Source: a virus. Taken from it: a stretch of DNA of 46,791 nucleotides. This document shows, piece by piece, positions 1 to 46,791 of the stretch. The notes beneath the pieces were generated by a model. The model made no database searches and was not told where the DNA came from. It saw only the letters and a list, made by a program, of their open reading frames with translations. The position numbers and the translations under genes are program-made. Numbering within the stretch: the first letter of the stretch is position 1; every line of letters begins with the position of its first letter. The stretch spans positions 1-46,791 of IMG/VR virus record IMGVR_UViG_3300049856_000164; one strand, given 5' to 3'.

Positions 1-127
1 CTCCGGCGAGAGCGACAACTCGGCCGCCTTCTGCCAGCCGTACTGTGCGATATGGAAGGTCATCTGGCCCGCCATCGCGAGCCCGACCGCCGGGCCGACG
101 ACCGGCATCGCGAGCGCCGCGGTCGTG
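1..127. repeat. 127-bp terminal overlap (left copy) of a circular assembly
   Basis: These 127 bases are identical to 46665-46791. The repeat lies inside a coding region and the reading frame continues unbroken through the join, so it is an assembly overlap on a circular or circularly permuted molecule rather than a biological repeat. The length 127 equals a k-mer size in common assembler use. The unique genome is therefore 46,664 bp. Confidence 0.95.
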
Positions 128-480
128 CCGATCGTGGTGAAGGGGTTCTCGAGGATCGGGTCCACGACCTGGCGCAGTACCGCGCCGGTGACGCCGCCGA
201 TCTTGGTCCCCTTCTGCGGCCCGGCCGTCAGCGCGGTCTGCGTGGCGTCGCGCGGGATCGGGAGCGTCGGCAGGCCGGGCAGGGTGAGCGCCTTGATCGC
301 CGGCCCCGGCATGCGCTGCGTGCGCTCCCACTCGTCGCCAGTGAAGACGCGCGACAGCTTCGCCGTGGGCTTCGTCGGATCGGCCGGGAGTCCGCCCGGC
401 GTGTATTGCGACTGCTCCCACTCGTCGCCCGACAGGATGCGCGAGGTGAGGCGCTGGGGCTCGACGCGCGGGCCGGTCAT
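1..480 (-). CDS. Large internal virion protein, N-terminal part (continues at 46664)
   Basis: This is the first part of an 818-residue protein that crosses the circle join; the rest is 44688-46664. It starts with ATG at 480 in an ATGA overlap with the stop of the preceding 809-residue virion protein. Residues 12-25 and 42-55 are two copies of a motif of the form SR[IV][LF][ST]GDEWE, 30 residues apart. Residues from about 118 to 137 are a hydrophobic Ala/Gly/Val stretch that could insert in a membrane. Large ejected proteins at this place in T7-type phages (gp15/gp16) form the DNA-ejection channel, and that role is inferred here from position, size and the hydrophobic segment. Confidence 0.85.
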   Translation of the reverse strand, partial: MTGPRVEPQRLTSRILSGDEWEQSQYTPGGLPADPTKPTAKLSRVFTGDEWERTQRMPGPAIKALTLPGLPTLPIPRDATQTALTAGPQKGTKIGGVTGAVLRQVVDPILENPFTTIGTTAALAMPVVGPAVGLAMAGQMTFHIAQYGWQKAAELSLSPE

Positions 481-2906
481 CGTCCACTACCGGAAGACGC
501 CAGCGTCGCCGGCCGCTGCGGAATGGACACATGCCCAGGATCGAGGTCGCCCAGCGTCGTGAAGCCGAACTCCGTCGCGTGCTCCCTGATCCACTTGATG
601 ACGCGTGCCCCGCCGCCGAAATCGATCGCGCGACCAGGTGTGTGGTCGCTGGTGAGCGTCCACGTGACGACCTCGCCGGGCGTTGAGCGACCCTTACGGA
701 AGAGGTGCTCCTGCCGGGCCTGCGTCCGTACCGTCTCCTTCGGTTCCAGCGTGATACCATCGGCCTTCGCCGCGGCGATCATCGAGGTCGCCGCCTCACG
801 CACGTCCGGTTCCAGTAGTCGCAACTCGCTGTGTATCGCTTCGTCGCCGGCCTTCGACTTCGCGCCGAGCACACGATCCTCGTACTGAGTCCACGACTCG
901 TGCGGCTTGCGGTTGGTGATCTGGTCGATGCGGTGCGTCGGGACGTGGCCGCCGGTGTCGGCGCGCGGCGTGTCGACAACCATGTGTCCGCTCTTCTCAT
1001 AAGGCACGCCCGGGACCGGCTTTGCCGGTGTCGGCGCGTTCGCGGCGGGCGACACTGAGGGCGCACGCTTCGTGGCCGGTGCCGGTGGCGTTGCCGGAGC
1101 TGTGATATTGATCGGCGCGAGTGTCGCGGTTGATGGTGCCATCGTCGCCGCAACCGGAGCCGGCGCGGGCGGCGCGGCAGGTGGCTGCGCCATCACAACC
1201 GCAGGCGCCATCTGCACCGGCGCGGCACTGATCGGCCTTGGAGCAGGAGCCGGAGCGCGAGCAGGGGCCGGAGGCACGACTGGCGGCGCGGCAGCGCCAC
1301 TGGGCACGTCATACCCCATGTCGCGCAGGTATTTCGCGTACCCCGGACCCTTCTTCGCGACATCCTCAAGCATCGCAGGCGTCGCCGGCCTCGCCGGGAC
1401 AGCAGGCGTGAGCAACCCGGCGAGCGGATGCGCGGCGGACGGGCCGGTCGCCGCAGCGGCACCAGACACCGCGCCGCTCGTGCTCGGCGCCGAATGCGTC
1501 GCGCCGTGGTATTTCGCCTGTCGCTTCGCGAAGTTCTCGGCGCGCAGCTTTTCCGCCGCCGTCGGGTCCGTCTTCCGGAGCTCGGCTTCGTTCAGGTGGT
1601 CGGTGCGCTGCTGTTCCGCCTCGGCTTCGCGCAGCATTTCCCGCGACTGGTGCGTCTCGGTGGCGCCTTCCGAGCGGACCGACAACTGGCGCTGGAGCGT
1701 CATGAGCTTCTGCCGCTCGCTGGCGGACAGGTTCGGATAGCCCGCCGGCGTCAGGTTCTCCTTCATGAACTGCGAGCGCGACTCCGGCGAGAGCGACGCG
1801 AGGTTGAGCAGGTGGAAGTAGGTGTCCGGGTCGCCCGGCTCCTTCGGGTGCCGGATCTGGTCGACGCGATGCGCGAGCGCGTTGTTCTCTTCCGGGCTCA
1901 TCGCCATCCGCACCTTGAGCGGGATCGCGTCGAACGAGCCCGTCTTCTCCACGATCGCCGACGCACTGTGGAACGCCTGCATCTGCTGCTGGCGCTCGTC
2001 CGCCGCGCGATCGGCGAAGCCTTGCCGGATGCGGTGCTCGGCGGCCTCACGGACGCGCGCATTCGGTAGCTTCGCCGCTTCGTCCAATCCGGCCAACAGG
2101 TCGGGCGCGGTCGCGAGAATCTGATCGGACGCGCGCTGCGCCTTGCCGAGCACAGATGCCTCACCGGTCAGCCGTTCCGCGTCCGCGAGATCCTTCCCCG
2201 AGAGCTCGGCGCGGTGCTCCTTCAGGTACGCCTCGGCCGCGACGTCCTGCTGGTCGTTCACCATCCGCTCGATGATGCTCGCGTGCGCGTTGCTCGTGAA
2301 CAGGTCGAGCTTGGCGCGCGTCTCCTCAGCGCTCCAGCCGGCCTGCTTCGCGTAGGTCGAGACGAGGATCCGCCCCTCGTCGATCGCGAGTTGCCGCTTC
2401 TGCGGGTCGGCGTAGTTCGTGACCGCCGTCGCCGTCCGGTTATCCGCCGCGGCCGCGAACTCGCGGGTCTGGGCGCTCTTGTATTCGCCTTCCGCGTGGC
2501 TCTCCACGGTCGACAGGAGGTCCGCGTAGTGCGAGCCCGCGCGCTGCTGAAAGGCCAGCGTGACGTGGCTCCCGCCCTTGACGCCCTGCCCGATCTCGGC
2601 GACGCCCTTCTCCCACGCTTCGCGCGCGGCGTCCCTGGCCCCGAGCGCGTCGATCCCGCGGTACTTCGCGAAGATGTCCCGCTCGACGGACGCCTTGAGC
2701 TCGTGGAGCCGGTTGTCCGAGGCGACGAGCTGCGTCGCGTCCGCTTCCTGGCGCGCCTGGTCGGTGATCTGGGCCGCCAGCTTCGCCGGGCCCGAGAGGT
2801 CGAGCGGCGCGGCGACACCGAACGCGCCCGCCGGGGTGTCCGTCGAGACGCGGACGCCGGGGAGGGCGGTCGGGGCCACCCGCTGCTGCGCGCGGACGGT
2901 CGGCAT
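477..2906 (-). CDS. Internal virion protein with C-terminal M15-type peptidase domain
   Basis: This 809-residue protein has three parts. Residues 1 to about 430 are largely alpha-helical and charged, like an internal virion protein. Residues from about 430 to 650 are an Ala/Pro-rich linker. The C-terminal 130 residues match the VanY/D-Ala-D-Ala carboxypeptidase fold (peptidase M15): an RTQARQ segment, then SDHTPGRAID with H755 and D762, then DPGHVSI with H792, which are the expected zinc ligands. It probably cuts peptidoglycan cross-links during DNA entry. It starts right after the stop of the upstream gene and its stop overlaps the next ATG (ATGA). The domain assignment is by motif; substrate specificity is not visible. 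Confidence 0.85.
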   Translation of the reverse strand: MPTVRAQQRVAPTALPGVRVSTDTPAGAFGVAAPLDLSGPAKLAAQITDQARQEADATQLVASDNRLHELKASVERDIFAKYRGIDALGARDAAREAWEKGVAEIGQGVKGGSHVTLAFQQRAGSHYADLLSTVESHAEGEYKSAQTREFAAAADNRTATAVTNYADPQKRQLAIDEGRILVSTYAKQAGWSAEETRAKLDLFTSNAHASIIERMVNDQQDVAAEAYLKEHRAELSGKDLADAERLTGEASVLGKAQRASDQILATAPDLLAGLDEAAKLPNARVREAAEHRIRQGFADRAADERQQQMQAFHSASAIVEKTGSFDAIPLKVRMAMSPEENNALAHRVDQIRHPKEPGDPDTYFHLLNLASLSPESRSQFMKENLTPAGYPNLSASERQKLMTLQRQLSVRSEGATETHQSREMLREAEAEQQRTDHLNEAELRKTDPTAAEKLRAENFAKRQAKYHGATHSAPSTSGAVSGAAAATGPSAAHPLAGLLTPAVPARPATPAMLEDVAKKGPGYAKYLRDMGYDVPSGAAAPPVVPPAPARAPAPAPRPISAAPVQMAPAVVMAQPPAAPPAPAPVAATMAPSTATLAPINITAPATPPAPATKRAPSVSPAANAPTPAKPVPGVPYEKSGHMVVDTPRADTGGHVPTHRIDQITNRKPHESWTQYEDRVLGAKSKAGDEAIHSELRLLEPDVREAATSMIAAAKADGITLEPKETVRTQARQEHLFRKGRSTPGEVVTWTLTSDHTPGRAIDFGGGARVIKWIREHATEFGFTTLGDLDPGHVSIPQRPATLASSGSGR

Positions 2907-3425
2907 CTAGCGCCTCCACTCCTTCGCCTGGCCGGCGAGGCTCGCCGCCGTGGTCAGGAGCGTGCCGTAGGCGCCCGTGCGCTGCGCGCCGGCCATGTTC
3001 CGGGCGCCGGCGCGGGTGAGGGCGGCCTTGTTCCGGTAGTCGGTCGCCTGGACCTTGTAGCCCCACGACTCGCGCGCCGCGTTGAGCCGCGTGGTCATCG
3101 CGTCGAACGCGCCCAAGCTCGACGTCTCCGCCTGCACGTCGGCGGCGGAGCCGACATTCGTGTCGATCCCCTGCCCAGCCAGCCCGACCCGCTGCGCCCC
3201 GACCGTCTGGCGCGTCTGGCCACGGATCTGCTGCTCGGCCAGCGCGCCGCGCGCGGTAGCGTCGGCCGCCTGCTGCTGGGCGAGCCCGGCGTTCTGCTCG
3301 AGGAGCGAGGCTTCGTAGTCACCCTGTGCCTGCGTGGCGTCCGCCTGCTTCCGGCCGGCGAGGAAGGACGAGAGACCGCTGGCGCCGGTCAGGGCGGCGA
3401 GCGCGATGGTCGAGAGGGCGGCCAT
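2907..3425 (-). CDS. Internal virion protein, T7 gp14-like
   Basis: This 172-residue protein is rich in Ala and Gln and mostly helical. Residues 1-25 are hydrophobic (an Ala/Leu/Ser/Gly stretch), followed by heptad-like helices with many QQ and AE pairs. In T7-type phages a protein of this size between tail tubular protein B and the two large internal proteins is gp14, an outer-membrane pore protein of the ejectosome. Identity is inferred from position and character, not from a catalytic motif. Its ATG shares one base with the TTPB stop (TGATG) and its TAG abuts the next ATG with no gap, so the three genes are translationally coupled. Confidence 0.75.
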   Translation of the reverse strand: MAALSTIALAALTGASGLSSFLAGRKQADATQAQGDYEASLLEQNAGLAQQQAADATARGALAEQQIRGQTRQTVGAQRVGLAGQGIDTNVGSAADVQAETSSLGAFDAMTTRLNAARESWGYKVQATDYRNKAALTRAGARNMAGAQRTGAYGTLLTTAASLAGQAKEWRR

Positions 3426-6397
3426 CAGAGGTCTCCTTCCGGCATGGCGGCGAGGATGGTGGCGGGGAGGGGGTCGACCTGCCGCACGGCGATCCTGCCG
3501 TTCGTGTCCGGAGCGGACTTCGTCGGCAGATGGATGTCGTCCGTGATAAGCGCCGGCGGCAGGTCGGGGTTCTCCGTCTCCCGCGCTGGATAGGCGTCCA
3601 GGTTCTCCAGCGGATCGGTCCCCGTGGGAATCGCGCGCCCCATGAAGATCCCGCGCGTCTTCTCCAGAAAGAGGCCCACCCGCTTCACGTTCGTCTTCTT
3701 CGTCTTGAGGCTCGGCCCCGAAGGCGTGTCGATGTCCAGCGTCTCCAGATCGCTCGTGTACGGCAGTCCGACGCGCACGACGGCGTAGGGCCGGCCGAGG
3801 GAGATCACCCCGCCCACGACGGTGAGCGGGTCGCCGTAGTCGGCGTTGTTCGGACTCGCCACGACGAACCCGTCGGCCAGCACGGAGACCTGCTTCCCCT
3901 CGAGGTGCGACAGCCCGGAGAACGTGCTGAACGCCTTCGCCCAGGTCGTGCGCGCGATGTTCTGCAGGGTCGCCGGCACGGCGCGGTCCGGCCGGACGGA
4001 GATGAGCGTCGGGGAGGTCCAGCCCTCGATCACCAGCCGGACGAGCGCGCCGGACGCGTCGGTGATATGGATCCCGTTCCCGACGTCGCCGACGACGAAG
4101 CTGCCCACGCTCGCGGTCGCGATCAGGAGCTCGCCGTTGTCCCACGCCACGCCGCCCGACAGGGTGATCGTCCCCGTGGCGGCCGCCCAGCCGTCGTAGG
4201 ACAGCGTCGAGTCGGAGAAGAGGAAGTCGCGCTGATTGGTGAGCGGCGTGATCGTCCGCGAGGCCATCCGCTCGATGTAGCGCTTCGTCACGCCGCCGAT
4301 CGTCCGGTTCACCACCAGGTAGACGCGGTACTCCCGGCCTTCCGGCACCGCGCAGACGTTCTCCACGAGCCCGTCCGTGTCGTGCCGCGCCCAGCCCCAG
4401 ATCTGATGCTCGCGCAGATAGGTGAGGCTCAACAGCACCCCGTCCGAGCGCGCGATCCACACGACGCCGCCCGGCTTCTTCGCGTAGGCCCAGTCGAGCA
4501 GCGTGTAGCCGTCGAAGAGGTGCTGGGAAAAGACCGTGAGGTCAGTCCCGTCATAGGACGACGACTGCACGGGCGAGAGGTCGTGCACGGCGCTCCCCTG
4601 CGCCTGCACGTAGATCGCCGACTTGTCCACCTCGAGCGGCGCCAGGCCGTCCGCTGCACCGTTCGCCGACAGCTTGTGCGGATTGATCTCCCCAGGCCGG
4701 ATGACGCCGGCCGCGTTCTCGTCTCCCCGGATCAGCTGCTCCGAGCCGGACGTGAAGGCGACGAGGAGCCCGAGGTCGACCAGATGCCGGACCTGGTTCA
4801 CCTGCCGGCCGGCGAAGCGCCAGTTCACCATGTCGTCCGCCTGGAGCGGCGTCGAAATGGCGAAGTTGCTGTAGATGCTCGTCCGCGAGCCCCAGACCCG
4901 CTCCGGCTCATTGAGCGAGGCGGCGAAGAAGCGCCGCTGCTGATAGATGCCGACGGCGCCCGGGTAGTCGCCCGGCGCGCCGAAGAGCGCAGGCTGGGAA
5001 GGCGGGGCCTGCTCCATGTTCGCCGCGACGCCGGTATCGGTGTAGCCGATCGCCGACTTCACCCAGGAGATCGCATCGAAGGGCGGGGTCGCGGCGTCGA
5101 CGGTCATCGAGAAGCTGGTCGCGCCCGGCGTGGTCGTGCCCCCGGTCACTTCCGGCACGAGATCGATCACGATGGCGGCGTACCCGTTGTCGGGCACGTT
5201 GAAGGAGCCCGTGAAGGTCTCCAGGCTGATCGCCGAGCCCCCGTAGATGATGCGCTGGGCGATGATCCCTGCGTCGACGCGCGGCTCGCCGTCCCGGCTG
5301 TAGTAGGCCCGGATCGCGCCGGTGAGCAGCGTCGGGCTCCCGCCGACCGACGAGATGCTGAGCCGCGCGCGGACGAAGTAGACGCCGTCGTACGGCCGCT
5401 CCGAGGCGGAGATGGCGGCCAGCGGGTTCCGGGCCTGCGTGGCGGCCTGCGTCAGCGCCGTCGACGTCGTGGTGACCGTGGAAGTGTTCGTCGTCCACGC
5501 GTTGTCGCTCGTCGCCGGGAGCTTCGTCCCGCCGGCGGGCCCCTTGAAGCCATACGTCACGCCGTCATCGGAGGCGTAGACGTTGTACTCCACCGAGTTC
5601 GCGGCCGGCGTCCAGGTCAGGATCACAGGCGCCGGCACCGAGGCGATCCGGTTGGTGGACGAGTAGATGACCGGGAGCCCCTCCTCGTTCGTCGCCTCGT
5701 CGACGGCCGTGACTGCCCAATACTTGATGACCCCCGCGCTCCCGCCGCTCGAGCCGATCCCGGTGACCTGGCCGATCATCGGCCCGATCGTGATGCCGGC
5801 GAGCACCCAGCGCGTGTGCGCCGTGCGCGAGAGTTCGCGCGGGGCGTAGCTCGGATGCACGAGCGTCATCACGTCGGCCGACTGCGCGTACTTGAGGAGC
5901 GCGACGTCGGCCGCGGCGTAGGGCGTCGGGATCTCGTAGACCGAGCCCGTGAGCGCGTACCAGACGGCGGACCAGTTCGCCCCAACGCCCGGCTGCGTGG
6001 TCGCGCCCGAAGTGTGCGCCGCGGTCGCGTAGTAGTTCACCCCGCCGTTCGACCGGATGTCGCCGAGCGCATAGGCGGTGGCGGTCACCCAGGCGGCGAC
6101 GCCGGTGACGACGACGACCCCGCCGTTCTGATGCACGCGGAGATACCGCTCACCGAACTCCAGCACGTAGGTCTGCGAGTCGTTGAAGACCCACGGGATG
6201 AGCCGGACGACCTTGGACGAGTCCTTCACCTCGCGCACCAGCTCCGTGCCGGCGCGGTTCGCCGCGCCCCCATGCCGCTGCGGCACGAAGTTCCGGAGCG
6301 TGCGCGCGCCGGTGATGTACTTCTGCACGTCCGTGCGTGCGTAGAGCGACGGGGAGAGCTCGCCGCCGGAGAAGGACCGCTGCGCGACGTTGGCCAC
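3425..6397 (-). CDS. Tail tubular protein B (T7 gp12-like nozzle)
   Basis: This 990-residue protein begins MANVAQRSFSGGELSPSLYA, followed by RTDVQKYITGARTLRNF. That N-terminal signature (FSGGELSP, then YxxGxRTxRNF) is typical of the large tail tubular/nozzle protein of T7-type and BPP-1-type podoviruses. The middle holds beta-rich segments with SPVQSSSYDGTDLTVFSQHL and IWGWARHDTDG, also usual in the family. It forms the distal tube through which DNA leaves the particle. It lies directly after tail tubular protein A and overlaps the next gene by one base. The length fits the larger members of the family. Confidence 0.92.
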   Translation of the reverse strand: MANVAQRSFSGGELSPSLYARTDVQKYITGARTLRNFVPQRHGGAANRAGTELVREVKDSSKVVRLIPWVFNDSQTYVLEFGERYLRVHQNGGVVVVTGVAAWVTATAYALGDIRSNGGVNYYATAAHTSGATTQPGVGANWSAVWYALTGSVYEIPTPYAAADVALLKYAQSADVMTLVHPSYAPRELSRTAHTRWVLAGITIGPMIGQVTGIGSSGGSAGVIKYWAVTAVDEATNEEGLPVIYSSTNRIASVPAPVILTWTPAANSVEYNVYASDDGVTYGFKGPAGGTKLPATSDNAWTTNTSTVTTTSTALTQAATQARNPLAAISASERPYDGVYFVRARLSISSVGGSPTLLTGAIRAYYSRDGEPRVDAGIIAQRIIYGGSAISLETFTGSFNVPDNGYAAIVIDLVPEVTGGTTTPGATSFSMTVDAATPPFDAISWVKSAIGYTDTGVAANMEQAPPSQPALFGAPGDYPGAVGIYQQRRFFAASLNEPERVWGSRTSIYSNFAISTPLQADDMVNWRFAGRQVNQVRHLVDLGLLVAFTSGSEQLIRGDENAAGVIRPGEINPHKLSANGAADGLAPLEVDKSAIYVQAQGSAVHDLSPVQSSSYDGTDLTVFSQHLFDGYTLLDWAYAKKPGGVVWIARSDGVLLSLTYLREHQIWGWARHDTDGLVENVCAVPEGREYRVYLVVNRTIGGVTKRYIERMASRTITPLTNQRDFLFSDSTLSYDGWAAATGTITLSGGVAWDNGELLIATASVGSFVVGDVGNGIHITDASGALVRLVIEGWTSPTLISVRPDRAVPATLQNIARTTWAKAFSTFSGLSHLEGKQVSVLADGFVVASPNNADYGDPLTVVGGVISLGRPYAVVRVGLPYTSDLETLDIDTPSGPSLKTKKTNVKRVGLFLEKTRGIFMGRAIPTGTDPLENLDAYPARETENPDLPPALITDDIHLPTKSAPDTNGRIAVRQVDPLPATILAAMPEGDL

Positions 6398-6398
6398 G

Positions 6399-7043
6399 TC
6401 AGTTCCTCGTGGTCACGAGCTGGCCGTCGCCCGGCTGGTCGGGCTGCTCTTCGTTCGCGGCGTTCGCCCATGCCTTGGCGATCCGCCAGGCGTACTTCGC
6501 GAGCGCCCGCTCCCCGAGTTTCAGTTCGTCGCCTTCGGTGATCGAGGCCGCGATGTAGCCGCCCAGCAGGAGGGCGAGCGCCTGTGCGAAGTCCGCCGGG
6601 TACTTCGTCACGTCGGTGACACGGGCCGTGTAGACGACGACGAGCGGGTCGCCCGTCGCCGTCAGGTAGTCCGTGAGGAGGAGTTGCCCGGAGTCGTCGC
6701 CGGACAACTCGTAGGGGATGCGGCCGAGCTCCGTGTCGTACCGCACGCCGAGCCCGTTCAGCACGCGGCGCATCGCCACCAGGTCAGACGGAAGCCGGTA
6801 GCTGTACTGCCACTCGCTCGACGGGTCGCTGAGCACGGGCGCCAGCCCGGTGAGTGCCGAGCGGCGCCGGGCGAAGTGCCAGTTGAAGTCGCGGAGCACC
6901 TCGTCCCGCGCGTTGTCGTAGAACTCGCGGCACGCGCGCGCCTGCGCACTCCGGTCTGAGGTCAGGTCGACGTCCGCGACCGTGAGCGAGACCCCGACGT
7001 GGCGGAGCGCCATATTTGCAATGTTGGTTTTCGATGTGGCCAT
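6399..7043 (-). CDS. Tail tubular protein A (T7 gp11-like adaptor)
   Basis: This 214-residue protein begins MATSKTNIANMALRHVGV and contains FYDNARDEVLRDFNWHFARRR and a later LPSDLVAMRRV, the signature of the gp11-like adaptor ring that joins the portal to the nozzle. The ATG at 7043 has a GGAGGA ribosome site 8 bases upstream, which fixes the start. The gene that should precede it in the operon is separated from it by a reversed HNH endonuclease gene; the strong Shine-Dalgarno here may compensate for lost coupling. It is followed after one base by tail tubular protein B. Confidence 0.93.
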   Translation of the reverse strand: MATSKTNIANMALRHVGVSLTVADVDLTSDRSAQARACREFYDNARDEVLRDFNWHFARRRSALTGLAPVLSDPSSEWQYSYRLPSDLVAMRRVLNGLGVRYDTELGRIPYELSGDDSGQLLLTDYLTATGDPLVVVYTARVTDVTKYPADFAQALALLLGGYIAASITEGDELKLGERALAKYAWRIAKAWANAANEEQPDQPGDGQLVTTRN

Positions 7044-7093
7044 TACGCCAATCCTCCATTGCTAATTGCGGTGCGGTTGCATACGTTACCGAT

Positions 7094-7576
7094 ATGCCGG
7101 AGCGCCGCCGCCAAACCGTACCGCCTCATTCGCATCCGCTGATTCGTATTATGGCGGCCGTTGCGATTGACGAGAACATGTGCTTCGTGTGGCAGGGAGC
7201 GACGAAGCTCTCCGGACGGACGGTGCGCTACGGCCGCATCACACACGCTGGCCGAGGCTGGTACGTCCACATTCTCGCCTATGTCGCTGCGCGCGGGCCC
7301 GTTCCGAGGGGCCTCGTTCTTGATCACACGTGCCGCAACTCGCTGTGCTGCAACCCGCTTCACTTGGAGCCGGTTACCCAGCGCGTGAACGTGCTGCGCA
7401 GCAACGGAACCGCAGCCGCGAATGCTACGAAGACGCATTGCATTAGAGGGCACGCCTTCTCTGAGGAGAACACCGACTACTACAAGAGTCGGGGGAACTG
7501 GGCCCGTCGTTGCCGCGTCTGTTCGCGTGCATCCGTGAACCGCTCTGCTGCAAGGCGGCGGGCTCGCCAAAAGTAA
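7094..7576 (+). CDS. HNH homing-type endonuclease, inserted in reverse
   Basis: This 160-residue protein has an HNH core of the form LVLDHTCRN..CCNPLHLEPVT (D-H, N, then N-P-x-H) and a C-terminal Cys/His part, THCIRGHAF...RRCRVCSR, the usual pairing in free-standing phage HNH endonucleases. The ATG at 7094 is the first that gives the family length; upstream in-frame codons run into the tail tubular A leader. It is the only plus-strand gene in the late region, and its flanks look lower in GC than the neighbours. Its stop is 16 bases from the stop of the convergent virion gene. It is probably a selfish nuclease gene that moves by cutting related phage genomes lacking it. Confidence 0.85.
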   Translation: MPERRRQTVPPHSHPLIRIMAAVAIDENMCFVWQGATKLSGRTVRYGRITHAGRGWYVHILAYVAARGPVPRGLVLDHTCRNSLCCNPLHLEPVTQRVNVLRSNGTAAANATKTHCIRGHAFSEENTDYYKSRGNWARRCRVCSRASVNRSAARRRARQK

Positions 7577-7592
7577 GGAAGCCATCAGCGCC

Positions 7593-8489
7593 TCACTTGG
7601 CGGCGACGACGCGGCGCCGCTCGGGTGGATTCGTGCCGCTCGTGACGGTGCTCGTGATGGTGCTCGTCGACGCCGAGACGTCGGCCGCGGTCGCCCGCGT
7701 GGTGATCGCCGCGTCCAGGCTGTCGAGCTTGGCCGCACGCCCGGCGGAGTAGTCGGCCGCCACCGGAACGACCCCCGGCACGCGGCCCAGGAGCGTAGTG
7801 ACGCCGGCGCTGTCGGACTGCGCGGTGAGCGTGCGCGACGCCGTCACCCACACCTTGTCGGCGGCGGCCTGTGGCAGATCGGCGGCCGCGTTCAGCGCCG
7901 CGTCCACCTTGTTCGCGGCCGTGAAGGTGAGCTGGTCCGTCTTCGCCTTGATCGCCGCGACCTCGGTGTCGACGAAGTCGTCCACCGTATCGAGCCGCGT
8001 GGAGATGGGGATCGCCGGCACCGCGGAGGGCGTGTAGATCGGGCTCGGGTCCCACACCTCGAACCCGAAGGCGCCGAAGGCGTTGTTCGCCGTCGTGTCG
8101 TTCGGGCCGCCGTACTTGATCCCGGTCGCCGCGACGATCGTCTCCACCGCGTAGGCCGCATCCCAGGTCAGCGAGGCCGCCGGGGTGAGGCCCGTCACCA
8201 CAAAATCGGCGACGACCGTCGCGAAGGCGGTGGCCACGTTGGAGAAGTCCTGCAGCGGCGCGACGCGCGCGACGACCGCCGCGCCGTTCAGGACGCCGAG
8301 CAGGATGGCGGGGAAGGTGGTGGCGCCGTGGAGTGTGCCGACCATGCGCACGCGGACGCGGCCGCCCGGCGGCACCGTGAAGGTGTTCCGGAGGTTCGTC
8401 GTGTCCAGCGCCGTCATCGCCAGGAGCGCACTCGTCGCCCTGGTGACGGCAACGGCCGGATCGTAGAGGCACGCCGCGAGCAGGTTCAC
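7593..8489 (-). CDS. Virion structural protein, possible head fibre or decoration
   Basis: This 298-residue protein opens with a hydrophobic, beta-rich domain (about residues 1-165) and continues with a helical, Ala/Asp/Thr-rich region containing AAIKAKTDQLTFTAANKVDA and SLDAAITTRATAADV, patterns often seen in trimeric phage fibre or decoration proteins. The start is GTG at 8489, one base after the stop of the upstream gene. It lies between capsid-associated genes and tail tubular protein A, so a surface head or collar role is likely. No enzyme motif is seen, and I do not recognise a named family. Confidence 0.7.
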   Translation of the reverse strand: MNLLAACLYDPAVAVTRATSALLAMTALDTTNLRNTFTVPPGGRVRVRMVGTLHGATTFPAILLGVLNGAAVVARVAPLQDFSNVATAFATVVADFVVTGLTPAASLTWDAAYAVETIVAATGIKYGGPNDTTANNAFGAFGFEVWDPSPIYTPSAVPAIPISTRLDTVDDFVDTEVAAIKAKTDQLTFTAANKVDAALNAAADLPQAAADKVWVTASRTLTAQSDSAGVTTLLGRVPGVVPVAADYSAGRAAKLDSLDAAITTRATAADVSASTSTITSTVTSGTNPPERRRVVAAK

Positions 8490-8490
8490 G

Positions 8491-8790
8491 CTACGCGCCC
8501 GGCTCCGGAATCAGGCCAGGCCGTTCGACGGCCGAGCCGTGCTCCGGCGCCGACGGTGCAGGGTCGGGAGCGGGCGGGCGCGCGGGCGCGTCCCCTGCCA
8601 TCGACACGCCGGTGGCCACGATGCTGTCGCCGGCGAGATGCAGCTCACCGCGCTCGCGGTCGAACACGATGGAATCGGCCTCGACCTGTGCCCGCGGTGG
8701 CTTCCGCGGCGCGGCCTGCTTCTTCGCCGCCGGCTTCTTGGCAACTGCCTTCTTCCCTGCGCGCTTCGCGCTCTTCTTCTTCGCGGCCAT
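8491..8790 (-). CDS. Lys/Ala-rich small virion-associated protein
   Basis: This 99-residue protein has a histone-tail-like N-terminus (about residues 2-34, repeats of AKK and PAAKK), then a compact beta-like part around SIVFDRERGELHLAGDSIVATG, and a Pro-rich C-terminus. The ATG at 8790 has a GGAGA ribosome site about 7 bases upstream. It sits among capsid genes. The basic tail could contact packaged DNA or act in assembly, but function is not known. A Lys/Ala-rich start is shared with the 176-residue gene at 8871 and with the terminase small subunit. Confidence 0.7.
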   Translation of the reverse strand: MAAKKKSAKRAGKKAVAKKPAAKKQAAPRKPPRAQVEADSIVFDRERGELHLAGDSIVATGVSMAGDAPARPPAPDPAPSAPEHGSAVERPGLIPEPGA

Positions 8791-8831
8791 CGTCGGTCTC
8801 CGGTGAAAGTCAACTGCGGGTGAGGTCGCGC

Positions 8832-8853
8832 CCCGGCCTGTCCGAGCGCCGGG
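8832..8853 (-). other. GC-rich hairpin in the 8791-8870 gap
   Basis: The short gap holds a perfect 6-bp stem, CCCGGC paired with GCCGGG, with a 10-base loop. No T-tract follows on either strand, so it is not an obvious intrinsic terminator. On the minus strand the motif GTAGGACGACCG lies just upstream; the same string occurs upstream of the tailspike hairpin element near 39185-39196, so this gap may be a degenerate relative of that element. Confidence 0.4.
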
Positions 8854-8870
8854 ACGCGTGTTCGGTCGTC

Positions 8871-9401
8871 CTACAGCACGCTCCGCCCGCCGGCGGCGGT
8901 ACGGCCTTGCGTGACCGTGGCGTTCGCGCCCGTGCCGCGGACTTCCAGCACGAGCGGCTCGGGCTCCGGGTTCGCCTGCTCGCCGGGCTCGCGCGACTCG
9001 ATCTTGCCGGCCACGTCCACCATCCAGCTCGGCAGCTTCTCCTCGAGCTTGCCCTTCTTGTCCTTCAGGAGCACGTAGTCGAACACGTCGCCCGGATTCC
9101 GGATGCGCCCGTCGGCCGGGTACTGCCCGCGCCGAATCGCGCGCACCCGAACCGAGCGCTTCTCTTCGTCCTTCCGCTTCGCCTCAGCGACCCTGGCCTG
9201 CGCCTTGAGTGCTTCTGCGGCGTCTTCCTCGGCCTTCTCTCGGGCATTGGCGGCGGCCTTCTGATCCGCCTGCGTCTGCTCGGGCGGGATCACGGGCGGG
9301 GCGCCGTCCGAGGTGAGCGGAACCACGACGGGCGGGGGGCCGTCCTCGTGCGGCGTGGCCTCGGCCTTCACCTTCTTCGTGCGTGCAGTCTTTGCGGCCA
9401 T
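8871..9401 (-). CDS. Capsid-region protein of unknown function
   Basis: This 176-residue protein starts MAAKTARTKKVKAE, has a Pro-rich stretch, then a long Ala/Glu/Lys helix (about residues 45-85) and a conserved-looking segment RVRAIRRGQYPADGRIRNPG that continues GDVFDYVLL. Such an 'R-G-x-Y...R.PGDVF' segment is common in small proteins next to phage capsid genes, where it may be a minor head component. The start is the second ATG, at 9401, because a GGAGGA site lies 8 bases before it; the upstream ATG at 9416 has no such site. Confidence 0.7.
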   Translation of the reverse strand: MAAKTARTKKVKAEATPHEDGPPPVVVPLTSDGAPPVIPPEQTQADQKAAANAREKAEEDAAEALKAQARVAEAKRKDEEKRSVRVRAIRRGQYPADGRIRNPGDVFDYVLLKDKKGKLEEKLPSWMVDVAGKIESREPGEQANPEPEPLVLEVRGTGANATVTQGRTAAGGRSVL

Positions 9402-9458
9402 GTGCGAATCCTCCAACCGCGAGCGCCCATGCGAGCGCTCGGGTCAGTGAGAGAGTGG

Positions 9459-9884
9459 TTACTGGATGGTGACGCCGGCCGGGTAGTAGACCTCGTTCTG
9501 CACCGCGCTCGCGAGCGTCAGGAACGCGGTGACCGTGATGCCGGTCATCGTGGCGAGCGTGTAGTTGAGCCGCGTCCAGCGCGCCCAGAGCAGGTCGGGC
9601 GGCACCGGGATGATGAACTTGTAGCCCGCCACGAGCGTGGCCGCGGCGAGTGCGGCCGTGGTCGCGACGGTGACCGGGGCGCCGAACGCGGACGTAGTGT
9701 CCGCCTGGATCGTGACGGTGAGCGTCCCGCCACCAGCCGCCGAGACGGTGACCGCGACGACGACGACGAGCGGTTCGCCGACGCCCATGTTGCGGTCGGA
9801 CGAGTGGTCGATGGCGTTCGTCGAGACGGCCGTGACCGTGAGCGCCTGCGCCTGGCTGTAGGTGTTCTGTGCGTCCTGGTACAT
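9459..9884 (-). CDS. Capsid cement protein, Bbp16-like
   Basis: This 141-residue, beta-rich protein begins MYQDAQNTYSQAQALTVTAV and continues with STNAIDHSS and GVGEPLVVVV, then GGGTLTVTIQADTT. This order (short N-terminal helix with DAQ...SxAQA, STNxID, GEPLxVV, LTVTxxxD) is that of the Bbp16 cement family of BPP-1, whose trimers clamp capsomers at the outer surface. It lies right after the major capsid gene, as in BPP-1. Assignment is by sequence resemblance and order. Confidence 0.85.
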   Translation of the reverse strand: MYQDAQNTYSQAQALTVTAVSTNAIDHSSDRNMGVGEPLVVVVAVTVSAAGGGTLTVTIQADTTSAFGAPVTVATTAALAAATLVAGYKFIIPVPPDLLWARWTRLNYTLATMTGITVTAFLTLASAVQNEVYYPAGVTIQ

Positions 9885-9920
9885 AGGATCAGGTCCTCAG
9901 TGAGTTGCGTGGGATGGCGA

Positions 9921-10952
9921 TCAGGTGACCAGCGCTTCGGTGGGGAGCAGCGCGTCGACCGTGCGGATCGGCACGCCGAGGAAGCTCAGCTCGCCGCCGA
10001 CGCGGTCCTGGCCGAACTGGTTGAGTGCGGCCTGCACGGACAGCGCGTTCGTCGACTTGTTGAGCGCCTGCACGCGCAGGATCGACTTGGCCGTGCGGTT
10101 CGCGTAGAAGACGAGCTTCCCACGCGGCCCCTGAATGCGATCGATTGCCCGCGACATCAGCTCGATCAGCTTGACCGTGGCGCCCGCAGTGTCGGCGAGC
10201 AGGTCCGACGTGTCGATGTTCGCGATGCGCACCACTGACCGCCAATCCATCACGGCCAGTCCGACACGCCAGATGTACTGATCGCGGTAGCCGCGCATCC
10301 GGTTCGCTGCCGGTGCGTTGTTCGCGACCGTGGTCTCGATCACGCCGAGCCCGAGGTCGTTGTGCACGAGCCCCGCCTGCGTGTTCTGCGGATAGATCAG
10401 GCTGACCGTCTGCGGATGCCAGTTGATCAGCCAGATGGACGTGTTGTCGCCGCCCGAGCCCGACGGCGCCTTGAGGATCTGCGCACCGTTGCCGGCGGTT
10501 GTGCTCGAGTAGCGGACAGCGAACCCGGTGAACTGCTCCGGCGTGAGGCCGGCGTTCCCGTAGAACAGGGAGGTCGCCATCTGCTCGTTCATCGCTTCCA
10601 GGAACGGGAGCGACTGGTTGAGCCGGAACTGGCCGAGGTCGGGCGCGAGCTCGGCGATCATCTCGTCGATCTCGCTCCAGGCTTCGATGCGCGCGGCCTG
10701 CTCGTCGAACTGCGCGGTCGTGGCCTTCGAGGGCGGGACGCCCTGGTTGGCCAGACGGAAGACGACGGCCGGGAGGCCGGTGCGCATCGTGACGCGCATG
10801 CCGGTGGGGAGATTGCCTTCCTGCACGATCGCGTCGTCGAGGATCTCGTTCGACTGATTGAGCACCTCGATAATGCGCGCGATCTTGTTGTTCGGGCCGA
10901 GCTGCTTCGCGTAGTCGGCCATCGTGATCATCGGGACGCCGATGCTTGCCAT
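9921..10952 (-). CDS. Major capsid protein (GP7/Bbp17 type)
   Basis: This 343-residue protein contains EGNLPTGMRVTMRTGLP, then LANQGVPPSKATTAQFDEQ and RIEAWSEIDEMIAEL, the signature of the GP7-like major capsid family of BPP-1-type podoviruses, an HK97-fold shell protein. There is no N-terminal delta domain, which fits the separate scaffold gene upstream. The ATG at 10952 has a strong GGAGG site, itself directly behind one of three conserved hairpin elements, so its expression may be set independently of the scaffold. The cement gene follows. Confidence 0.93.
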   Translation of the reverse strand: MASIGVPMITMADYAKQLGPNNKIARIIEVLNQSNEILDDAIVQEGNLPTGMRVTMRTGLPAVVFRLANQGVPPSKATTAQFDEQAARIEAWSEIDEMIAELAPDLGQFRLNQSLPFLEAMNEQMATSLFYGNAGLTPEQFTGFAVRYSSTTAGNGAQILKAPSGSGGDNTSIWLINWHPQTVSLIYPQNTQAGLVHNDLGLGVIETTVANNAPAANRMRGYRDQYIWRVGLAVMDWRSVVRIANIDTSDLLADTAGATVKLIELMSRAIDRIQGPRGKLVFYANRTAKSILRVQALNKSTNALSVQAALNQFGQDRVGGELSFLGVPIRTVDALLPTEALVT

Positions 10953-10967
10953 GTGGTGCCTCCAAAC

Positions 10968-11016
10968 GAAAAACGGCCCGCATCGCCGGGAGAGGCGATC
11001 GGGCCGTGGTGAGCGG
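10968..11016 (-). terminator. Conserved hairpin element, copy B (before the capsid gene)
   Basis: On the minus strand the box CCGCTCACCACGGCC (11002-11016) runs into a hairpin (10974-11006) with outer stem CGGCCCG/CGGGCCG and inner stem ATCGCC/GGCGAT, followed by GTTTTTCGTTT and then the capsid ribosome site. It has the form of an intrinsic terminator for the scaffold transcript. The same box with different but still paired stems occurs before the terminase small subunit and the tailspike. Confidence 0.85.
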
Positions 11017-11073
11017 ACGTGTGGGTTGTCGTCGTGCCGTGGAGCTGGTACTACGGAGCGCTACATCATCGGA

Positions 11074-11883
11074 CTATCCGGCGGTGATCTCCGCTTCGGT
11101 GAGCCCGGCGCCTTTCGGATAGAAGACATCCTTGTCGGACAGGCGCCCGGTATCGCCCCCGCCACTGTTCGGCAGAATGAGCGGTCCTTCCCCGGCGGAC
11201 TTGCCCAGCCAGTGCATGAACGACACGATCGCGGGATGATCCCCGAAGCCCGTCTCGTTCAGGAACGCCTTGATCGTGGTCGCCCCCTCGGGGTTCACCT
11301 TCGCATACGCGACGTCGATCACCTGGCGCCCCTTGTCGATCGCCGCCTTCCGTTCCTCGGGGGTCTTGCCCAGGGCGGGGTCGGCGAGCGTCTTCGTCTT
11401 CCACCCGTCGATCACGGCTTGGGACTTCGCGTTCTCCGCGTCGAGCGTGGCCTTCACCTCGGCGGCCGTCGACTCCACGAGCTGCTGCGCCGCGTCGTTG
11501 GAGAGTCCCAGCGAGCGCGCAATGGCGGCTGTCCTCTCGAGTGCGGTGGCGTCCAGCGTGGCGTCTTTCGGGAGCGTGAGGGTGTACTTCCCATCGACTG
11601 GCGGCGTGTGCAGTGCCGTCAGCTTCTCCGCAGCGGCCTTCTCGGTCGCTGCCTTCTCGGCGGCTACCTTGTCGGCCGCCGCTTGCTCGCTCGCCGCCTT
11701 CTCGGCAGCGGCTTTCTGTTCCGGGGTCTGCGCAGCTGCAGCAGCGGCAGCAGCGTCGGCCGCGGCCTTCTCAGCGGTGGCCCTCTCGCTCGCAGCAACC
11801 GCGGCCTTCGCGGCGTCATCAGTTGCGGTGGCGGCAGCAGGATCAGCGACGGCAGTGCCGCCAGCAGTCGGATCGTCAACCAT
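11074..11883 (-). CDS. Scaffolding (capsid assembly) protein
   Basis: This 269-residue protein directly precedes the capsid gene. Residues from about 20 to 100 are a very Ala/Glu/Lys-rich helix with repeated AAEKAA units, followed by a domain with KTPEERKAAIDKGRQVIDVA and a C-terminal SFMHWLGKSAGEGP, as in capsid-assembly proteins of T7-type and related podoviruses. It would shape the procapsid and leave before packaging. I chose the ATG at 11883 because GAGG lies about 6 bases upstream; the ATG at 11895 has no site. It overlaps the upstream gene by 8 bases. Confidence 0.88.
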   Translation of the reverse strand: MVDDPTAGGTAVADPAAATATDDAAKAAVAASERATAEKAAADAAAAAAAAQTPEQKAAAEKAASEQAAADKVAAEKAATEKAAAEKLTALHTPPVDGKYTLTLPKDATLDATALERTAAIARSLGLSNDAAQQLVESTAAEVKATLDAENAKSQAVIDGWKTKTLADPALGKTPEERKAAIDKGRQVIDVAYAKVNPEGATTIKAFLNETGFGDHPAIVSFMHWLGKSAGEGPLILPNSGGGDTGRLSDKDVFYPKGAGLTEAEITAG

Positions 11884-12280
11884 CGTCGTCCTCATTGGTG
11901 TCGGGTTTCTCGCTCACCATGCCCGGCTCTTCGGCGGGCGCGGCGGCCTGCTCGGCCGCGTTCCGCTCCATCGCCTCGCGCTGCATCAGTAGGTACGCGT
12001 CCTGGTTCGTCGTGATAACCGCGATTTGCACCAAGTGGCCAATGTCCTGCTTCCCGGAGTAGTACTGGACGCGCTCAGGCCCATCACGCATCACGGACGC
12101 GGTTGTCCTGCACACATCGTCTCCGAGTAGCCACCACACAAACTCGCGGCCCTCGTAAGACGCCATTACGGCATTCACGAACGCCGCGACCCGGCGCTCG
12201 GCCTGTTTCTCTTTCTTGCCCGCGCGGCGGACCTGCTTCCCGCTGCTCGCGTTCTGCGTGAGGGCGCGGGGAGTCGTCAT
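11876..12280 (-). CDS. Bbp19-like virion protein
   Basis: This 134-residue protein has a basic N-terminus and the segment GREFVWWLLGDDVCRTT followed by YYSGKQDIGHLVQI and a terminal YLLMQREA, the pattern of the Bbp19 family found between portal and scaffold in BPP-1-type phages (G-R-x-F-x-W-L-L, then Y-x-x-G-x-x-x-x-G, then M-x-x-E). Its role in the particle is not settled in the family. It overlaps the upstream gene through ATGA (12277-12280) and the scaffold gene by 8 bases. Confidence 0.82.
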   Translation of the reverse strand: MTTPRALTQNASSGKQVRRAGKKEKQAERRVAAFVNAVMASYEGREFVWWLLGDDVCRTTASVMRDGPERVQYYSGKQDIGHLVQIAVITTNQDAYLLMQREAMERNAAEQAAAPAEEPGMVSEKPDTNEDDDG

Positions 12281-12528
12281 GAGCCGAGTTGGATGATGCG
12301 CGACTCACCGTTCCCGCCGTTCTGCTGCGCCGTGAACTTCTTCCGTGCGTACCGGATGGAATCGACGTGCTGCTCGTAATAGGCGACACGATGCGCCAAA
12401 TCCATGGCGATGATCGTTGTCTTGTTGAGCTGTTCGGCCAGCGCTTGCGCGACAGCAGTGTGGGCATCGAGGTCCACCCGCATCGCGGCAAGCTGCTCCT
12501 CGGGTGTCAGATATGGTTGTTCATCCAT
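12277..12528 (-). CDS. Small coiled-coil protein of the packaging operon
   Basis: This 83-residue protein is mostly helical (AHTAVAQALAEQLNKTTIIA) with a C-terminal Gln/Gly-rich tail. The ATG at 12528 is preferred over one at 12537 because GAGGA lies 8-9 bases before it. It lies between portal and the Bbp19-like gene. I recognise no family; a minor head or assembly role is inferred from position only. Confidence 0.65.
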   Translation of the reverse strand: MDEQPYLTPEEQLAAMRVDLDAHTAVAQALAEQLNKTTIIAMDLAHRVAYYEQHVDSIRYARKKFTAQQNGGNGESRIIQLGS

Positions 12529-12558
12529 TGAGCGCATCCTCAGTGTGATCCGCCGTGC

Positions 12559-14307
12559 TCATGCGGGGCTCCCGGCGCCGAGCAGACCGGCGACTTGGCC
12601 CCCGCCCGCACTGAGCAGCGACGCGAGCGCGTTGTCGCCCGTGGTCGGCGACTGTGAGAGGTCACGCACCGCCGGCGCGACCTTGGACGCCAGCTCGGCG
12701 GCCTGTGCGGCCTGCTGCTGCTGCGCGCGCGCCTGCCGGACCTCGGCCACCTTGTCGTCAGGCACCACGACGCGCGGCGGGACGCCGGTCATCTGCGCGT
12801 ACTCGTCGATCATCTGATCGCGGTCGACCTTGTCCCACACGGTCGGGTCCTCGGCCGCGAGGTTCGTCACGAAGCCGGTGAACCGCTCGAGCCCACCGGT
12901 GGCGACCGCGCGCTGCGCCTGCGCCATGACGGACTCGTACTCCACCCGCAGCGTCGCGCCGTCCAGCTCCGGCGGGGGCGGCGGCAGCATCCCCTTCCGC
13001 TCCATGATCGCGTAGGTGCGGTCGATCAGCGGGTGCAGAAGATCGGAATCCAGGCGCGTGAAGACGGGACCAAGCGCGAGGAGCTTTTCTTCCTTCCGCT
13101 CCATGATCTCCGTCGCGGTGATCTCCTTCCGGTCCAGGTTCTCCAGCATCAGGAAGAGATCGACGAAGTACGCCTGATCGATCAGCTGCTTCACTTCGGC
13201 CGTCTCCTGGCGGAGATCGTTGAGGTTGAGGTTCACCTGCATCGCCGGCCGGAATGACTTGTTCGGTCCTTCGGCGACATACGACACGTCGCCCGGCAGG
13301 ATGGAGAGCTTCGACGTGCGCATCTCCGGCGGGGCCACCATCGGCGGCTTGACCATCTTCTCGATCGCCTGGAGGCCGAACTTCTTCATGAGCTGGAGCG
13401 CCTTCACGTCGCCGAGCGCGGTCATGCCAGGACAGTCCGTGCCGTAGACGTCCTCGCCAGTCATCTCCCAGCGGGGCGCCAGCACGGGGAACTCGTCGTA
13501 GCCCGATTCGAGCAGGAACTGTTGGTCGCGGTTCGCCGTCTCGTAGTAGCACGAGGAAAACGGCTTGTACTTCGCGTGCAGCCGGTTCGGGTCATAATCA
13601 TCGTTCGGCTGCACGAGATGCGTGACCGGGATCCACTCCTCGTAGTTGCTGTTGTCCCATGCCGTCTTGATCGGGCCAGACACCTTCGACCAATCGAGGT
13701 CTCTGGCCGTCCCCGGCACGCGGGCGAACTGTCCGACGATCTGGCGCACGGTCATCTCGTACTCGCGCCCGAAGACGCGCACGTCGAGATTCTCGTCGTT
13801 GGCGAGGTAGTAGGAGCCGACGGGGTGATCGAAGCAGCGGATCACCGTGGCGTCGTCCTCGCGCACGAACATCGCGCCCGTGGCGAAGTTGCCGAGGTCG
13901 CCGTACACGACCGGGAGCTTGGAGTAGAGGTTGGACCGTTGGAACACAGTGAGCATCAGCGTCCGGACGATGTGCAACCAATCCTTCACCGGGCCGAACT
14001 CGCCCAGGTCGGGATCCGGCGGGGCGAGCCGGAACCACGGCCGCGCCGGGCTCGTCACGCCGGACATGAGCCCTGAGGAGAGCGTGCGACTGGCGAAGGT
14101 GGCCCGGGAGTCGATGATCTTCTGGTTCCGCCGATCGCCGCGGTTCCGGTCGCTCGTCTGGAAGCGGGTGCGCCGCGGCTTGATCCAGTCGGCGATCTCG
14201 CGATAGTGCGCGTCGAAGGACGACCGCTCGTTCTTCATCGCGGCCACCTGCTTGCGGGCGCGGGCAAGCGGCGTCTCCTGGGCGCGCACCACCGCAGTGG
14301 CCGTCAT
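12559..14307 (-). CDS. Portal protein (T7 gp8-like head-tail connector)
   Basis: This 582-residue protein has the head-tail connector signature: REIADWIKPRRTRF near the N-terminus, then RTLSSGLMSGVTSPARPWFR and a gating/wing region with KFGLQAIEKMVKPPM and later FTGFVTNLAAEDP. Length and order fit T7-type portals. It forms the dodecameric ring at the packaging vertex, binds the terminase and later the adaptor. It overlaps the upstream small gene by ATGA. The C-terminal 60 residues are Gln/Ala-rich, as is usual for the barrel and tail of this family. Confidence 0.95.
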   Translation of the reverse strand: MTATAVVRAQETPLARARKQVAAMKNERSSFDAHYREIADWIKPRRTRFQTSDRNRGDRRNQKIIDSRATFASRTLSSGLMSGVTSPARPWFRLAPPDPDLGEFGPVKDWLHIVRTLMLTVFQRSNLYSKLPVVYGDLGNFATGAMFVREDDATVIRCFDHPVGSYYLANDENLDVRVFGREYEMTVRQIVGQFARVPGTARDLDWSKVSGPIKTAWDNSNYEEWIPVTHLVQPNDDYDPNRLHAKYKPFSSCYYETANRDQQFLLESGYDEFPVLAPRWEMTGEDVYGTDCPGMTALGDVKALQLMKKFGLQAIEKMVKPPMVAPPEMRTSKLSILPGDVSYVAEGPNKSFRPAMQVNLNLNDLRQETAEVKQLIDQAYFVDLFLMLENLDRKEITATEIMERKEEKLLALGPVFTRLDSDLLHPLIDRTYAIMERKGMLPPPPPELDGATLRVEYESVMAQAQRAVATGGLERFTGFVTNLAAEDPTVWDKVDRDQMIDEYAQMTGVPPRVVVPDDKVAEVRQARAQQQQAAQAAELASKVAPAVRDLSQSPTTGDNALASLLSAGGGQVAGLLGAGSPA

Positions 14308-14558
14308 CCGCCGAGCAGCGTCTGGCGCTGCGTGGGGGCGGCCGACTCGAGGCCGGACGGACCCGTGAGCAGCGTGCCGCCCTTGGCCGGTGCCGCAGGC
14401 GCGAGGAGCCGGCGCCGGCGCGCGGCGGCGATCGCCGTCAGGCCGGCCTGGTCAGGCTGCGGCGCGGTCGGGAGCGACTGGATCGGCGGCGCGACGACGG
14501 GCGACCCGACGAGGCGCCCCGACGTCCAGCGGAGGAGGTTCTTCGCGAAGGCGGCCAT
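14304..14558 (-). CDS. Small basic protein upstream of the portal
   Basis: This 84-residue protein has a basic N-terminal helix (FAKNLLRWTSGRL), a Pro-rich middle and an Arg-rich stretch near AIAAARRRRLLAPAAP, typical of short proteins that precede portal genes in BPP-1-like operons. No domain is recognised. The ATG shares one base with the stop of the upstream DUF4177-like gene (TGATG) and its own stop overlaps the portal ATG (ATGA), so it is translated as part of the operon. Confidence 0.7.
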   Translation of the reverse strand: MAAFAKNLLRWTSGRLVGSPVVAPPIQSLPTAPQPDQAGLTAIAAARRRRLLAPAAPAKGGTLLTGPSGLESAAPTQRQTLLGG

Positions 14559-14770
14559 CAGCTGCGCTTCCCGCCAACGATCATCGGCATCGCCGGCATG
14601 ATCATGGGTGCCGGCTTCTTCCGCTTGCAGTGGACGAGCACCCCGTCCGGATGCTCGTCTTTCGCCCACGCTTCCCAGCCGTCCTTGCCGAGCTGGCCGA
14701 GCCCGTTGACCATGACCTGGTCGCCGTGCCCGTGGATCTTCGCGGTGAGGTATTCCCACTCGTCATGCAT
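14558..14770 (-). CDS. DUF4177-like small protein
   Basis: This 70-residue protein begins MHDEWEYLTAKIHGHGD and continues with LGQLGKDGWEAWAKDE; the pattern W-E-Y...L-x-x-L-G-x-x-G-W-E is that of DUF4177, a small beta-beta-alpha fold of unknown function. The C-terminus is Lys/Pro/Met-rich. The ATG at 14770 has an AAGGAGA site about 9 bases upstream. It lies among packaging genes, with no other hint of role. Confidence 0.75.
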   Translation of the reverse strand: MHDEWEYLTAKIHGHGDQVMVNGLGQLGKDGWEAWAKDEHPDGVLVHCKRKKPAPMIMPAMPMIVGGKRS

Positions 14771-14783
14771 CGGCAGCGTCTCC

Positions 14784-15251
14784 TTAGCTCGCGTCGTAGC
14801 CGGACATGGCGACCGACTCGACCGAGCCCGCGACGCCCGCGGCGGCGAACTCCAGCGTCATCGCCGTGTTGAGCGAGCCGGGGATGTTCAGGCCGGTGAG
14901 GATGAACTGGAGCGTCTTGTTCACGTCCAGGATGAAGCGCTGGGTCCACAGCACGGTGCCGCCACCGCTCGCGCCGTCCCGAAGGCTCACGTCCATCGCG
15001 CCCGCCTGCGCCGTGGCGCCGGTGGAGAAGATCGCGCAGATCGACGTGCAGACATGCCGCGCCGCCGCGTTGGCCGCCTTGCTCGTTGATGCTTGCGCCG
15101 CGAAGCCAACCGAGGCTGCCTGCGCCCACTGGCCGGGCTGCACGACGATGAGCGCACCGGCCGCTTCGCTGATGGCGGCGATGAGCGACGCGGCCGAGGC
15201 GGCACGGGCCGGGACGACGGTGCCGGCCACCTGCTCCAGTTCCAGAATCAT
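14784..15251 (-). CDS. Putative virion protein with beta-sandwich C-terminus
   Basis: This 155-residue protein has a helical Ala-rich N-terminal half and a beta-rich C-terminal half with SLRDGASGGGTVLWTQ and TGLNIPGSLNTAMTLEF, a pattern I associate with small virion proteins near terminase genes, in which 'LNIPGS.NTAMTLEF.A' is a conserved core. It may be a capsid or collar component. Its ATG overlaps the GNAT stop (ATGA). Naming it more closely would need a profile search. Confidence 0.7.
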   Translation of the reverse strand: MILELEQVAGTVVPARAASAASLIAAISEAAGALIVVQPGQWAQAASVGFAAQASTSKAANAAARHVCTSICAIFSTGATAQAGAMDVSLRDGASGGGTVLWTQRFILDVNKTLQFILTGLNIPGSLNTAMTLEFAAAGVAGSVESVAMSGYDAS

Positions 15252-15802
15252 CGGGAGACCTCGCGGAGATACGCCCGCTCGTACAGCGCGAACCCGCGCT
15301 TCGTCAGCGTGCGCTCGTTCACGGGCGACTTCGCTTCCAGCGTGAAGTGGATCCACTCCGCGTGCGCCTCGCCGTGCGCGATGAACGCCTCGAGCAACAG
15401 CAGTCCGGCGCGCGTCTGCCGATATTCGGGGATCACCCACCAGAACATCTCGCTCAGCACGCGGATGGCCGGGTTGTACGGGTGCGGCGCGAGGGCACCG
15501 CCGATGAAGCCCACCGGCCAGCGGGAGTCGAGCCCGACGTCCACGTCGGCGATAAAGAAGGGCTGCGCGTCGATCAGCTCGGCCAGGAGGTAGCGCGCGG
15601 TCTTCTCGTCCGGGTAGAGCGACTGCTGCGTGCCGTAGAACTCGGCGAAGTCCGCGAGCTGGTGCGCGAGCCACAGCACGTCATGCGACGCGGCCGGCCG
15701 CACTCGCACCTCGGCGCCACGGGTCCGGGCGTGGGCCAAGATGCGGGCGGCGAGGCATCCCAGCGTCGGGAGCTCGGCAGCAACCACGGCGGCGGCGGTC
15801 AT
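15248..15802 (-). CDS. GNAT-family N-acetyltransferase
   Basis: This 184-residue protein has the GNAT layout: RVRPAASHDVLWLAHQLADF near the start, a beta-strand PFFIADVD, then VGFIGGALAP and the acetyl-CoA loop MFWWVIPEYRQTRAGLLLLE, ending in KRGFALYERAYLREV (the usual 'GF...Y' end). It would transfer an acetyl group to an unknown amine. GNAT genes next to terminase genes recur in podoviruses; the substrate could be a host or virion protein. It overlaps the terminase large subunit by ATGA. Confidence 0.82.
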   Translation of the reverse strand: MTAAAVVAAELPTLGCLAARILAHARTRGAEVRVRPAASHDVLWLAHQLADFAEFYGTQQSLYPDEKTARYLLAELIDAQPFFIADVDVGLDSRWPVGFIGGALAPHPYNPAIRVLSEMFWWVIPEYRQTRAGLLLLEAFIAHGEAHAEWIHFTLEAKSPVNERTLTKRGFALYERAYLREVSR

Positions 15803-17310
15803 GAGAGCATCCCGGCAGATCCCCGGTCGGCCAGCGGCTCGTAGTCGCTCGCCATCTTGCCGCCGGCCGAGGCTTGTGCGGTGCCGAGGGCCGGCATGTC
15901 GGGCAGCGCGAAGGTCTGGAGCAACGCTTCCCAGAGGTCCGGGCTGGTGCCGTTGAGGAGCACCTTGATCTGCGCCTTCTCGATGACGCGGAACTTGCCG
16001 CCCTCAAACCAGTAGGTCGCCGCGGTCGCTTCACGCACGATTTCGGTGAGGCCCTGCGGGAGCGAGCCACCGCGCTTGATCCACTCGGCGCCCTCAAAGT
16101 AGAGCTCCGACCGCTTGTTGAAGTAGCGCGGGTTGTTCGGGCTCCCCGACGCGTTCACGGAAAAGAGCGACACGCCGCCGAGCAGGCAGGAGTCGATCAC
16201 GCCGGACGCCCAGCCGCCGGTATCGTCAATGCATTCCAGCTCGGAGCCCCACGCTTGTTTGCCCTTCATGAGCCGGCCGGCGATCGTGTGCGACCGCTGC
16301 CCGCGCAGCACCACGGGGTCGAACGAGACCAACCCCTGCCGCGGGAAGAGCACCGTCCGGTCATCGCCGAACCGGGCGACGTCGACGCCGATCCGCTTCT
16401 GCACGTACTTGAAAGTCTCTTCCTCGACCCCGCGCCCGATCGCCTCGTTCACCTCGTCGGCGGAGAGCAACGTGTTGAGGCCGCCCGGCGGGAACTTGCC
16501 CAGGATGAACGACATCACCCACGGGTTGTCACGCCCGTAGAGGCCGATCTGCTCACGCGCCCATTCGGCCAACACACGCGGCGTGCGCTTCGGATCGTCC
16601 GGGTCCGCCGTGATGTTGATCAGATGCCAGAGGTGCCGGTGCGGGCCGGACGCTTGGTAGAGGTAGCCGTTCTGGCTCGTCGTGTTGCCCGCCTGGACGA
16701 TCTTGCCCCACCGGCAGTTGGAGAGCCCCTGCTCGGCCGAGCGCCCGACGGCCGGCGGCATGTCGCCGGTCTCGTCCAGCAGGTAGAGGATGAACGGGGC
16801 GTGCAACCCGGAGAGCGTGCGGCCCATCGCGTCCGGGTCCGCCTTCTTGGCAAAGGATCGCGCACCGAGGAACCACGTCTTCGGATGCTGGCGGGAGAAG
16901 ATGCTCTCCGTCGTCATGTCAAAGGCGCGCTGCAGCAGCTCCGACCGGCCATACCAGACGGCGAACTCCTTCCAGAGTCCGTTCTTCAGGTTATCGCCGG
17001 TGATCGATACGGCCGCCCCGTTCGGGTGCTGGTCCTGATCCGCATAGCAGAGGAGGAAATTCCACCCGCACCACGACTCGACGGTGGACTTCCCCGGGCC
17101 GGCGCACGCGGCCAGCGCGATGCGCTGCGTCTTCGGGTCGGAGCTCGCGAAGGCGGCGAGCGCGTCCTGCTGCCACGCGTCCGGCTCCGTGCGGAACAGG
17201 TCGCGCACCATCTGCGCGGGATCGGCGCGCCAGAGCCGGATGCGGTCGACCGCGGCGTCGGCAGTGCTCATCGGGAGGGCGAGCGCGAGAGCGAGGACGA
17301 GCTCACGCAT
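15799..17310 (-). CDS. terL: Terminase large subunit
   Basis: This 503-residue packaging motor has Walker A ALAACAGPGKST (about 66-76), Walker B FILYLLDETGD (about 173-183) and a C-terminal RNase H-like nuclease with RIGVDVARFGDDRTV (D310, D316/D317) and ECIDDTGGWASG (D362/D363). It cuts and pumps genome DNA into the procapsid through the portal. The ATG at 17310 overlaps the small subunit by 8 bases. The first 13 residues form an odd hydrophobic stretch before an internal Met at residue 14, so the true start may be that ATG at 17271. The circularly permuted assembly is consistent with headful packaging. Confidence 0.95.
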   Translation of the reverse strand: MRELVLALALALPMSTADAAVDRIRLWRADPAQMVRDLFRTEPDAWQQDALAAFASSDPKTQRIALAACAGPGKSTVESWCGWNFLLCYADQDQHPNGAAVSITGDNLKNGLWKEFAVWYGRSELLQRAFDMTTESIFSRQHPKTWFLGARSFAKKADPDAMGRTLSGLHAPFILYLLDETGDMPPAVGRSAEQGLSNCRWGKIVQAGNTTSQNGYLYQASGPHRHLWHLINITADPDDPKRTPRVLAEWAREQIGLYGRDNPWVMSFILGKFPPGGLNTLLSADEVNEAIGRGVEEETFKYVQKRIGVDVARFGDDRTVLFPRQGLVSFDPVVLRGQRSHTIAGRLMKGKQAWGSELECIDDTGGWASGVIDSCLLGGVSLFSVNASGSPNNPRYFNKRSELYFEGAEWIKRGGSLPQGLTEIVREATAATYWFEGGKFRVIEKAQIKVLLNGTSPDLWEALLQTFALPDMPALGTAQASAGGKMASDYEPLADRGSAGMLS

Positions 17311-17929
17311 GGGTCCCGGCCGGCTGGTCCCAGCTCCGTGCGAGAAGCGCCTCGAGCGACTCCGAGAGCGAGTGCTCCGTCTTGTCCTTCAGCAGCCCGT
17401 GATAGCGCATCAGGAGGCCGACCGCGGCCTCCTTCGACACGAGCTTGATCTTGAGCCCGAACTTGCCGTATTCGATGCTAGCGATCGCGCGGCGCACATG
17501 CGTCGGCATCTGGTGCACAGGGAGCAGCTTCCCCTCCGCGTCGTACAACTCGCCCGGGTCGAGCAGGGCGGCGTAGGAGAGCTCCTCGATCGTCCGCGCG
17601 GCCGTGGCGTCGTACTGTTCGAGGATCGGAGCCCGGAGCGCGGTGACCAACTCCACGACGGCCGGGTCCTTCAGGAGCCGCGGGCCGTTCGTGGCACAGG
17701 TGTCCTCCGTGCACCCCGGGAACGCTTCGCGGTACGCCGCCGCGGCGTTCGGCCGGCCGGCGTAGATGTAGGCGAACTGCTTCTGCTTTTCGGTGAGCGT
17801 GGCGCCGATCTCGCCCAGCACCTCGGCCGGCGACGGAATGACGGGGGCCGCAGCACGCTGGCGCGCGCGTTTCCGTGCGGCGCCCTTCTTCGCAACCTTC
17901 TTCCGCGTGCCGTTCGTCGATGCGGCCAG
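17303..17929 (-). CDS. terS: Terminase small subunit, probable CTG start
   Basis: The reading frame gives a 208-residue protein if begun at CTG 17929. GGGAGG (17935-17940) lies 5 bases before that CTG, and no ATG, GTG or TTG lies near it; the first conventional start is GTG at 17821, which has no ribosome site and would discard a 36-residue Lys/Arg-rich N-terminus of the kind seen in small terminase subunits. The core has LTEKQKQFAYIYAGRPNAAA and AYREAF, typical of the TerS DNA-binding domain that recognises the packaging site. The CTG start is inference from the ribosome site. The conserved hairpin element A lies just upstream. Confidence 0.85.
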   Translation of the reverse strand: MAASTNGTRKKVAKKGAARKRARQRAAAPVIPSPAEVLGEIGATLTEKQKQFAYIYAGRPNAAAAYREAFPGCTEDTCATNGPRLLKDPAVVELVTALRAPILEQYDATAARTIEELSYAALLDPGELYDAEGKLLPVHQMPTHVRRAIASIEYGKFGLKIKLVSKEAAVGLLMRYHGLLKDKTEHSLSESLEALLARSWDQPAGTHA

Positions 17930-17940
17930 ACTGACCTCCC
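17927..17940 (-). promoter_or_regulatory. Ribosome site that points to a CTG start
   Basis: GGGAGG at 17935-17940 is one of the best ribosome sites in the late region and sits 5 bases before CTG at 17927-17929. The site follows hairpin copy A exactly as the capsid ribosome site follows copy B, which supports it as the real initiation region of the small terminase gene. Confidence 0.65.
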
Positions 17941-17945
17941 GGAAA

Positions 17946-17996
17946 CGAAAAACGGCCCGCGCCTCTCGGGAAGAGAGACCGGGCCGTGGTGAGCGG
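17946..17996 (-). terminator. Conserved hairpin element, copy A (before terS)
   Basis: On the minus strand the box CCGCTCACCACGGCC (17982-17996) leads into a hairpin (17953-17986) with outer stem CGGCCCG/CGGGCCG and inner stem CTCTC/GAGAG, then GTTTTTCGTTT. It has the form of an intrinsic terminator at the border of the accessory and late blocks. Upstream (17997-18055) I see only a weak promoter-like pair, TTGCGC and TAGGCT, spaced 17. Confidence 0.85.
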
Positions 17997-18055
17997 TGCT
18001 GCGGGTTGTGACTGCTGTACTTAGCCTACGTCAGAACGACCGATCGCGCAATAGT

Positions 18056-18238
18056 TTACGGGATTCTTGCGAGGAGTGGGATAGAGGCGACGCACAAGAG
18101 CGACGCGAACAGGCCGCCTCGCACGAGCCGGCGCCCCAGCACAGGCCGATCGTGCTCTACCTCGACTCCGCGATACATGACGCATTGCGCGAGGCCGAGA
18201 ACTACGAAGAACAGGAGACTGCGGGTCATGGCGTTCAT
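18056..18238 (-). CDS. Small two-segment membrane protein
   Basis: This 60-residue protein has two hydrophobic segments, about residues 7-21 (SLLFFVVLGLAQCVM) and 43-58 (LFASLLCVASIPLLAR), joined by a charged loop. The ATG at 18238 has GAGG 5 bases upstream. It is the last gene of the accessory block, just before the late block. Short membrane proteins at this point may modify the host envelope or take part in lysis timing, but nothing in the sequence decides this. Confidence 0.65.
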   Translation of the reverse strand: MNAMTRSLLFFVVLGLAQCVMYRGVEVEHDRPVLGRRLVRGGLFASLLCVASIPLLARIP

Positions 18239-18249
18239 GCTACCTCGGC

Positions 18250-18552
18250 TCAGGTTGGTGCGCTAGACAGGAACGCAAGCGCCTCGTCGGGGCTCATGTT
18301 CTGGTCCCGCATGTGGATGGCCTCGGCGGGGGTGACCTCGGCCAGATACTTCCGTCCGTCCGGCCAGCGGATCACGAAGACGCGCATCCCGCACTCCGCG
18401 TTCCCGGCGCCGACGCGATGCTGGCAGACGAAGGTGTCGTGGCTCATGAGGGCCGCGTTCGTCCGCACGCGGTGGCCGCGCGGGCACTCGATCGGCTCGT
18501 GCGGCCCGAGGTGGAGGTGCGGGCGGACGATGAAGCGGCCGGGGGACGTCAC
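18250..18552 (-). CDS. Cys/His-containing protein of unknown function
   Basis: This 100-residue protein contains CPRGHRVRTN, VCQHR and ECGMRVFVIRW, a probable zinc-binding arrangement, and ends in a short helix (SPDEALAFLS). The start is GTG at 18552 in a GTGA overlap with the upstream gene, the coupling form used repeatedly in this genome. No family is recognised. Confidence 0.7.
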   Translation of the reverse strand: MTSPGRFIVRPHLHLGPHEPIECPRGHRVRTNAALMSHDTFVCQHRVGAGNAECGMRVFVIRWPDGRKYLAEVTPAEAIHMRDQNMSPDEALAFLSSAPT

Positions 18553-19130
18553 CGCCGCCGCCTCCACGGCGAACCGTTGGTGAGCAGCCACACGCGCGCC
18601 GGGAGAAGCAGGTTGAGCCAGCGCATGTGCAGCCGGAAGCAGATGTAGTGCGGGCTCAGTCGAATGCGCAGCGGAATTGACTCTCTGAGTACGCGACACT
18701 TTCCGTCGTCGCCATAAGCGAGATTGCCCCAGACGTAGTGAGGGCGCGCGCTTCGCTCGATGACCAGCGGCTCCATCCCGGCGGGATGCAGGAAGACGCA
18801 GCTTGCCACGGTGCTATGCGGCCGCCAGATGCGGAGCGGGCGCGTAATGCGGACCTTCACGTTGACGACATGCCTCACGTTATCGCCGTCGAGCCAGCGT
18901 TGCAGCCCATCCGTGTCATCCGTCACGCCATCGCCAGCGATACCAATCCACGTCGGCCAGACCCGGGCATATGCCTCGATTCTGCGAACGGTCTCCGCAT
19001 TTTGCTCTGGCGTGACGACGGGCCACTCTCTACCAGGCCGATCATAGCGCAGCCAGTAGTACGCAAGCGTGCCGCCGAACACGCACCACGCCGCGAGATA
19101 CGCGAGCGAGAGCCAGGTCCACATGCTCAT
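18549..19130 (-). CDS. Membrane-anchored protein of unknown function
   Basis: This 193-residue protein has one N-terminal membrane segment (about residues 4-26, LSLAYLAAWCVFGGTLAYYW), a middle part with IGIAGDGVTDDTDGLQRWLD, and a C-terminal half rich in Arg, Trp and Leu. The ATG at 19130 sits behind a GGAGG site and overlaps the upstream stop (ATGA). The phrase GDGVTDDTDGLQ resembles the first turn of pectate-lyase-type proteins (GDGxTDDTxAxQ), but no beta-helix follows, so the likeness may be chance. Confidence 0.65.
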   Translation of the reverse strand: MSMWTWLSLAYLAAWCVFGGTLAYYWLRYDRPGREWPVVTPEQNAETVRRIEAYARVWPTWIGIAGDGVTDDTDGLQRWLDGDNVRHVVNVKVRITRPLRIWRPHSTVASCVFLHPAGMEPLVIERSARPHYVWGNLAYGDDGKCRVLRESIPLRIRLSPHYICFRLHMRWLNLLLPARVWLLTNGSPWRRRR

Positions 19131-19678
19131 CCCCCCTCCTGCGCCGGCCCGCCCTTCGTGATCGCTTCGATCGCCGCCTGCACGTCGGCCGGTAGGTCGG
19201 TCGGCATGACAGCTACCCCCTCCGACAGCTTCCCGGTGACGCGGACGTGGTGCTGTTCGGCGGGGCTCCACTCCGGGTGGTCGCGGATCAGCGTCTCGCG
19301 CCGCTTCTTCTCGCGCTCGACCGCCTGGTCGTAGAGCTTCTGGGCGGTCCGCATCTGCGGGACGCGCGCCTCGTAGAAGCCGAGCTTCGACTGCACGCCC
19401 GTCGCGATGCCGGTCGTCCGGTTGAGCTGGTCGACCAGGGTGCGGATCCACCCGTCGTGCTTGCCCAGCTCCGCCGTGTTCGCCTGCATCGTCTGGTCGC
19501 GGAGCGTGAGCACTTCGCCGAGCTGGTTGAACTCGCGGCGCTGGTGCGCGATGCCGAGCCAGCGGCGGAGAAGGCGCGCGAGCCAGCCGTAGGTCAGCTC
19601 GTGCGCGGCGCTGGCCTGGGCGGCGGAGAGCGGGACCGGCTCGGCCGGCGCGGTGTCGGGAATCGGGGTAGTGGTCAT
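19127..19678 (-). CDS. Coiled-coil protein of unknown function
   Basis: This 183-residue protein is mostly helical and charged: an Ala/Leu helix with a short Trp-rich stretch (YGWLARLLRRWLG), then long heptad-like segments (LGEVLTLRDQTMQANTAELG) and a basic segment EREKKRRETL. It is coupled by ATGA at both ends. I recognise no family; a scaffolding or partner-binding role in the early complex is only a guess from the coiled coil. Confidence 0.65.
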   Translation of the reverse strand: MTTTPIPDTAPAEPVPLSAAQASAAHELTYGWLARLLRRWLGIAHQRREFNQLGEVLTLRDQTMQANTAELGKHDGWIRTLVDQLNRTTGIATGVQSKLGFYEARVPQMRTAQKLYDQAVEREKKRRETLIRDHPEWSPAEQHHVRVTGKLSEGVAVMPTDLPADVQAAIEAITKGGPAQEGG

Positions 19679-19869
19679 CGCGTCACGGGAGGGGGATAGA
19701 AGCCGGCTTTGCCGAGGACGTGGGCAAGCGTCCGGGCGAGCTTGTCGTGCTCGATCGCGGTGCCGTTCTGATGCCCGAACTTCTCCGCGTACTTCGTGGC
19801 GGACTGCTCGTACTGCATGCGGGCGAGGTGGATCGCCTGCTGTTCTGCGCGGGTCAGGTAGACTCTCAT
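19675..19869 (-). CDS. Small helical protein
   Basis: This 64-residue protein is helical and mixed in charge (TRAEQQAIHLARMQYEQSAT, then KLARTLAHVLGKAGFYPPP). It overlaps both neighbours by ATGA. Nothing identifies a function. Confidence 0.65.
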   Translation of the reverse strand: MRVYLTRAEQQAIHLARMQYEQSATKYAEKFGHQNGTAIEHDKLARTLAHVLGKAGFYPPPVTR

Positions 19870-20312
19870 TCGGCGTCGACCTCTTCGGTGGGATTGGCGG
19901 CTAGCTCGGTCACGATGCGCGCGACCTCGACGGTGAGGCCGGGATTCCCGGCGTGGATGCTCAGGGCATCGTGCCACTCGCCGGAATTGCGCTCGCGATA
20001 CTCCACGCGATCCATCAGCGCCGGCTCGCGCGACGGAACGACGCGCCACGTCACGCCGTGACTGTCCACGAGTTCGCGCGGCCGCGTCACCTTCGGCGCC
20101 CACGGCCCGCGCTTCTCCCTGCGGTCCTCTTCGATCTTGGTCACGAGCGAGTCGAGCAGCCACGATAGCTGCTCCTCGATGAGGCCGCGCACATCATCGT
20201 CGCGACGTCTATCCACCTTGGCGCGGAGCCAGGCCGGATCGAGCTGGAGGCGAATCTCGTAGAACTCGCCGTCCGGAGTGACCCTCGCCACCTCGTGCTT
20301 CACGGTCGTCAT
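19866..20312 (-). CDS. Conserved-looking phage protein of unknown function
   Basis: This 148-residue protein opens with a beta-like segment (VKHEVARVTPDGEFYEIRLQ), then helices with IEEQLSWLLDSLVTKIEEDR, and a second beta-rich part (GVTWRVVPSREPALMDRVEY). Start ATG at 20312 overlaps the nuclease stop (ATGA). It may work with the VRR-NUC protein directly upstream; that is inference from coupling alone. Confidence 0.65.
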   Translation of the reverse strand: MTTVKHEVARVTPDGEFYEIRLQLDPAWLRAKVDRRRDDDVRGLIEEQLSWLLDSLVTKIEEDRREKRGPWAPKVTRPRELVDSHGVTWRVVPSREPALMDRVEYRERNSGEWHDALSIHAGNPGLTVEVARIVTELAANPTEEVDAE

Positions 20313-20860
20313 TCGGGTCTCCAGATCAGGTGACCGCTCTCATCGACGACGAGCGGGTAGCGCGCGAGCAGCCAGGCGAACAGGTCGACGTCCGTGCCCA
20401 GCACGTAGAGCCAGCCGCAGGCGTCCATGTCCTCTTGGAAGTCGCGCTGCGCCGGGGACTGCTCGCCGGTCGCCGTCTTCGCTTCCCAGGCGAACCCGAG
20501 CCCGCGCGCGCGGTGGAAGTAGAAGCGGTCGGGCACGCCCGGGGTGATGTACTTCGCGTGCCGCGGCTGGCTCGTGTTGATGACGCGGAAGCCGAGGGCG
20601 CGGAGTTGCTTGTCGGCGCGGGCCACGACCTCCTTCTCGAGCCGCGCGTCGTCCGCGCCATCAGCCAGCCGTAGATCGTCAAGCAGCGGATGCGTGCCAT
20701 CGGGCCGCATGTTCCGCGCGACCGACCCCCCGATCGGCTGTGCGGCCTGTGCGGTGCCCTGCTTGATCTGTTCGATCAGCACGGCTTTCTCGATCAGATA
20801 CTCGGGGATCTGCTGCGCCCGGAGTTGCGCCCGGAGCTCGTCGGCCGTGAAGAGGCTCAC
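20309..20860 (-). CDS. VRR-NUC domain nuclease
   Basis: This 183-residue protein has an N-terminal helical part and a VRR-NUC nuclease domain from about residue 70: LEKEVVARADKQLRALGF, then GVPDRFYFHRARGLGFAWEAK (PDR with an acidic residue, then E-x-K) and SPAQRDFQEDMDACGWLYVL (the Q-x-x-F and late Gly). The pattern PD...ExK...Q matches this restriction-like fold used for structure-specific DNA cutting. The start is GTG at 20860, overlapping the previous stop as GTGA. It probably processes replication or recombination intermediates. Confidence 0.88.
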   Translation of the reverse strand: MSLFTADELRAQLRAQQIPEYLIEKAVLIEQIKQGTAQAAQPIGGSVARNMRPDGTHPLLDDLRLADGADDARLEKEVVARADKQLRALGFRVINTSQPRHAKYITPGVPDRFYFHRARGLGFAWEAKTATGEQSPAQRDFQEDMDACGWLYVLGTDVDLFAWLLARYPLVVDESGHLIWRPE

Positions 20861-20976
20861 GAGGCCCTCCGGGTGTACTCGCAGGCGCACCGACGTACTC
20901 CGCGGACGGTCACGGGTGCGCAGCACGGGCCGTGGTGCCAGAGCCAGCGGGCGAGAGTGTGCAGCACGTCACGCAT
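20857..20976 (-). CDS. Very small Cys-containing protein
   Basis: This 39-residue protein (MRDVLHTLARWLWHHGPCCA, ending VRRCACEYTRRAS) has a Trp-rich helix and four Cys in two pairs, a possible zinc knuckle. It overlaps the upstream gene by 8 bases and the nuclease gene by 4 (GTGA). The tight coupling on both sides is the main reason to accept it. Confidence 0.55.
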   Translation of the reverse strand: MRDVLHTLARWLWHHGPCCAPVTVRGVRRCACEYTRRAS

Positions 20977-21190
20977 GGCCGGCGCCTCCAGCGGGAGGGA
21001 TGGCGGCGAGAAGTTCGGCGGCGCGGTCTGGTTCCAGATCGGCATAGACGACCCAGCGATGGTCGCAGCCCTCCCAGTCGTAGCAGCGCAGGCAGTCGCC
21101 GCACGAGTCGCAGTGGTCGCCACAGCGAGGCTCCGCTTCCACGCGGGCATCCGGCAGGCCATCGGGGCGGTCCACGATCTCGGCGATCAT
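20969..21190 (-). CDS. Cys-rich zinc-binding protein
   Basis: This 73-residue protein holds a dense cluster PRCGDHCDSCGDCLRCYDWE and then GCDH, about seven Cys in 25 residues, surely a metal site, followed by an acidic helix. Coupled by ATGA to the upstream gene. Small proteins with such clusters are frequent in phage accessory regions; function unknown. Confidence 0.7.
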   Translation of the reverse strand: MIAEIVDRPDGLPDARVEAEPRCGDHCDSCGDCLRCYDWEGCDHRWVVYADLEPDRAAELLAAIPPAGGAGHA

Positions 21191-21468
21191 GCGCGGCCTC
21201 CGTCTGCGTCTCGGAGGCGAGCGGCGAGGGAAGTGCTTACAGCGCAATGGCTTATGGGATCGACCACGAATCCGCTCGCGTTGCTCGCTGGGTCAACCGC
21301 AAGTACAGGGGCTCTCTCGGGATGCTCTGGTGCGCTCAAGCGAGCCTCCAAGGCCGCGACATACGCTTCGACCGCGAGGCGCCGCACGCCCGGCAGGCCA
21401 TTCTTCCCTTGTCCGAGATAGGAGAAACACAGCGCGTCCATCAGCGCAGAGAAGGCGGGGCTGGTCAT
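21187..21468 (-). CDS. Phage protein of unknown function
   Basis: This 93-residue protein has a helical N-terminus (SPAFSALMDALCFSYLGQG) and a C-terminal half containing PERAPVLAVD. That peptide and its DNA (21293-21322) recur almost unchanged in the C-terminal tail of the adenine methyltransferase gene. It is coupled by ATGA to both neighbours. Confidence 0.65.
   Translation of the reverse strand: MTSPAFSALMDALCFSYLGQGKNGLPGVRRLAVEAYVAALEARLSAPEHPERAPVLAVDPASNASGFVVDPISHCAVSTSLAARLRDADGGRA
21293..21322. repeat. 30-bp repeat shared with 24926-24955
   Basis: Plus strand TCAACCGCAAGTACAGG, then two variable positions within GCTCTCTCGGGA; 28 of 30 bases match the copy at 24926-24955. In both genes the minus-strand reading is ERAPVLAVD in the same frame. 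The surrounding bases do not match. Confidence 0.8.
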
Positions 21469-22541
21469 GGTGCCCCTCTCTCGGCGCGGTAAATCGGGTC
21501 ACTCCACATGCAGGCATCGCACAGGAACACTTCGCCGGGGTTGGCGAAGCGAGACCAGTAGCCCTCCGTCACGACGTAGTAGCCCGACGTGAACCGCTCG
21601 GCTGGATCGTAGACGCCGATGTCTTTCTGGCACCGCGAACAGTGATCGTGCGGCACCGGAGCGTCCCGACTGGCTCTGCTCTCGAGTTGACTAGCGACCG
21701 CAGGGAGCGCCTTCGCGGTCTTCTCCTGATGACCTTGCTCCTGCTCTGACACCGCTATCGTCGTTGCTCCTCCCTCTACGGGGATCGGGGGAACGGCGGC
21801 GGACGCGAGCCATCGCTCATACCACGGCAGGAATTGCTCGTGCGCGCCAGCGTGACCCGCCGAAAGGCAGCAGTGCGCCGCCTCGTCGTAGTTGTTGAGC
21901 GCCTCACGGACGGCCGAGCAGCGCGGCGGCTCCGGTGCTGAGGGGGCGCTGGGCTGGTCGTCCTCGGCGGTGCGCGCGGCGGTGAGGGTGGTGATGGCGG
22001 TTCGCAGCACGTCCCACGGGTCGAACTCGGCGTTGAGCGTTCGGTCGTCGGCTTCGTGCCACTCGTCGGGATCGCCCGTCGCCGTCGCGAGCTTGCCGAT
22101 CTCGCGCAGCAGGGCCGTCCACGTCTCCTCCAACTCCGCGACGCGGTTCTGCAATTCGGTCGGCTCCGGCGTCGGTGCGTCGCCCGCTCCTGACGCGAGC
22201 CGGGCGTTGCGCTCAGCCCACGTCTCGTCGGGGATCGGCAACCTGCAATGCCGGCAGTTCTCGCCCGCGATCACCACGTGAGGATCCGCGCAAACGCACG
22301 TCGCCGTCGCTCCTGCTGGTGCCGGGGCGCCGCTCGACGGGAGGGCGGACGGGCCGATGGCCTCAAGAATTGGGGCAGCTCGGAGCGAGGCGGCGACGTT
22401 GTGGGCGGCGATCGACGGGAGGGCGGCGCTAGGATGGCGGGCATCCCATCCGCAGTACGCGCAGTAGTCGTAGGACTCGCGGGGCCGAGATTCCACAAAC
22501 CGGAAGCTCAGACTGGCGTGGCAATTCGGGCACGTTCTCAT
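21465..22541 (-). CDS. Multi-zinc-ribbon protein with Lar-like N-terminus
   Basis: This 358-residue protein strings together several probable metal sites: residues 3-40 CPNC...YDYCAYCGWDARH (the C-x-x-C...C-x-x-C-G-W pattern of restriction-alleviation Lar-like ribbons), a middle CVCADPHVV...CRHC, a CCLSAGHAGAH segment, and a C-terminal CSRCQKDI...LCDACMW. Long helical, acidic stretches lie between (LQNRVAELEETWTALLREIG). It looks like several small phage zinc-ribbon proteins fused into one chain. Start ATG at 22541 overlaps the upstream gene (ATGA). Whether it acts against host restriction is not shown. Confidence 0.72.
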   Translation of the reverse strand: MRTCPNCHASLSFRFVESRPRESYDYCAYCGWDARHPSAALPSIAAHNVAASLRAAPILEAIGPSALPSSGAPAPAGATATCVCADPHVVIAGENCRHCRLPIPDETWAERNARLASGAGDAPTPEPTELQNRVAELEETWTALLREIGKLATATGDPDEWHEADDRTLNAEFDPWDVLRTAITTLTAARTAEDDQPSAPSAPEPPRCSAVREALNNYDEAAHCCLSAGHAGAHEQFLPWYERWLASAAVPPIPVEGGATTIAVSEQEQGHQEKTAKALPAVASQLESRASRDAPVPHDHCSRCQKDIGVYDPAERFTSGYYVVTEGYWSRFANPGEVFLCDACMWSDPIYRAERGAP

Positions 22542-22930
22542 GCGGGCCTCCGTTCGGCCATGCGAGTTGAGGGACGGCAGCGGTTCACGATGGCGGTCAC
22601 GCGCTCGCGGACGGCTTTCGGCGTCACCGTGAACAGCCACCGCTCTGAGCAGAGGAGCCAGAGGTCGAGCGCCTCGTCGTGTGAGATGGCGAACGAGCGC
22701 GACGCCTCGTCCCCGTGGTAGCCCTGCTCGCCGTCGCGGTAGCACCGGGCGTGATGGAGCCGCCCCCACATGCTGAGCATCCGGTCCGCGCGCTCCCCGC
22801 CTCGGTACAGCCCGTCGGCGTCATCCAGCGCGTACAGCAGCGCGTCCACGTCGGGTCGATCGAGCACGACTGCCGTCGTCGCGGTCCGCTCGTCGGGCGG
22901 CGCGGAGGAGCGGGGATCAGCGGGGGTCAT
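22538..22930 (-). CDS. Phage protein of unknown function
   Basis: This 130-residue protein has RPDVDALLYALDDADGLYRG, then ADRMLSMWGRLHHARCYR and SHDEALDLWLLCSERWLF, an acidic helical protein with many aromatic residues. Coupled by ATGA to the 81-residue gene upstream. No family recognised. Confidence 0.65.
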   Translation of the reverse strand: MTPADPRSSAPPDERTATTAVVLDRPDVDALLYALDDADGLYRGGERADRMLSMWGRLHHARCYRDGEQGYHGDEASRSFAISHDEALDLWLLCSERWLFTVTPKAVRERVTAIVNRCRPSTRMAERRPA

Positions 22931-23172
22931 TGGCGGGGCTTCCCCGTGGCGTCGAAGCCGCGTAGTTGGTCGTGCCGCGCGTTGAAGGCGCGACGGAGCG
23001 CCCGCTCCTCGTCGGCGGCGGTCGGCTTCGGGAACATGCGGTCGAGCAGCGTGACGGGGCGCGCCATGCCGCCTTCCGTGCCGTCTGGCACCTTGATCCA
23101 CTCGCCCGACTCCTGCTGTTCCTTGGTGAGCGAGTCCCACGGACGGACTTCGCCGGTGTGGATGTTGGCCAT
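22927..23172 (-). CDS. Small phage protein of unknown function
   Basis: This 81-residue protein opens with MANIHTGEVRPWDSLTKEQQ and has a central VPDGTEGGMARPV; the ending is a basic helix (ERALRRAFNARHDQLRGF). The ATG at 23172 has a GGGGGAGAT ribosome site about 7 bases upstream, so it can start independently of the damaged genes before it. Confidence 0.7.
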   Translation of the reverse strand: MANIHTGEVRPWDSLTKEQQESGEWIKVPDGTEGGMARPVTLLDRMFPKPTAADEERALRRAFNARHDQLRGFDATGKPRQ

Positions 23173-23175
23173 GTG

Positions 23176-23357
23176 CTATCTCCCCCTGTAGTCGATGGTG
23201 CGAAAGAACGTGACGCCGAACGGGCCGAACTTGATCCGCGCGCCAGCCGCGCCGCCCCACTTCACGCCGACCATCCACTCCTGCCATTCGGCGTACCAGA
23301 TGGCAGCCACTTCATCGGCGGCTGAGGCGCGTTCGGGTCACGCTGTTGAACCAGCAT
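23176..23357 (-). pseudogene. Small gene broken by a -1 frame change
   Basis: An ATG at 23357 opens MLVQQRDPNA, which soon meets a stop in its own frame, while the -1 frame from about 23328 reads ADEVAAIWYAEWQEWMVGVK and runs to TAG at 23176, just before the next ribosome site. The -1 part has convincing protein character (Trp/Tyr-rich, G/C-ending codons) but no good start of its own. The total, 182 bases, is one short of a whole number of codons. I read it as one gene with a single-base loss. Confidence 0.55.
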
Positions 23358-23675
23358 CGCAGTCGGTGTTGTCTCACTCGGCATCGGTCGGGCTCGCGGA
23401 GAGGGCGGTCGGATAGTGGGCGACGAGGTATTCGGGACTGAGGCGGTCGCGGTGGAGCGGCCCAGGGCAGCGACGTCGTAGAGCACCACCGTGGCGGGCA
23501 TGAGGTACTGGCGCAGCACGCGGAGCTTTTCGATGGTCAGATCGTCAACGAAGGCACCCTTCTTTCCGGAGAGCGCCCAGATGACATCCTCCAGCAATCC
23601 TTCGGCGGTGTCGTCGGGCCAGCGGTCGGTGATCGGATCCGTGGTGATGGATCTGGCGTTCGGCATGTCAGGCAT
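23262..23675 (-). CDS. Protein of unknown function, probably frameshifted at its 3' part
   Basis: The open frame gives 137 residues from ATG 23675 (GGAGGG 6 bases upstream). The first 70 look real (DDTAEGLLEDVIWALSGKKG, then TIEKLRVLRQYLMPATVVLY), but after about 23470 this frame turns into Ser/Thr/Pro-rich text, while the -1 frame reads PGPLHRDRLSPEYLVAHYPT and ends in TGA at 23374. From 23675 to 23374 is 302 bases, one short of whole codons. The likely intact protein is about 100 residues; this copy seems to have lost one base near 23465-23475. Confidence 0.55.
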   Translation of the reverse strand: MPDMPNARSITTDPITDRWPDDTAEGLLEDVIWALSGKKGAFVDDLTIEKLRVLRQYLMPATVVLYDVAALGRSTATASVPNTSSPTIRPPSPRARPMPSETTPTAMLVQQRDPNAPQPPMKWLPSGTPNGRSGWSA

Positions 23676-23898
23676 CGGGTCCCTCCCTGGTGGGGAGCGC
23701 GGCGCGACGTTCGTCGGTGTAGCCGCACGAGCACTCGAACCAGCCGCCGCTTCCTTCGCAGCGTGGGCAGAGTCCTTCCTCACCGTCGCCGCCCAGCGTG
23801 TCGGTGGCGAGGTCAGGGCAATCGACCCATCGGACCGTCTCCCATTCGCCGCACGTCGGGCAGATCGGCGGCAACGTTCCTGCGTCGTATTCGCTCAT
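23668..23898 (-). CDS. Zinc-ribbon protein
   Basis: This 76-residue protein has CPTCGEWETVRWVDC, then LCPRCEGSGGWFECSCGYTD, an arrangement like the DnaJ-type C-x-x-C-x-G-x-G repeats or a double zinc ribbon. Start ATG 23898 overlaps the stop of the -1 frame at 23895 (ATGA), which is one reason to treat that frame as genuine. Function unknown. Confidence 0.7.
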   Translation of the reverse strand: MSEYDAGTLPPICPTCGEWETVRWVDCPDLATDTLGGDGEEGLCPRCEGSGGWFECSCGYTDERRAALPTREGPDA

Positions 23899-24065
23899 GT
23901 GGCGTCTCCTCTGAATTCCATGTTGCGCATCGCATGGTCGGTCGCTCCGCGCAACTCGGCCGCACGCTCGTCCGCGCCGGGATACATCATCCAGCGGAAG
24001 AAGCGCACGGTGCCGGGTGAAACCGTCTTGCTTCCGGCCAGCCAGTCCAGTCGGGCCGTATCCTC
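23895..24065 (-). pseudogene. -1 frame continuation of the 24469 gene
   Basis: This stretch reads DTARLDWLAGSKTVSPGTVR, then FFRWMMYPGADERAAELR and ends DHAMRNMEFRGDAT. A 'D.ARLDWL...R.A.D.AM' module is common at the C-terminus of small phage proteins. It has no start codon until an internal ATG pair at 23990-23985, and it lies one frame back from the 160-residue frame upstream. From 24469 to 23895 is 575 bases, one short of whole codons. It ends in an ATGA overlap with the next gene. Likely the true C-terminus of the upstream gene. Confidence 0.55.
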
Positions 24066-24469
24066 GGCTCCTGCTCTGGCGGCGACGACGAGCTGGCATA
24101 CGCGGCCTCGTTCTGGATCGGCCCCGGCGCGAAGCCGCGAAACCGCCCGTCGCGGTCGATCAGCAGCTCGTCCAGCGACTCGGCGCTGTCCCAGTAGAAC
24201 AGGCGGCGCGATCCGACCATGTCGGAGAGCTGCGCGACGACGTACTCCGCGTCGTTCGTGACGGTGGGGTGCTCGTCCCACGGCCCGAGGTCGCGGATGA
24301 TGACGCGGTCGCGGTCGGTCGTCTCGATGCGGAAGCGCGCGTGCCGCTCCCCCGCCGCCGTCTGGTCGTACTTCCGGCCATGGTTGGATCCACCGCACCG
24401 GCACCGGCACTTCTTCCCGACGCTGGCGGCGCACCGGCCGCTCCAGCCCTTCCCGCACTGCTGCGACAT
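23987..24469 (-). CDS. Cys-rich N-terminal phage protein, first gene of the accessory block
   Basis: This 160-residue open frame begins MSQQCGKGWSGRCAASVGKK and CRCRCGGSNHG, a possible metal site, followed by a beta-rich domain with RFRIETTDRDRVIIRDLGPW and DSAESLDELLIDRDGRFRGF. The ATG at 24469 has AGGAG 6 bases upstream and lies 28 bases from the promoter -10 box. The last 25 residues look unnatural (EARRFHPAPCASSAG), and a convincing C-terminus lies in the -1 frame, so the gene is probably interrupted by one missing base near 24065-24100. Confidence 0.65.
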   Translation of the reverse strand: MSQQCGKGWSGRCAASVGKKCRCRCGGSNHGRKYDQTAAGERHARFRIETTDRDRVIIRDLGPWDEHPTVTNDAEYVVAQLSDMVGSRRLFYWDSAESLDELLIDRDGRFRGFAPGPIQNEAAYASSSSPPEQEPRIRPDWTGWPEARRFHPAPCASSAG

Positions 24470-24496
24470 ACCAGGCTCCTGAAAGTGTGTGCCTGA

Positions 24497-24525
24497 ATAG
24501 TAAGTGATGCGCTTACGCTTGTCAA
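24497..24525 (-). promoter_or_regulatory. Near-consensus promoter of the accessory block
   Basis: Minus-strand TTGACA (24520-24525), a 17-base spacer, and TACTAT (24497-24502). It points leftward into the 24469 gene and is back-to-back with the XRE regulator gene. Its spacer contains the operator described next. Confidence 0.85.
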
Positions 24526-24538
24526 GGCTCCGCTTACG
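24500..24538. promoter_or_regulatory. Operator sites between the divergent genes
   Basis: GTAAG...CTTAC is an inverted repeat of 17 bp (24500-24516) inside the leftward promoter. The octamer CGCTTACG occurs at 24510-24517 and again at 24531-24538, 21 bp apart, which is two helical turns and places both on the same DNA face. The second copy abuts the -10 box of the regulator gene. The natural ligand is the adjacent XRE protein. Confidence 0.65.
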
Positions 24539-24556
24539 TATTACCTTCCCGCCATG
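24539..24556 (+). promoter_or_regulatory. -10 box of a leaderless regulator transcript
   Basis: TATTAC (24539-24544) lies 9 bases before the ATG at 24554, so transcription would begin at or within a base or two of the start codon, and no ribosome site is present. A weak TTGTCA is upstream at a poor distance (14). This fits a leaderless message such as that of lambda cI from PRM. Confidence 0.5.
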
Positions 24557-24769
24557 CCCATTCGCTGGAAGCTGGCCGAGGTCGCCGCCCGGAAGCACCT
24601 GACCGCCTACGCCCTCGCTGGCGAGACCGGGATTTCCCGCCAGACGCTCTACAAGCTCATGCGCCAACCCGAGGTCACCCGCGTGGACGGCGAGACGCTG
24701 GCGACCCTCTGTCGCGTGCTGGGCGTGAAGGTCGGCCAGCTCCTCGAATACCTCCCCGACGAGGACTGA
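24554..24769 (+). CDS. XRE-family transcription regulator (Cro/CI type)
   Basis: This 71-residue protein is a single helix-turn-helix domain: LAEVAARKHLTAYALAGETG, then ISRQTLYKLMRQP and ETLATLCRVLGVKVGQLLEY, with the standard 'G-I-S...T-L-Y-K-L' recognition helix and closing 'L..L..VL'. There is no peptidase or multimerisation domain. It diverges from the accessory block and probably binds the operator sites in the 84 bp between them, controlling that promoter and its own. Confidence 0.88.
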   Translation: MPIRWKLAEVAARKHLTAYALAGETGISRQTLYKLMRQPEVTRVDGETLATLCRVLGVKVGQLLEYLPDED

Positions 24770-24870
24770 GCCCGTCATGGGTGTTCCCTCATGCTCCTGC
24801 GGGTGATCGGACAGCGGCCCATGCAGCGTCGTCGTGCCTCGTCCGGCGTCTGGGGTGGGAGGAGGAACAG

Positions 24871-25401
24871 TCATGCGAGCCTTGGCGTTGTAAGCGCAGA
24901 ATCGTTTGGCGAAAACCGAGAACGATCAACCGCAAGTACAGGTGCCCTCTCGGGAGGCATCGCTGGGCGGAACACGACGATGGCGCACGGGAAGGGCGCG
25001 GTGAAGCGAGCGCCGACGAAGCGAATGCGGCCCTTCACGAACCGCCGCTCGCCCTTCTCGGCGTATTCATGCCACCAGCGGGTATCCGTGCGAGCCGGGA
25101 CAAGACACACGACCGTCGCGCCGCGCTGGCTTTCGCCCCATGCCTTCGCCATCCACTTCGGGATCTCGGCGCCGTAGGGCGGATTCATCCAGCAGACGTC
25201 CCGGCTCCAGTCCTGCGCCAGCCCGTCGTCCTCGGGCGTGAAGTGGCGCGGCACCTTGGCGTTGTAGGGCAGCGCACACACGTCAAGCGTGAAGCCGAAC
25301 TCGCGGTCGTAGACCTCGAAGAAGCTCGTTGGCGTCTCCCAGTCCGTGCGGTCAGGGATCGGGTGCTGCATCGCATTCAGGCGTGGGTTGCGGGTGCTCA
25401 T
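24871..25401 (-). CDS. Phage adenine-specific DNA methyltransferase (Dam-like)
   Basis: This 176-residue protein has DRTDWETPTSFFEVYDREFG, then FTLDVCALPYNAKVPRHFTP and the catalytic motif CWMNPPYG, followed by CLVPARTDTRWWHEY, matching the small phage N6-adenine methyltransferase family. It would methylate adenine in phage DNA, for instance against host restriction. The last 30 residues lie beyond the family domain and contain ERAPVLAVD, encoded by a 30-bp repeat found also in the 21187 gene. Start ATG 25401 overlaps the upstream gene (ATGA). Confidence 0.9.
   Translation of the reverse strand: MSTRNPRLNAMQHPIPDRTDWETPTSFFEVYDREFGFTLDVCALPYNAKVPRHFTPEDDGLAQDWSRDVCWMNPPYGAEIPKWMAKAWGESQRGATVVCLVPARTDTRWWHEYAEKGERRFVKGRIRFVGARFTAPFPCAIVVFRPAMPPERAPVLAVDRSRFSPNDSALTTPRLA
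24926..24955. repeat. 30-bp repeat shared with 21293-21322
   Basis: Second copy of the 30-bp sequence, inside the 3' end of the methyltransferase gene. It differs from the other copy at two positions. Confidence 0.8.
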
Positions 25402-25811
25402 GCGTCGCCTCCCGAGAAAGCCAGCCACCGCGCCTCGACGTCCGCACAGCACGCCCGCACCGCCTCGCGCGCGGCCTCGGTGTCGAACGGCGCCCGGTGC
25501 TCGTCGAACGCTCGGTGCTGCCAGTCGGTCAGCGGCACGATCTGGTCGGCGTCTGCTTTCCGTCGTGCGCCTGCCCCCTTCCGTCCGACGTGGGCGTTCA
25601 CGCACGGGCCGGCGCCATCCCAGACCGACGGGAGCGCCTTCACAAATTCCACGCGCTCGACGGATTCGTAGGTGCGAGCGAACTCCCGCGCCTTCCGCTT
25701 GCGGTTCACCTTCAGAATCACCGTCCGTGGGCGAGACGCGAGCGACGATCCGCCAACGAATGCGCGGCGGCGGCGCGGGCCGAGGCCTGGACGGAGGGGC
25801 GTGTGCTTCAT
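25398..25811 (-). CDS. DUF968-like HNH nuclease
   Basis: This 137-residue protein has a basic N-terminus, then ERVEFVKALPSVWDGAGPCV, NAHVGRKGAGARRKADADQI and VPLTDWQHRAFDEH. The order 'C-x-N-A-H...G-R-K-A-D...I-V-P-L...H-R-x-x-H' is the DUF968/phage recombination nuclease signature (lambda-type Orf-region proteins), with a modified HNH core. It probably acts on recombination or replication intermediates. Coupled by ATGA on both sides. Confidence 0.85.
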   Translation of the reverse strand: MKHTPLRPGLGPRRRRAFVGGSSLASRPRTVILKVNRKRKAREFARTYESVERVEFVKALPSVWDGAGPCVNAHVGRKGAGARRKADADQIVPLTDWQHRAFDEHRAPFDTEAAREAVRACCADVEARWLAFSGGDA

Positions 25812-26092
25812 GACTGCCGCCGGCCCAAGCTTTTCTGAGCACGCTCATGCTGGCGCGCCTGCTTGGCTCGAGCGCGCTGGGCGCCGTACAGCTTCACGGG
25901 TCGCTCGAGCGGCACCTTCTCCGCGACGGAGGCCGAAGCAGCGGACTGCACGAGGATCCGGACGCCGGGGAATCGTTCCCGCGCGAGCGACTCCGCCACC
26001 GACTTGTCCGGCGCCCGGACGCGGCCGAGCTCCGTCGGCGACCGCAGCGGCGCGGAATCGGACCAGACGATCCACGTCACGAGGGCGGTCAT
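25808..26092 (-). CDS. Small conserved phage protein
   Basis: This 94-residue protein begins MTALVTWIVWSDSAPLRSPT followed by ELGRVRAPDKSVAESLARER and ends in a very basic tail. The opening 'W-I-V-W-S-D...S-P-x-E-L-G-R-V-R-A' recurs in small proteins next to phage replication genes; the basic tail suggests nucleic-acid binding. Function unknown. Start ATG 26092 overlaps the stop of the iteron ORF (ATGA). Confidence 0.68.
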   Translation of the reverse strand: MTALVTWIVWSDSAPLRSPTELGRVRAPDKSVAESLARERFPGVRILVQSAASASVAEKVPLERPVKLYGAQRARAKQARQHERAQKSLGRRQS

Positions 26093-26403
26093 GTGCCACA
26101 CCTGTCACACCCGGTCAAAAAGGTGTGGCACGTCGAACTTGTTGCGGCGCAATCACCTGCCTTACCTACCCCACCTACCTTACTTAGGGGGTAAGAAGTG
26201 CGACGCAGTGTGAGGCCGTCGCGAGTTGCCTCGTGTCGTAGCGGTACGTGCGGCAGGTGTGACACAAGCCTCCGGCGCCGCGCGATTCGTGGCGAATCGG
26301 CGGAAATGGTGTGGAAGGTCGGGAAGGTGGGGCATCCTGTTGCGGGGCTTCGACTTCGCCGCCGCCATGGGTCGGCCACACGTCGGACAGGTAGGGCGCT
26401 CAT
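26089..26403 (-). CDS. Repeat-bearing ORF after the helicase (may be mostly a cis element)
   Basis: A 104-residue frame starts at ATG 26403, overlapping the helicase stop as ATGA, and ends with an ATGA overlap to the next gene, so it is built like a real operon member. The protein is odd: periodic three-residue units (PTFPTFHTI, VSHLPHVPL, SKVGGVGK) that simply translate the 9-bp DNA repeats below them. It may be made, but the DNA repeats look like the selected feature. No domain is recognised. Confidence 0.5.
   Translation of the reverse strand: MSALPVRRVADPWRRRSRSPATGCPTFPTFHTISADSPRIARRRRLVSHLPHVPLRHEATRDGLTLRRTSYPLSKVGGVGKAGDCAATSSTCHTFLTGCDRCGT
26093..26332. repeat. 9-bp iteron-like arrays, candidate replication origin
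   Basis: Three tandem 9-mers on the plus strand at 26306-26332 (ATGGTGTGG, AAGGTCGGG, AAGGTGGGG); three on the minus strand at 26155-26181 (AAGGTAGGT, GGGGTAGGT, AAGGCAGGT); two more at 26093-26110 (GGTGTGACA, GGTGTGGCA). A perfect 10-bp inverted repeat GTGCCACACC/GGTGTGGCAC lies at 26093-26102 and 26122-26131. The array abuts the SF3 helicase gene, as iteron origins do in other replicons. Confidence 0.6.
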
Positions 26404-27785
26404 GCGCGGTCCTCCTGCCACGTCTCGGGGGCGTCTTCGCCCCAGGGGTTCTGGCCGCCCGTGATGCGCTCGAACTCGAGGCGGCATTTCGCGAGCGGCG
26501 GAAAGAGGTACGCCGGCACGCGCGTCGACTTTCCGCCCACGAGCTGCACGACGGGCCGCTTCTTCTGAAGGCCGGGCACCATGCCGTGCAGCGCGTAGCC
26601 AAGCTGCGTGTCCCACGACTTGCGGTTGACGCCGACCTTCTGCGAGCGCGCGAGATAATCGTCGTAGAGCTTCTGCGTCTCCGTCATCCCCTCGGCGGTG
26701 ACGTCGCCTGGTAGCGTGCCCTTCGTGAGGATGTCGAGCCACCAGTGCTGCTCAGGCGTGAGCGACGACACCTTCTGCTCGGCTAGCGCCATCGTGGCCG
26801 GGATGGTGCGCAGCGGCACGTCGGTGAGATCGAAGTCGAGCAGATAGCGGAGCAGGGCTTCGCGGCCGCCGCGCTCCATCTGGTCCTCGATCGCCTGGAA
26901 GTAGGCCGAGTCCTGCCGCTTGGCGTCGCTCATGTCGAGCACGGCGAAGCGGCGCTCGTCGACGCCGGCGGGCACGAGCCAGCGGTTGTTGCCGGTAATG
27001 AAGAGCCGGACGTAGTTCTTGATCCGGACCGGCTCGCGGCCCTTGTACTCGATGAACTGATAGTCGCCGGTGATCAGATCCTTGAGCTTCCCCGCCGCGG
27101 CGTGGTCGCCGCCCCAGGTGGCTTCGTCCAGCTGCAGCAGGAGGCAGTTGGCGAGGTGCGAGTTGAAGCGCCCGACGATGTACCGCGGGTCCGCGACGAG
27201 CGAGTAGTGCTGACCCAGGAGCGAACCGACGATGCGCCCGACGATCGTCTTCCCTGTGCCCTGGCCGCCGCGGAGCACGAGCGACGTGCCGAGCTTCTCG
27301 GTGGGCCGCTGGAAGGGCTGCGCGAACCAGCCCATCACCCACGCGAACATCGCTTCGTCGCCCGAACACACGTTCTCGGCGACGTGATCGAGGAAGAGCT
27401 GGCACTTCGCCTGCGTGCCTACCGGCGCCGGCTCGACGGCCCAACCCTTCCAGAGGTTGAAGTAGCTCGCAGGGCTCGAGCGCGACGGGTCGAAGACGAG
27501 CCCGCTGTACTGCCGCCGGTCGGGCGAGTCCATCCATACTTTCGAGCGAAACGTCTTCCGCGGCGGCCCGTCGTCGCTCGGCGAGAAGGTGTGATCCGGC
27601 CGGCACCACTCGTGGAAGCCGGCGACGGAGAGCAGCCGAACCTCCTCGCTGCCGTCCGACCCGCTCCCCTCATGCAGAATGACCGGACGATCGCCGAGCA
27701 GGATGACGGCGTACGCGTCGTTGTACCGCGCGATCGTCTGCTCGCGGGTCTCCTTCGCGGAGAGCGGTGGCTGCGTCGCCGTCAC
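26400..27785 (-). CDS. SF3/DUF5906-type replicative helicase-primase
   Basis: This 461-residue protein has Walker A LRGGQGTGKT (residues 171-180), Walker B CLLLQLDEATW (214-224), a sensor motif LFITGNN (261-267) and an Arg-finger region VDERRF near 275-280, the order of the P4-like superfamily 3 helicases with a DUF5906 domain. The N-terminal 140 residues are a separate module without visible primase catalytic residues. It is the only replication ATPase found, so it likely opens the origin and loads or acts as the fork helicase. The start is GTG 27785 in a GTGA overlap. The iteron array lies right after its stop. Confidence 0.92.
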   Translation of the reverse strand: MTATQPPLSAKETREQTIARYNDAYAVILLGDRPVILHEGSGSDGSEEVRLLSVAGFHEWCRPDHTFSPSDDGPPRKTFRSKVWMDSPDRRQYSGLVFDPSRSSPASYFNLWKGWAVEPAPVGTQAKCQLFLDHVAENVCSGDEAMFAWVMGWFAQPFQRPTEKLGTSLVLRGGQGTGKTIVGRIVGSLLGQHYSLVADPRYIVGRFNSHLANCLLLQLDEATWGGDHAAAGKLKDLITGDYQFIEYKGREPVRIKNYVRLFITGNNRWLVPAGVDERRFAVLDMSDAKRQDSAYFQAIEDQMERGGREALLRYLLDFDLTDVPLRTIPATMALAEQKVSSLTPEQHWWLDILTKGTLPGDVTAEGMTETQKLYDDYLARSQKVGVNRKSWDTQLGYALHGMVPGLQKKRPVVQLVGGKSTRVPAYLFPPLAKCRLEFERITGGQNPWGEDAPETWQEDRA

Positions 27786-28102
27786 GCGGCCCTCCGTCGC
27801 TTGGCGCCGAGCACGGGCAACGTGTTGACGAGCGCCACGAGCGTGGCGGCCGGGAAGAAGCGGAGCTCCTCGAGCGTGAGCTGATCGGTCCGGGTCGCGA
27901 GCCGCGCCTGGTACTCGTCCGCGGCCCCGAGATGGAGGCACGCGCGCGCCGCAGTGTTCTCGTCGACGACGAAGTCCAGCAACGCCGCCGCGGCGGGCGA
28001 CAGGCGTTCGTAATCGACGCCATCGGCGAGCGCCGGGTTGAGCAGCGCGAGCGCAACGACGAGCGCCTCGAGGTGAGCGCGCGACAGAACGGGAGCCGTC
28101 AC
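27782..28102 (-). CDS. Small protein with duplicated N-terminal module
   Basis: This 106-residue protein begins MTAPVLSRAHLEALVVALAL (GTG read as Met) and is helical throughout. The opening 20 residues resemble those of the next gene upstream (THPLLTRAHLEATLVATMTA), so the two genes share an N-terminal module. Start GTG 28102 overlaps the HNH stop (GTGA), and its own stop overlaps the helicase start. It may be a helicase partner; that is inferred from position. Confidence 0.68.
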   Translation of the reverse strand: MTAPVLSRAHLEALVVALALLNPALADGVDYERLSPAAAALLDFVVDENTAARACLHLGAADEYQARLATRTDQLTLEELRFFPAATLVALVNTLPVLGAKRRRAA

Positions 28103-28491
28103 GCGCGCCCCTCCAGATCGTGAGGGTGAGGGGGCCGCGCGCCCTTGCCGATGTTGCAGGGCTCGCAGAGCGTCTGAAGGTTGGCGTCGTCGTCGGACCC
28201 GCCCAGGGCCACCGACAGGACGTGATCGACGACGAGTCGCTCGTCGCGCGGGCCAGCCCCGCACCGCCGGCACCGGAAGTCGTCGCGCTCCATGATCCGC
28301 GCGCGGGTGGCGTACGAGATCACCCGCGCGCGCCGGCGCGGACGTCCGAGCTCCTGCTCGACGTGCCACCAGTAGACGTAGTCAGATCGCTCGGAATCAG
28401 TCATCGCGTCCCATCGCGCGTCGTTGAACGCGGTCATGGTCGCGACGAGCGTCGCCTCGAGGTGCGCGCGGGTGAGCAGGGGATGCGTCAC
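28099..28491 (-). CDS. HNH endonuclease
   Basis: This 130-residue protein has an N-terminal helical module (residues 2-40) and a C-terminal HNH domain: FRCRRCGAGPRDERLVVDHV, then ALGGSDDDANLQTLCEPCN, with zinc Cys pairs C-x-x-C and C-x-x-C and the catalytic D-H/N. The start is GTG 28491 in a GTGA overlap with the upstream HNH gene. In the operon it may nick or cut DNA for replication or recombination, unlike the reversed selfish HNH gene at 7094. Confidence 0.87.
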   Translation of the reverse strand: MTHPLLTRAHLEATLVATMTAFNDARWDAMTDSERSDYVYWWHVEQELGRPRRRARVISYATRARIMERDDFRCRRCGAGPRDERLVVDHVLSVALGGSDDDANLQTLCEPCNIGKGARPPHPHDLEGRA

Positions 28492-28931
28492 GCGGTGACC
28501 CCGCCGCGCCACGGCTGGCCCATGGCCAGGAATCGGTCAAGGTTCGCCTCCACCTCGACGCGCGTCGGGCTCTCGCCGCCGTAGTAGCTGGCGTAGAAGC
28601 CGGCGACGTAGGGCTTGAACCAGGCGGTGTGCTCGAAGAGCCACGGCCGTTCTGGAATCACGCGGCCCTGAATCGTCAGATGGCACGACTGGCACAGCGC
28701 CAGCAGGTTCCACCAGCGATTGTCGTTCTTCTCGCCGGTCAGGTGGTGGACCGTGAGAATCCGCATCTTGCCATCGGCGGGATGCGTGCACCGGTCGTCG
28801 CACGGCATGCGCGTGGCGAACGTGTCGCCCTCGGGATGCCCGCACCGGATGCACCGATTCCCCGCCTCGGCCCGCACACGGTTGTGCACGGCCTTCCGAT
28901 CGGTGACGTACTCGCCACGGAAGCGCGTCAT
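28488..28931 (-). CDS. HNH endonuclease
   Basis: This 147-residue protein has the HNH pattern NRCIRCGHPEGDT, then ILTVHHLTGEKNDNRWWNLL and ALCQSCHLTIQGR: Cys pairs at both ends, H-H then N. Downstream is an aromatic segment WLFEHTAWFKPYVAGFYASY typical of this HNH subgroup. It is coupled by ATGA to the small zinc-ribbon gene at 28928 and followed by a second HNH gene. Confidence 0.88.
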   Translation of the reverse strand: MTRFRGEYVTDRKAVHNRVRAEAGNRCIRCGHPEGDTFATRMPCDDRCTHPADGKMRILTVHHLTGEKNDNRWWNLLALCQSCHLTIQGRVIPERPWLFEHTAWFKPYVAGFYASYYGGESPTRVEVEANLDRFLAMGQPWRGGVTA

Positions 28932-29047
28932 GTCGGCACCCCGGCGAACTCCACGTCCACTTCGGCCCGGCAGCGGGCGCAGAAGCGGTCGCCGGGCAGG
29001 TGGAGCGCGCTGCAGCGGTCGCAGAGCGGCGCCCAGCACGACTCCAT
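28928..29047 (-). CDS. Very small zinc-ribbon protein
   Basis: A 39-residue frame, MESCWAPLCDRCSALHLPGD then RFCARCRAEVDVEF, has two C-x-x-C pairs, a minimal zinc ribbon. Its stop overlaps the HNH ATG (ATGA), which supports it. No ribosome site is clear; the frame stays open upstream through the attP region, but that part translates the tRNA-like core and arm repeats and is unlikely to be protein. Confidence 0.55.
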   Translation of the reverse strand: MESCWAPLCDRCSALHLPGDRFCARCRAEVDVEFAGVPT

Positions 29048-29195
29048 CTCGGCGTCGGTGGACCGCGCGACGGGTTCCGGTCTGGACACTTCCGGGACAC
29101 TTCGCGGGTGCGATTCCAGGCCAAAACGGGGCCCGGAAAGTGCCGATGGCGACTCTAAGCCCGTGGAATCAGAGGATTTGGCCTTGCACCGCGTT

Positions 29196-29240
29196 GACCG
29201 CTCTCCAAGCGGTCGTCGGTTCAATTCCGACCTGTGGCTC
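29196..29240 (+). other. tRNA 3'-part-like attP core
   Basis: A stem-loop GACCGC-TCTCCAA-GCGGTC (29196-29214) is followed directly by a perfect T-arm, GTCGG-TTCAATT-CCGAC (29215-29231), and an acceptor-like CTGTGGC plus T (29232-29239). No D-arm or 5' acceptor strand lies upstream, so it is not a working tRNA gene. Integrases of this class often use the 3' half of a host tRNA gene as core. The amino acid cannot be fixed: the first loop does not have the standard U33 if read as an anticodon loop and may be a long variable arm. Confidence 0.7.
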
Positions 29241-29259
29241 TCGATGCTCGACACGTAAG

Positions 29260-30546
29260 TCATGATGCCACCACAGGTTGCGGCCCCCGTTCCCCGGGGG
29301 CTTTTTCGTGCGCGTCGGCTCGGGACACTTCAGGGACACTTCGCGTCGAATCCTGCGGCGTCCGTTCGGGCGCTTTCGTTTCGACGGAGCCGGCCGCGCG
29401 CTCCATTCGCTCGCTCCGCCGCTTCAGGTACTTCTTCGCCTGCTTCATGTCGCGATCGCCGATGAACTCCATGCCGAGCCGGTCATCGCCCGTCCGGTCG
29501 GCCACGTTGCCGGCGACCATCTTCCGGAAGCCGTGCAGCGCGCGACGGGCCTTGTGGGCAATGCCGGCGCGCGCCTCGGCCCCGACGTACCGGGAGCCGT
29601 CCTTGTTCTTCCCGCCGTAGAGCTGGCGATGGAGCGAGGCGTAGCGGTACGGCTCGTCGTCGCCCTCGTCGCCGCCGTGCGCGAACAGCACCCAAGGCCC
29701 CGCATAGCCGGCGCGCTGGCGCCAGTAGCGCGCCGTCTCGAGCGCCGCGACGGCGTCCCAGGTCATCGGCTGCGCGAGCTCACGCCGGTTCTTCTGGTAG
29801 CCGGCCGGCCAGATGAAAAGCGCCTCGTCGGCGTGCACGTCCGGCCACGCGAGGTGCAGCGCGGCGTTGGCGCGGACGCCCTGATGCCCGGCCAGCATGA
29901 GCGCGACGTGGGCACGCCACGTCCGCCACGACTGCGCCGGCAGTTGGGCCAGAATGGCGAGGAACTCGCCCTCGGTGTACTCCTCCGGCTCATTCGCCTC
30001 TTCGCCCTCGGTGGTCTGCCAGCGGAAGAGCGCGAGCTCGTTGGAGGTGACGAGCTTCCGCTGCTGGCCCCAGTTGTAGACGATGCGCGCCACGCTGATG
30101 ATGCCGCGCGTCTGGTTGGCGGACTTCCCGGCCGCCTTCCGAGCCGCGTAGAACTGGTCGACGTGCAGCAGGGTGGTCTCGTCCACCCGCGTCCGCTCGC
30201 CGCGGAAGTGCATCCACTTCCGCCACCGCTCGGTGTAGTTCTGGCGCGTCTTCACCCGGCGACTCGTGAACGCTTGGCTCTCGCTGTACGCCTTCCAGAG
30301 CTGCGCGTGCGTCGTCTCCGGCCGCGCGCCCTGGCCCGTCATCCGCTCGGCATGGTAGGCGTCGCCCCACGCGATCGCATCCTTGCGACCCTGCCGGGTG
30401 AGCGGGAACGTGCGCTTCCGCGAGACGCCGCGGCCGTCCTTGTACTGGACGACGACGCTATCCGCCTTCGGATCCTCGAGCACCCGCACGCGATCGTCGG
30501 CGCCCTTCGCGCCGAGCTGGCGCAGTGTCTTCCGGGCGGCCTTCAT
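29260..30546 (-). CDS. int: Tyrosine site-specific integrase
   Basis: This 428-residue recombinase has an N-terminal arm-binding part, a SAM-like core-binding domain (about 78-175) and a catalytic domain with R225 (GHQGVRANAALHL), K252 (AGYQKNRR), H338 and R341 (LHGFRK), an Asp at the usual His/Trp position (IGD, near 364) and the nucleophile Y373 (KKYLKR). It inserts the circular genome into the host chromosome at the tRNA-like core beside its 3' end. The start is ATG 30546, overlapping the small upstream gene by ATGA. The C-terminal 55 residues lie beyond the domain and translate attP DNA. Confidence 0.95.
   Translation of the reverse strand: MKAARKTLRQLGAKGADDRVRVLEDPKADSVVVQYKDGRGVSRKRTFPLTRQGRKDAIAWGDAYHAERMTGQGARPETTHAQLWKAYSESQAFTSRRVKTRQNYTERWRKWMHFRGERTRVDETTLLHVDQFYAARKAAGKSANQTRGIISVARIVYNWGQQRKLVTSNELALFRWQTTEGEEANEPEEYTEGEFLAILAQLPAQSWRTWRAHVALMLAGHQGVRANAALHLAWPDVHADEALFIWPAGYQKNRRELAQPMTWDAVAALETARYWRQRAGYAGPWVLFAHGGDEGDDEPYRYASLHRQLYGGKNKDGSRYVGAEARAGIAHKARRALHGFRKMVAGNVADRTGDDRLGMEFIGDRDMKQAKKYLKRRSERMERAAGSVETKAPERTPQDSTRSVPEVSRADAHEKAPGERGPQPVVAS
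29283..29306 (+). terminator. Intrinsic terminator reading rightward, inside the 3' end of int
   Basis: Plus strand GCCCCCG-TTCCC-CGGGGGC followed by TTTTT. It lies about 45 bp after the tRNA-like core and in the same direction, as the terminator of a host tRNA gene would. It may have been carried along with the core, or it may protect the integrase region from rightward transcription. Confidence 0.75.
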
Positions 30547-30710
30547 GCGTCCTCGCTCGGCCCGAATGGGAACGCTAGGAAGTGCACGAGATTCGCCATC
30601 GCGCGCCCGTCCTTGCGGCACACCGCACAGTGTCGGTGCGTGAAGAAGAACAGCCAGCGAAATGCGCGCGCGGGCCAGACCAATCCGCAGGACCTACAGC
30701 GAATGTTCAT
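30543..30710 (-). CDS. Small zinc-ribbon protein before the integrase
   Basis: This 55-residue protein reads MNIRCRSCGLVWPARAFRWL, then THRHCAVCRKDGRAM, with C-x-x-C pairs at residues 5-8 and 28-31 forming a zinc ribbon. It has an ATGA overlap with the gene upstream and with the integrase downstream. A small zinc or winged-helix protein just before int could be a recombination directionality factor, but the sequence does not show a typical excisionase fold. Confidence 0.65.
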   Translation of the reverse strand: MNIRCRSCGLVWPARAFRWLFFFTHRHCAVCRKDGRAMANLVHFLAFPFGPSEDA

Positions 30711-31054
30711 GCGGCGTCCGCCTTGGCCTGACGTCGCGCGTCTTCGCGCACGGCCTCGACGTCATGCCGGAGCGGCACCACGGCGAGGAGGTACTGGCGC
30801 TCCTTCGGCCGGCGCGGGTTGTACCGGGCATAACCTTGCCGCGCCCAATCGTCGAACCGCTGCCGGAACCAGGGCGCGCGATGGTCCGACCGCACGACGG
30901 CCTCGGACTCGGCGATGAACGTCACGAACGGATACGCCGCCTCGGCCACGCCCTCGAGCAGCTCCGCGACGCGCTCGATCGGCACGGTCGCCCCGTGCTT
31001 TCTGAGCACGGCGAGGTCGCCGCGTGCGTCGGTGAGGACCTGCGCGAGATCCAT
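30707..31054 (-). CDS. Small protein with possible DNA-binding C-terminal part
   Basis: This 115-residue protein has a helical N-terminus (LAQVLTDARGDLAVLRKHGA) and a basic C-terminal part, SDHRAPWFRQRFDDWARQGY followed by ARYNPRRPKERQYLLAVVPL, which resembles helix-turn-helix or excisionase-like small phage proteins with a W-F-R-x-R-F-x-x-W helix. The ATG at 31054 is two bases after the preceding stop, with GAAGAAGG as ribosome site. An excisionase role is possible because int lies two genes on. Confidence 0.6.
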   Translation of the reverse strand: MDLAQVLTDARGDLAVLRKHGATVPIERVAELLEGVAEAAYPFVTFIAESEAVVRSDHRAPWFRQRFDDWARQGYARYNPRRPKERQYLLAVVPLRHDVEAVREDARRQAKADAA

Positions 31055-31056
31055 AA

Positions 31057-31281
31057 CTACGCCTTCTTCCGGTGCTGTGCCGCAGTCGGGCAGTCCGAGA
31101 AATGCGACACCCCGAACCCGCCGTCCGTCGCGGTCGGCTCGACGGCGTTCGGATGCGCGACGGAGATCGGATGCGGCCGCCCCGTCGTCGGGTGCGGCGC
31201 GAAGTAGATGCGCTGGTGGCACGACGTGCACGCGGTCGGAAGCGACTTCGCCGGGATCGGCAGGAGGTGGACGGTGGGCAT
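31057..31281 (-). CDS. Zinc-ribbon protein
   Basis: This 74-residue protein has ACTSCHQRIYFAPHPTTGRP near the middle and GVSHFSDCPTAAQHRKK at the end, a C-x-x-C...H-x-x-x-C...H pattern often found in small proteins of phage recombination regions. Function unknown. It follows the 177-residue gene by two bases. Confidence 0.7.
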   Translation of the reverse strand: MPTVHLLPIPAKSLPTACTSCHQRIYFAPHPTTGRPHPISVAHPNAVEPTATDGGFGVSHFSDCPTAAQHRKKA

Positions 31282-31283
31282 GG

Positions 31284-31817
31284 CTATGCCTCCTCAGCGG
31301 GTGCGGTCAGTAGACGCTGGACGCCGTAGCCGAGCGACTGCTGCGCCTGCTCGACGACTTCGATCATCCGCTCGCCGTTCACGCCCCCGATAGCGTGCGC
31401 GAAGAACGCTTCGGTGATCGTCTGGAGCCCGACGGTGGCGGCCGACAACGCAGCGTCCACCCACAGCACGAGGTTGCGCCACGCGACGCGCTCGGCCTGC
31501 TCCAGCTTCTTCGTCTCGTAGCCGGTCGGGTTGAAAACGTGCTTGTGCTCCTTATAGTCGTACTTCAGCGGGCGCCCGTAGAGCGCGTCGTACACGTGGC
31601 GAATGTTGACCGGCAGCTTCACCGGCACGCGCGGCGAGTCCTTGCCCGGGCGGTCCGGCAGAATGAGCGAGATGACGACGCGATACTCGGCGTAGTCGTG
31701 CGCCACGGAGAAGCCCACGGCGCCGTAGCGCCGGAGCATCTTCTCCAGTTCGGCCTTCGACGACGTGACCTGGCTCGTCGTGTCGGCCGACTTCACGAAG
31801 GGGCGGGCCGTCGCCAC
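31284..31817 (-). CDS. Conserved phage protein next to the annealing protein
   Basis: This 177-residue protein has KAELEKMLRRYGAVGFSVAH, then YRVVISLILPDRP and the segment QAERVAWRNLVLWVDAALSA, followed by GLQTITEAFFAHAIGG. Proteins with 'R-V-A-W-R-N-L-x-L-W-V-D-A' followed by 'G-x-x-x-x-E-A-F' recur beside single-strand annealing genes in many phages; no biochemical role is known to me. It starts three bases after the stop of that gene here too. Confidence 0.75.
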   Translation of the reverse strand: MATARPFVKSADTTSQVTSSKAELEKMLRRYGAVGFSVAHDYAEYRVVISLILPDRPGKDSPRVPVKLPVNIRHVYDALYGRPLKYDYKEHKHVFNPTGYETKKLEQAERVAWRNLVLWVDAALSAATVGLQTITEAFFAHAIGGVNGERMIEVVEQAQQSLGYGVQRLLTAPAEEA

Positions 31818-31820
31818 GGC

Positions 31821-32699
31821 TCAGCCCTCCGCGAGTGCGTTCTTCCCGCGCCGGACCGGCTTGAGATCGTCGAGCGGGAGCTCGTCGGTCATCTCCGCAG
31901 TGCGGCCCGCGTCGTCGGAGTGCTGCGCGGGCGGGACGGGCGCGTCACCGTAGGGCGCGTCGGCTGGCGCGGCGGCCAGCGCCTTCGGTCCGCGCTCCGG
32001 CTCTACCACGGACACCGGGAGCGCCTCGCTGGCGATCTTGGCCGTCGCCTCGAGCGGCTTCACGATCTCGCCGTACCCGGGGACAACGTCGGCGATCTGC
32101 TTCCAGGCGCGGCGCCGCGCGCGGGTGAGCGCCGTCTTCGCCGGCTCCGCGTCGCCGACGGGGTCCTTCTTCGCCAGCCCGCCGCACCAGTTGACGCCGA
32201 GGATGGCCGTATCGGTCCCGTCGATCCAGAACCGCTGCACGACGGCGGCGAGCGCCTTCTCCGGCACGTTGTGCTGGATGCGGAGCCGGACGCGCCGGGT
32301 GATCTCCTCCTTCGCCCAGCCGTCGCCGTCCTTGGCCAGCTTGTCGAGCCGCTCGTCGGCGTTGATGAAGTCGGGCTCTTCGGGCCGGACGACGCCGGTG
32401 CGGATCAGGTGCGCGCCCTTCTCGTCGTACAGCTCGGCCGTGAGGTAGATACGCCCGCCGAGGATCTCGACGTGCCGGACGGGGTCGAGCCCGTTCTCGT
32501 AGCAGTAATGCGCGACGGCGCGCGCCATGTCCGGCGTGGTATCACGCCCCCACTGCGTGCCGCGGATCGCGGCGACGAGCTGGTTGCGCTCGCGGAGCGC
32601 GTCGCGGGTCTTCTCGATGCGGGCAGCGGTGGCGTTCTGCGGCGTCTGCGTGGCGACGGCGGTCCCAGGGGCCTGCTCGGTGCGTGCGGCTGCGGTCAT
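31821..32699 (-). CDS. Probable single-strand annealing / recombination protein
   Basis: This 292-residue protein has a helical N-terminus, then DMARAVAHYCYENGLDPVRH, VEILGGRIYLTAELYDEKG and a later WCGGLAKKDPVGDAEPAKTA followed by LTRARRRAWKQIADVVPGYG. The order 'GLDP...GR.Y.TAE' and 'P.KTA.TRARRRA' is what I see in RecT-like phage proteins of the kind with a divergent core. The C-terminal 80 residues are Ala/Pro/Asp-rich, like the tails that recruit SSB. RecT-type function is inference; a profile search would settle it. Confidence 0.68.
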   Translation of the reverse strand: MTAAARTEQAPGTAVATQTPQNATAARIEKTRDALRERNQLVAAIRGTQWGRDTTPDMARAVAHYCYENGLDPVRHVEILGGRIYLTAELYDEKGAHLIRTGVVRPEEPDFINADERLDKLAKDGDGWAKEEITRRVRLRIQHNVPEKALAAVVQRFWIDGTDTAILGVNWCGGLAKKDPVGDAEPAKTALTRARRRAWKQIADVVPGYGEIVKPLEATAKIASEALPVSVVEPERGPKALAAAPADAPYGDAPVPPAQHSDDAGRTAEMTDELPLDDLKPVRRGKNALAEG

Positions 32700-32701
32700 G
32701 G

Positions 32702-33211
32702 TCAGTGCGTCGCCGCGGCGCGCGGCGCTCCGTTGGTGGACTGTGAAACCGGGGTCAGCCCGCTGAGCCGCGGCGGGAGGGGGGTAGCCAGGTCGAGCAT
32801 TGTGCGGGCGCGCGTCACGACGAGATGCCGCTCCGTCGCGTCCCCGACCTCGTGGTTCGTGAGGCGGTAGAGCGCCTCGACTTCCTCGGCTGCGCGACTG
32901 AGCCGCGTCTTCAGGTCGGCGATCATCAGCACCCGGGCCGTGTCGAGCCGCTCCATCGCGAGCAGATCTTTGTCCCGCTGAATGTTGCCGGCGAGCAGCA
33001 GCGCGTTGTTGGCGAGGACTTCGTCGTAGGACTGGTAGGTCGCGGCGACGTCCTCGGCGGCCGCGTCAAGTAGCTCGGCCACCACCTGCGCCAGCGTGTA
33101 GATGCTGTCGTGCGGGCTATAGTTGGCGAGCGCCGCGCTGAGGTAACGCTTCGCGCTGATCAGCGCGTGCGTGGCCCGCCCGGCGGGATGGTCCTGCACC
33201 GCGGCGCTCAT
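32702..33211 (-). CDS. Helical protein of unknown function
   Basis: This 169-residue protein is nearly all helix (HALISAKRYLSAALANYSPH, LAQVVAELLDAAAEDVAAT and RLSRAAEEVEALYRLTNHEV). Its stop is three bases before the annealing protein start, so the two are probably made together. No domain recognised. Confidence 0.65.
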   Translation of the reverse strand: MSAAVQDHPAGRATHALISAKRYLSAALANYSPHDSIYTLAQVVAELLDAAAEDVAATYQSYDEVLANNALLLAGNIQRDKDLLAMERLDTARVLMIADLKTRLSRAAEEVEALYRLTNHEVGDATERHLVVTRARTMLDLATPLPPRLSGLTPVSQSTNGAPRAAATH

Positions 33212-33405
33212 GCGGCCCTCCGCTGCACGACGTACCGGCCGCCGCGATCGAGGAGGATGCCGCGGCAGTAGAAGCAGAGGTCGACGGTCACCCACTCCGT
33301 CGAGCCCGCAGCCTGTGCCCGGATGGTGCACACATGCCGGCCGCCGCAGTCGGGCGTGGCACAGCGCAGCGCCACGATGGCGGGCGCGATGGTGGCGGCG
33401 CTCAT
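33208..33405 (-). CDS. Zinc-ribbon protein
   Basis: This 65-residue protein has LRCATPDCGGRHVCTIRAQA and VDLCFYCRGILLDRGGRYVV, that is C-x-x-x-x-C and C-x-x-C pairs around a beta hairpin, a zinc ribbon. Coupled by ATGA to both neighbours. Function unknown. Confidence 0.7.
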   Translation of the reverse strand: MSAATIAPAIVALRCATPDCGGRHVCTIRAQAAGSTEWVTVDLCFYCRGILLDRGGRYVVQRRAA

Positions 33406-33767
33406 GACGCACGCTCCATCGCGTCGCCGACGACCGCCATCTCCGTGAGGGCCGGCGCGACGGCGTCGATGCGCTCGGCGGGCGACGTCGGGATCGCCTC
33501 CAGCTTCCGCCAGTGCCACTCGTAGCCGGCTTCGCCGGGCCGGTCGATCACACGCTGGACGCGCTCGTACACGCCGCCGCCGTGCAGGAACACGGTGGCG
33601 ACGCCGTCGATGATCTTGATCGTGTGACCCTTGTACGGCAGCATCGACGCGGCCAACCCGGCACGCAGCCGCGCGTTCTCCTCACGGAGATCGTGCAGCG
33701 CGGTCGCCTGTTCGCGGAGCCGCGCCTGGAGGCGCTGGGTTTCGGACTTGCTGATGGGGGCGTGCAT
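33402..33767 (-). CDS. Coiled-coil protein of unknown function
   Basis: This 121-residue protein starts with a coiled coil (SETQRLQARLREQATALHDL, REENARLRAGL) and continues with a beta-rich domain: PYKGHTIKIIDGVATVFLHG and EWHWRKLEAIP. The ATG at 33767 has a GAGAGAGGAT ribosome site about 8 bases upstream, within a leader that resembles the one at 34633-34660. Confidence 0.65.
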   Translation of the reverse strand: MHAPISKSETQRLQARLREQATALHDLREENARLRAGLAASMLPYKGHTIKIIDGVATVFLHGGGVYERVQRVIDRPGEAGYEWHWRKLEAIPTSPAERIDAVAPALTEMAVVGDAMERAS

Positions 33768-33779
33768 TGAATTGATCCT

Positions 33780-33789
33780 CTCTCGGGTG
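33780..33789 (-). promoter_or_regulatory. Leader motif CACCCGAGAG, copy 2
   Basis: The minus-strand string ATACACCCGAGAGAGG lies just before the 33767 start codon; copy 1 (ATTCACCCGAGAGAAC, 34638-34647 core) lies just before the 34632 start codon. Both include the ribosome site. The gap 33768-33863 holds this leader and nothing else I can name. Confidence 0.45.
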
Positions 33790-33863
33790 TATCTTCGTGG
33801 GGCAGGACTCTCGGGCGTCTCCCCCGTCTACTCGCGGCAGCTTGTAGGCGGGGGCTCGTGTTT

Positions 33864-33944
33864 CTACGCCCGAGGACGACGGAATTCGATGGCGACGCGG
33901 TAGATCGCGTAGCAGAGTGCGACGAGCAGAATGACGCGGATCAT
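33864..33944 (-). CDS. 26-residue single-span membrane peptide
   Basis: A 26-residue frame, MIRVILLVALCYAIYRVAIE then FRRPRA, is one hydrophobic helix with a basic C-terminal end. Its ATG overlaps the stop of the 49-residue gene (ATGA), the same coupling as its neighbours. Such tiny membrane peptides often act on membrane proteins, but no target is visible. It is easy to miss because of its length. Confidence 0.5.
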   Translation of the reverse strand: MIRVILLVALCYAIYRVAIEFRRPRA

Positions 33945-34090
33945 GCCGCCACCGTCGAACCGTTGAGGTACGCGACGCGGTCAGCCGCCTTGTCCTGCTC
34001 GGCGTGATCGCTGTCGGTGTGCCACTTGCCGCTCGGGTCGTAGAAGCCGACCGTCCAGAGCGAGGGCTCGGACTGCACGTAGACCCACAT
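33941..34090 (-). CDS. 49-residue protein of unknown function
   Basis: A short protein, MWVYVQSEPSLWTVGFYDPS followed by GKWHTDSDHAEQDKAADRVA, with a beta-hairpin-like front (V-G-F-Y-x-P-x-G-x-W) and a helix, a form common in small phage proteins of the 'WVYxQSEPxLWTVGFYxPxGxWxxxSD' kind. It begins in a TGATG overlap with the upstream gene and ends in an ATGA overlap. Confidence 0.65.
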   Translation of the reverse strand: MWVYVQSEPSLWTVGFYDPSGKWHTDSDHAEQDKAADRVAYLNGSTVAA

Positions 34091-34632
34091 CACGCGAGCC
34101 CCACCGGCGCCGGCGAGCACCCCATCGGACGCGGGTAGTTGCTGGCGCGGCGACGGAGGCCGCCCTGGTAGAGCTGGAGCGCGCGCGCCGCTTCCCCGAC
34201 CTGCACGTCGGCGTTGGCGATGTTCTCCGGCGTCGGATCGAGCTTGGCCGTCGTGATCGCCTCGACACCTTCCGGCACTTCCTTCGTGACGACGAGGTAG
34301 GTGCATTCCCCCGAGTGGGGCAGTGTCAGCGGCTCGAGCATGTACTCCATGAGCGCGATGGCGAAGTCGATGATGCGCTCTTCGGTCTGCTGAATGCACG
34401 GCCCGCCAATCCGAGCGGCTTCCGCGGCGACGGCGCGCATCGGATCGGCGCACCGCTCCCACGGGCGGGAGGGGTTGTCCCGGCGGGCGGCGTTGTCGAA
34501 GGCGGCGCGGGGTTCCGGCCGGCAGGGGAGCGCGCTGGCCGCGTTCACGAAGGCGAGCTGCACGGGTCGGATTCGGCGGCTCTCGGTCATTTGCCGGCCC
34601 GGCAGAGCGCGGCGGTGAGTCTGTTGGCGCAT
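34090..34632 (-). CDS. Early protein of unknown function
   Basis: This 180-residue protein has a basic N-terminal region, then PSRPWERCADPMRAVAAEAA, a helix with EERIIDFAIALMEYMLEPL and a beta part TYLVVTKEVPEGVEAITTAK. I prefer the ATG at 34632 because GAGAGA precedes it; ATG 34590 is an alternative with no site. No family recognised. Confidence 0.6.
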   Translation of the reverse strand: MRQQTHRRALPGRQMTESRRIRPVQLAFVNAASALPCRPEPRAAFDNAARRDNPSRPWERCADPMRAVAAEAARIGGPCIQQTEERIIDFAIALMEYMLEPLTLPHSGECTYLVVTKEVPEGVEAITTAKLDPTPENIANADVQVGEAARALQLYQGGLRRRASNYPRPMGCSPAPVGLA

Positions 34633-34699
34633 TGGTTCTCTCGGGTGAATCGTGGGAGTGTGAGACTGCCCTACTCTCTCGCGCCCCTACATCGGAGCG

Positions 34700-35068
34700 C
34701 GCTAAGCGGCCCGTCAGGACGCGGCGAGGTGCGCTGGCCGCATCGCCTGCCACAGCAGTTCGCGCCAATCGTTCTCGGTGCCCCCGAGTTCCGCGACGAG
34801 CGCGGTGATCGTGGCGTCCGTCGGGCGTACCGTGGCGTTCAGATGGTTGGAGACACCGCCGCGTGGCAGGCTGTACTTGTCGCAGAAGGCGCTCACCGTA
34901 TCGAGACCGTTGCTCTCGAGCGCCCCACGGATCGCCGACGGCACCGACAGCCCCAACGCAATCAGCTCCTTGACCTTGTCCATCGCGTCCTCGCTTCGTA
35001 TCGTTGACCCGTGCTTAGCGGCGGTTACGGACTAATGCTAAGCGACTCCACTGATGATACGTTAGCGG
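34700..35068. promoter_or_regulatory. Operator-like CTTAGCG/CTAAGCG sites around the early regulator
   Basis: Related half-sites occur at 34700-34709 (CGCTAAGCGG), 35013-35021 (GCTTAGCGG), 35037-35044 (GCTAAGCG) and 35061-35068 (GTTAGCGG). The sites at 35013 and 35037 face each other. The last lies in the spacer of the leftward promoter. They are good candidates for the binding sites of one or both flanking regulators. Confidence 0.55.
34714..34983 (-). CDS. Cro-like early DNA-binding protein
   Basis: This 89-residue protein is a compact helical domain: LSVPSAIRGALESNGLDTVS, AFCDKYSLPRGGVSNHLNAT and TDATITALVAELGGTENDWR. The 'V-S-A-F-C-x-K-Y-x-L-P-R-G-x-V-S-N-H-L-N' segment has the form of a helix-turn-helix. 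It is the first gene of the early block, 71 bp from the -10 box of the leftward promoter, and faces a second regulator gene, as Cro faces CI. Confidence 0.75.
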   Translation of the reverse strand: MDKVKELIALGLSVPSAIRGALESNGLDTVSAFCDKYSLPRGGVSNHLNATVRPTDATITALVAELGGTENDWRELLWQAMRPAHLAAS

Positions 35069-35082
35069 GAAACCGCTGTCAA
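35054..35082 (-). promoter_or_regulatory. Near-consensus early leftward promoter
   Basis: Minus-strand TTGACA (35077-35082), 17-base spacer, TATCAT (35054-35059). It drives the 34983 regulator and the early block. An operator-like half-site is in the spacer and two more lie just downstream. Confidence 0.87.
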
Positions 35083-35106
35083 GGCCCACTTTTGATCCAG
35101 TTTCGC

Positions 35107-35520
35107 GTGGCGACTTCACGGTTCGGTCAGCGGTTCGGCTATGCCCGGTGGTTGAAGCATCTGGTGGACGGGACAGCACCGACGCACGCCGAGATTGGCC
35201 GGGCCGTGGGGCGCACCGGGCCGGCGGTCGGGGCGTGGCTGGCCGAGAGCGAACCGCCAAGCGACTGGAAGGTCCACGCGCCCCTCGCCGGCTTCCTCGG
35301 CGTCGACGAGGGCTGGCTGGTCAAGCAGGAGGGGAAACCGCCCAGGCCAGAGCTCTGGCGGGAATGGCTCGTCGCGCGGGCGCTCGACGCCGCGCGCGCC
35401 GAGGACCCGGCTGGCGTTGAGGAGTTCCTAGAGAAGGAGCGCGCGGCGAGCCGGCCTGCTACGGCACGAGGCGCGGCAAAGAAAGCGGTCGGTGCAGGGA
35501 AGGGGAAAACCCGTCGGTGA
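35107..35520 (+). CDS. Repressor-like helix-turn-helix regulator
   Basis: From GTG 35107 this gives 137 residues: FGQRFGYARWLKHLVDGTAP, THAEIGRAVGRTGPAVGAWL and a following LAGFLGVDEGWLVKQEG, a CI/XRE-like domain with 'I-G-R-A-V-G-R-T-G-P-A-V-G-A-W-L' as the DNA-reading helices and an 'L-A-x-F-L-G-V-x-E-x-W-L' close. No LexA-type peptidase follows; the C-terminus is basic and Ala/Lys-rich. TTG 35092 is another possible start. It diverges from the early promoter and is the best candidate for the lysogeny repressor. Confidence 0.75.
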   Translation: MATSRFGQRFGYARWLKHLVDGTAPTHAEIGRAVGRTGPAVGAWLAESEPPSDWKVHAPLAGFLGVDEGWLVKQEGKPPRPELWREWLVARALDAARAEDPAGVEEFLEKERAASRPATARGAAKKAVGAGKGKTRR

Positions 35521-35791
35521 CGTCGGCCTGGAGGAGCTGCAGCGTCGTGGGGCGCGGCTCGTCGGGCACGAGCGCCGCGAGCTGGGCGATCACATCGTCG
35601 TCGAGTTCATCAAGCCGGGGGACGCGGCAATCGAGCAGCATGCCCTCGAGGCCGAGCGCGTAGAAGATCCAGCGGTTTCGCGTCTGGTGCAGGGAGTGAT
35701 AGACGCCCGGCGGATCGGGAGCATCACTCAGAAGGGGCCGGGCAGGTACGTTGGACGGCTTGCGGCTGGCGGACGGCATCGAGCGTCTCAT
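35459..35791 (-). CDS. Protein of unknown function, antisense to the repressor 3' end
   Basis: This 110-residue protein has YHSLHQTRNRWIFYALGLEG, then MLLDCRVPRLDELDDDVIAQ and LAALVPDEPRPTTLQLLQAD; codons end mostly in G or C and the composition is protein-like, unlike the opposite frames. It converges on the repressor-like gene and overlaps its last 62 bases. No family is recognised. Start ATG 35791; ATG 35779 is an alternative, and no strong ribosome site is visible. Confidence 0.6.
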   Translation of the reverse strand: MRRSMPSASRKPSNVPARPLLSDAPDPPGVYHSLHQTRNRWIFYALGLEGMLLDCRVPRLDELDDDVIAQLAALVPDEPRPTTLQLLQADVTDGFSPSLHRPLSLPRLVP

Positions 35792-35870
35792 ACTAGGTAG
35801 AACCCACCCCGTTACGCCCCTGCGTCGGTGCCCCTTCGGGAGAAATCTTTGTGGAAACTTTGTGCATCCG

Positions 35871-35899
35871 TTTACAGTTCGCAAGCCCATGAGCATGAT
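35871..35899 (+). promoter_or_regulatory. Candidate rightward promoter for the 35961-36307 unit
   Basis: TTTACA (35871-35876), 17-base spacer, CATGAT (35894-35899), in a stretch that is clearly richer in A and T than its surroundings (35840-35940). Just upstream, CTTTGTG occurs twice 12 bp apart (35847-35865), a possible regulator site. Confidence 0.5.
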
Positions 35900-35960
35900 T
35901 CTTGTGCGAGTATGAGAGGATTTTAATGCAAACGTTTATCGGAGACGCTACGATGCGGGC

Positions 35961-36083
35961 ATGGTCGCGCTCCTTCGCCCTCTCTGGCGCGCGCAGGACG
36001 CCCTGCGCCGACTCATCAACCGTGTGTGGTATTGCTCCGTCGGCGAGCATCGCGGCTCGCCGTGCAAGGACTGCGGCCGATGA
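35961..36083 (+). CDS. 40-residue Cys-containing protein
   Basis: The frame MVALLRPLWRAQDALRRLIN, then RVWYCSVGEHRGSPCKDCGR, ends with a C-x-x-C pair and an earlier Cys, and is amphipathic at the front. Its stop overlaps the ATG of the next gene (ATGA). An ATG in another frame (35953) has no such coupling. Function unknown; possibly membrane-associated with its partner. Confidence 0.5.
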   Translation: MVALLRPLWRAQDALRRLINRVWYCSVGEHRGSPCKDCGR

Positions 36084-36307
36084 CTAGCCCTGAGTGGGAG
36101 CGCGGCGTCCTGAAGGAGATCGGCCAGACGCGCCGGTTCCTCTTCGTGCCGCGCGAGACGAGCGATCTGTCGGACCTGACAGTCGCCCGTCTCTTCACGG
36201 CGGTGCTCCTCGTGCTCGGCGTCGTGATCGTCCTCGTGCCTGGCGCGTGGATCTGGATCGTGGCGGCGTTCCTGATCCGCCTCGTGTGGGTGCTCGTTCT
36301 CCGCTGA
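36080..36307 (+). CDS. Small membrane protein, expressed rightward
   Basis: This 75-residue protein has a charged N-terminal 30 residues (MTSPEWERGVLKEIGQTRRF) and two close hydrophobic segments (ARLFTAVLLVLGVVIVLVPG and AWIWIVAAFLIRLVWVLVL). Its TGA abuts the TGA of the convergent tailspike gene with no gap. Being next to the repressor side and transcribed apart from lytic genes, it could be a lysogenic conversion or superinfection exclusion protein; that is inference. Confidence 0.68.
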   Translation: MTSPEWERGVLKEIGQTRRFLFVPRETSDLSDLTVARLFTAVLLVLGVVIVLVPGAWIWIVAAFLIRLVWVLVLR

Positions 36308-39097
36308 TCACCAGCAGGGGATATACCGCGTGGTGCCGTTATCGATGATCGGCACCCACTTCGTCGGGTTGCCGGCCACCGGGGCGTTCGTGAGCGTGCC
36401 CGCCGCAGCGGCCGCGCCGTTCGTGAGCGCGACCAAGGAGGTGAGCAACGTGGCGCTCCCGACCTTGATGATGCCGGTGTTCGTGAAGACGTGCGTCGGC
36501 GTCCCCCAGAAGGCGGCGAAGGTGCCGTCGACCTTGCCGTTCACGGCGTGATAGAACTCGATGTCGCCATTCACGCGCGCGATACGCAGCTTGGAGGTCG
36601 CCGCGAAGCTCTGGTGCCACAGATCGGCCGTCGTCGACTGCGTCGCATTTGTGGCCGCGTAGACGCTACCTTCGCCCCAGAGCGTACCGACCGAGCCGTA
36701 GGACCCGGAGTCACCGAACCGAATCTGCACGACGGACGAGGCCGCGCCCTCGAGCACCAGCTCCTGCCGGATCGGGAAACTCCGGGGCAGGGCGGAGCCG
36801 GTGTTGTAGTTGCCAGCGAACAGGATCGCCGCCGCCGCCGAACTGTCCACGTTATATGCCTGCGTGAGTAGTCCCTCGGCCCGGTTGTTGGTGACCATCG
36901 ACTTCACGCAACTGGCCGGAACGGCGATGCCAATCGCGTAGCCGACCGCGACGTCGTTGCCGACGTTGTTCCCGCTGATCAGGCACCCTTCACAGGCCGA
37001 GAGGTCGATCGCGGTGTACGTGTTCGTGAGGATCGTCCCGCCGTTGTAGACGACGTTCCCGACCACGGAGTTGGACGAGCCGCTGTTGAGGCAGAGCCCG
37101 GAGCCGCCGGAGTTGGTGATCGTGTTCCCGGTCAGCGTGCAGCGGTAGGCCCCGGAGATGTCGATCCCGCGGAGTCCCGACGCCTGGATGACGTTGCCCG
37201 TGATCATGCAATCTGTGATGCCGCCCCAGGCCACGGACACGCCGCTGGCCGAGCCGCCGGCGTTCTGGGAGAGCACGACGGTCGTCGCGTTCGTCACCGA
37301 CAGGATGTACGCGCCGACGGGGATCGTCCCGCCGCTCATGATCGTCCCTTCGTCGTTCTTCACGAAGCCGGCAGTCGCCGACGTGACCGTGGGGGACGCC
37401 GCGATCGTGACCGCATCGGCGACCGAGTGCGGGCTGATCACCGGCAGGGTACCGATGCCGTAGGTGCTGGGGCTCTTGATCGTGTTGCCGGTGATCGTGC
37501 ACCGCACCAGCGGCGCGCGGAGCGAGATGCCGGAGCCGGTCACCGTGTTGATCGAGTTCCCCGAAATGGTGTGACCCTCGCAGGGAATGCCGCCCAGCAC
37601 GATGCCGGACTTGGCGCCCCCCGACGCGGTGTTGCCGACGACGGTGCAGTCGGTGCAGTTCTGGATGGCGACCGCGCCCACGGTCAGCGTCGTATCGTCC
37701 TGCACGGCGCCCCAATCCTGCACCGTGTTCCCGACGACTGCGCCGCGGACGCAGGACTGGAGGTAGATCCCGGTGCCGCCGACCGCCGTGACCAGGTTGT
37801 TCGCGACGCGATTCTCCCGCGCGGCGATCGACGTCGCGCCGGCGGTCCGGTAAATCATGATGCCGTAGCCGTTGTTGTTCCCGGCCCCGGTCTTCGCGCC
37901 CGAGCAGACGTTGTCCGAGATGTCGGACTGCGCCATGTCGTAGCAGCCGATATTCGTCTGCACCGCCACCGACTGGCACTTGTTGCCCGTGATCTTGATG
38001 CGCTTGGAGCCGTCCGCGACGGTGCCGTTGCCGTTCACCTGGATGTCCGACGACAGCCCGGCGCCGATGTAGCCGTTCCCGCTGAACAGGTTGTCTTCGA
38101 TGAAGACGTCGTCGCAGCCGTAGACCTGGACGCCGCCGGCGTAGAGGGTCCCCGTGGCGGGGCTGGTGCAGCCCGTGAAGGAGCAACGCCGCACGGCGAC
38201 CTTCGTGCACGCCGAGAACACGACGCCGATCGCGCAGAGGCCCTGGATCGCGATCCCTTCGACGGCGATGTTCGTCTTGCTCGTCGCCGAGAGGGCGTAG
38301 CCGTTCGCGACGGTCACCTGGAAGATCGTCTGCCCCGCGATGCCCCGGAGCCGAACGTTCGACGGGATCAGGAGCGCCGCCGTCTGCTTGTAGGTGCCCG
38401 GCGGGGCCAGCACGTCGCCGCCCGTCGCCTGCGCGCCGGCGACGGTCATCGCGTTCTGCAGTGTGGTCGTCGCGTCGTTCACGCCCGTCGAGATCACGAC
38501 CCCGAGCGGCGCGTAGTCGAGCACGTTGAAGACGGCGTTGTTGACGAGGTACGCGGAGAGGGTGTTCACCGTCCGCGACTGGCCGGGCAGCGTGACCGCG
38601 CTCGAGGAGCCCACGGCCGACATCGTGAAGCCGGTGCCGGTGCCGGTGAGCACGAGCCCGGCGGTGGGATCCGGCAGGTTGAGGTTGTACGCGGCCGGGT
38701 TGATCGTCGCGCCCAGCTTGAGCGAGCGATCGACCTGGTCCTGGAGCTGCTGCGCGATCATGAGGAGCGCGTCGAGCCCCGTCTCCACGTCGGCCGGCGA
38801 GTTCCGCCCCTGGTTCTTGAGGTCGATCGTCTGCTTGAGCGGCCGATTGCGGCGGATCGTGAGCAGATCGCCCGACGTGCCGGCGTTGCCGAGCGTGACG
38901 GCACCGCCCGACGTGTTCCCCACGCCAGAGACGGCGTAGTCCAGCGGGTAGCTCAGGATGGTTTCGACGCCCGTCGCGACGGCGCGGCGGATGACCTGCA
39001 CGTCCGCTGCGTCCAGGATGCGGAACGTGTACGGGTAGACGAGCGTCGCCCCGTTCAGGGTGTAGTCGTTGCGGTTGGTCGTCGTCGCGACAGTCAT
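36308..39097 (-). CDS. Tailspike with T7-fibre N-terminus and beta-helix body
   Basis: This 929-residue protein has a T7 tail-fibre-like attachment domain (about 1-135: YTLNGATLVYPYTFRILD, then TIRRNRPLKQTIDL and ETGLDALLMIAQQLQDQVDR), a pectate-lyase-type right-handed beta-helix (about 185-760) with many turns such as CTITGNTIK, CTLTGNTIT, SVVGNVVYN and CLISGNNVG, and a C-terminal cap ending NGTTRYIPCW. It binds and probably degrades a host surface polysaccharide. The active site cannot be picked out by eye. It ends the late block and follows hairpin copy C. Confidence 0.92.
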   Translation of the reverse strand: MTVATTTNRNDYTLNGATLVYPYTFRILDAADVQVIRRAVATGVETILSYPLDYAVSGVGNTSGGAVTLGNAGTSGDLLTIRRNRPLKQTIDLKNQGRNSPADVETGLDALLMIAQQLQDQVDRSLKLGATINPAAYNLNLPDPTAGLVLTGTGTGFTMSAVGSSSAVTLPGQSRTVNTLSAYLVNNAVFNVLDYAPLGVVISTGVNDATTTLQNAMTVAGAQATGGDVLAPPGTYKQTAALLIPSNVRLRGIAGQTIFQVTVANGYALSATSKTNIAVEGIAIQGLCAIGVVFSACTKVAVRRCSFTGCTSPATGTLYAGGVQVYGCDDVFIEDNLFSGNGYIGAGLSSDIQVNGNGTVADGSKRIKITGNKCQSVAVQTNIGCYDMAQSDISDNVCSGAKTGAGNNNGYGIMIYRTAGATSIAARENRVANNLVTAVGGTGIYLQSCVRGAVVGNTVQDWGAVQDDTTLTVGAVAIQNCTDCTVVGNTASGGAKSGIVLGGIPCEGHTISGNSINTVTGSGISLRAPLVRCTITGNTIKSPSTYGIGTLPVISPHSVADAVTIAASPTVTSATAGFVKNDEGTIMSGGTIPVGAYILSVTNATTVVLSQNAGGSASGVSVAWGGITDCMITGNVIQASGLRGIDISGAYRCTLTGNTITNSGGSGLCLNSGSSNSVVGNVVYNGGTILTNTYTAIDLSACEGCLISGNNVGNDVAVGYAIGIAVPASCVKSMVTNNRAEGLLTQAYNVDSSAAAAILFAGNYNTGSALPRSFPIRQELVLEGAASSVVQIRFGDSGSYGSVGTLWGEGSVYAATNATQSTTADLWHQSFAATSKLRIARVNGDIEFYHAVNGKVDGTFAAFWGTPTHVFTNTGIIKVGSATLLTSLVALTNGAAAAAGTLTNAPVAGNPTKWVPIIDNGTTRYIPCW

Positions 39098-39114
39098 GGT
39101 CCAGGTCTCCGGAA

Positions 39115-39164
39115 ACAGAAAAAGCCAGCCTGCCCCGAGGTGGGCAGCTGGCCGTGGTGAGCGG
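39115..39164 (-). terminator. Conserved hairpin element, copy C (before the tailspike)
   Basis: On the minus strand the box CCGCTCACCACGGCC (39150-39164) leads into a hairpin (39124-39152) with outer stem GCCAGC/GCTGGC and inner stem TGCCC/GGGCA, then CTTTTTCTGTTT and the tailspike ribosome site GGAGA. The stem sequence differs from copies A and B but is still fully paired. The string CACGACGACAA upstream is shared with copy B. Confidence 0.85.
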
Positions 39165-39219
39165 TGATCTCGATTGTCGTCGTGCGGTCGTCCTACGGTC
39201 CTGCGGTGCTACCTGTGGG

Positions 39220-39513
39220 CTATCCCGGGATCCCGGAGAACGTGCCGAAGTTCTCGTCCGCGAGGCTCGGCGCGCGCTCCCGACTACAGCCGCCGGAGTA
39301 GGTCGCCTGTGCGGGCGTGGACATCAGGCGGCCATAGGCGTCGTACTTCGCCAGCGACACGCGGTGAATCCCGACTTCCTCGATCCGGTCGGCCATGAAC
39401 GCCGTCATCGCATCGAACTGCGGGAGCGGGAAGTCCTTCGTGCGGAAGACGAATGCGCCGCTCGGCGTCGCGATCCGCCACTTCACGCTCCAGCACGAGC
39501 GCTTCCGTTTCAT
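39220..39513 (-). CDS. Small protein of unknown function before the tailspike
   Basis: This 97-residue protein begins MKRKRSCWSVKWRIATPSGA and has a beta-rich middle (FVFRTKDFPLPQFDAMTAFM) and KYDAYGRLMSTPAQATY near the end. It starts in an ATGA overlap with the signal-peptide protein. A tailspike chaperone or lysis accessory role is possible from position only. Confidence 0.62.
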   Translation of the reverse strand: MKRKRSCWSVKWRIATPSGAFVFRTKDFPLPQFDAMTAFMADRIEEVGIHRVSLAKYDAYGRLMSTPAQATYSGGCSRERAPSLADENFGTFSGIPG

Positions 39514-40109
39514 GGCCCGGGCCGCGTCGGGAGCGGGAGCGCCGGAGGCGTCGACGCGCCGCGCGGGCCGTTCTCCACCCGCCAGCGAATCGAGTCGGCC
39601 CCGACGACCGGCATCCAGTAGAAGTACCGATCCGTGAGCGTGAGCGGATAGGCGGGCGGAGGACGCCAAACCCCCGGACTCACCAGCGTCCACCGGACCG
39701 AGTCGCGCGCCACCGAAATGTTGGGCGCCCAGACGAGCGTATCGTGCGCGCTGGCCGGTCCCGCGAGGCGGACGGTGTCGACGCGGAGCACCGTATCCAC
39801 CCGCGCGGCCGGCAGCGTGAAGTTCGCCGGTTTCGGGCCGACCGAGGTCGCGAGGCCGTAGATGCCGCGCCCGCCGACGAGCGTGAGCTGCCAGTAGCTA
39901 TGCACCGTGTCCGCGCGAACGACGACGGAGCCGGGGATCTTCACCGTGTCGACGCGCGACGCCGGGAGCGCGATCTTGTTCACGCTCACCGACGTGATCT
40001 TGCCCGTGGCCGCCGTGATGACGCGGGTGGCGGTGTAGATCGTCGTGTCGCGCCCCGTCTGGGCGAGCGCCGGCGCCGCGAGCAGGAGCGCCAAGGCGGC
40101 GGCTCTCAC
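39510..40109 (-). CDS. Exported protein with signal peptide
   Basis: This 199-residue protein has a clear signal peptide at residues 1-16 (MRAAALALLLAAPALAQ, cleavage probably A-L-A/Q) and no lipobox Cys. The mature part is beta-rich and Val/Thr-rich, with repeated 'ARVDTV' units (ASRVDTVKIPGSV, AARVDTVLRVDTVR). Start GTG 40109 overlaps the upstream stop (GTGA). It lies in the lysis cassette; it could be a periplasmic lysis partner, though it is not a typical o-spanin. Confidence 0.68.
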   Translation of the reverse strand: MRAAALALLLAAPALAQTGRDTTIYTATRVITAATGKITSVSVNKIALPASRVDTVKIPGSVVVRADTVHSYWQLTLVGGRGIYGLATSVGPKPANFTLPAARVDTVLRVDTVRLAGPASAHDTLVWAPNISVARDSVRWTLVSPGVWRPPPAYPLTLTDRYFYWMPVVGADSIRWRVENGPRGASTPPALPLPTRPGP

Positions 40110-40324
40110 AACTCCTCCACGACGATCCGGCCGGCGCGGTTGTGCGCCTGCCAGATGAGCGGCCCGCCGGCGGCGCCGGAGCGCACGCTGCCAGTCGCGC
40201 CGTCGCCGGCCTGCTGGAGCAGGTGCCGGCACTCGCGGATCGCGAGGCGCTTGTTCGCCCGCGGCTCCCCCTGCGACTGGCCGTTGACGCGGATCGGGTA
40301 GCGCACGAAAATGCGGCCGCTCAT
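40106..40324 (-). CDS. Small basic protein of the lysis region
   Basis: This 72-residue protein (MSGRIFVRYPIRVNGQSQGE, then LAIRECRHLLQQAGDGATGS) has a beta-rich start and a short helix. Coupled by ATGA on one side and GTGA on the other. No family recognised. Confidence 0.62.
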   Translation of the reverse strand: MSGRIFVRYPIRVNGQSQGEPRANKRLAIRECRHLLQQAGDGATGSVRSGAAGGPLIWQAHNRAGRIVVEEL

Positions 40325-40482
40325 CGCGGGAGCCTCCCCTTGAGTGCCCCCGCGATCTGCGCCGCGACGACCTCCGTCGCCTCGCTCGGAATGTTCGGAT
40401 TCTTCGCGAGCTCCTTCTGCGCCTCTTCCATCGCGTGCGCAACGCCCCACTTGAACAGCTTGCCGAAGAGTGCTTTCCACAT
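40321..40482 (-). CDS. 53-residue amphipathic protein
   Basis: This short gene encodes MWKALFGKLFKWGVAHAMEE, then AQKELAKNPNIPSEATEVVA and a basic end. The front is an amphipathic helix with aromatic and Lys residues alternating, so it may lie on the membrane. The ATG at 40482 has GGAGGA 8 bases upstream, and the stop overlaps the next ATG (ATGA). It comes just after the lysin gene. Confidence 0.62.
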   Translation of the reverse strand: MWKALFGKLFKWGVAHAMEEAQKELAKNPNIPSEATEVVAAQIAGALKGRLPR

Positions 40483-40506
40483 GGATCGATCCTCCGTGAG
40501 AGAGTC

Positions 40507-41172
40507 CTACGGGAGCAGCAGCGTTGGCGTCCCGCCGAGCGCGTCGGCGTGGATCACGTCGACGTCCATCGTCTGATTGGTGAGCCCGACGACGAGGTCC
40601 TCGAGCGTCGCTACCTTCTGGCGCATCTGAACGCCGCGCACCGCCGGGATCTGGTCGCGGTTGAGGTTGTAGGCGCTCCAGTAGGCGTCGAAGCGGAGAT
40701 TCCGGTACAGCTGCACGGCCGTGAGCCCGCACGAGTCGCCGACGTAGAGGCCGGGGTGATAGCCCGCCTCGGTGACGCGCTGGTGCCACGCGTTGCAGAA
40801 GGCGATGACGTCGGCCGCGGGGACGCCCCGCTTCACCCCTTCGAGGTCGCACCAGACGGAGACGCCGAGCCCGCGCGGGATACCGATGGCGCGGCATTCC
40901 TCGGCCGCGACGGCGCCGTACGCCGCGCCGAGGTTCTGGCCCGGGATCCAGCCTTCCGGGGCGACGTGCTGCACGACGCCGACGCCGAGCCCGGCGTAGA
41001 GGCACGCGGCGAGCTCGCCCGCGATTAGGTCGTGATCGTTCGCCTGGCCGCGGCGCACGTAGCGCATCACGAACTGGAAGCCCTTCGCGACCGCGTCCTT
41101 CGCCTGGACGCGGGTGATGCGCTGGTTGGCGTCGAACCCACGCGCGCCGTCGAGCAGATGGCCGATGATCAT
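40507..41172 (-). CDS. Endolysin candidate, DUF1906 glycoside-hydrolase-like
   Basis: This 221-residue protein starts GHLLDGARGFDANQRITRVQ and continues AKGFQFVMRYV, then EGWIPGQNLGAAYGAVAAEE, GLGVSVWCDLEGVKRGVPAA and GYHPGLYVGDSCGLTAVQLY, the DUF1906 (Rv2525c-like) TIM-barrel pattern with acidic residues at barrel strand ends (D13; D and E in CDLEG). Members occur as phage lysins. It follows a two-span holin-like gene with an ATGA overlap, which makes a peptidoglycan-cutting role likely. There is no signal peptide, so a holin would be needed. Confidence 0.85.
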   Translation of the reverse strand: MIIGHLLDGARGFDANQRITRVQAKDAVAKGFQFVMRYVRRGQANDHDLIAGELAACLYAGLGVGVVQHVAPEGWIPGQNLGAAYGAVAAEECRAIGIPRGLGVSVWCDLEGVKRGVPAADVIAFCNAWHQRVTEAGYHPGLYVGDSCGLTAVQLYRNLRFDAYWSAYNLNRDQIPAVRGVQMRQKVATLEDLVVGLTNQTMDVDVIHADALGGTPTLLLP

Positions 41173-41471
41173 GGCGGTGTCTCTCCGTCAGGGGGGAGAA
41201 CGACCGGCGGATCGGTCGCGCGCCGGTGCGCATGCAGCCGGTCGTTGGCATCGAGCACGAAGGAGCCGCCGTCCTTCGCCCGCTTCGCGTCGGCCCAGAA
41301 GAAGCCCCACCAGCCGAGCCCCACGCCGACCGTGATCGCGGCATAGAAGAAGTGCGTCGGCAGGTGCGGGAGCCCGCGCAGGTGCAGCGTGGCCTCGAGC
41401 ACGAAGGTCGCGAGCAGCCAGAGGATGCCGAACCCGCCGACCGCGTAGCCGACCCCCTGGCGCGTCGTCAT
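41169..41471 (-). CDS. Holin candidate (two membrane segments)
   Basis: This 100-residue protein has two membrane segments, about 7-28 (GYAVGGFGILWLLATFVLEA) and 41-59 (FYAAITVGVGLGWWGFFWA), and a charged C-terminal tail, the layout of a class II holin. It directly precedes the lysin gene (ATGA). The neighbouring 188-residue protein also spans the membrane, so which one sets lysis timing is unproven. Confidence 0.7.
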   Translation of the reverse strand: MTTRQGVGYAVGGFGILWLLATFVLEATLHLRGLPHLPTHFFYAAITVGVGLGWWGFFWADAKRAKDGGSFVLDANDRLHAHRRATDPPVVLPPDGETPP

Positions 41472-42034
41472 CGCCGCACGACCCGGAGCTGCGGCGCCGG
41501 ACGCGCGGCCGCCCCGCAGAAGAGCAGGATGCCGAGCAACCGCACGCCCTGGTACACCCCCCAGCTCCACCAGCCCGGCGCGAACGCGTACCACCACCAC
41601 GCGACGAGTCCGGCGCCGAACGCGACGACGAGGCAGTCGCGCAGCCGGCCGAGCGCGGGTCGCTCCCACGCGATCCACGCGACCGACCCCCACGCCACCG
41701 TCCGCAACAGCACGTCGATCCCCAGCGGGCCGTGCCAGAGTACCGCGACGACGCCGACGATGACGAGGGCCACGGCCAACCGCATCGCGTCCAACCGATC
41801 CAGCAGGACGGCCCCGACGAGCGCCGCCTGCGTGACCGGGTAGAGATTCCCGACGAGGTCCGGATCGACGAACAGCGCCGCCGTGTCGGCCAGCCACGAG
41901 ACCGCGAACGCGAGGGCGAGCCACCACCAGGCCGCGCCGGCGCGCTGGCCGCGCACCTGGCGCACGGCGAGGAAGACGAGCGGGATGAGCCCCATCTCGG
42001 CGGCGAGCTCGGAGACGACGCGCGCGATGGTCAC
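41468..42034 (-). CDS. Multi-span membrane protein
   Basis: This 188-residue protein has about six hydrophobic segments (for example MGLIPLVFLAVRQ, WWWLALAFAVSWLADTAALF, LAVALVIVGVVAVLWHG, LGILLFCGAAARP) and several Trp-rich interfaces. GTG 42034 overlaps the upstream stop as GTGA; ATG 42052 is an alternative but would overlap by 22 bases. It lies in the lysis cassette. Its family is not recognised. Confidence 0.68.
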   Translation of the reverse strand: MTIARVVSELAAEMGLIPLVFLAVRQVRGQRAGAAWWWLALAFAVSWLADTAALFVDPDLVGNLYPVTQAALVGAVLLDRLDAMRLAVALVIVGVVAVLWHGPLGIDVLLRTVAWGSVAWIAWERPALGRLRDCLVVAFGAGLVAWWWYAFAPGWWSWGVYQGVRLLGILLFCGAAARPAPQLRVVRR

Positions 42035-42294
42035 TGGCAGATCGGCGGGCAACGCCGCGAGTCGTTGATGTCGGCGCTGGCGTCGTCGTCGGCGCCGGCC
42101 ACTTTCACCGCGCCCACCACGCGGAACGTCATCTTGTCGCCCCGCTGCCGGACTTCCACGCGGGCGATGTCGGCCCCGATGGCACCGATCTGGTCATACA
42201 GCGCGCGCACGGACGCGCCTTGGAACCAGTGATAGGGCTGGTCAGTCGGCTTCGTGCCCTGCGGGCGGCGGCGGGGCTTCTGGGGCGTGGTCAT
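42031..42294 (-). CDS. Small basic protein of unknown function
   Basis: This 87-residue protein has a basic, Pro-rich N-terminus (TTPQKPRRRPQGTKPTDQPY), a central helix and a beta segment DKMTFRVVGAVKVAGADDDA. Coupled by ATGA to the spanin-like gene upstream. No family recognised. Confidence 0.6.
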   Translation of the reverse strand: MTTPQKPRRRPQGTKPTDQPYHWFQGASVRALYDQIGAIGADIARVEVRQRGDKMTFRVVGAVKVAGADDDASADINDSRRCPPICQ

Positions 42295-42548
42295 GCGACA
42301 ACCTCCTCGGACTGTGGTGGCTGGTGGCGACGGTGCGCCCGTTCCTCGAGCATCTGCGCGCGGAGCCGGGCGAGGTCGTCTGACAGGTTAAAATTCGTGC
42401 GTTGGATCGCGATGTTCTCGTCTTGCGCTTTCAATACCGCGCGCGTGACGGCGCTCGTATACGCGCCGAACGAGCGGACCAGATGGAACACCGCGAACAC
42501 GAGCGCACCTTGCCCGGCGATGACGGCAATCGCGATCCATGTTGGCAT
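42291..42548 (-). CDS. Inner-membrane spanin-like protein
   Basis: This 85-residue protein has one N-terminal membrane segment (about 3-23, TWIAIAVIAGQGALVFAVFH) followed by a long helical, coiled-coil-like part (LSDDLARLRAQMLEERAHRR). That is the layout of i-spanins, which join the inner membrane to an outer-membrane partner at lysis. No lipoprotein partner is evident in an overlapping frame, so the role is tentative. Confidence 0.55.
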   Translation of the reverse strand: MPTWIAIAVIAGQGALVFAVFHLVRSFGAYTSAVTRAVLKAQDENIAIQRTNFNLSDDLARLRAQMLEERAHRRHQPPQSEEVVA

Positions 42549-42550
42549 GG

Positions 42551-43000
42551 TTAGTCTCCCTGCCTTCGCCGCTCTTTGCGGCGCTCTGAGAGCGTCAGCA
42601 CCATCTCGGCCACCTTCTCCCGTCGCTCGTCGCTCGCGCGCCGGTCGCTGGTGAACCCGAGGAAGTCAAGCAACGCGTTCGTCTCGTCGTGCCGTTCCCG
42701 ATTGTCGAGTGCAATGTCGAGCAAGAGGTCATGATCCTCGAAGAGCACGTCAATCCGACCCACCGATTCGGAGAGCCGCGTAAACGCCTGAAGTTCCGGC
42801 GCGAACATCTCCCGCATCTGCTTCTCCATCTCCGCCCGCTCCTTTAGCCGCGTCGCGCGCCGCCATTCGAGGAACGGCTTGGCGACCTTGGCGACGAACG
42901 CCCACACGCCACCGAGGCCGATCGAGACTTTCGCCCCAATCTCGACGACGTTCGCAATGCGCTCCCCGAGTTGGGGATCGGTCGGCGGCGGCGGATTCAT
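42551..43000 (-). CDS. Membrane-anchored coiled-coil protein
   Basis: This 149-residue protein has one hydrophobic segment at about 21-38 (GAKVSIGLGGVWAFVAKVAK) and then long charged helices (RLKERAEMEKQMREMFAPEL, and a C-terminal VAEMVLTLSERRKERRR). It overlaps the large virion gene upstream by ATGA. It could be a holin-associated or spanin-type protein; no family is certain. Confidence 0.6.
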   Translation of the reverse strand: MNPPPPTDPQLGERIANVVEIGAKVSIGLGGVWAFVAKVAKPFLEWRRATRLKERAEMEKQMREMFAPELQAFTRLSESVGRIDVLFEDHDLLLDIALDNRERHDETNALLDFLGFTSDRRASDERREKVAEMVLTLSERRKERRRQGD

Positions 43001-44688
43001 CGGCTCCCATCAGACGACTTCTTTGCCGATGCCTTCTTCGGCTTCGGCGAGTAGGTGTTCACACTGATGCCGAGCGCGTCGGCGATCGTCGCGAGCACCA
43101 CGTTCGCCGCGTTGGGATTCGTCGCGAGTTCATGAATGTTTGTGATCGGGAGCGGCGTGAAGAGATTGCTCAACTCGCCCTGCACGGTGATCGGATTCCC
43201 CTCGAAGTCGTGGCCTTTCAGGAGGTCCTTCACCAGCGCCGCGGCGGGGCTGAGCTTGTTCTCGAAGAAGTTGTAGACGACGTCGGTGCCGGAGCGCGCC
43301 CCGAAGCCACCCGAATTGAGCGGCGTCACCTTGCCGGTCGTGCTGCTCTTGCTCGACATCGTCAGGAGCCGCGCGGCGAGCGTGATCAGCGACCCCATGC
43401 CGCCAGTGACATCGAATCGCGTATCCTTGACGCGGATCTTCCCGAAGTCCGAGGAGCGCGGGTCCAGCTCCACGCTCTTCGGATCGACCGCGCGCGCGAT
43501 GGCGAGAATCGCCGCCGTGCCAGCCGTCACCTTCACCAGATTGATCGCCGCCTGCTTCCGCACGAACGGCGTCACGCCACCCTCCAGCTGGTGCGCGGTC
43601 AGGAAATCGAAGTCGCTCTTGAGCTTCCGCGCCGAGAAGAAGACGGCGTTCGTCACGTTCGCCGCCGGCTCGGCCGGCCCCAAGTGGCCGCGCGCCGTCA
43701 ACGAGTTGACGAGCCTCCCGATCGACTCCAGCTGCCGCGGGTCCGCCAGATCGACGCCCGACTTCTCGGCGATCTCCATGTACTTGTCGAACACGTCAGC
43801 CCGCATCCGGTACTGGAAGGCCGTGAACGCCGCCTCGCTCGCCTTGTACGCGCGGCCGAGCACGGGAATCTTCTCCGGCAGCGACGACGGGAACTGATCC
43901 TCGACATTCGCGAGCGCGAGCTTCGCCTTCGCGTAGCGGCCATTCATCGCGTTCGGCCGCGAGAGAATGTCCGCGTTGACTTCGTTCATCACTTCCTTCC
44001 CGCCGAACTGCTGGACCAGATCGACGAAGGACTGCTTCGCGTTTTGGTACCAGATTTCCGGGTGCGCGAAGAGGTTTTTCCAGCCCTGCCGCAAGAGCGC
44101 CGAGTTGTCGAAGCTCGCCTTGATCGACTTCGAGAATCCCGCCACGTTCGACAGGAAGCCCGACGCGGTGATCGGCTTCTTCGTGCCGTTCTTCAGCTCG
44201 GACACGTAGTTGGCGAACTCCACCCGCGCGCGCCCGTAGGCCAGCCGGTCGCCGCCGCCCTCGAGCGCGGTGCGCGAGTCGGACACCGCCTTCGCCAGCT
44301 CCGAGATGCGCCCCGCCTCCTCCATCGTCACGCCGAACCCGAGGCGCTGCTTCGCCAGGTCGGCCAGGAAGGCGTCCATTGCCTTCGGCTCGAGCACGCG
44401 GTCCATCCGCTCCACGCGGGTCACCAGATCGCGCTTGATCTCCGGCTTGAGGCCCGTCACCTGGTCGATCCAGCTTTTGAGCCCCTGCTGCTGGTTCTTG
44501 AGCAGGAGCTTCGACTCGAAGGTGGCGTTGACGTGCGTCGCGTTGGCCTCGCCGACGATCTCGGCGAAGGCCGCATGCCGCTCCGCGCTCGTCATCGCGG
44601 CGAACGCGGCCGGGTCGAGCTCGCCCGACTCCACCTTCTTCAAGAAGGCGTCGGCGTGTTTCGGCAGGAGGCAGAAGGATGGCGGCAT
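42997..44688 (-). CDS. Internal virion protein with large polyvalent-protein-type domain
   Basis: This 563-residue protein contains SFDNSALLRQGWKNLFAHPE, followed by IWYQNAKQSFVDLVQQFGG and MRADVFDKYMEIAEKSGVDL, a segment shared by many phage ejected proteins and described as part of large polyvalent protein families. A hydrophobic stretch (INLVKVTAGTAAILAIARAV) lies around residue 390. It is the second large protein after the tail genes, the place of T7 gp16. The start is ATG 44688, in a TGATG overlap with the upstream gene. The transglycosylase domain of gp16 is not seen. Confidence 0.78.
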   Translation of the reverse strand: MPPSFCLLPKHADAFLKKVESGELDPAAFAAMTSAERHAAFAEIVGEANATHVNATFESKLLLKNQQQGLKSWIDQVTGLKPEIKRDLVTRVERMDRVLEPKAMDAFLADLAKQRLGFGVTMEEAGRISELAKAVSDSRTALEGGGDRLAYGRARVEFANYVSELKNGTKKPITASGFLSNVAGFSKSIKASFDNSALLRQGWKNLFAHPEIWYQNAKQSFVDLVQQFGGKEVMNEVNADILSRPNAMNGRYAKAKLALANVEDQFPSSLPEKIPVLGRAYKASEAAFTAFQYRMRADVFDKYMEIAEKSGVDLADPRQLESIGRLVNSLTARGHLGPAEPAANVTNAVFFSARKLKSDFDFLTAHQLEGGVTPFVRKQAAINLVKVTAGTAAILAIARAVDPKSVELDPRSSDFGKIRVKDTRFDVTGGMGSLITLAARLLTMSSKSSTTGKVTPLNSGGFGARSGTDVVYNFFENKLSPAAALVKDLLKGHDFEGNPITVQGELSNLFTPLPITNIHELATNPNAANVVLATIADALGISVNTYSPKPKKASAKKSSDGSR

Positions 44689-46791
44689 CAGCAGCGCAGG
44701 GAATCCACGAACTTGGCCCACGCCTCGCGCGTGAGGCTGGACTTCGCGAGCTGCGCCCGGATCGCCGCGATCGTCTCTTCCGTGGCGCGGGGCACCGCCT
44801 TCGCGCCGCCCATGCGCACGGTGATCACCTCTTTGATCGCGGCCACGGGCGACTCAGGGTCCCGCTCACCCAGCGCCCGAATCCGCTGGCCCATCGTCGT
44901 GGCCTCGCTGGTGAGCCGGCCCGTGGCGAGGTCGCGGATCGTGGCCACGTCGCCCTGCTCGATCGCCTGATTCTCGACCGCGACGAAGACCGACTCAGGA
45001 AGGAGTCCATCCGGGGCAGGGGCCTCGCCGAGCGCGACGCGGCGGGCCAGGGCCGGGTCGGATTCGAGGAGCGCCACCGCCTGGTCGGACTGGTCCGCCA
45101 TCGAGATCGACCGATACTCCGGCACGTCGCCCAGGGTCGTGCTCAGCTTGTTCACGACCGCCTTCCGTTGCACGCTCGCGGAGAGCCCGCGTGGGCGCAC
45201 CGCGCCGGTCCCTTCCACGGCCGCCAGTGCCGCGCGCGCCTTCGGATCCTCACCGGGACCCGAGCCGAAGAAATCCTCCGTCGCGCGCCCGAGCGCCTGC
45301 TCCTGCGTCATGCCTTCCCGCTCGAGCCGAGCCTCCTTGGCCACCTGGATGATCTCCGCCAGCGCGTCGCCAGCGACCCCGCGGAGGGAGAACTCGCGCT
45401 CGATCTGCGCGAGCCGCGTCTTCGCCGCCGCGACTTGCCGGTCGGCGGTGATCGAGGTGCCTTCCGATTCGTCGGAATACGAGACGCCGCGGTTCTCCAT
45501 GTCCGCCTGCGCGCGCTCGCTCGTGAGCAGGCCGGTCCGCGCGTGGACCTGGGCCGTCTGGGCCTGCTCGAGCGCGGTCTGCGCATCGAGCGCCGCCTCG
45601 GCCAGCTGCTCTTCGGAATGCCCGCGGAACCGGCTCGGCTTGAGCGCGTTCGCGAGCGCGACTGTCTCCGGGGTGGCACCTTCGGGCACGTCCGCGCCGC
45701 GGGCGGTGCGCGGCACCTCGCCGGCCGCGGGAACCCGGCCTTCCGGCCCACCCATCGCGAACCCCTCCGGGTAGCTCGGCGTCGGCTCGGTCGGACGGCT
45801 CGACGCCAGGTCGCGCGCGACCTGCTCCATCGCCGCCATGTGCGATTCGGGCGTGTTCGGCGACCCGCGCCGGCGCCACTCCGCCGCGGCGAGCTCGCGG
45901 AGCCGATCCGGACCGACCAGCTCCTTCGCGCGCGCCACGGCGTCGACCGTCGACCCGGCCCGCCCAGCGCCGGCGGTCGGCAGCATGACGGACGACGGCT
46001 CGTCGCCGGGCACGCTGGCGAAGCCGGTCTCGCTCATGTTCTTGAACGACTCCGTGGCCGCCGCGTGGCCGGAGTCCCACGACTCGGCGAGGCCCGTCGA
46101 CGGATGGTACGGGTTGGCGTCGTCAGGAAGCCCGTGACGGGCCGCCACGGCGCCCAGCGTCTCCGCGCCTTGCGGCGACTCGAAGAACGGCCCTGGCCCC
46201 CGCGCTGCGCGCCGGCGCGGCGCGTTCGTGACCCGCGCCGCATCTGCGGCACGCGCGTCCGAGAGCGCGGCCCGCTCCTCGGCTAGCCGGCGCGCCTCGT
46301 AGTCCGCTACGGACGACGCGAGCGCCTCTTTCTGCGGCCGCCGAGCCGGCCCACCGGCGGGCGTCTCGTCGGTGAGCATTGAGGAGAGCGGCGTCGCCGC
46401 GAGGTCGGCCCGGTCTTCCGCGATCCGGCGGGCGGTATAGTCTGCCTTCGCCTGCTCGATCGGCGCGACGCGCGCGAGGTCGGGCGCGAGCGGCATCTCT
46501 TTCACGCCCCGAGCGCCCGCCTCCATCATCCCGTGGCTCACGTCGAGCCCGCGGTACGCCTTGACGCCGACGTGGATCAGCGGGGCGAGCCCCAGCATCG
46601 CCGCCTGCACGGCCGCCGCCTCGCCGGAGATGCGTTCCGGGTCCGCCTCGGCGCGCTTCCGATCCTCCGGCGAGAGCGACAACTCGGCCGCCTTCTGCCA
46701 GCCGTACTGTGCGATATGGAAGGTCATCTGGCCCGCCATCGCGAGCCCGACCGCCGGGCCGACGACCGGCATCGCGAGCGCCGCGGTCGTG
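44688..46791 (-). CDS. Large internal virion protein, main part (starts at 480 across the join)
   Basis: This is the rest of the 818-residue protein whose N-terminus lies at 480-1. Its middle is Ala/Glu/Arg-rich helix (EEQLAEAALDAQTALEQAQT, LAQIEREFSLRGVAGDALAE), and the C-terminal 200 residues (SASVQRKAVVNKLSTTLGDV, then ESVFVAVENQAIEQGDVATI and RDLATGRLTSEATTMGQRI) resemble segments found in large polyvalent or ejection proteins. No catalytic domain is visible. The stop shares a base with the next ATG. Read as a linear contig, the gene would look truncated at both ends; it is in fact whole. Confidence 0.85.
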   Translation of the reverse strand, partial: TTAALAMPVVGPAVGLAMAGQMTFHIAQYGWQKAAELSLSPEDRKRAEADPERISGEAAAVQAAMLGLAPLIHVGVKAYRGLDVSHGMMEAGARGVKEMPLAPDLARVAPIEQAKADYTARRIAEDRADLAATPLSSMLTDETPAGGPARRPQKEALASSVADYEARRLAEERAALSDARAADAARVTNAPRRRAARGPGPFFESPQGAETLGAVAARHGLPDDANPYHPSTGLAESWDSGHAAATESFKNMSETGFASVPGDEPSSVMLPTAGAGRAGSTVDAVARAKELVGPDRLRELAAAEWRRRGSPNTPESHMAAMEQVARDLASSRPTEPTPSYPEGFAMGGPEGRVPAAGEVPRTARGADVPEGATPETVALANALKPSRFRGHSEEQLAEAALDAQTALEQAQTAQVHARTGLLTSERAQADMENRGVSYSDESEGTSITADRQVAAAKTRLAQIEREFSLRGVAGDALAEIIQVAKEARLEREGMTQEQALGRATEDFFGSGPGEDPKARAALAAVEGTGAVRPRGLSASVQRKAVVNKLSTTLGDVPEYRSISMADQSDQAVALLESDPALARRVALGEAPAPDGLLPESVFVAVENQAIEQGDVATIRDLATGRLTSEATTMGQRIRALGERDPESPVAAIKEVITVRMGGAKAVPRATEETIAAIRAQLAKSSLTREAWAKFVDSLRC
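46665..46791. repeat. 127-bp terminal overlap (right copy)
   Basis: Exact copy of 1-127. It should be removed before coordinates are used on the circular map. Confidence 0.95.

Follow-up and report, generated by a model that had tools for sequence, protein, structure and literature searches.

The window analysed here, a DNA stretch of 46,791 bases with 68.7% GC, is a whole genome, that of a temperate podovirus of the epsilon15-like group, with an exact terminal repeat of 127 bases at its ends and an integrase gene. Its capsid and portal proteins match those of epsilon15, phiV10 and podophages of Caulobacter and Pseudomonas at about 35-55% identity. No close relative of the whole phage was found by megablast of positions 9000-21000 against phages, and a portal scan of genome contigs gave no near relative of the window phage. 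A single Cro/CI-type HTH gene was observed at 24554-24769. On the late (minus) strand, the genes for the terminase small subunit (terS), the major capsid protein (MCP) and the tailspike are each preceded by a leader holding a box, a hairpin and a T-tract, referred to below as copies A, B and C. The open frame of terS reaches back to CTG 17929, which is not an ATG start and is preceded by GGGAGG; judged from the reading frame, this CTG is the probable start.

17303-17929, minus strand: terS, 208 aa; PHROG terminase small subunit match on the 17303-17821 part
17930-18055, minus strand: leader A, predicted extent, reaching back from the terS start to a putative stop, TAA at 18056-18058
17982-17996, minus strand: box copy A, CCGCTCACCACGGCC, exact match
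17952-17987, minus strand: hairpin A, outer stem ACGGCCCG/CGGGCCGT, inner stem GTCTCTC/GAGAGGC, bulged G on the 3' side
17948-17952, minus strand: T-tract A, TTTTT, then CGTTT
9921-10952, minus strand: MCP, 343 aa, phrog_212, relatives in 91 phage records
10953-11073, minus strand: leader B, 121 nt, between the protease/scaffold gene and MCP
11002-11016, minus strand: box copy B, CCGCTCACCACGGCC, exact match
10973-11007, minus strand: hairpin B, outer stem as in A, inner stem ATCGCC/GGCGAT, bulged G
10969-10973, minus strand: T-tract B, TTTTT, then CGTTT
36308-39097, minus strand: tailspike/tail fibre protein, 929 aa, phrog_1640, 7458 and 1171
39098-39219, minus strand: leader C, 122 nt, before the tailspike gene
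39150-39164, minus strand: box copy C, CCGCTCACCACGGCC, exact match
39123-39153, minus strand: hairpin C, outer stem GGCCAGC/GCTGGCT, inner stem TGCCC/GGGCA, bulged G
39119-39123, minus strand: T-tract C, TTTTT, then CTGTTT
9415-9445, minus strand: hairpin D, before the gene at 8871-9401 in the capsid-to-tail stretch, with neither T-tract nor box

A sequence-only reading of the window had placed the 15-base box at these three positions, each copy running into a hairpin, a T-tract, a ribosome site and a start codon ahead of the terS, capsid and tailspike genes. All of this was recovered, including the stems and T-tracts that it named, and the PHROG matches agree with its gene assignments. The sequence that it reported as shared upstream of copies B and C is also present (GCACGACGACAA, at equal spacing from the box), and ACAA stands 9 nt before the box in all three copies. 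Features beyond that reading are the bulged G of the three hairpins, the probable CTG start of terS, the leader lengths of 121-126 nt and the likeness of B and C over their full leaders.

Apart from CCGCTCACCACGGCC, no 15-mer of the genome reaches three copies. Some three-copy 15-mer also arose in 6 of 60 shuffles, and the count by itself is not decisive; the register of the box with the hairpins is. The box overlaps the first four bases of the stem (GGCC), the rest lying just 5' of it. When the three leaders were aligned over 96 columns, all 15 box columns were identical compared with 26 of the 81 columns outside, and an identical run as long as the box was reached in only 8 of 200,000 column shuffles. 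Leaders B and C are alike over their whole length, with an identity of 0.55 outside the box compared with 0.30 over the first 90 coding bases. Since this likeness extends across the leader but not into the coding start, the copied unit is the intergenic cassette. At 121-126 nt, the three leaders are about twice as long as the tail tubular A leaders of related phages (median 66 nt).

The hairpins were examined for covariation using a MAFFT alignment of the three leaders and the structure read from their folds. In the structure-consistent alignment 97.6% of the cells pair, and four pairs carry double changes (six such cells), values that none of 500 shuffles reached, while every slid version of the alignment paired at 35-48%. 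At two positions of the inner stem each copy has a different standard pair, and a single bulged G is kept on the 3' side in all three. The earlier claim that the stems drift in sequence yet stay paired is borne out by these figures. Fold energies over 101 nt were clearly below those of shuffles for A (z -2.1) and B (z -2.6), whereas copy C was not distinct from its shuffles (z -0.4). Searches of the window against Rfam gave no leader or riboswitch match above the gathering score. Pairing of the box or the 5' arm with the leader or the coding start was also considered, and in all three copies the duplex energies lay within the shuffle range, which argues against a self-contained attenuator.

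Each hairpin is a GC-rich stem-loop (-22 to -28 kcal/mol) directly followed by T5, the arrangement by which intrinsic terminators are recognised. The d'Aubenton-Carafa-type d scores, in which positive values are terminator-like, were 24.9, 24.3 and 33.3 for A, B and C with full stems and T-tracts, although the size of the A and B scores depends on the stem boundaries and falls to about +1 if the stems are taken two pairs shorter. Hairpins of -12 kcal/mol or below followed by T5 occur four times in the genome, three of them being A, B and C and the fourth a plus-strand hairpin at 29302. In shuffles this count had a mean of 1.05 and a maximum of 4, and A, B and C lie far beyond the cut-off; they are the only strong intrinsic terminators on the late strand. 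A simple terminator scanner with no model for bulged stems did not list A and B. The assignment of A, B and C as intrinsic terminators, predicted from these features, is well supported. Hairpin D scored -23.7. It sits much as the gp9/gp10 terminator does in epsilon15, and it is perhaps a decayed counterpart. Immediately ahead of tail tubular A, the window has an antisense HNH endonuclease gene.

The distance from T-tract to start codon, ribosome site included, is less than 30 bases in all three copies, with about 20-25 nt between the end of the stem and the start codon. This leaves no room for an ordinary promoter between T-tract and start, so the downstream mRNA must pass through the hairpin. 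The layout points to in-line leader terminators rather than clean ends of transcription units followed by a new promoter, and such a position makes them attenuating or conditional. The sequence-only reading had offered two possibilities: that the elements are terminators dividing the late block into units under separate control, of which the terminator identity stands and the clean split does not, given the in-line position, and that they are conditional terminators opened by an antiterminator, which fits the anatomy.

Hairpins with a T-tract directly before a ribosome site and start codon were also sought in 148 related loci. Such a leader terminator precedes tail tubular A in 49 of 82 loci (36 of 65 after dereplication), with 15-25 nt from stem end to start codon in 35 of the 36. 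Before other genes it was found in only 5 of 225 dereplicated cases (terL 1/21, portal 2/65, MCP 2/71, cement 0/49, tail990 0/19). Many of the relatives' stems are unrelated in sequence to one another, and they are unrelated to those of the window. The box itself is much rarer. Looser box patterns detected an element in one related phage population (L150, L177 and L181), in which CCGTTCACCAGGCC, a hairpin of -25 kcal/mol, T8, CGGAG and ATG lead into the protease/scaffold gene. Its covariance-model score was weak, with E 0.74 across the searched 1.1 Mb and E 0.024 within its own record. This single box-like copy is suggestive, its position, hairpin and start codon providing independent support. 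No match to the element was found in L187 and L188, which are relatives of the L150 phage. Two further candidates were rejected: a covariance-model match in L016 (E 0.013) lies antisense to late genes and has no box, and a looser-box match in L182 is probably a chance terminator after a gene end. Outside this genome, the exact box with a T-tract gave only coding-chance hits in IMG/VR, and blastn of element B against phages gave none. The search for homologues thus returned a divided answer: the box-tagged element is not general, while the same anatomy built on unrelated stems is widespread. As far as the sequences searched indicate, the box-tagged set is lineage-specific.

The interpretation that we favour, with a probability of roughly 0.6, is that of three duplicated leader cassettes of about 120 nt, each carrying a putative in-line terminator and a box placed for a read-through factor. 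The three are copies of one such cassette, its stem being preserved by compensatory changes. A polymerase making terS, capsid or tailspike mRNA would then have to pass a terminator that sets how much transcription enters the block. A factor acting on the box RNA, or on the polymerase copying the box, could block closing of the stem and allow read-through at all three sites together. Lying just 5' of the stem and within its first bases, the box would leave a bound factor well placed to prevent the stem from closing, and this constant sequence probably binds whatever sets read-through. It is tentatively conceivable that the factor is an RNA- or polymerase-binding phage protein of an undescribed family that recognises the box and opens the three terminators together, so that packaging, capsid and tailspike would be switched jointly. 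No N-, Q- or p7-like antiterminator gene was recognised among the genes scanned with PHROG and Pfam, scans that covered part of the small ORFs and recognise described families only. The core of boxA is GCTCTTTA-like, and a nut/boxA site was rejected as an identity for the box, which by eye shares only CGCTC with boxA and lacks the U-rich core. A promoter may also lie upstream within each leader, as a candidate only; no sigma-70-type promoter was found in a scan of positions 1-20000, which takes in copies A and B. With a partial terminator of fixed strength ahead of it, the capsid gene would be expressed below the genes upstream of it if neither a promoter nor a read-through factor intervened; neither was found, and this counts against the favoured reading.

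The same cassettes might work as passive attenuators of fixed ratio, copied among the late leaders and needing no dedicated factor, in which case the box would reflect recent common origin or an unrecognised requirement of the terminator. In T7 and the relatives, comparable places do hold stems that are unrelated and share no box, and clostridial operons have internal terminators that set ratios (PMC9045158). The complete identity of the box against the divergence of the other columns is more than common origin alone would leave, however, and without a promoter there would be little point in a plain attenuator ahead of capsid; we regard this as a doubtful possibility. Some doubt likewise attaches to the possibility that each leader holds a phage-controlled late promoter upstream, with the box near the RNA start and the hairpin serving mainly to protect the 5' end of the mRNA. 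The long leaders give room for one, and leader A holds TTGCGC-N17-TAGGCT. Repeated operator-like palindromes such as ATTACCTNNNAGGTAAT stand before terS, gp3 and the tailspike gene in epsilon15, where the annotation calls them repressor sites; in phiV10, similar palindromes precede gp3 and the tailspike gene. These palindromes indicate that late blocks in the group can carry a repeated regulatory element, but do not make the box an operator. Besides the empty promoter scan, the -10-like words are differently spaced between copies, and T5 after a stem of -28 kcal/mol would end transcripts within about 75 nt unless they were antiterminated.

Lambdoid phages have one Q-type site. A system of the lambda Q kind in the window would need a promoter, a loading site and an adjacent terminator, opened by a phage protein, at three late units. 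Relatives such as Shamal and YA3 do have Q genes (PMC7326022), and late genes headed by a leader with a constant site and then a terminator would suit such a system. None of the scanned genes matched a Q, N or p7 family, and there are three sites rather than one, which makes the system improbable. That the hairpin serves RNA processing or translation control and is not a terminator is very improbable: the conserved bulged G, the stem adjoining the ribosome site and the T-less hairpins that seem, by eye, to lie beside the ribosome site in the epsilon15 and phiV10 tailspike leaders speak for it, but the T-tract is kept in all three copies, the ribosome site lies outside the stem, and stems of 14-15 bp in total are short for RNase III.

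Among known systems, the preferred reading of in-line leader terminators is closest to T7 Tphi, where a hairpin, T6, GCTGAAAGGAGG and ATG follow one another and the terminator position is 18 nt ahead of the tail tubular A gene, gene 11. In T7, genes 11 and 12 arise only through Tphi read-through (PMC5592923). The direct succession of T-tract, ribosome site and start, leaving no space for a promoter, is common to Tphi and the window. The location is not, since Tphi lies between the gene 10 capsid and gene 11 whereas the window copies precede terS, MCP and tailspike; Tphi is moreover a single copy that acts on T7 RNA polymerase and has no repeated box. The leader terminators before tail tubular A in epsilon15-like phages (annotated before gp10 in epsilon15 itself) have the same anatomy and spacing as those of the window, but differ in their unrelated stems, gene slot, shorter leaders and lack of a box.

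The remaining systems resemble the window in part. The SAS and ESAS elements of Cluster K mycobacteriophages are also short repeated elements beside the start codons of some genes, and some carry inverted repeats. SAS is the ribosome-site region itself and occurs in 11-19 copies at non-structural genes only, and ESAS contains SigA-like promoters (PMC3203893, PMC11373665). The window instead has three copies of a 15-mer unrelated to the 13-bp GGGATAGGAGCCC-type start sequence, together with a T-tract, which is not described for SAS or ESAS. Lambdoid Q antitermination (pR'-tR') similarly has a terminator between the late start region and the late genes, but at one site and with a need for Q, and no Q was recognised among the scanned genes of the window. 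Internal terminators in clostridial ABC-transporter operons set ratios by letting part of transcription pass (PMC9045158); they belong to host operons and have no repeated box, and the likeness lies in partial passage within an operon.

Should the box serve for read-through, the window would carry a small coordinated antitermination system, its factor perhaps among the unnamed small genes of the 18250-20860, 22927-23172 and 31057-34983 regions. The comparison extends the layout of T7 Tphi to a large group of temperate podoviruses in which no T7-type polymerase of their own has been seen so far, and it shows predicted terminators placed as leaders of late phage genes and not just as ends. In-line leader terminators at the capsid-to-tail step are common to T7 and many epsilon15-like phages, the window set being a variant at other genes: the Tphi-like leader terminator is known, and the three box-tagged copies at other genes are new.

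An antisense HNH_3 endonuclease gene (window 7016-7576, plus strand), possibly that of a mobile endonuclease, fills the intergenic slot immediately 5' of tail tubular A. The same slot is a leader terminator site in most relatives: of 65 dereplicated epsilon15-like phages, 36 (including L023, L025, L038, L041 and L063) have a hairpin, T-tract, ribosome site and ATG 5' of tail tubular A. These hairpins are kept in position and variable in sequence.

The window carries an exact 127-base terminal repeat (1-127 = 46665-46791), indicating that the genome is complete in this record; the repeat may be either circular assembly overlap or real ends. A plus-strand terminator at 29302 (GCCCCCGTTCCCCGGGGGC TTTTT) was noted close to the 3' end of the integrase gene, which is encoded on the other strand.

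Palindromes resembling ATTACCTNNNAGGTAAT precede gp3 and the tailspike gene in both epsilon15 (L039) and phiV10 (L065), and a variant also precedes terS in epsilon15. ATATGTGGTT and GGTAATA-like words lie 3' of the palindromes before gp3 in both phages and before the tailspike gene in phiV10. Judged by eye, a hairpin that lacks a T-tract also appears to lie at the ribosome site in both tailspike leaders.

In the related locus L150 (15200-15320, plus strand), box-like CCGTTCACCA is followed by a hairpin, T8 and ATG, with a protease/scaffold gene downstream. CACGACGACA occurs upstream of this element, a feature shared with copies B and C of the window (the MCP and tailspike leaders), although its spacing differs in L150. 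Amongst known systems, T7 Tphi shares its slot with the tail tubular A leader hairpins of the epsilon15-like phages.
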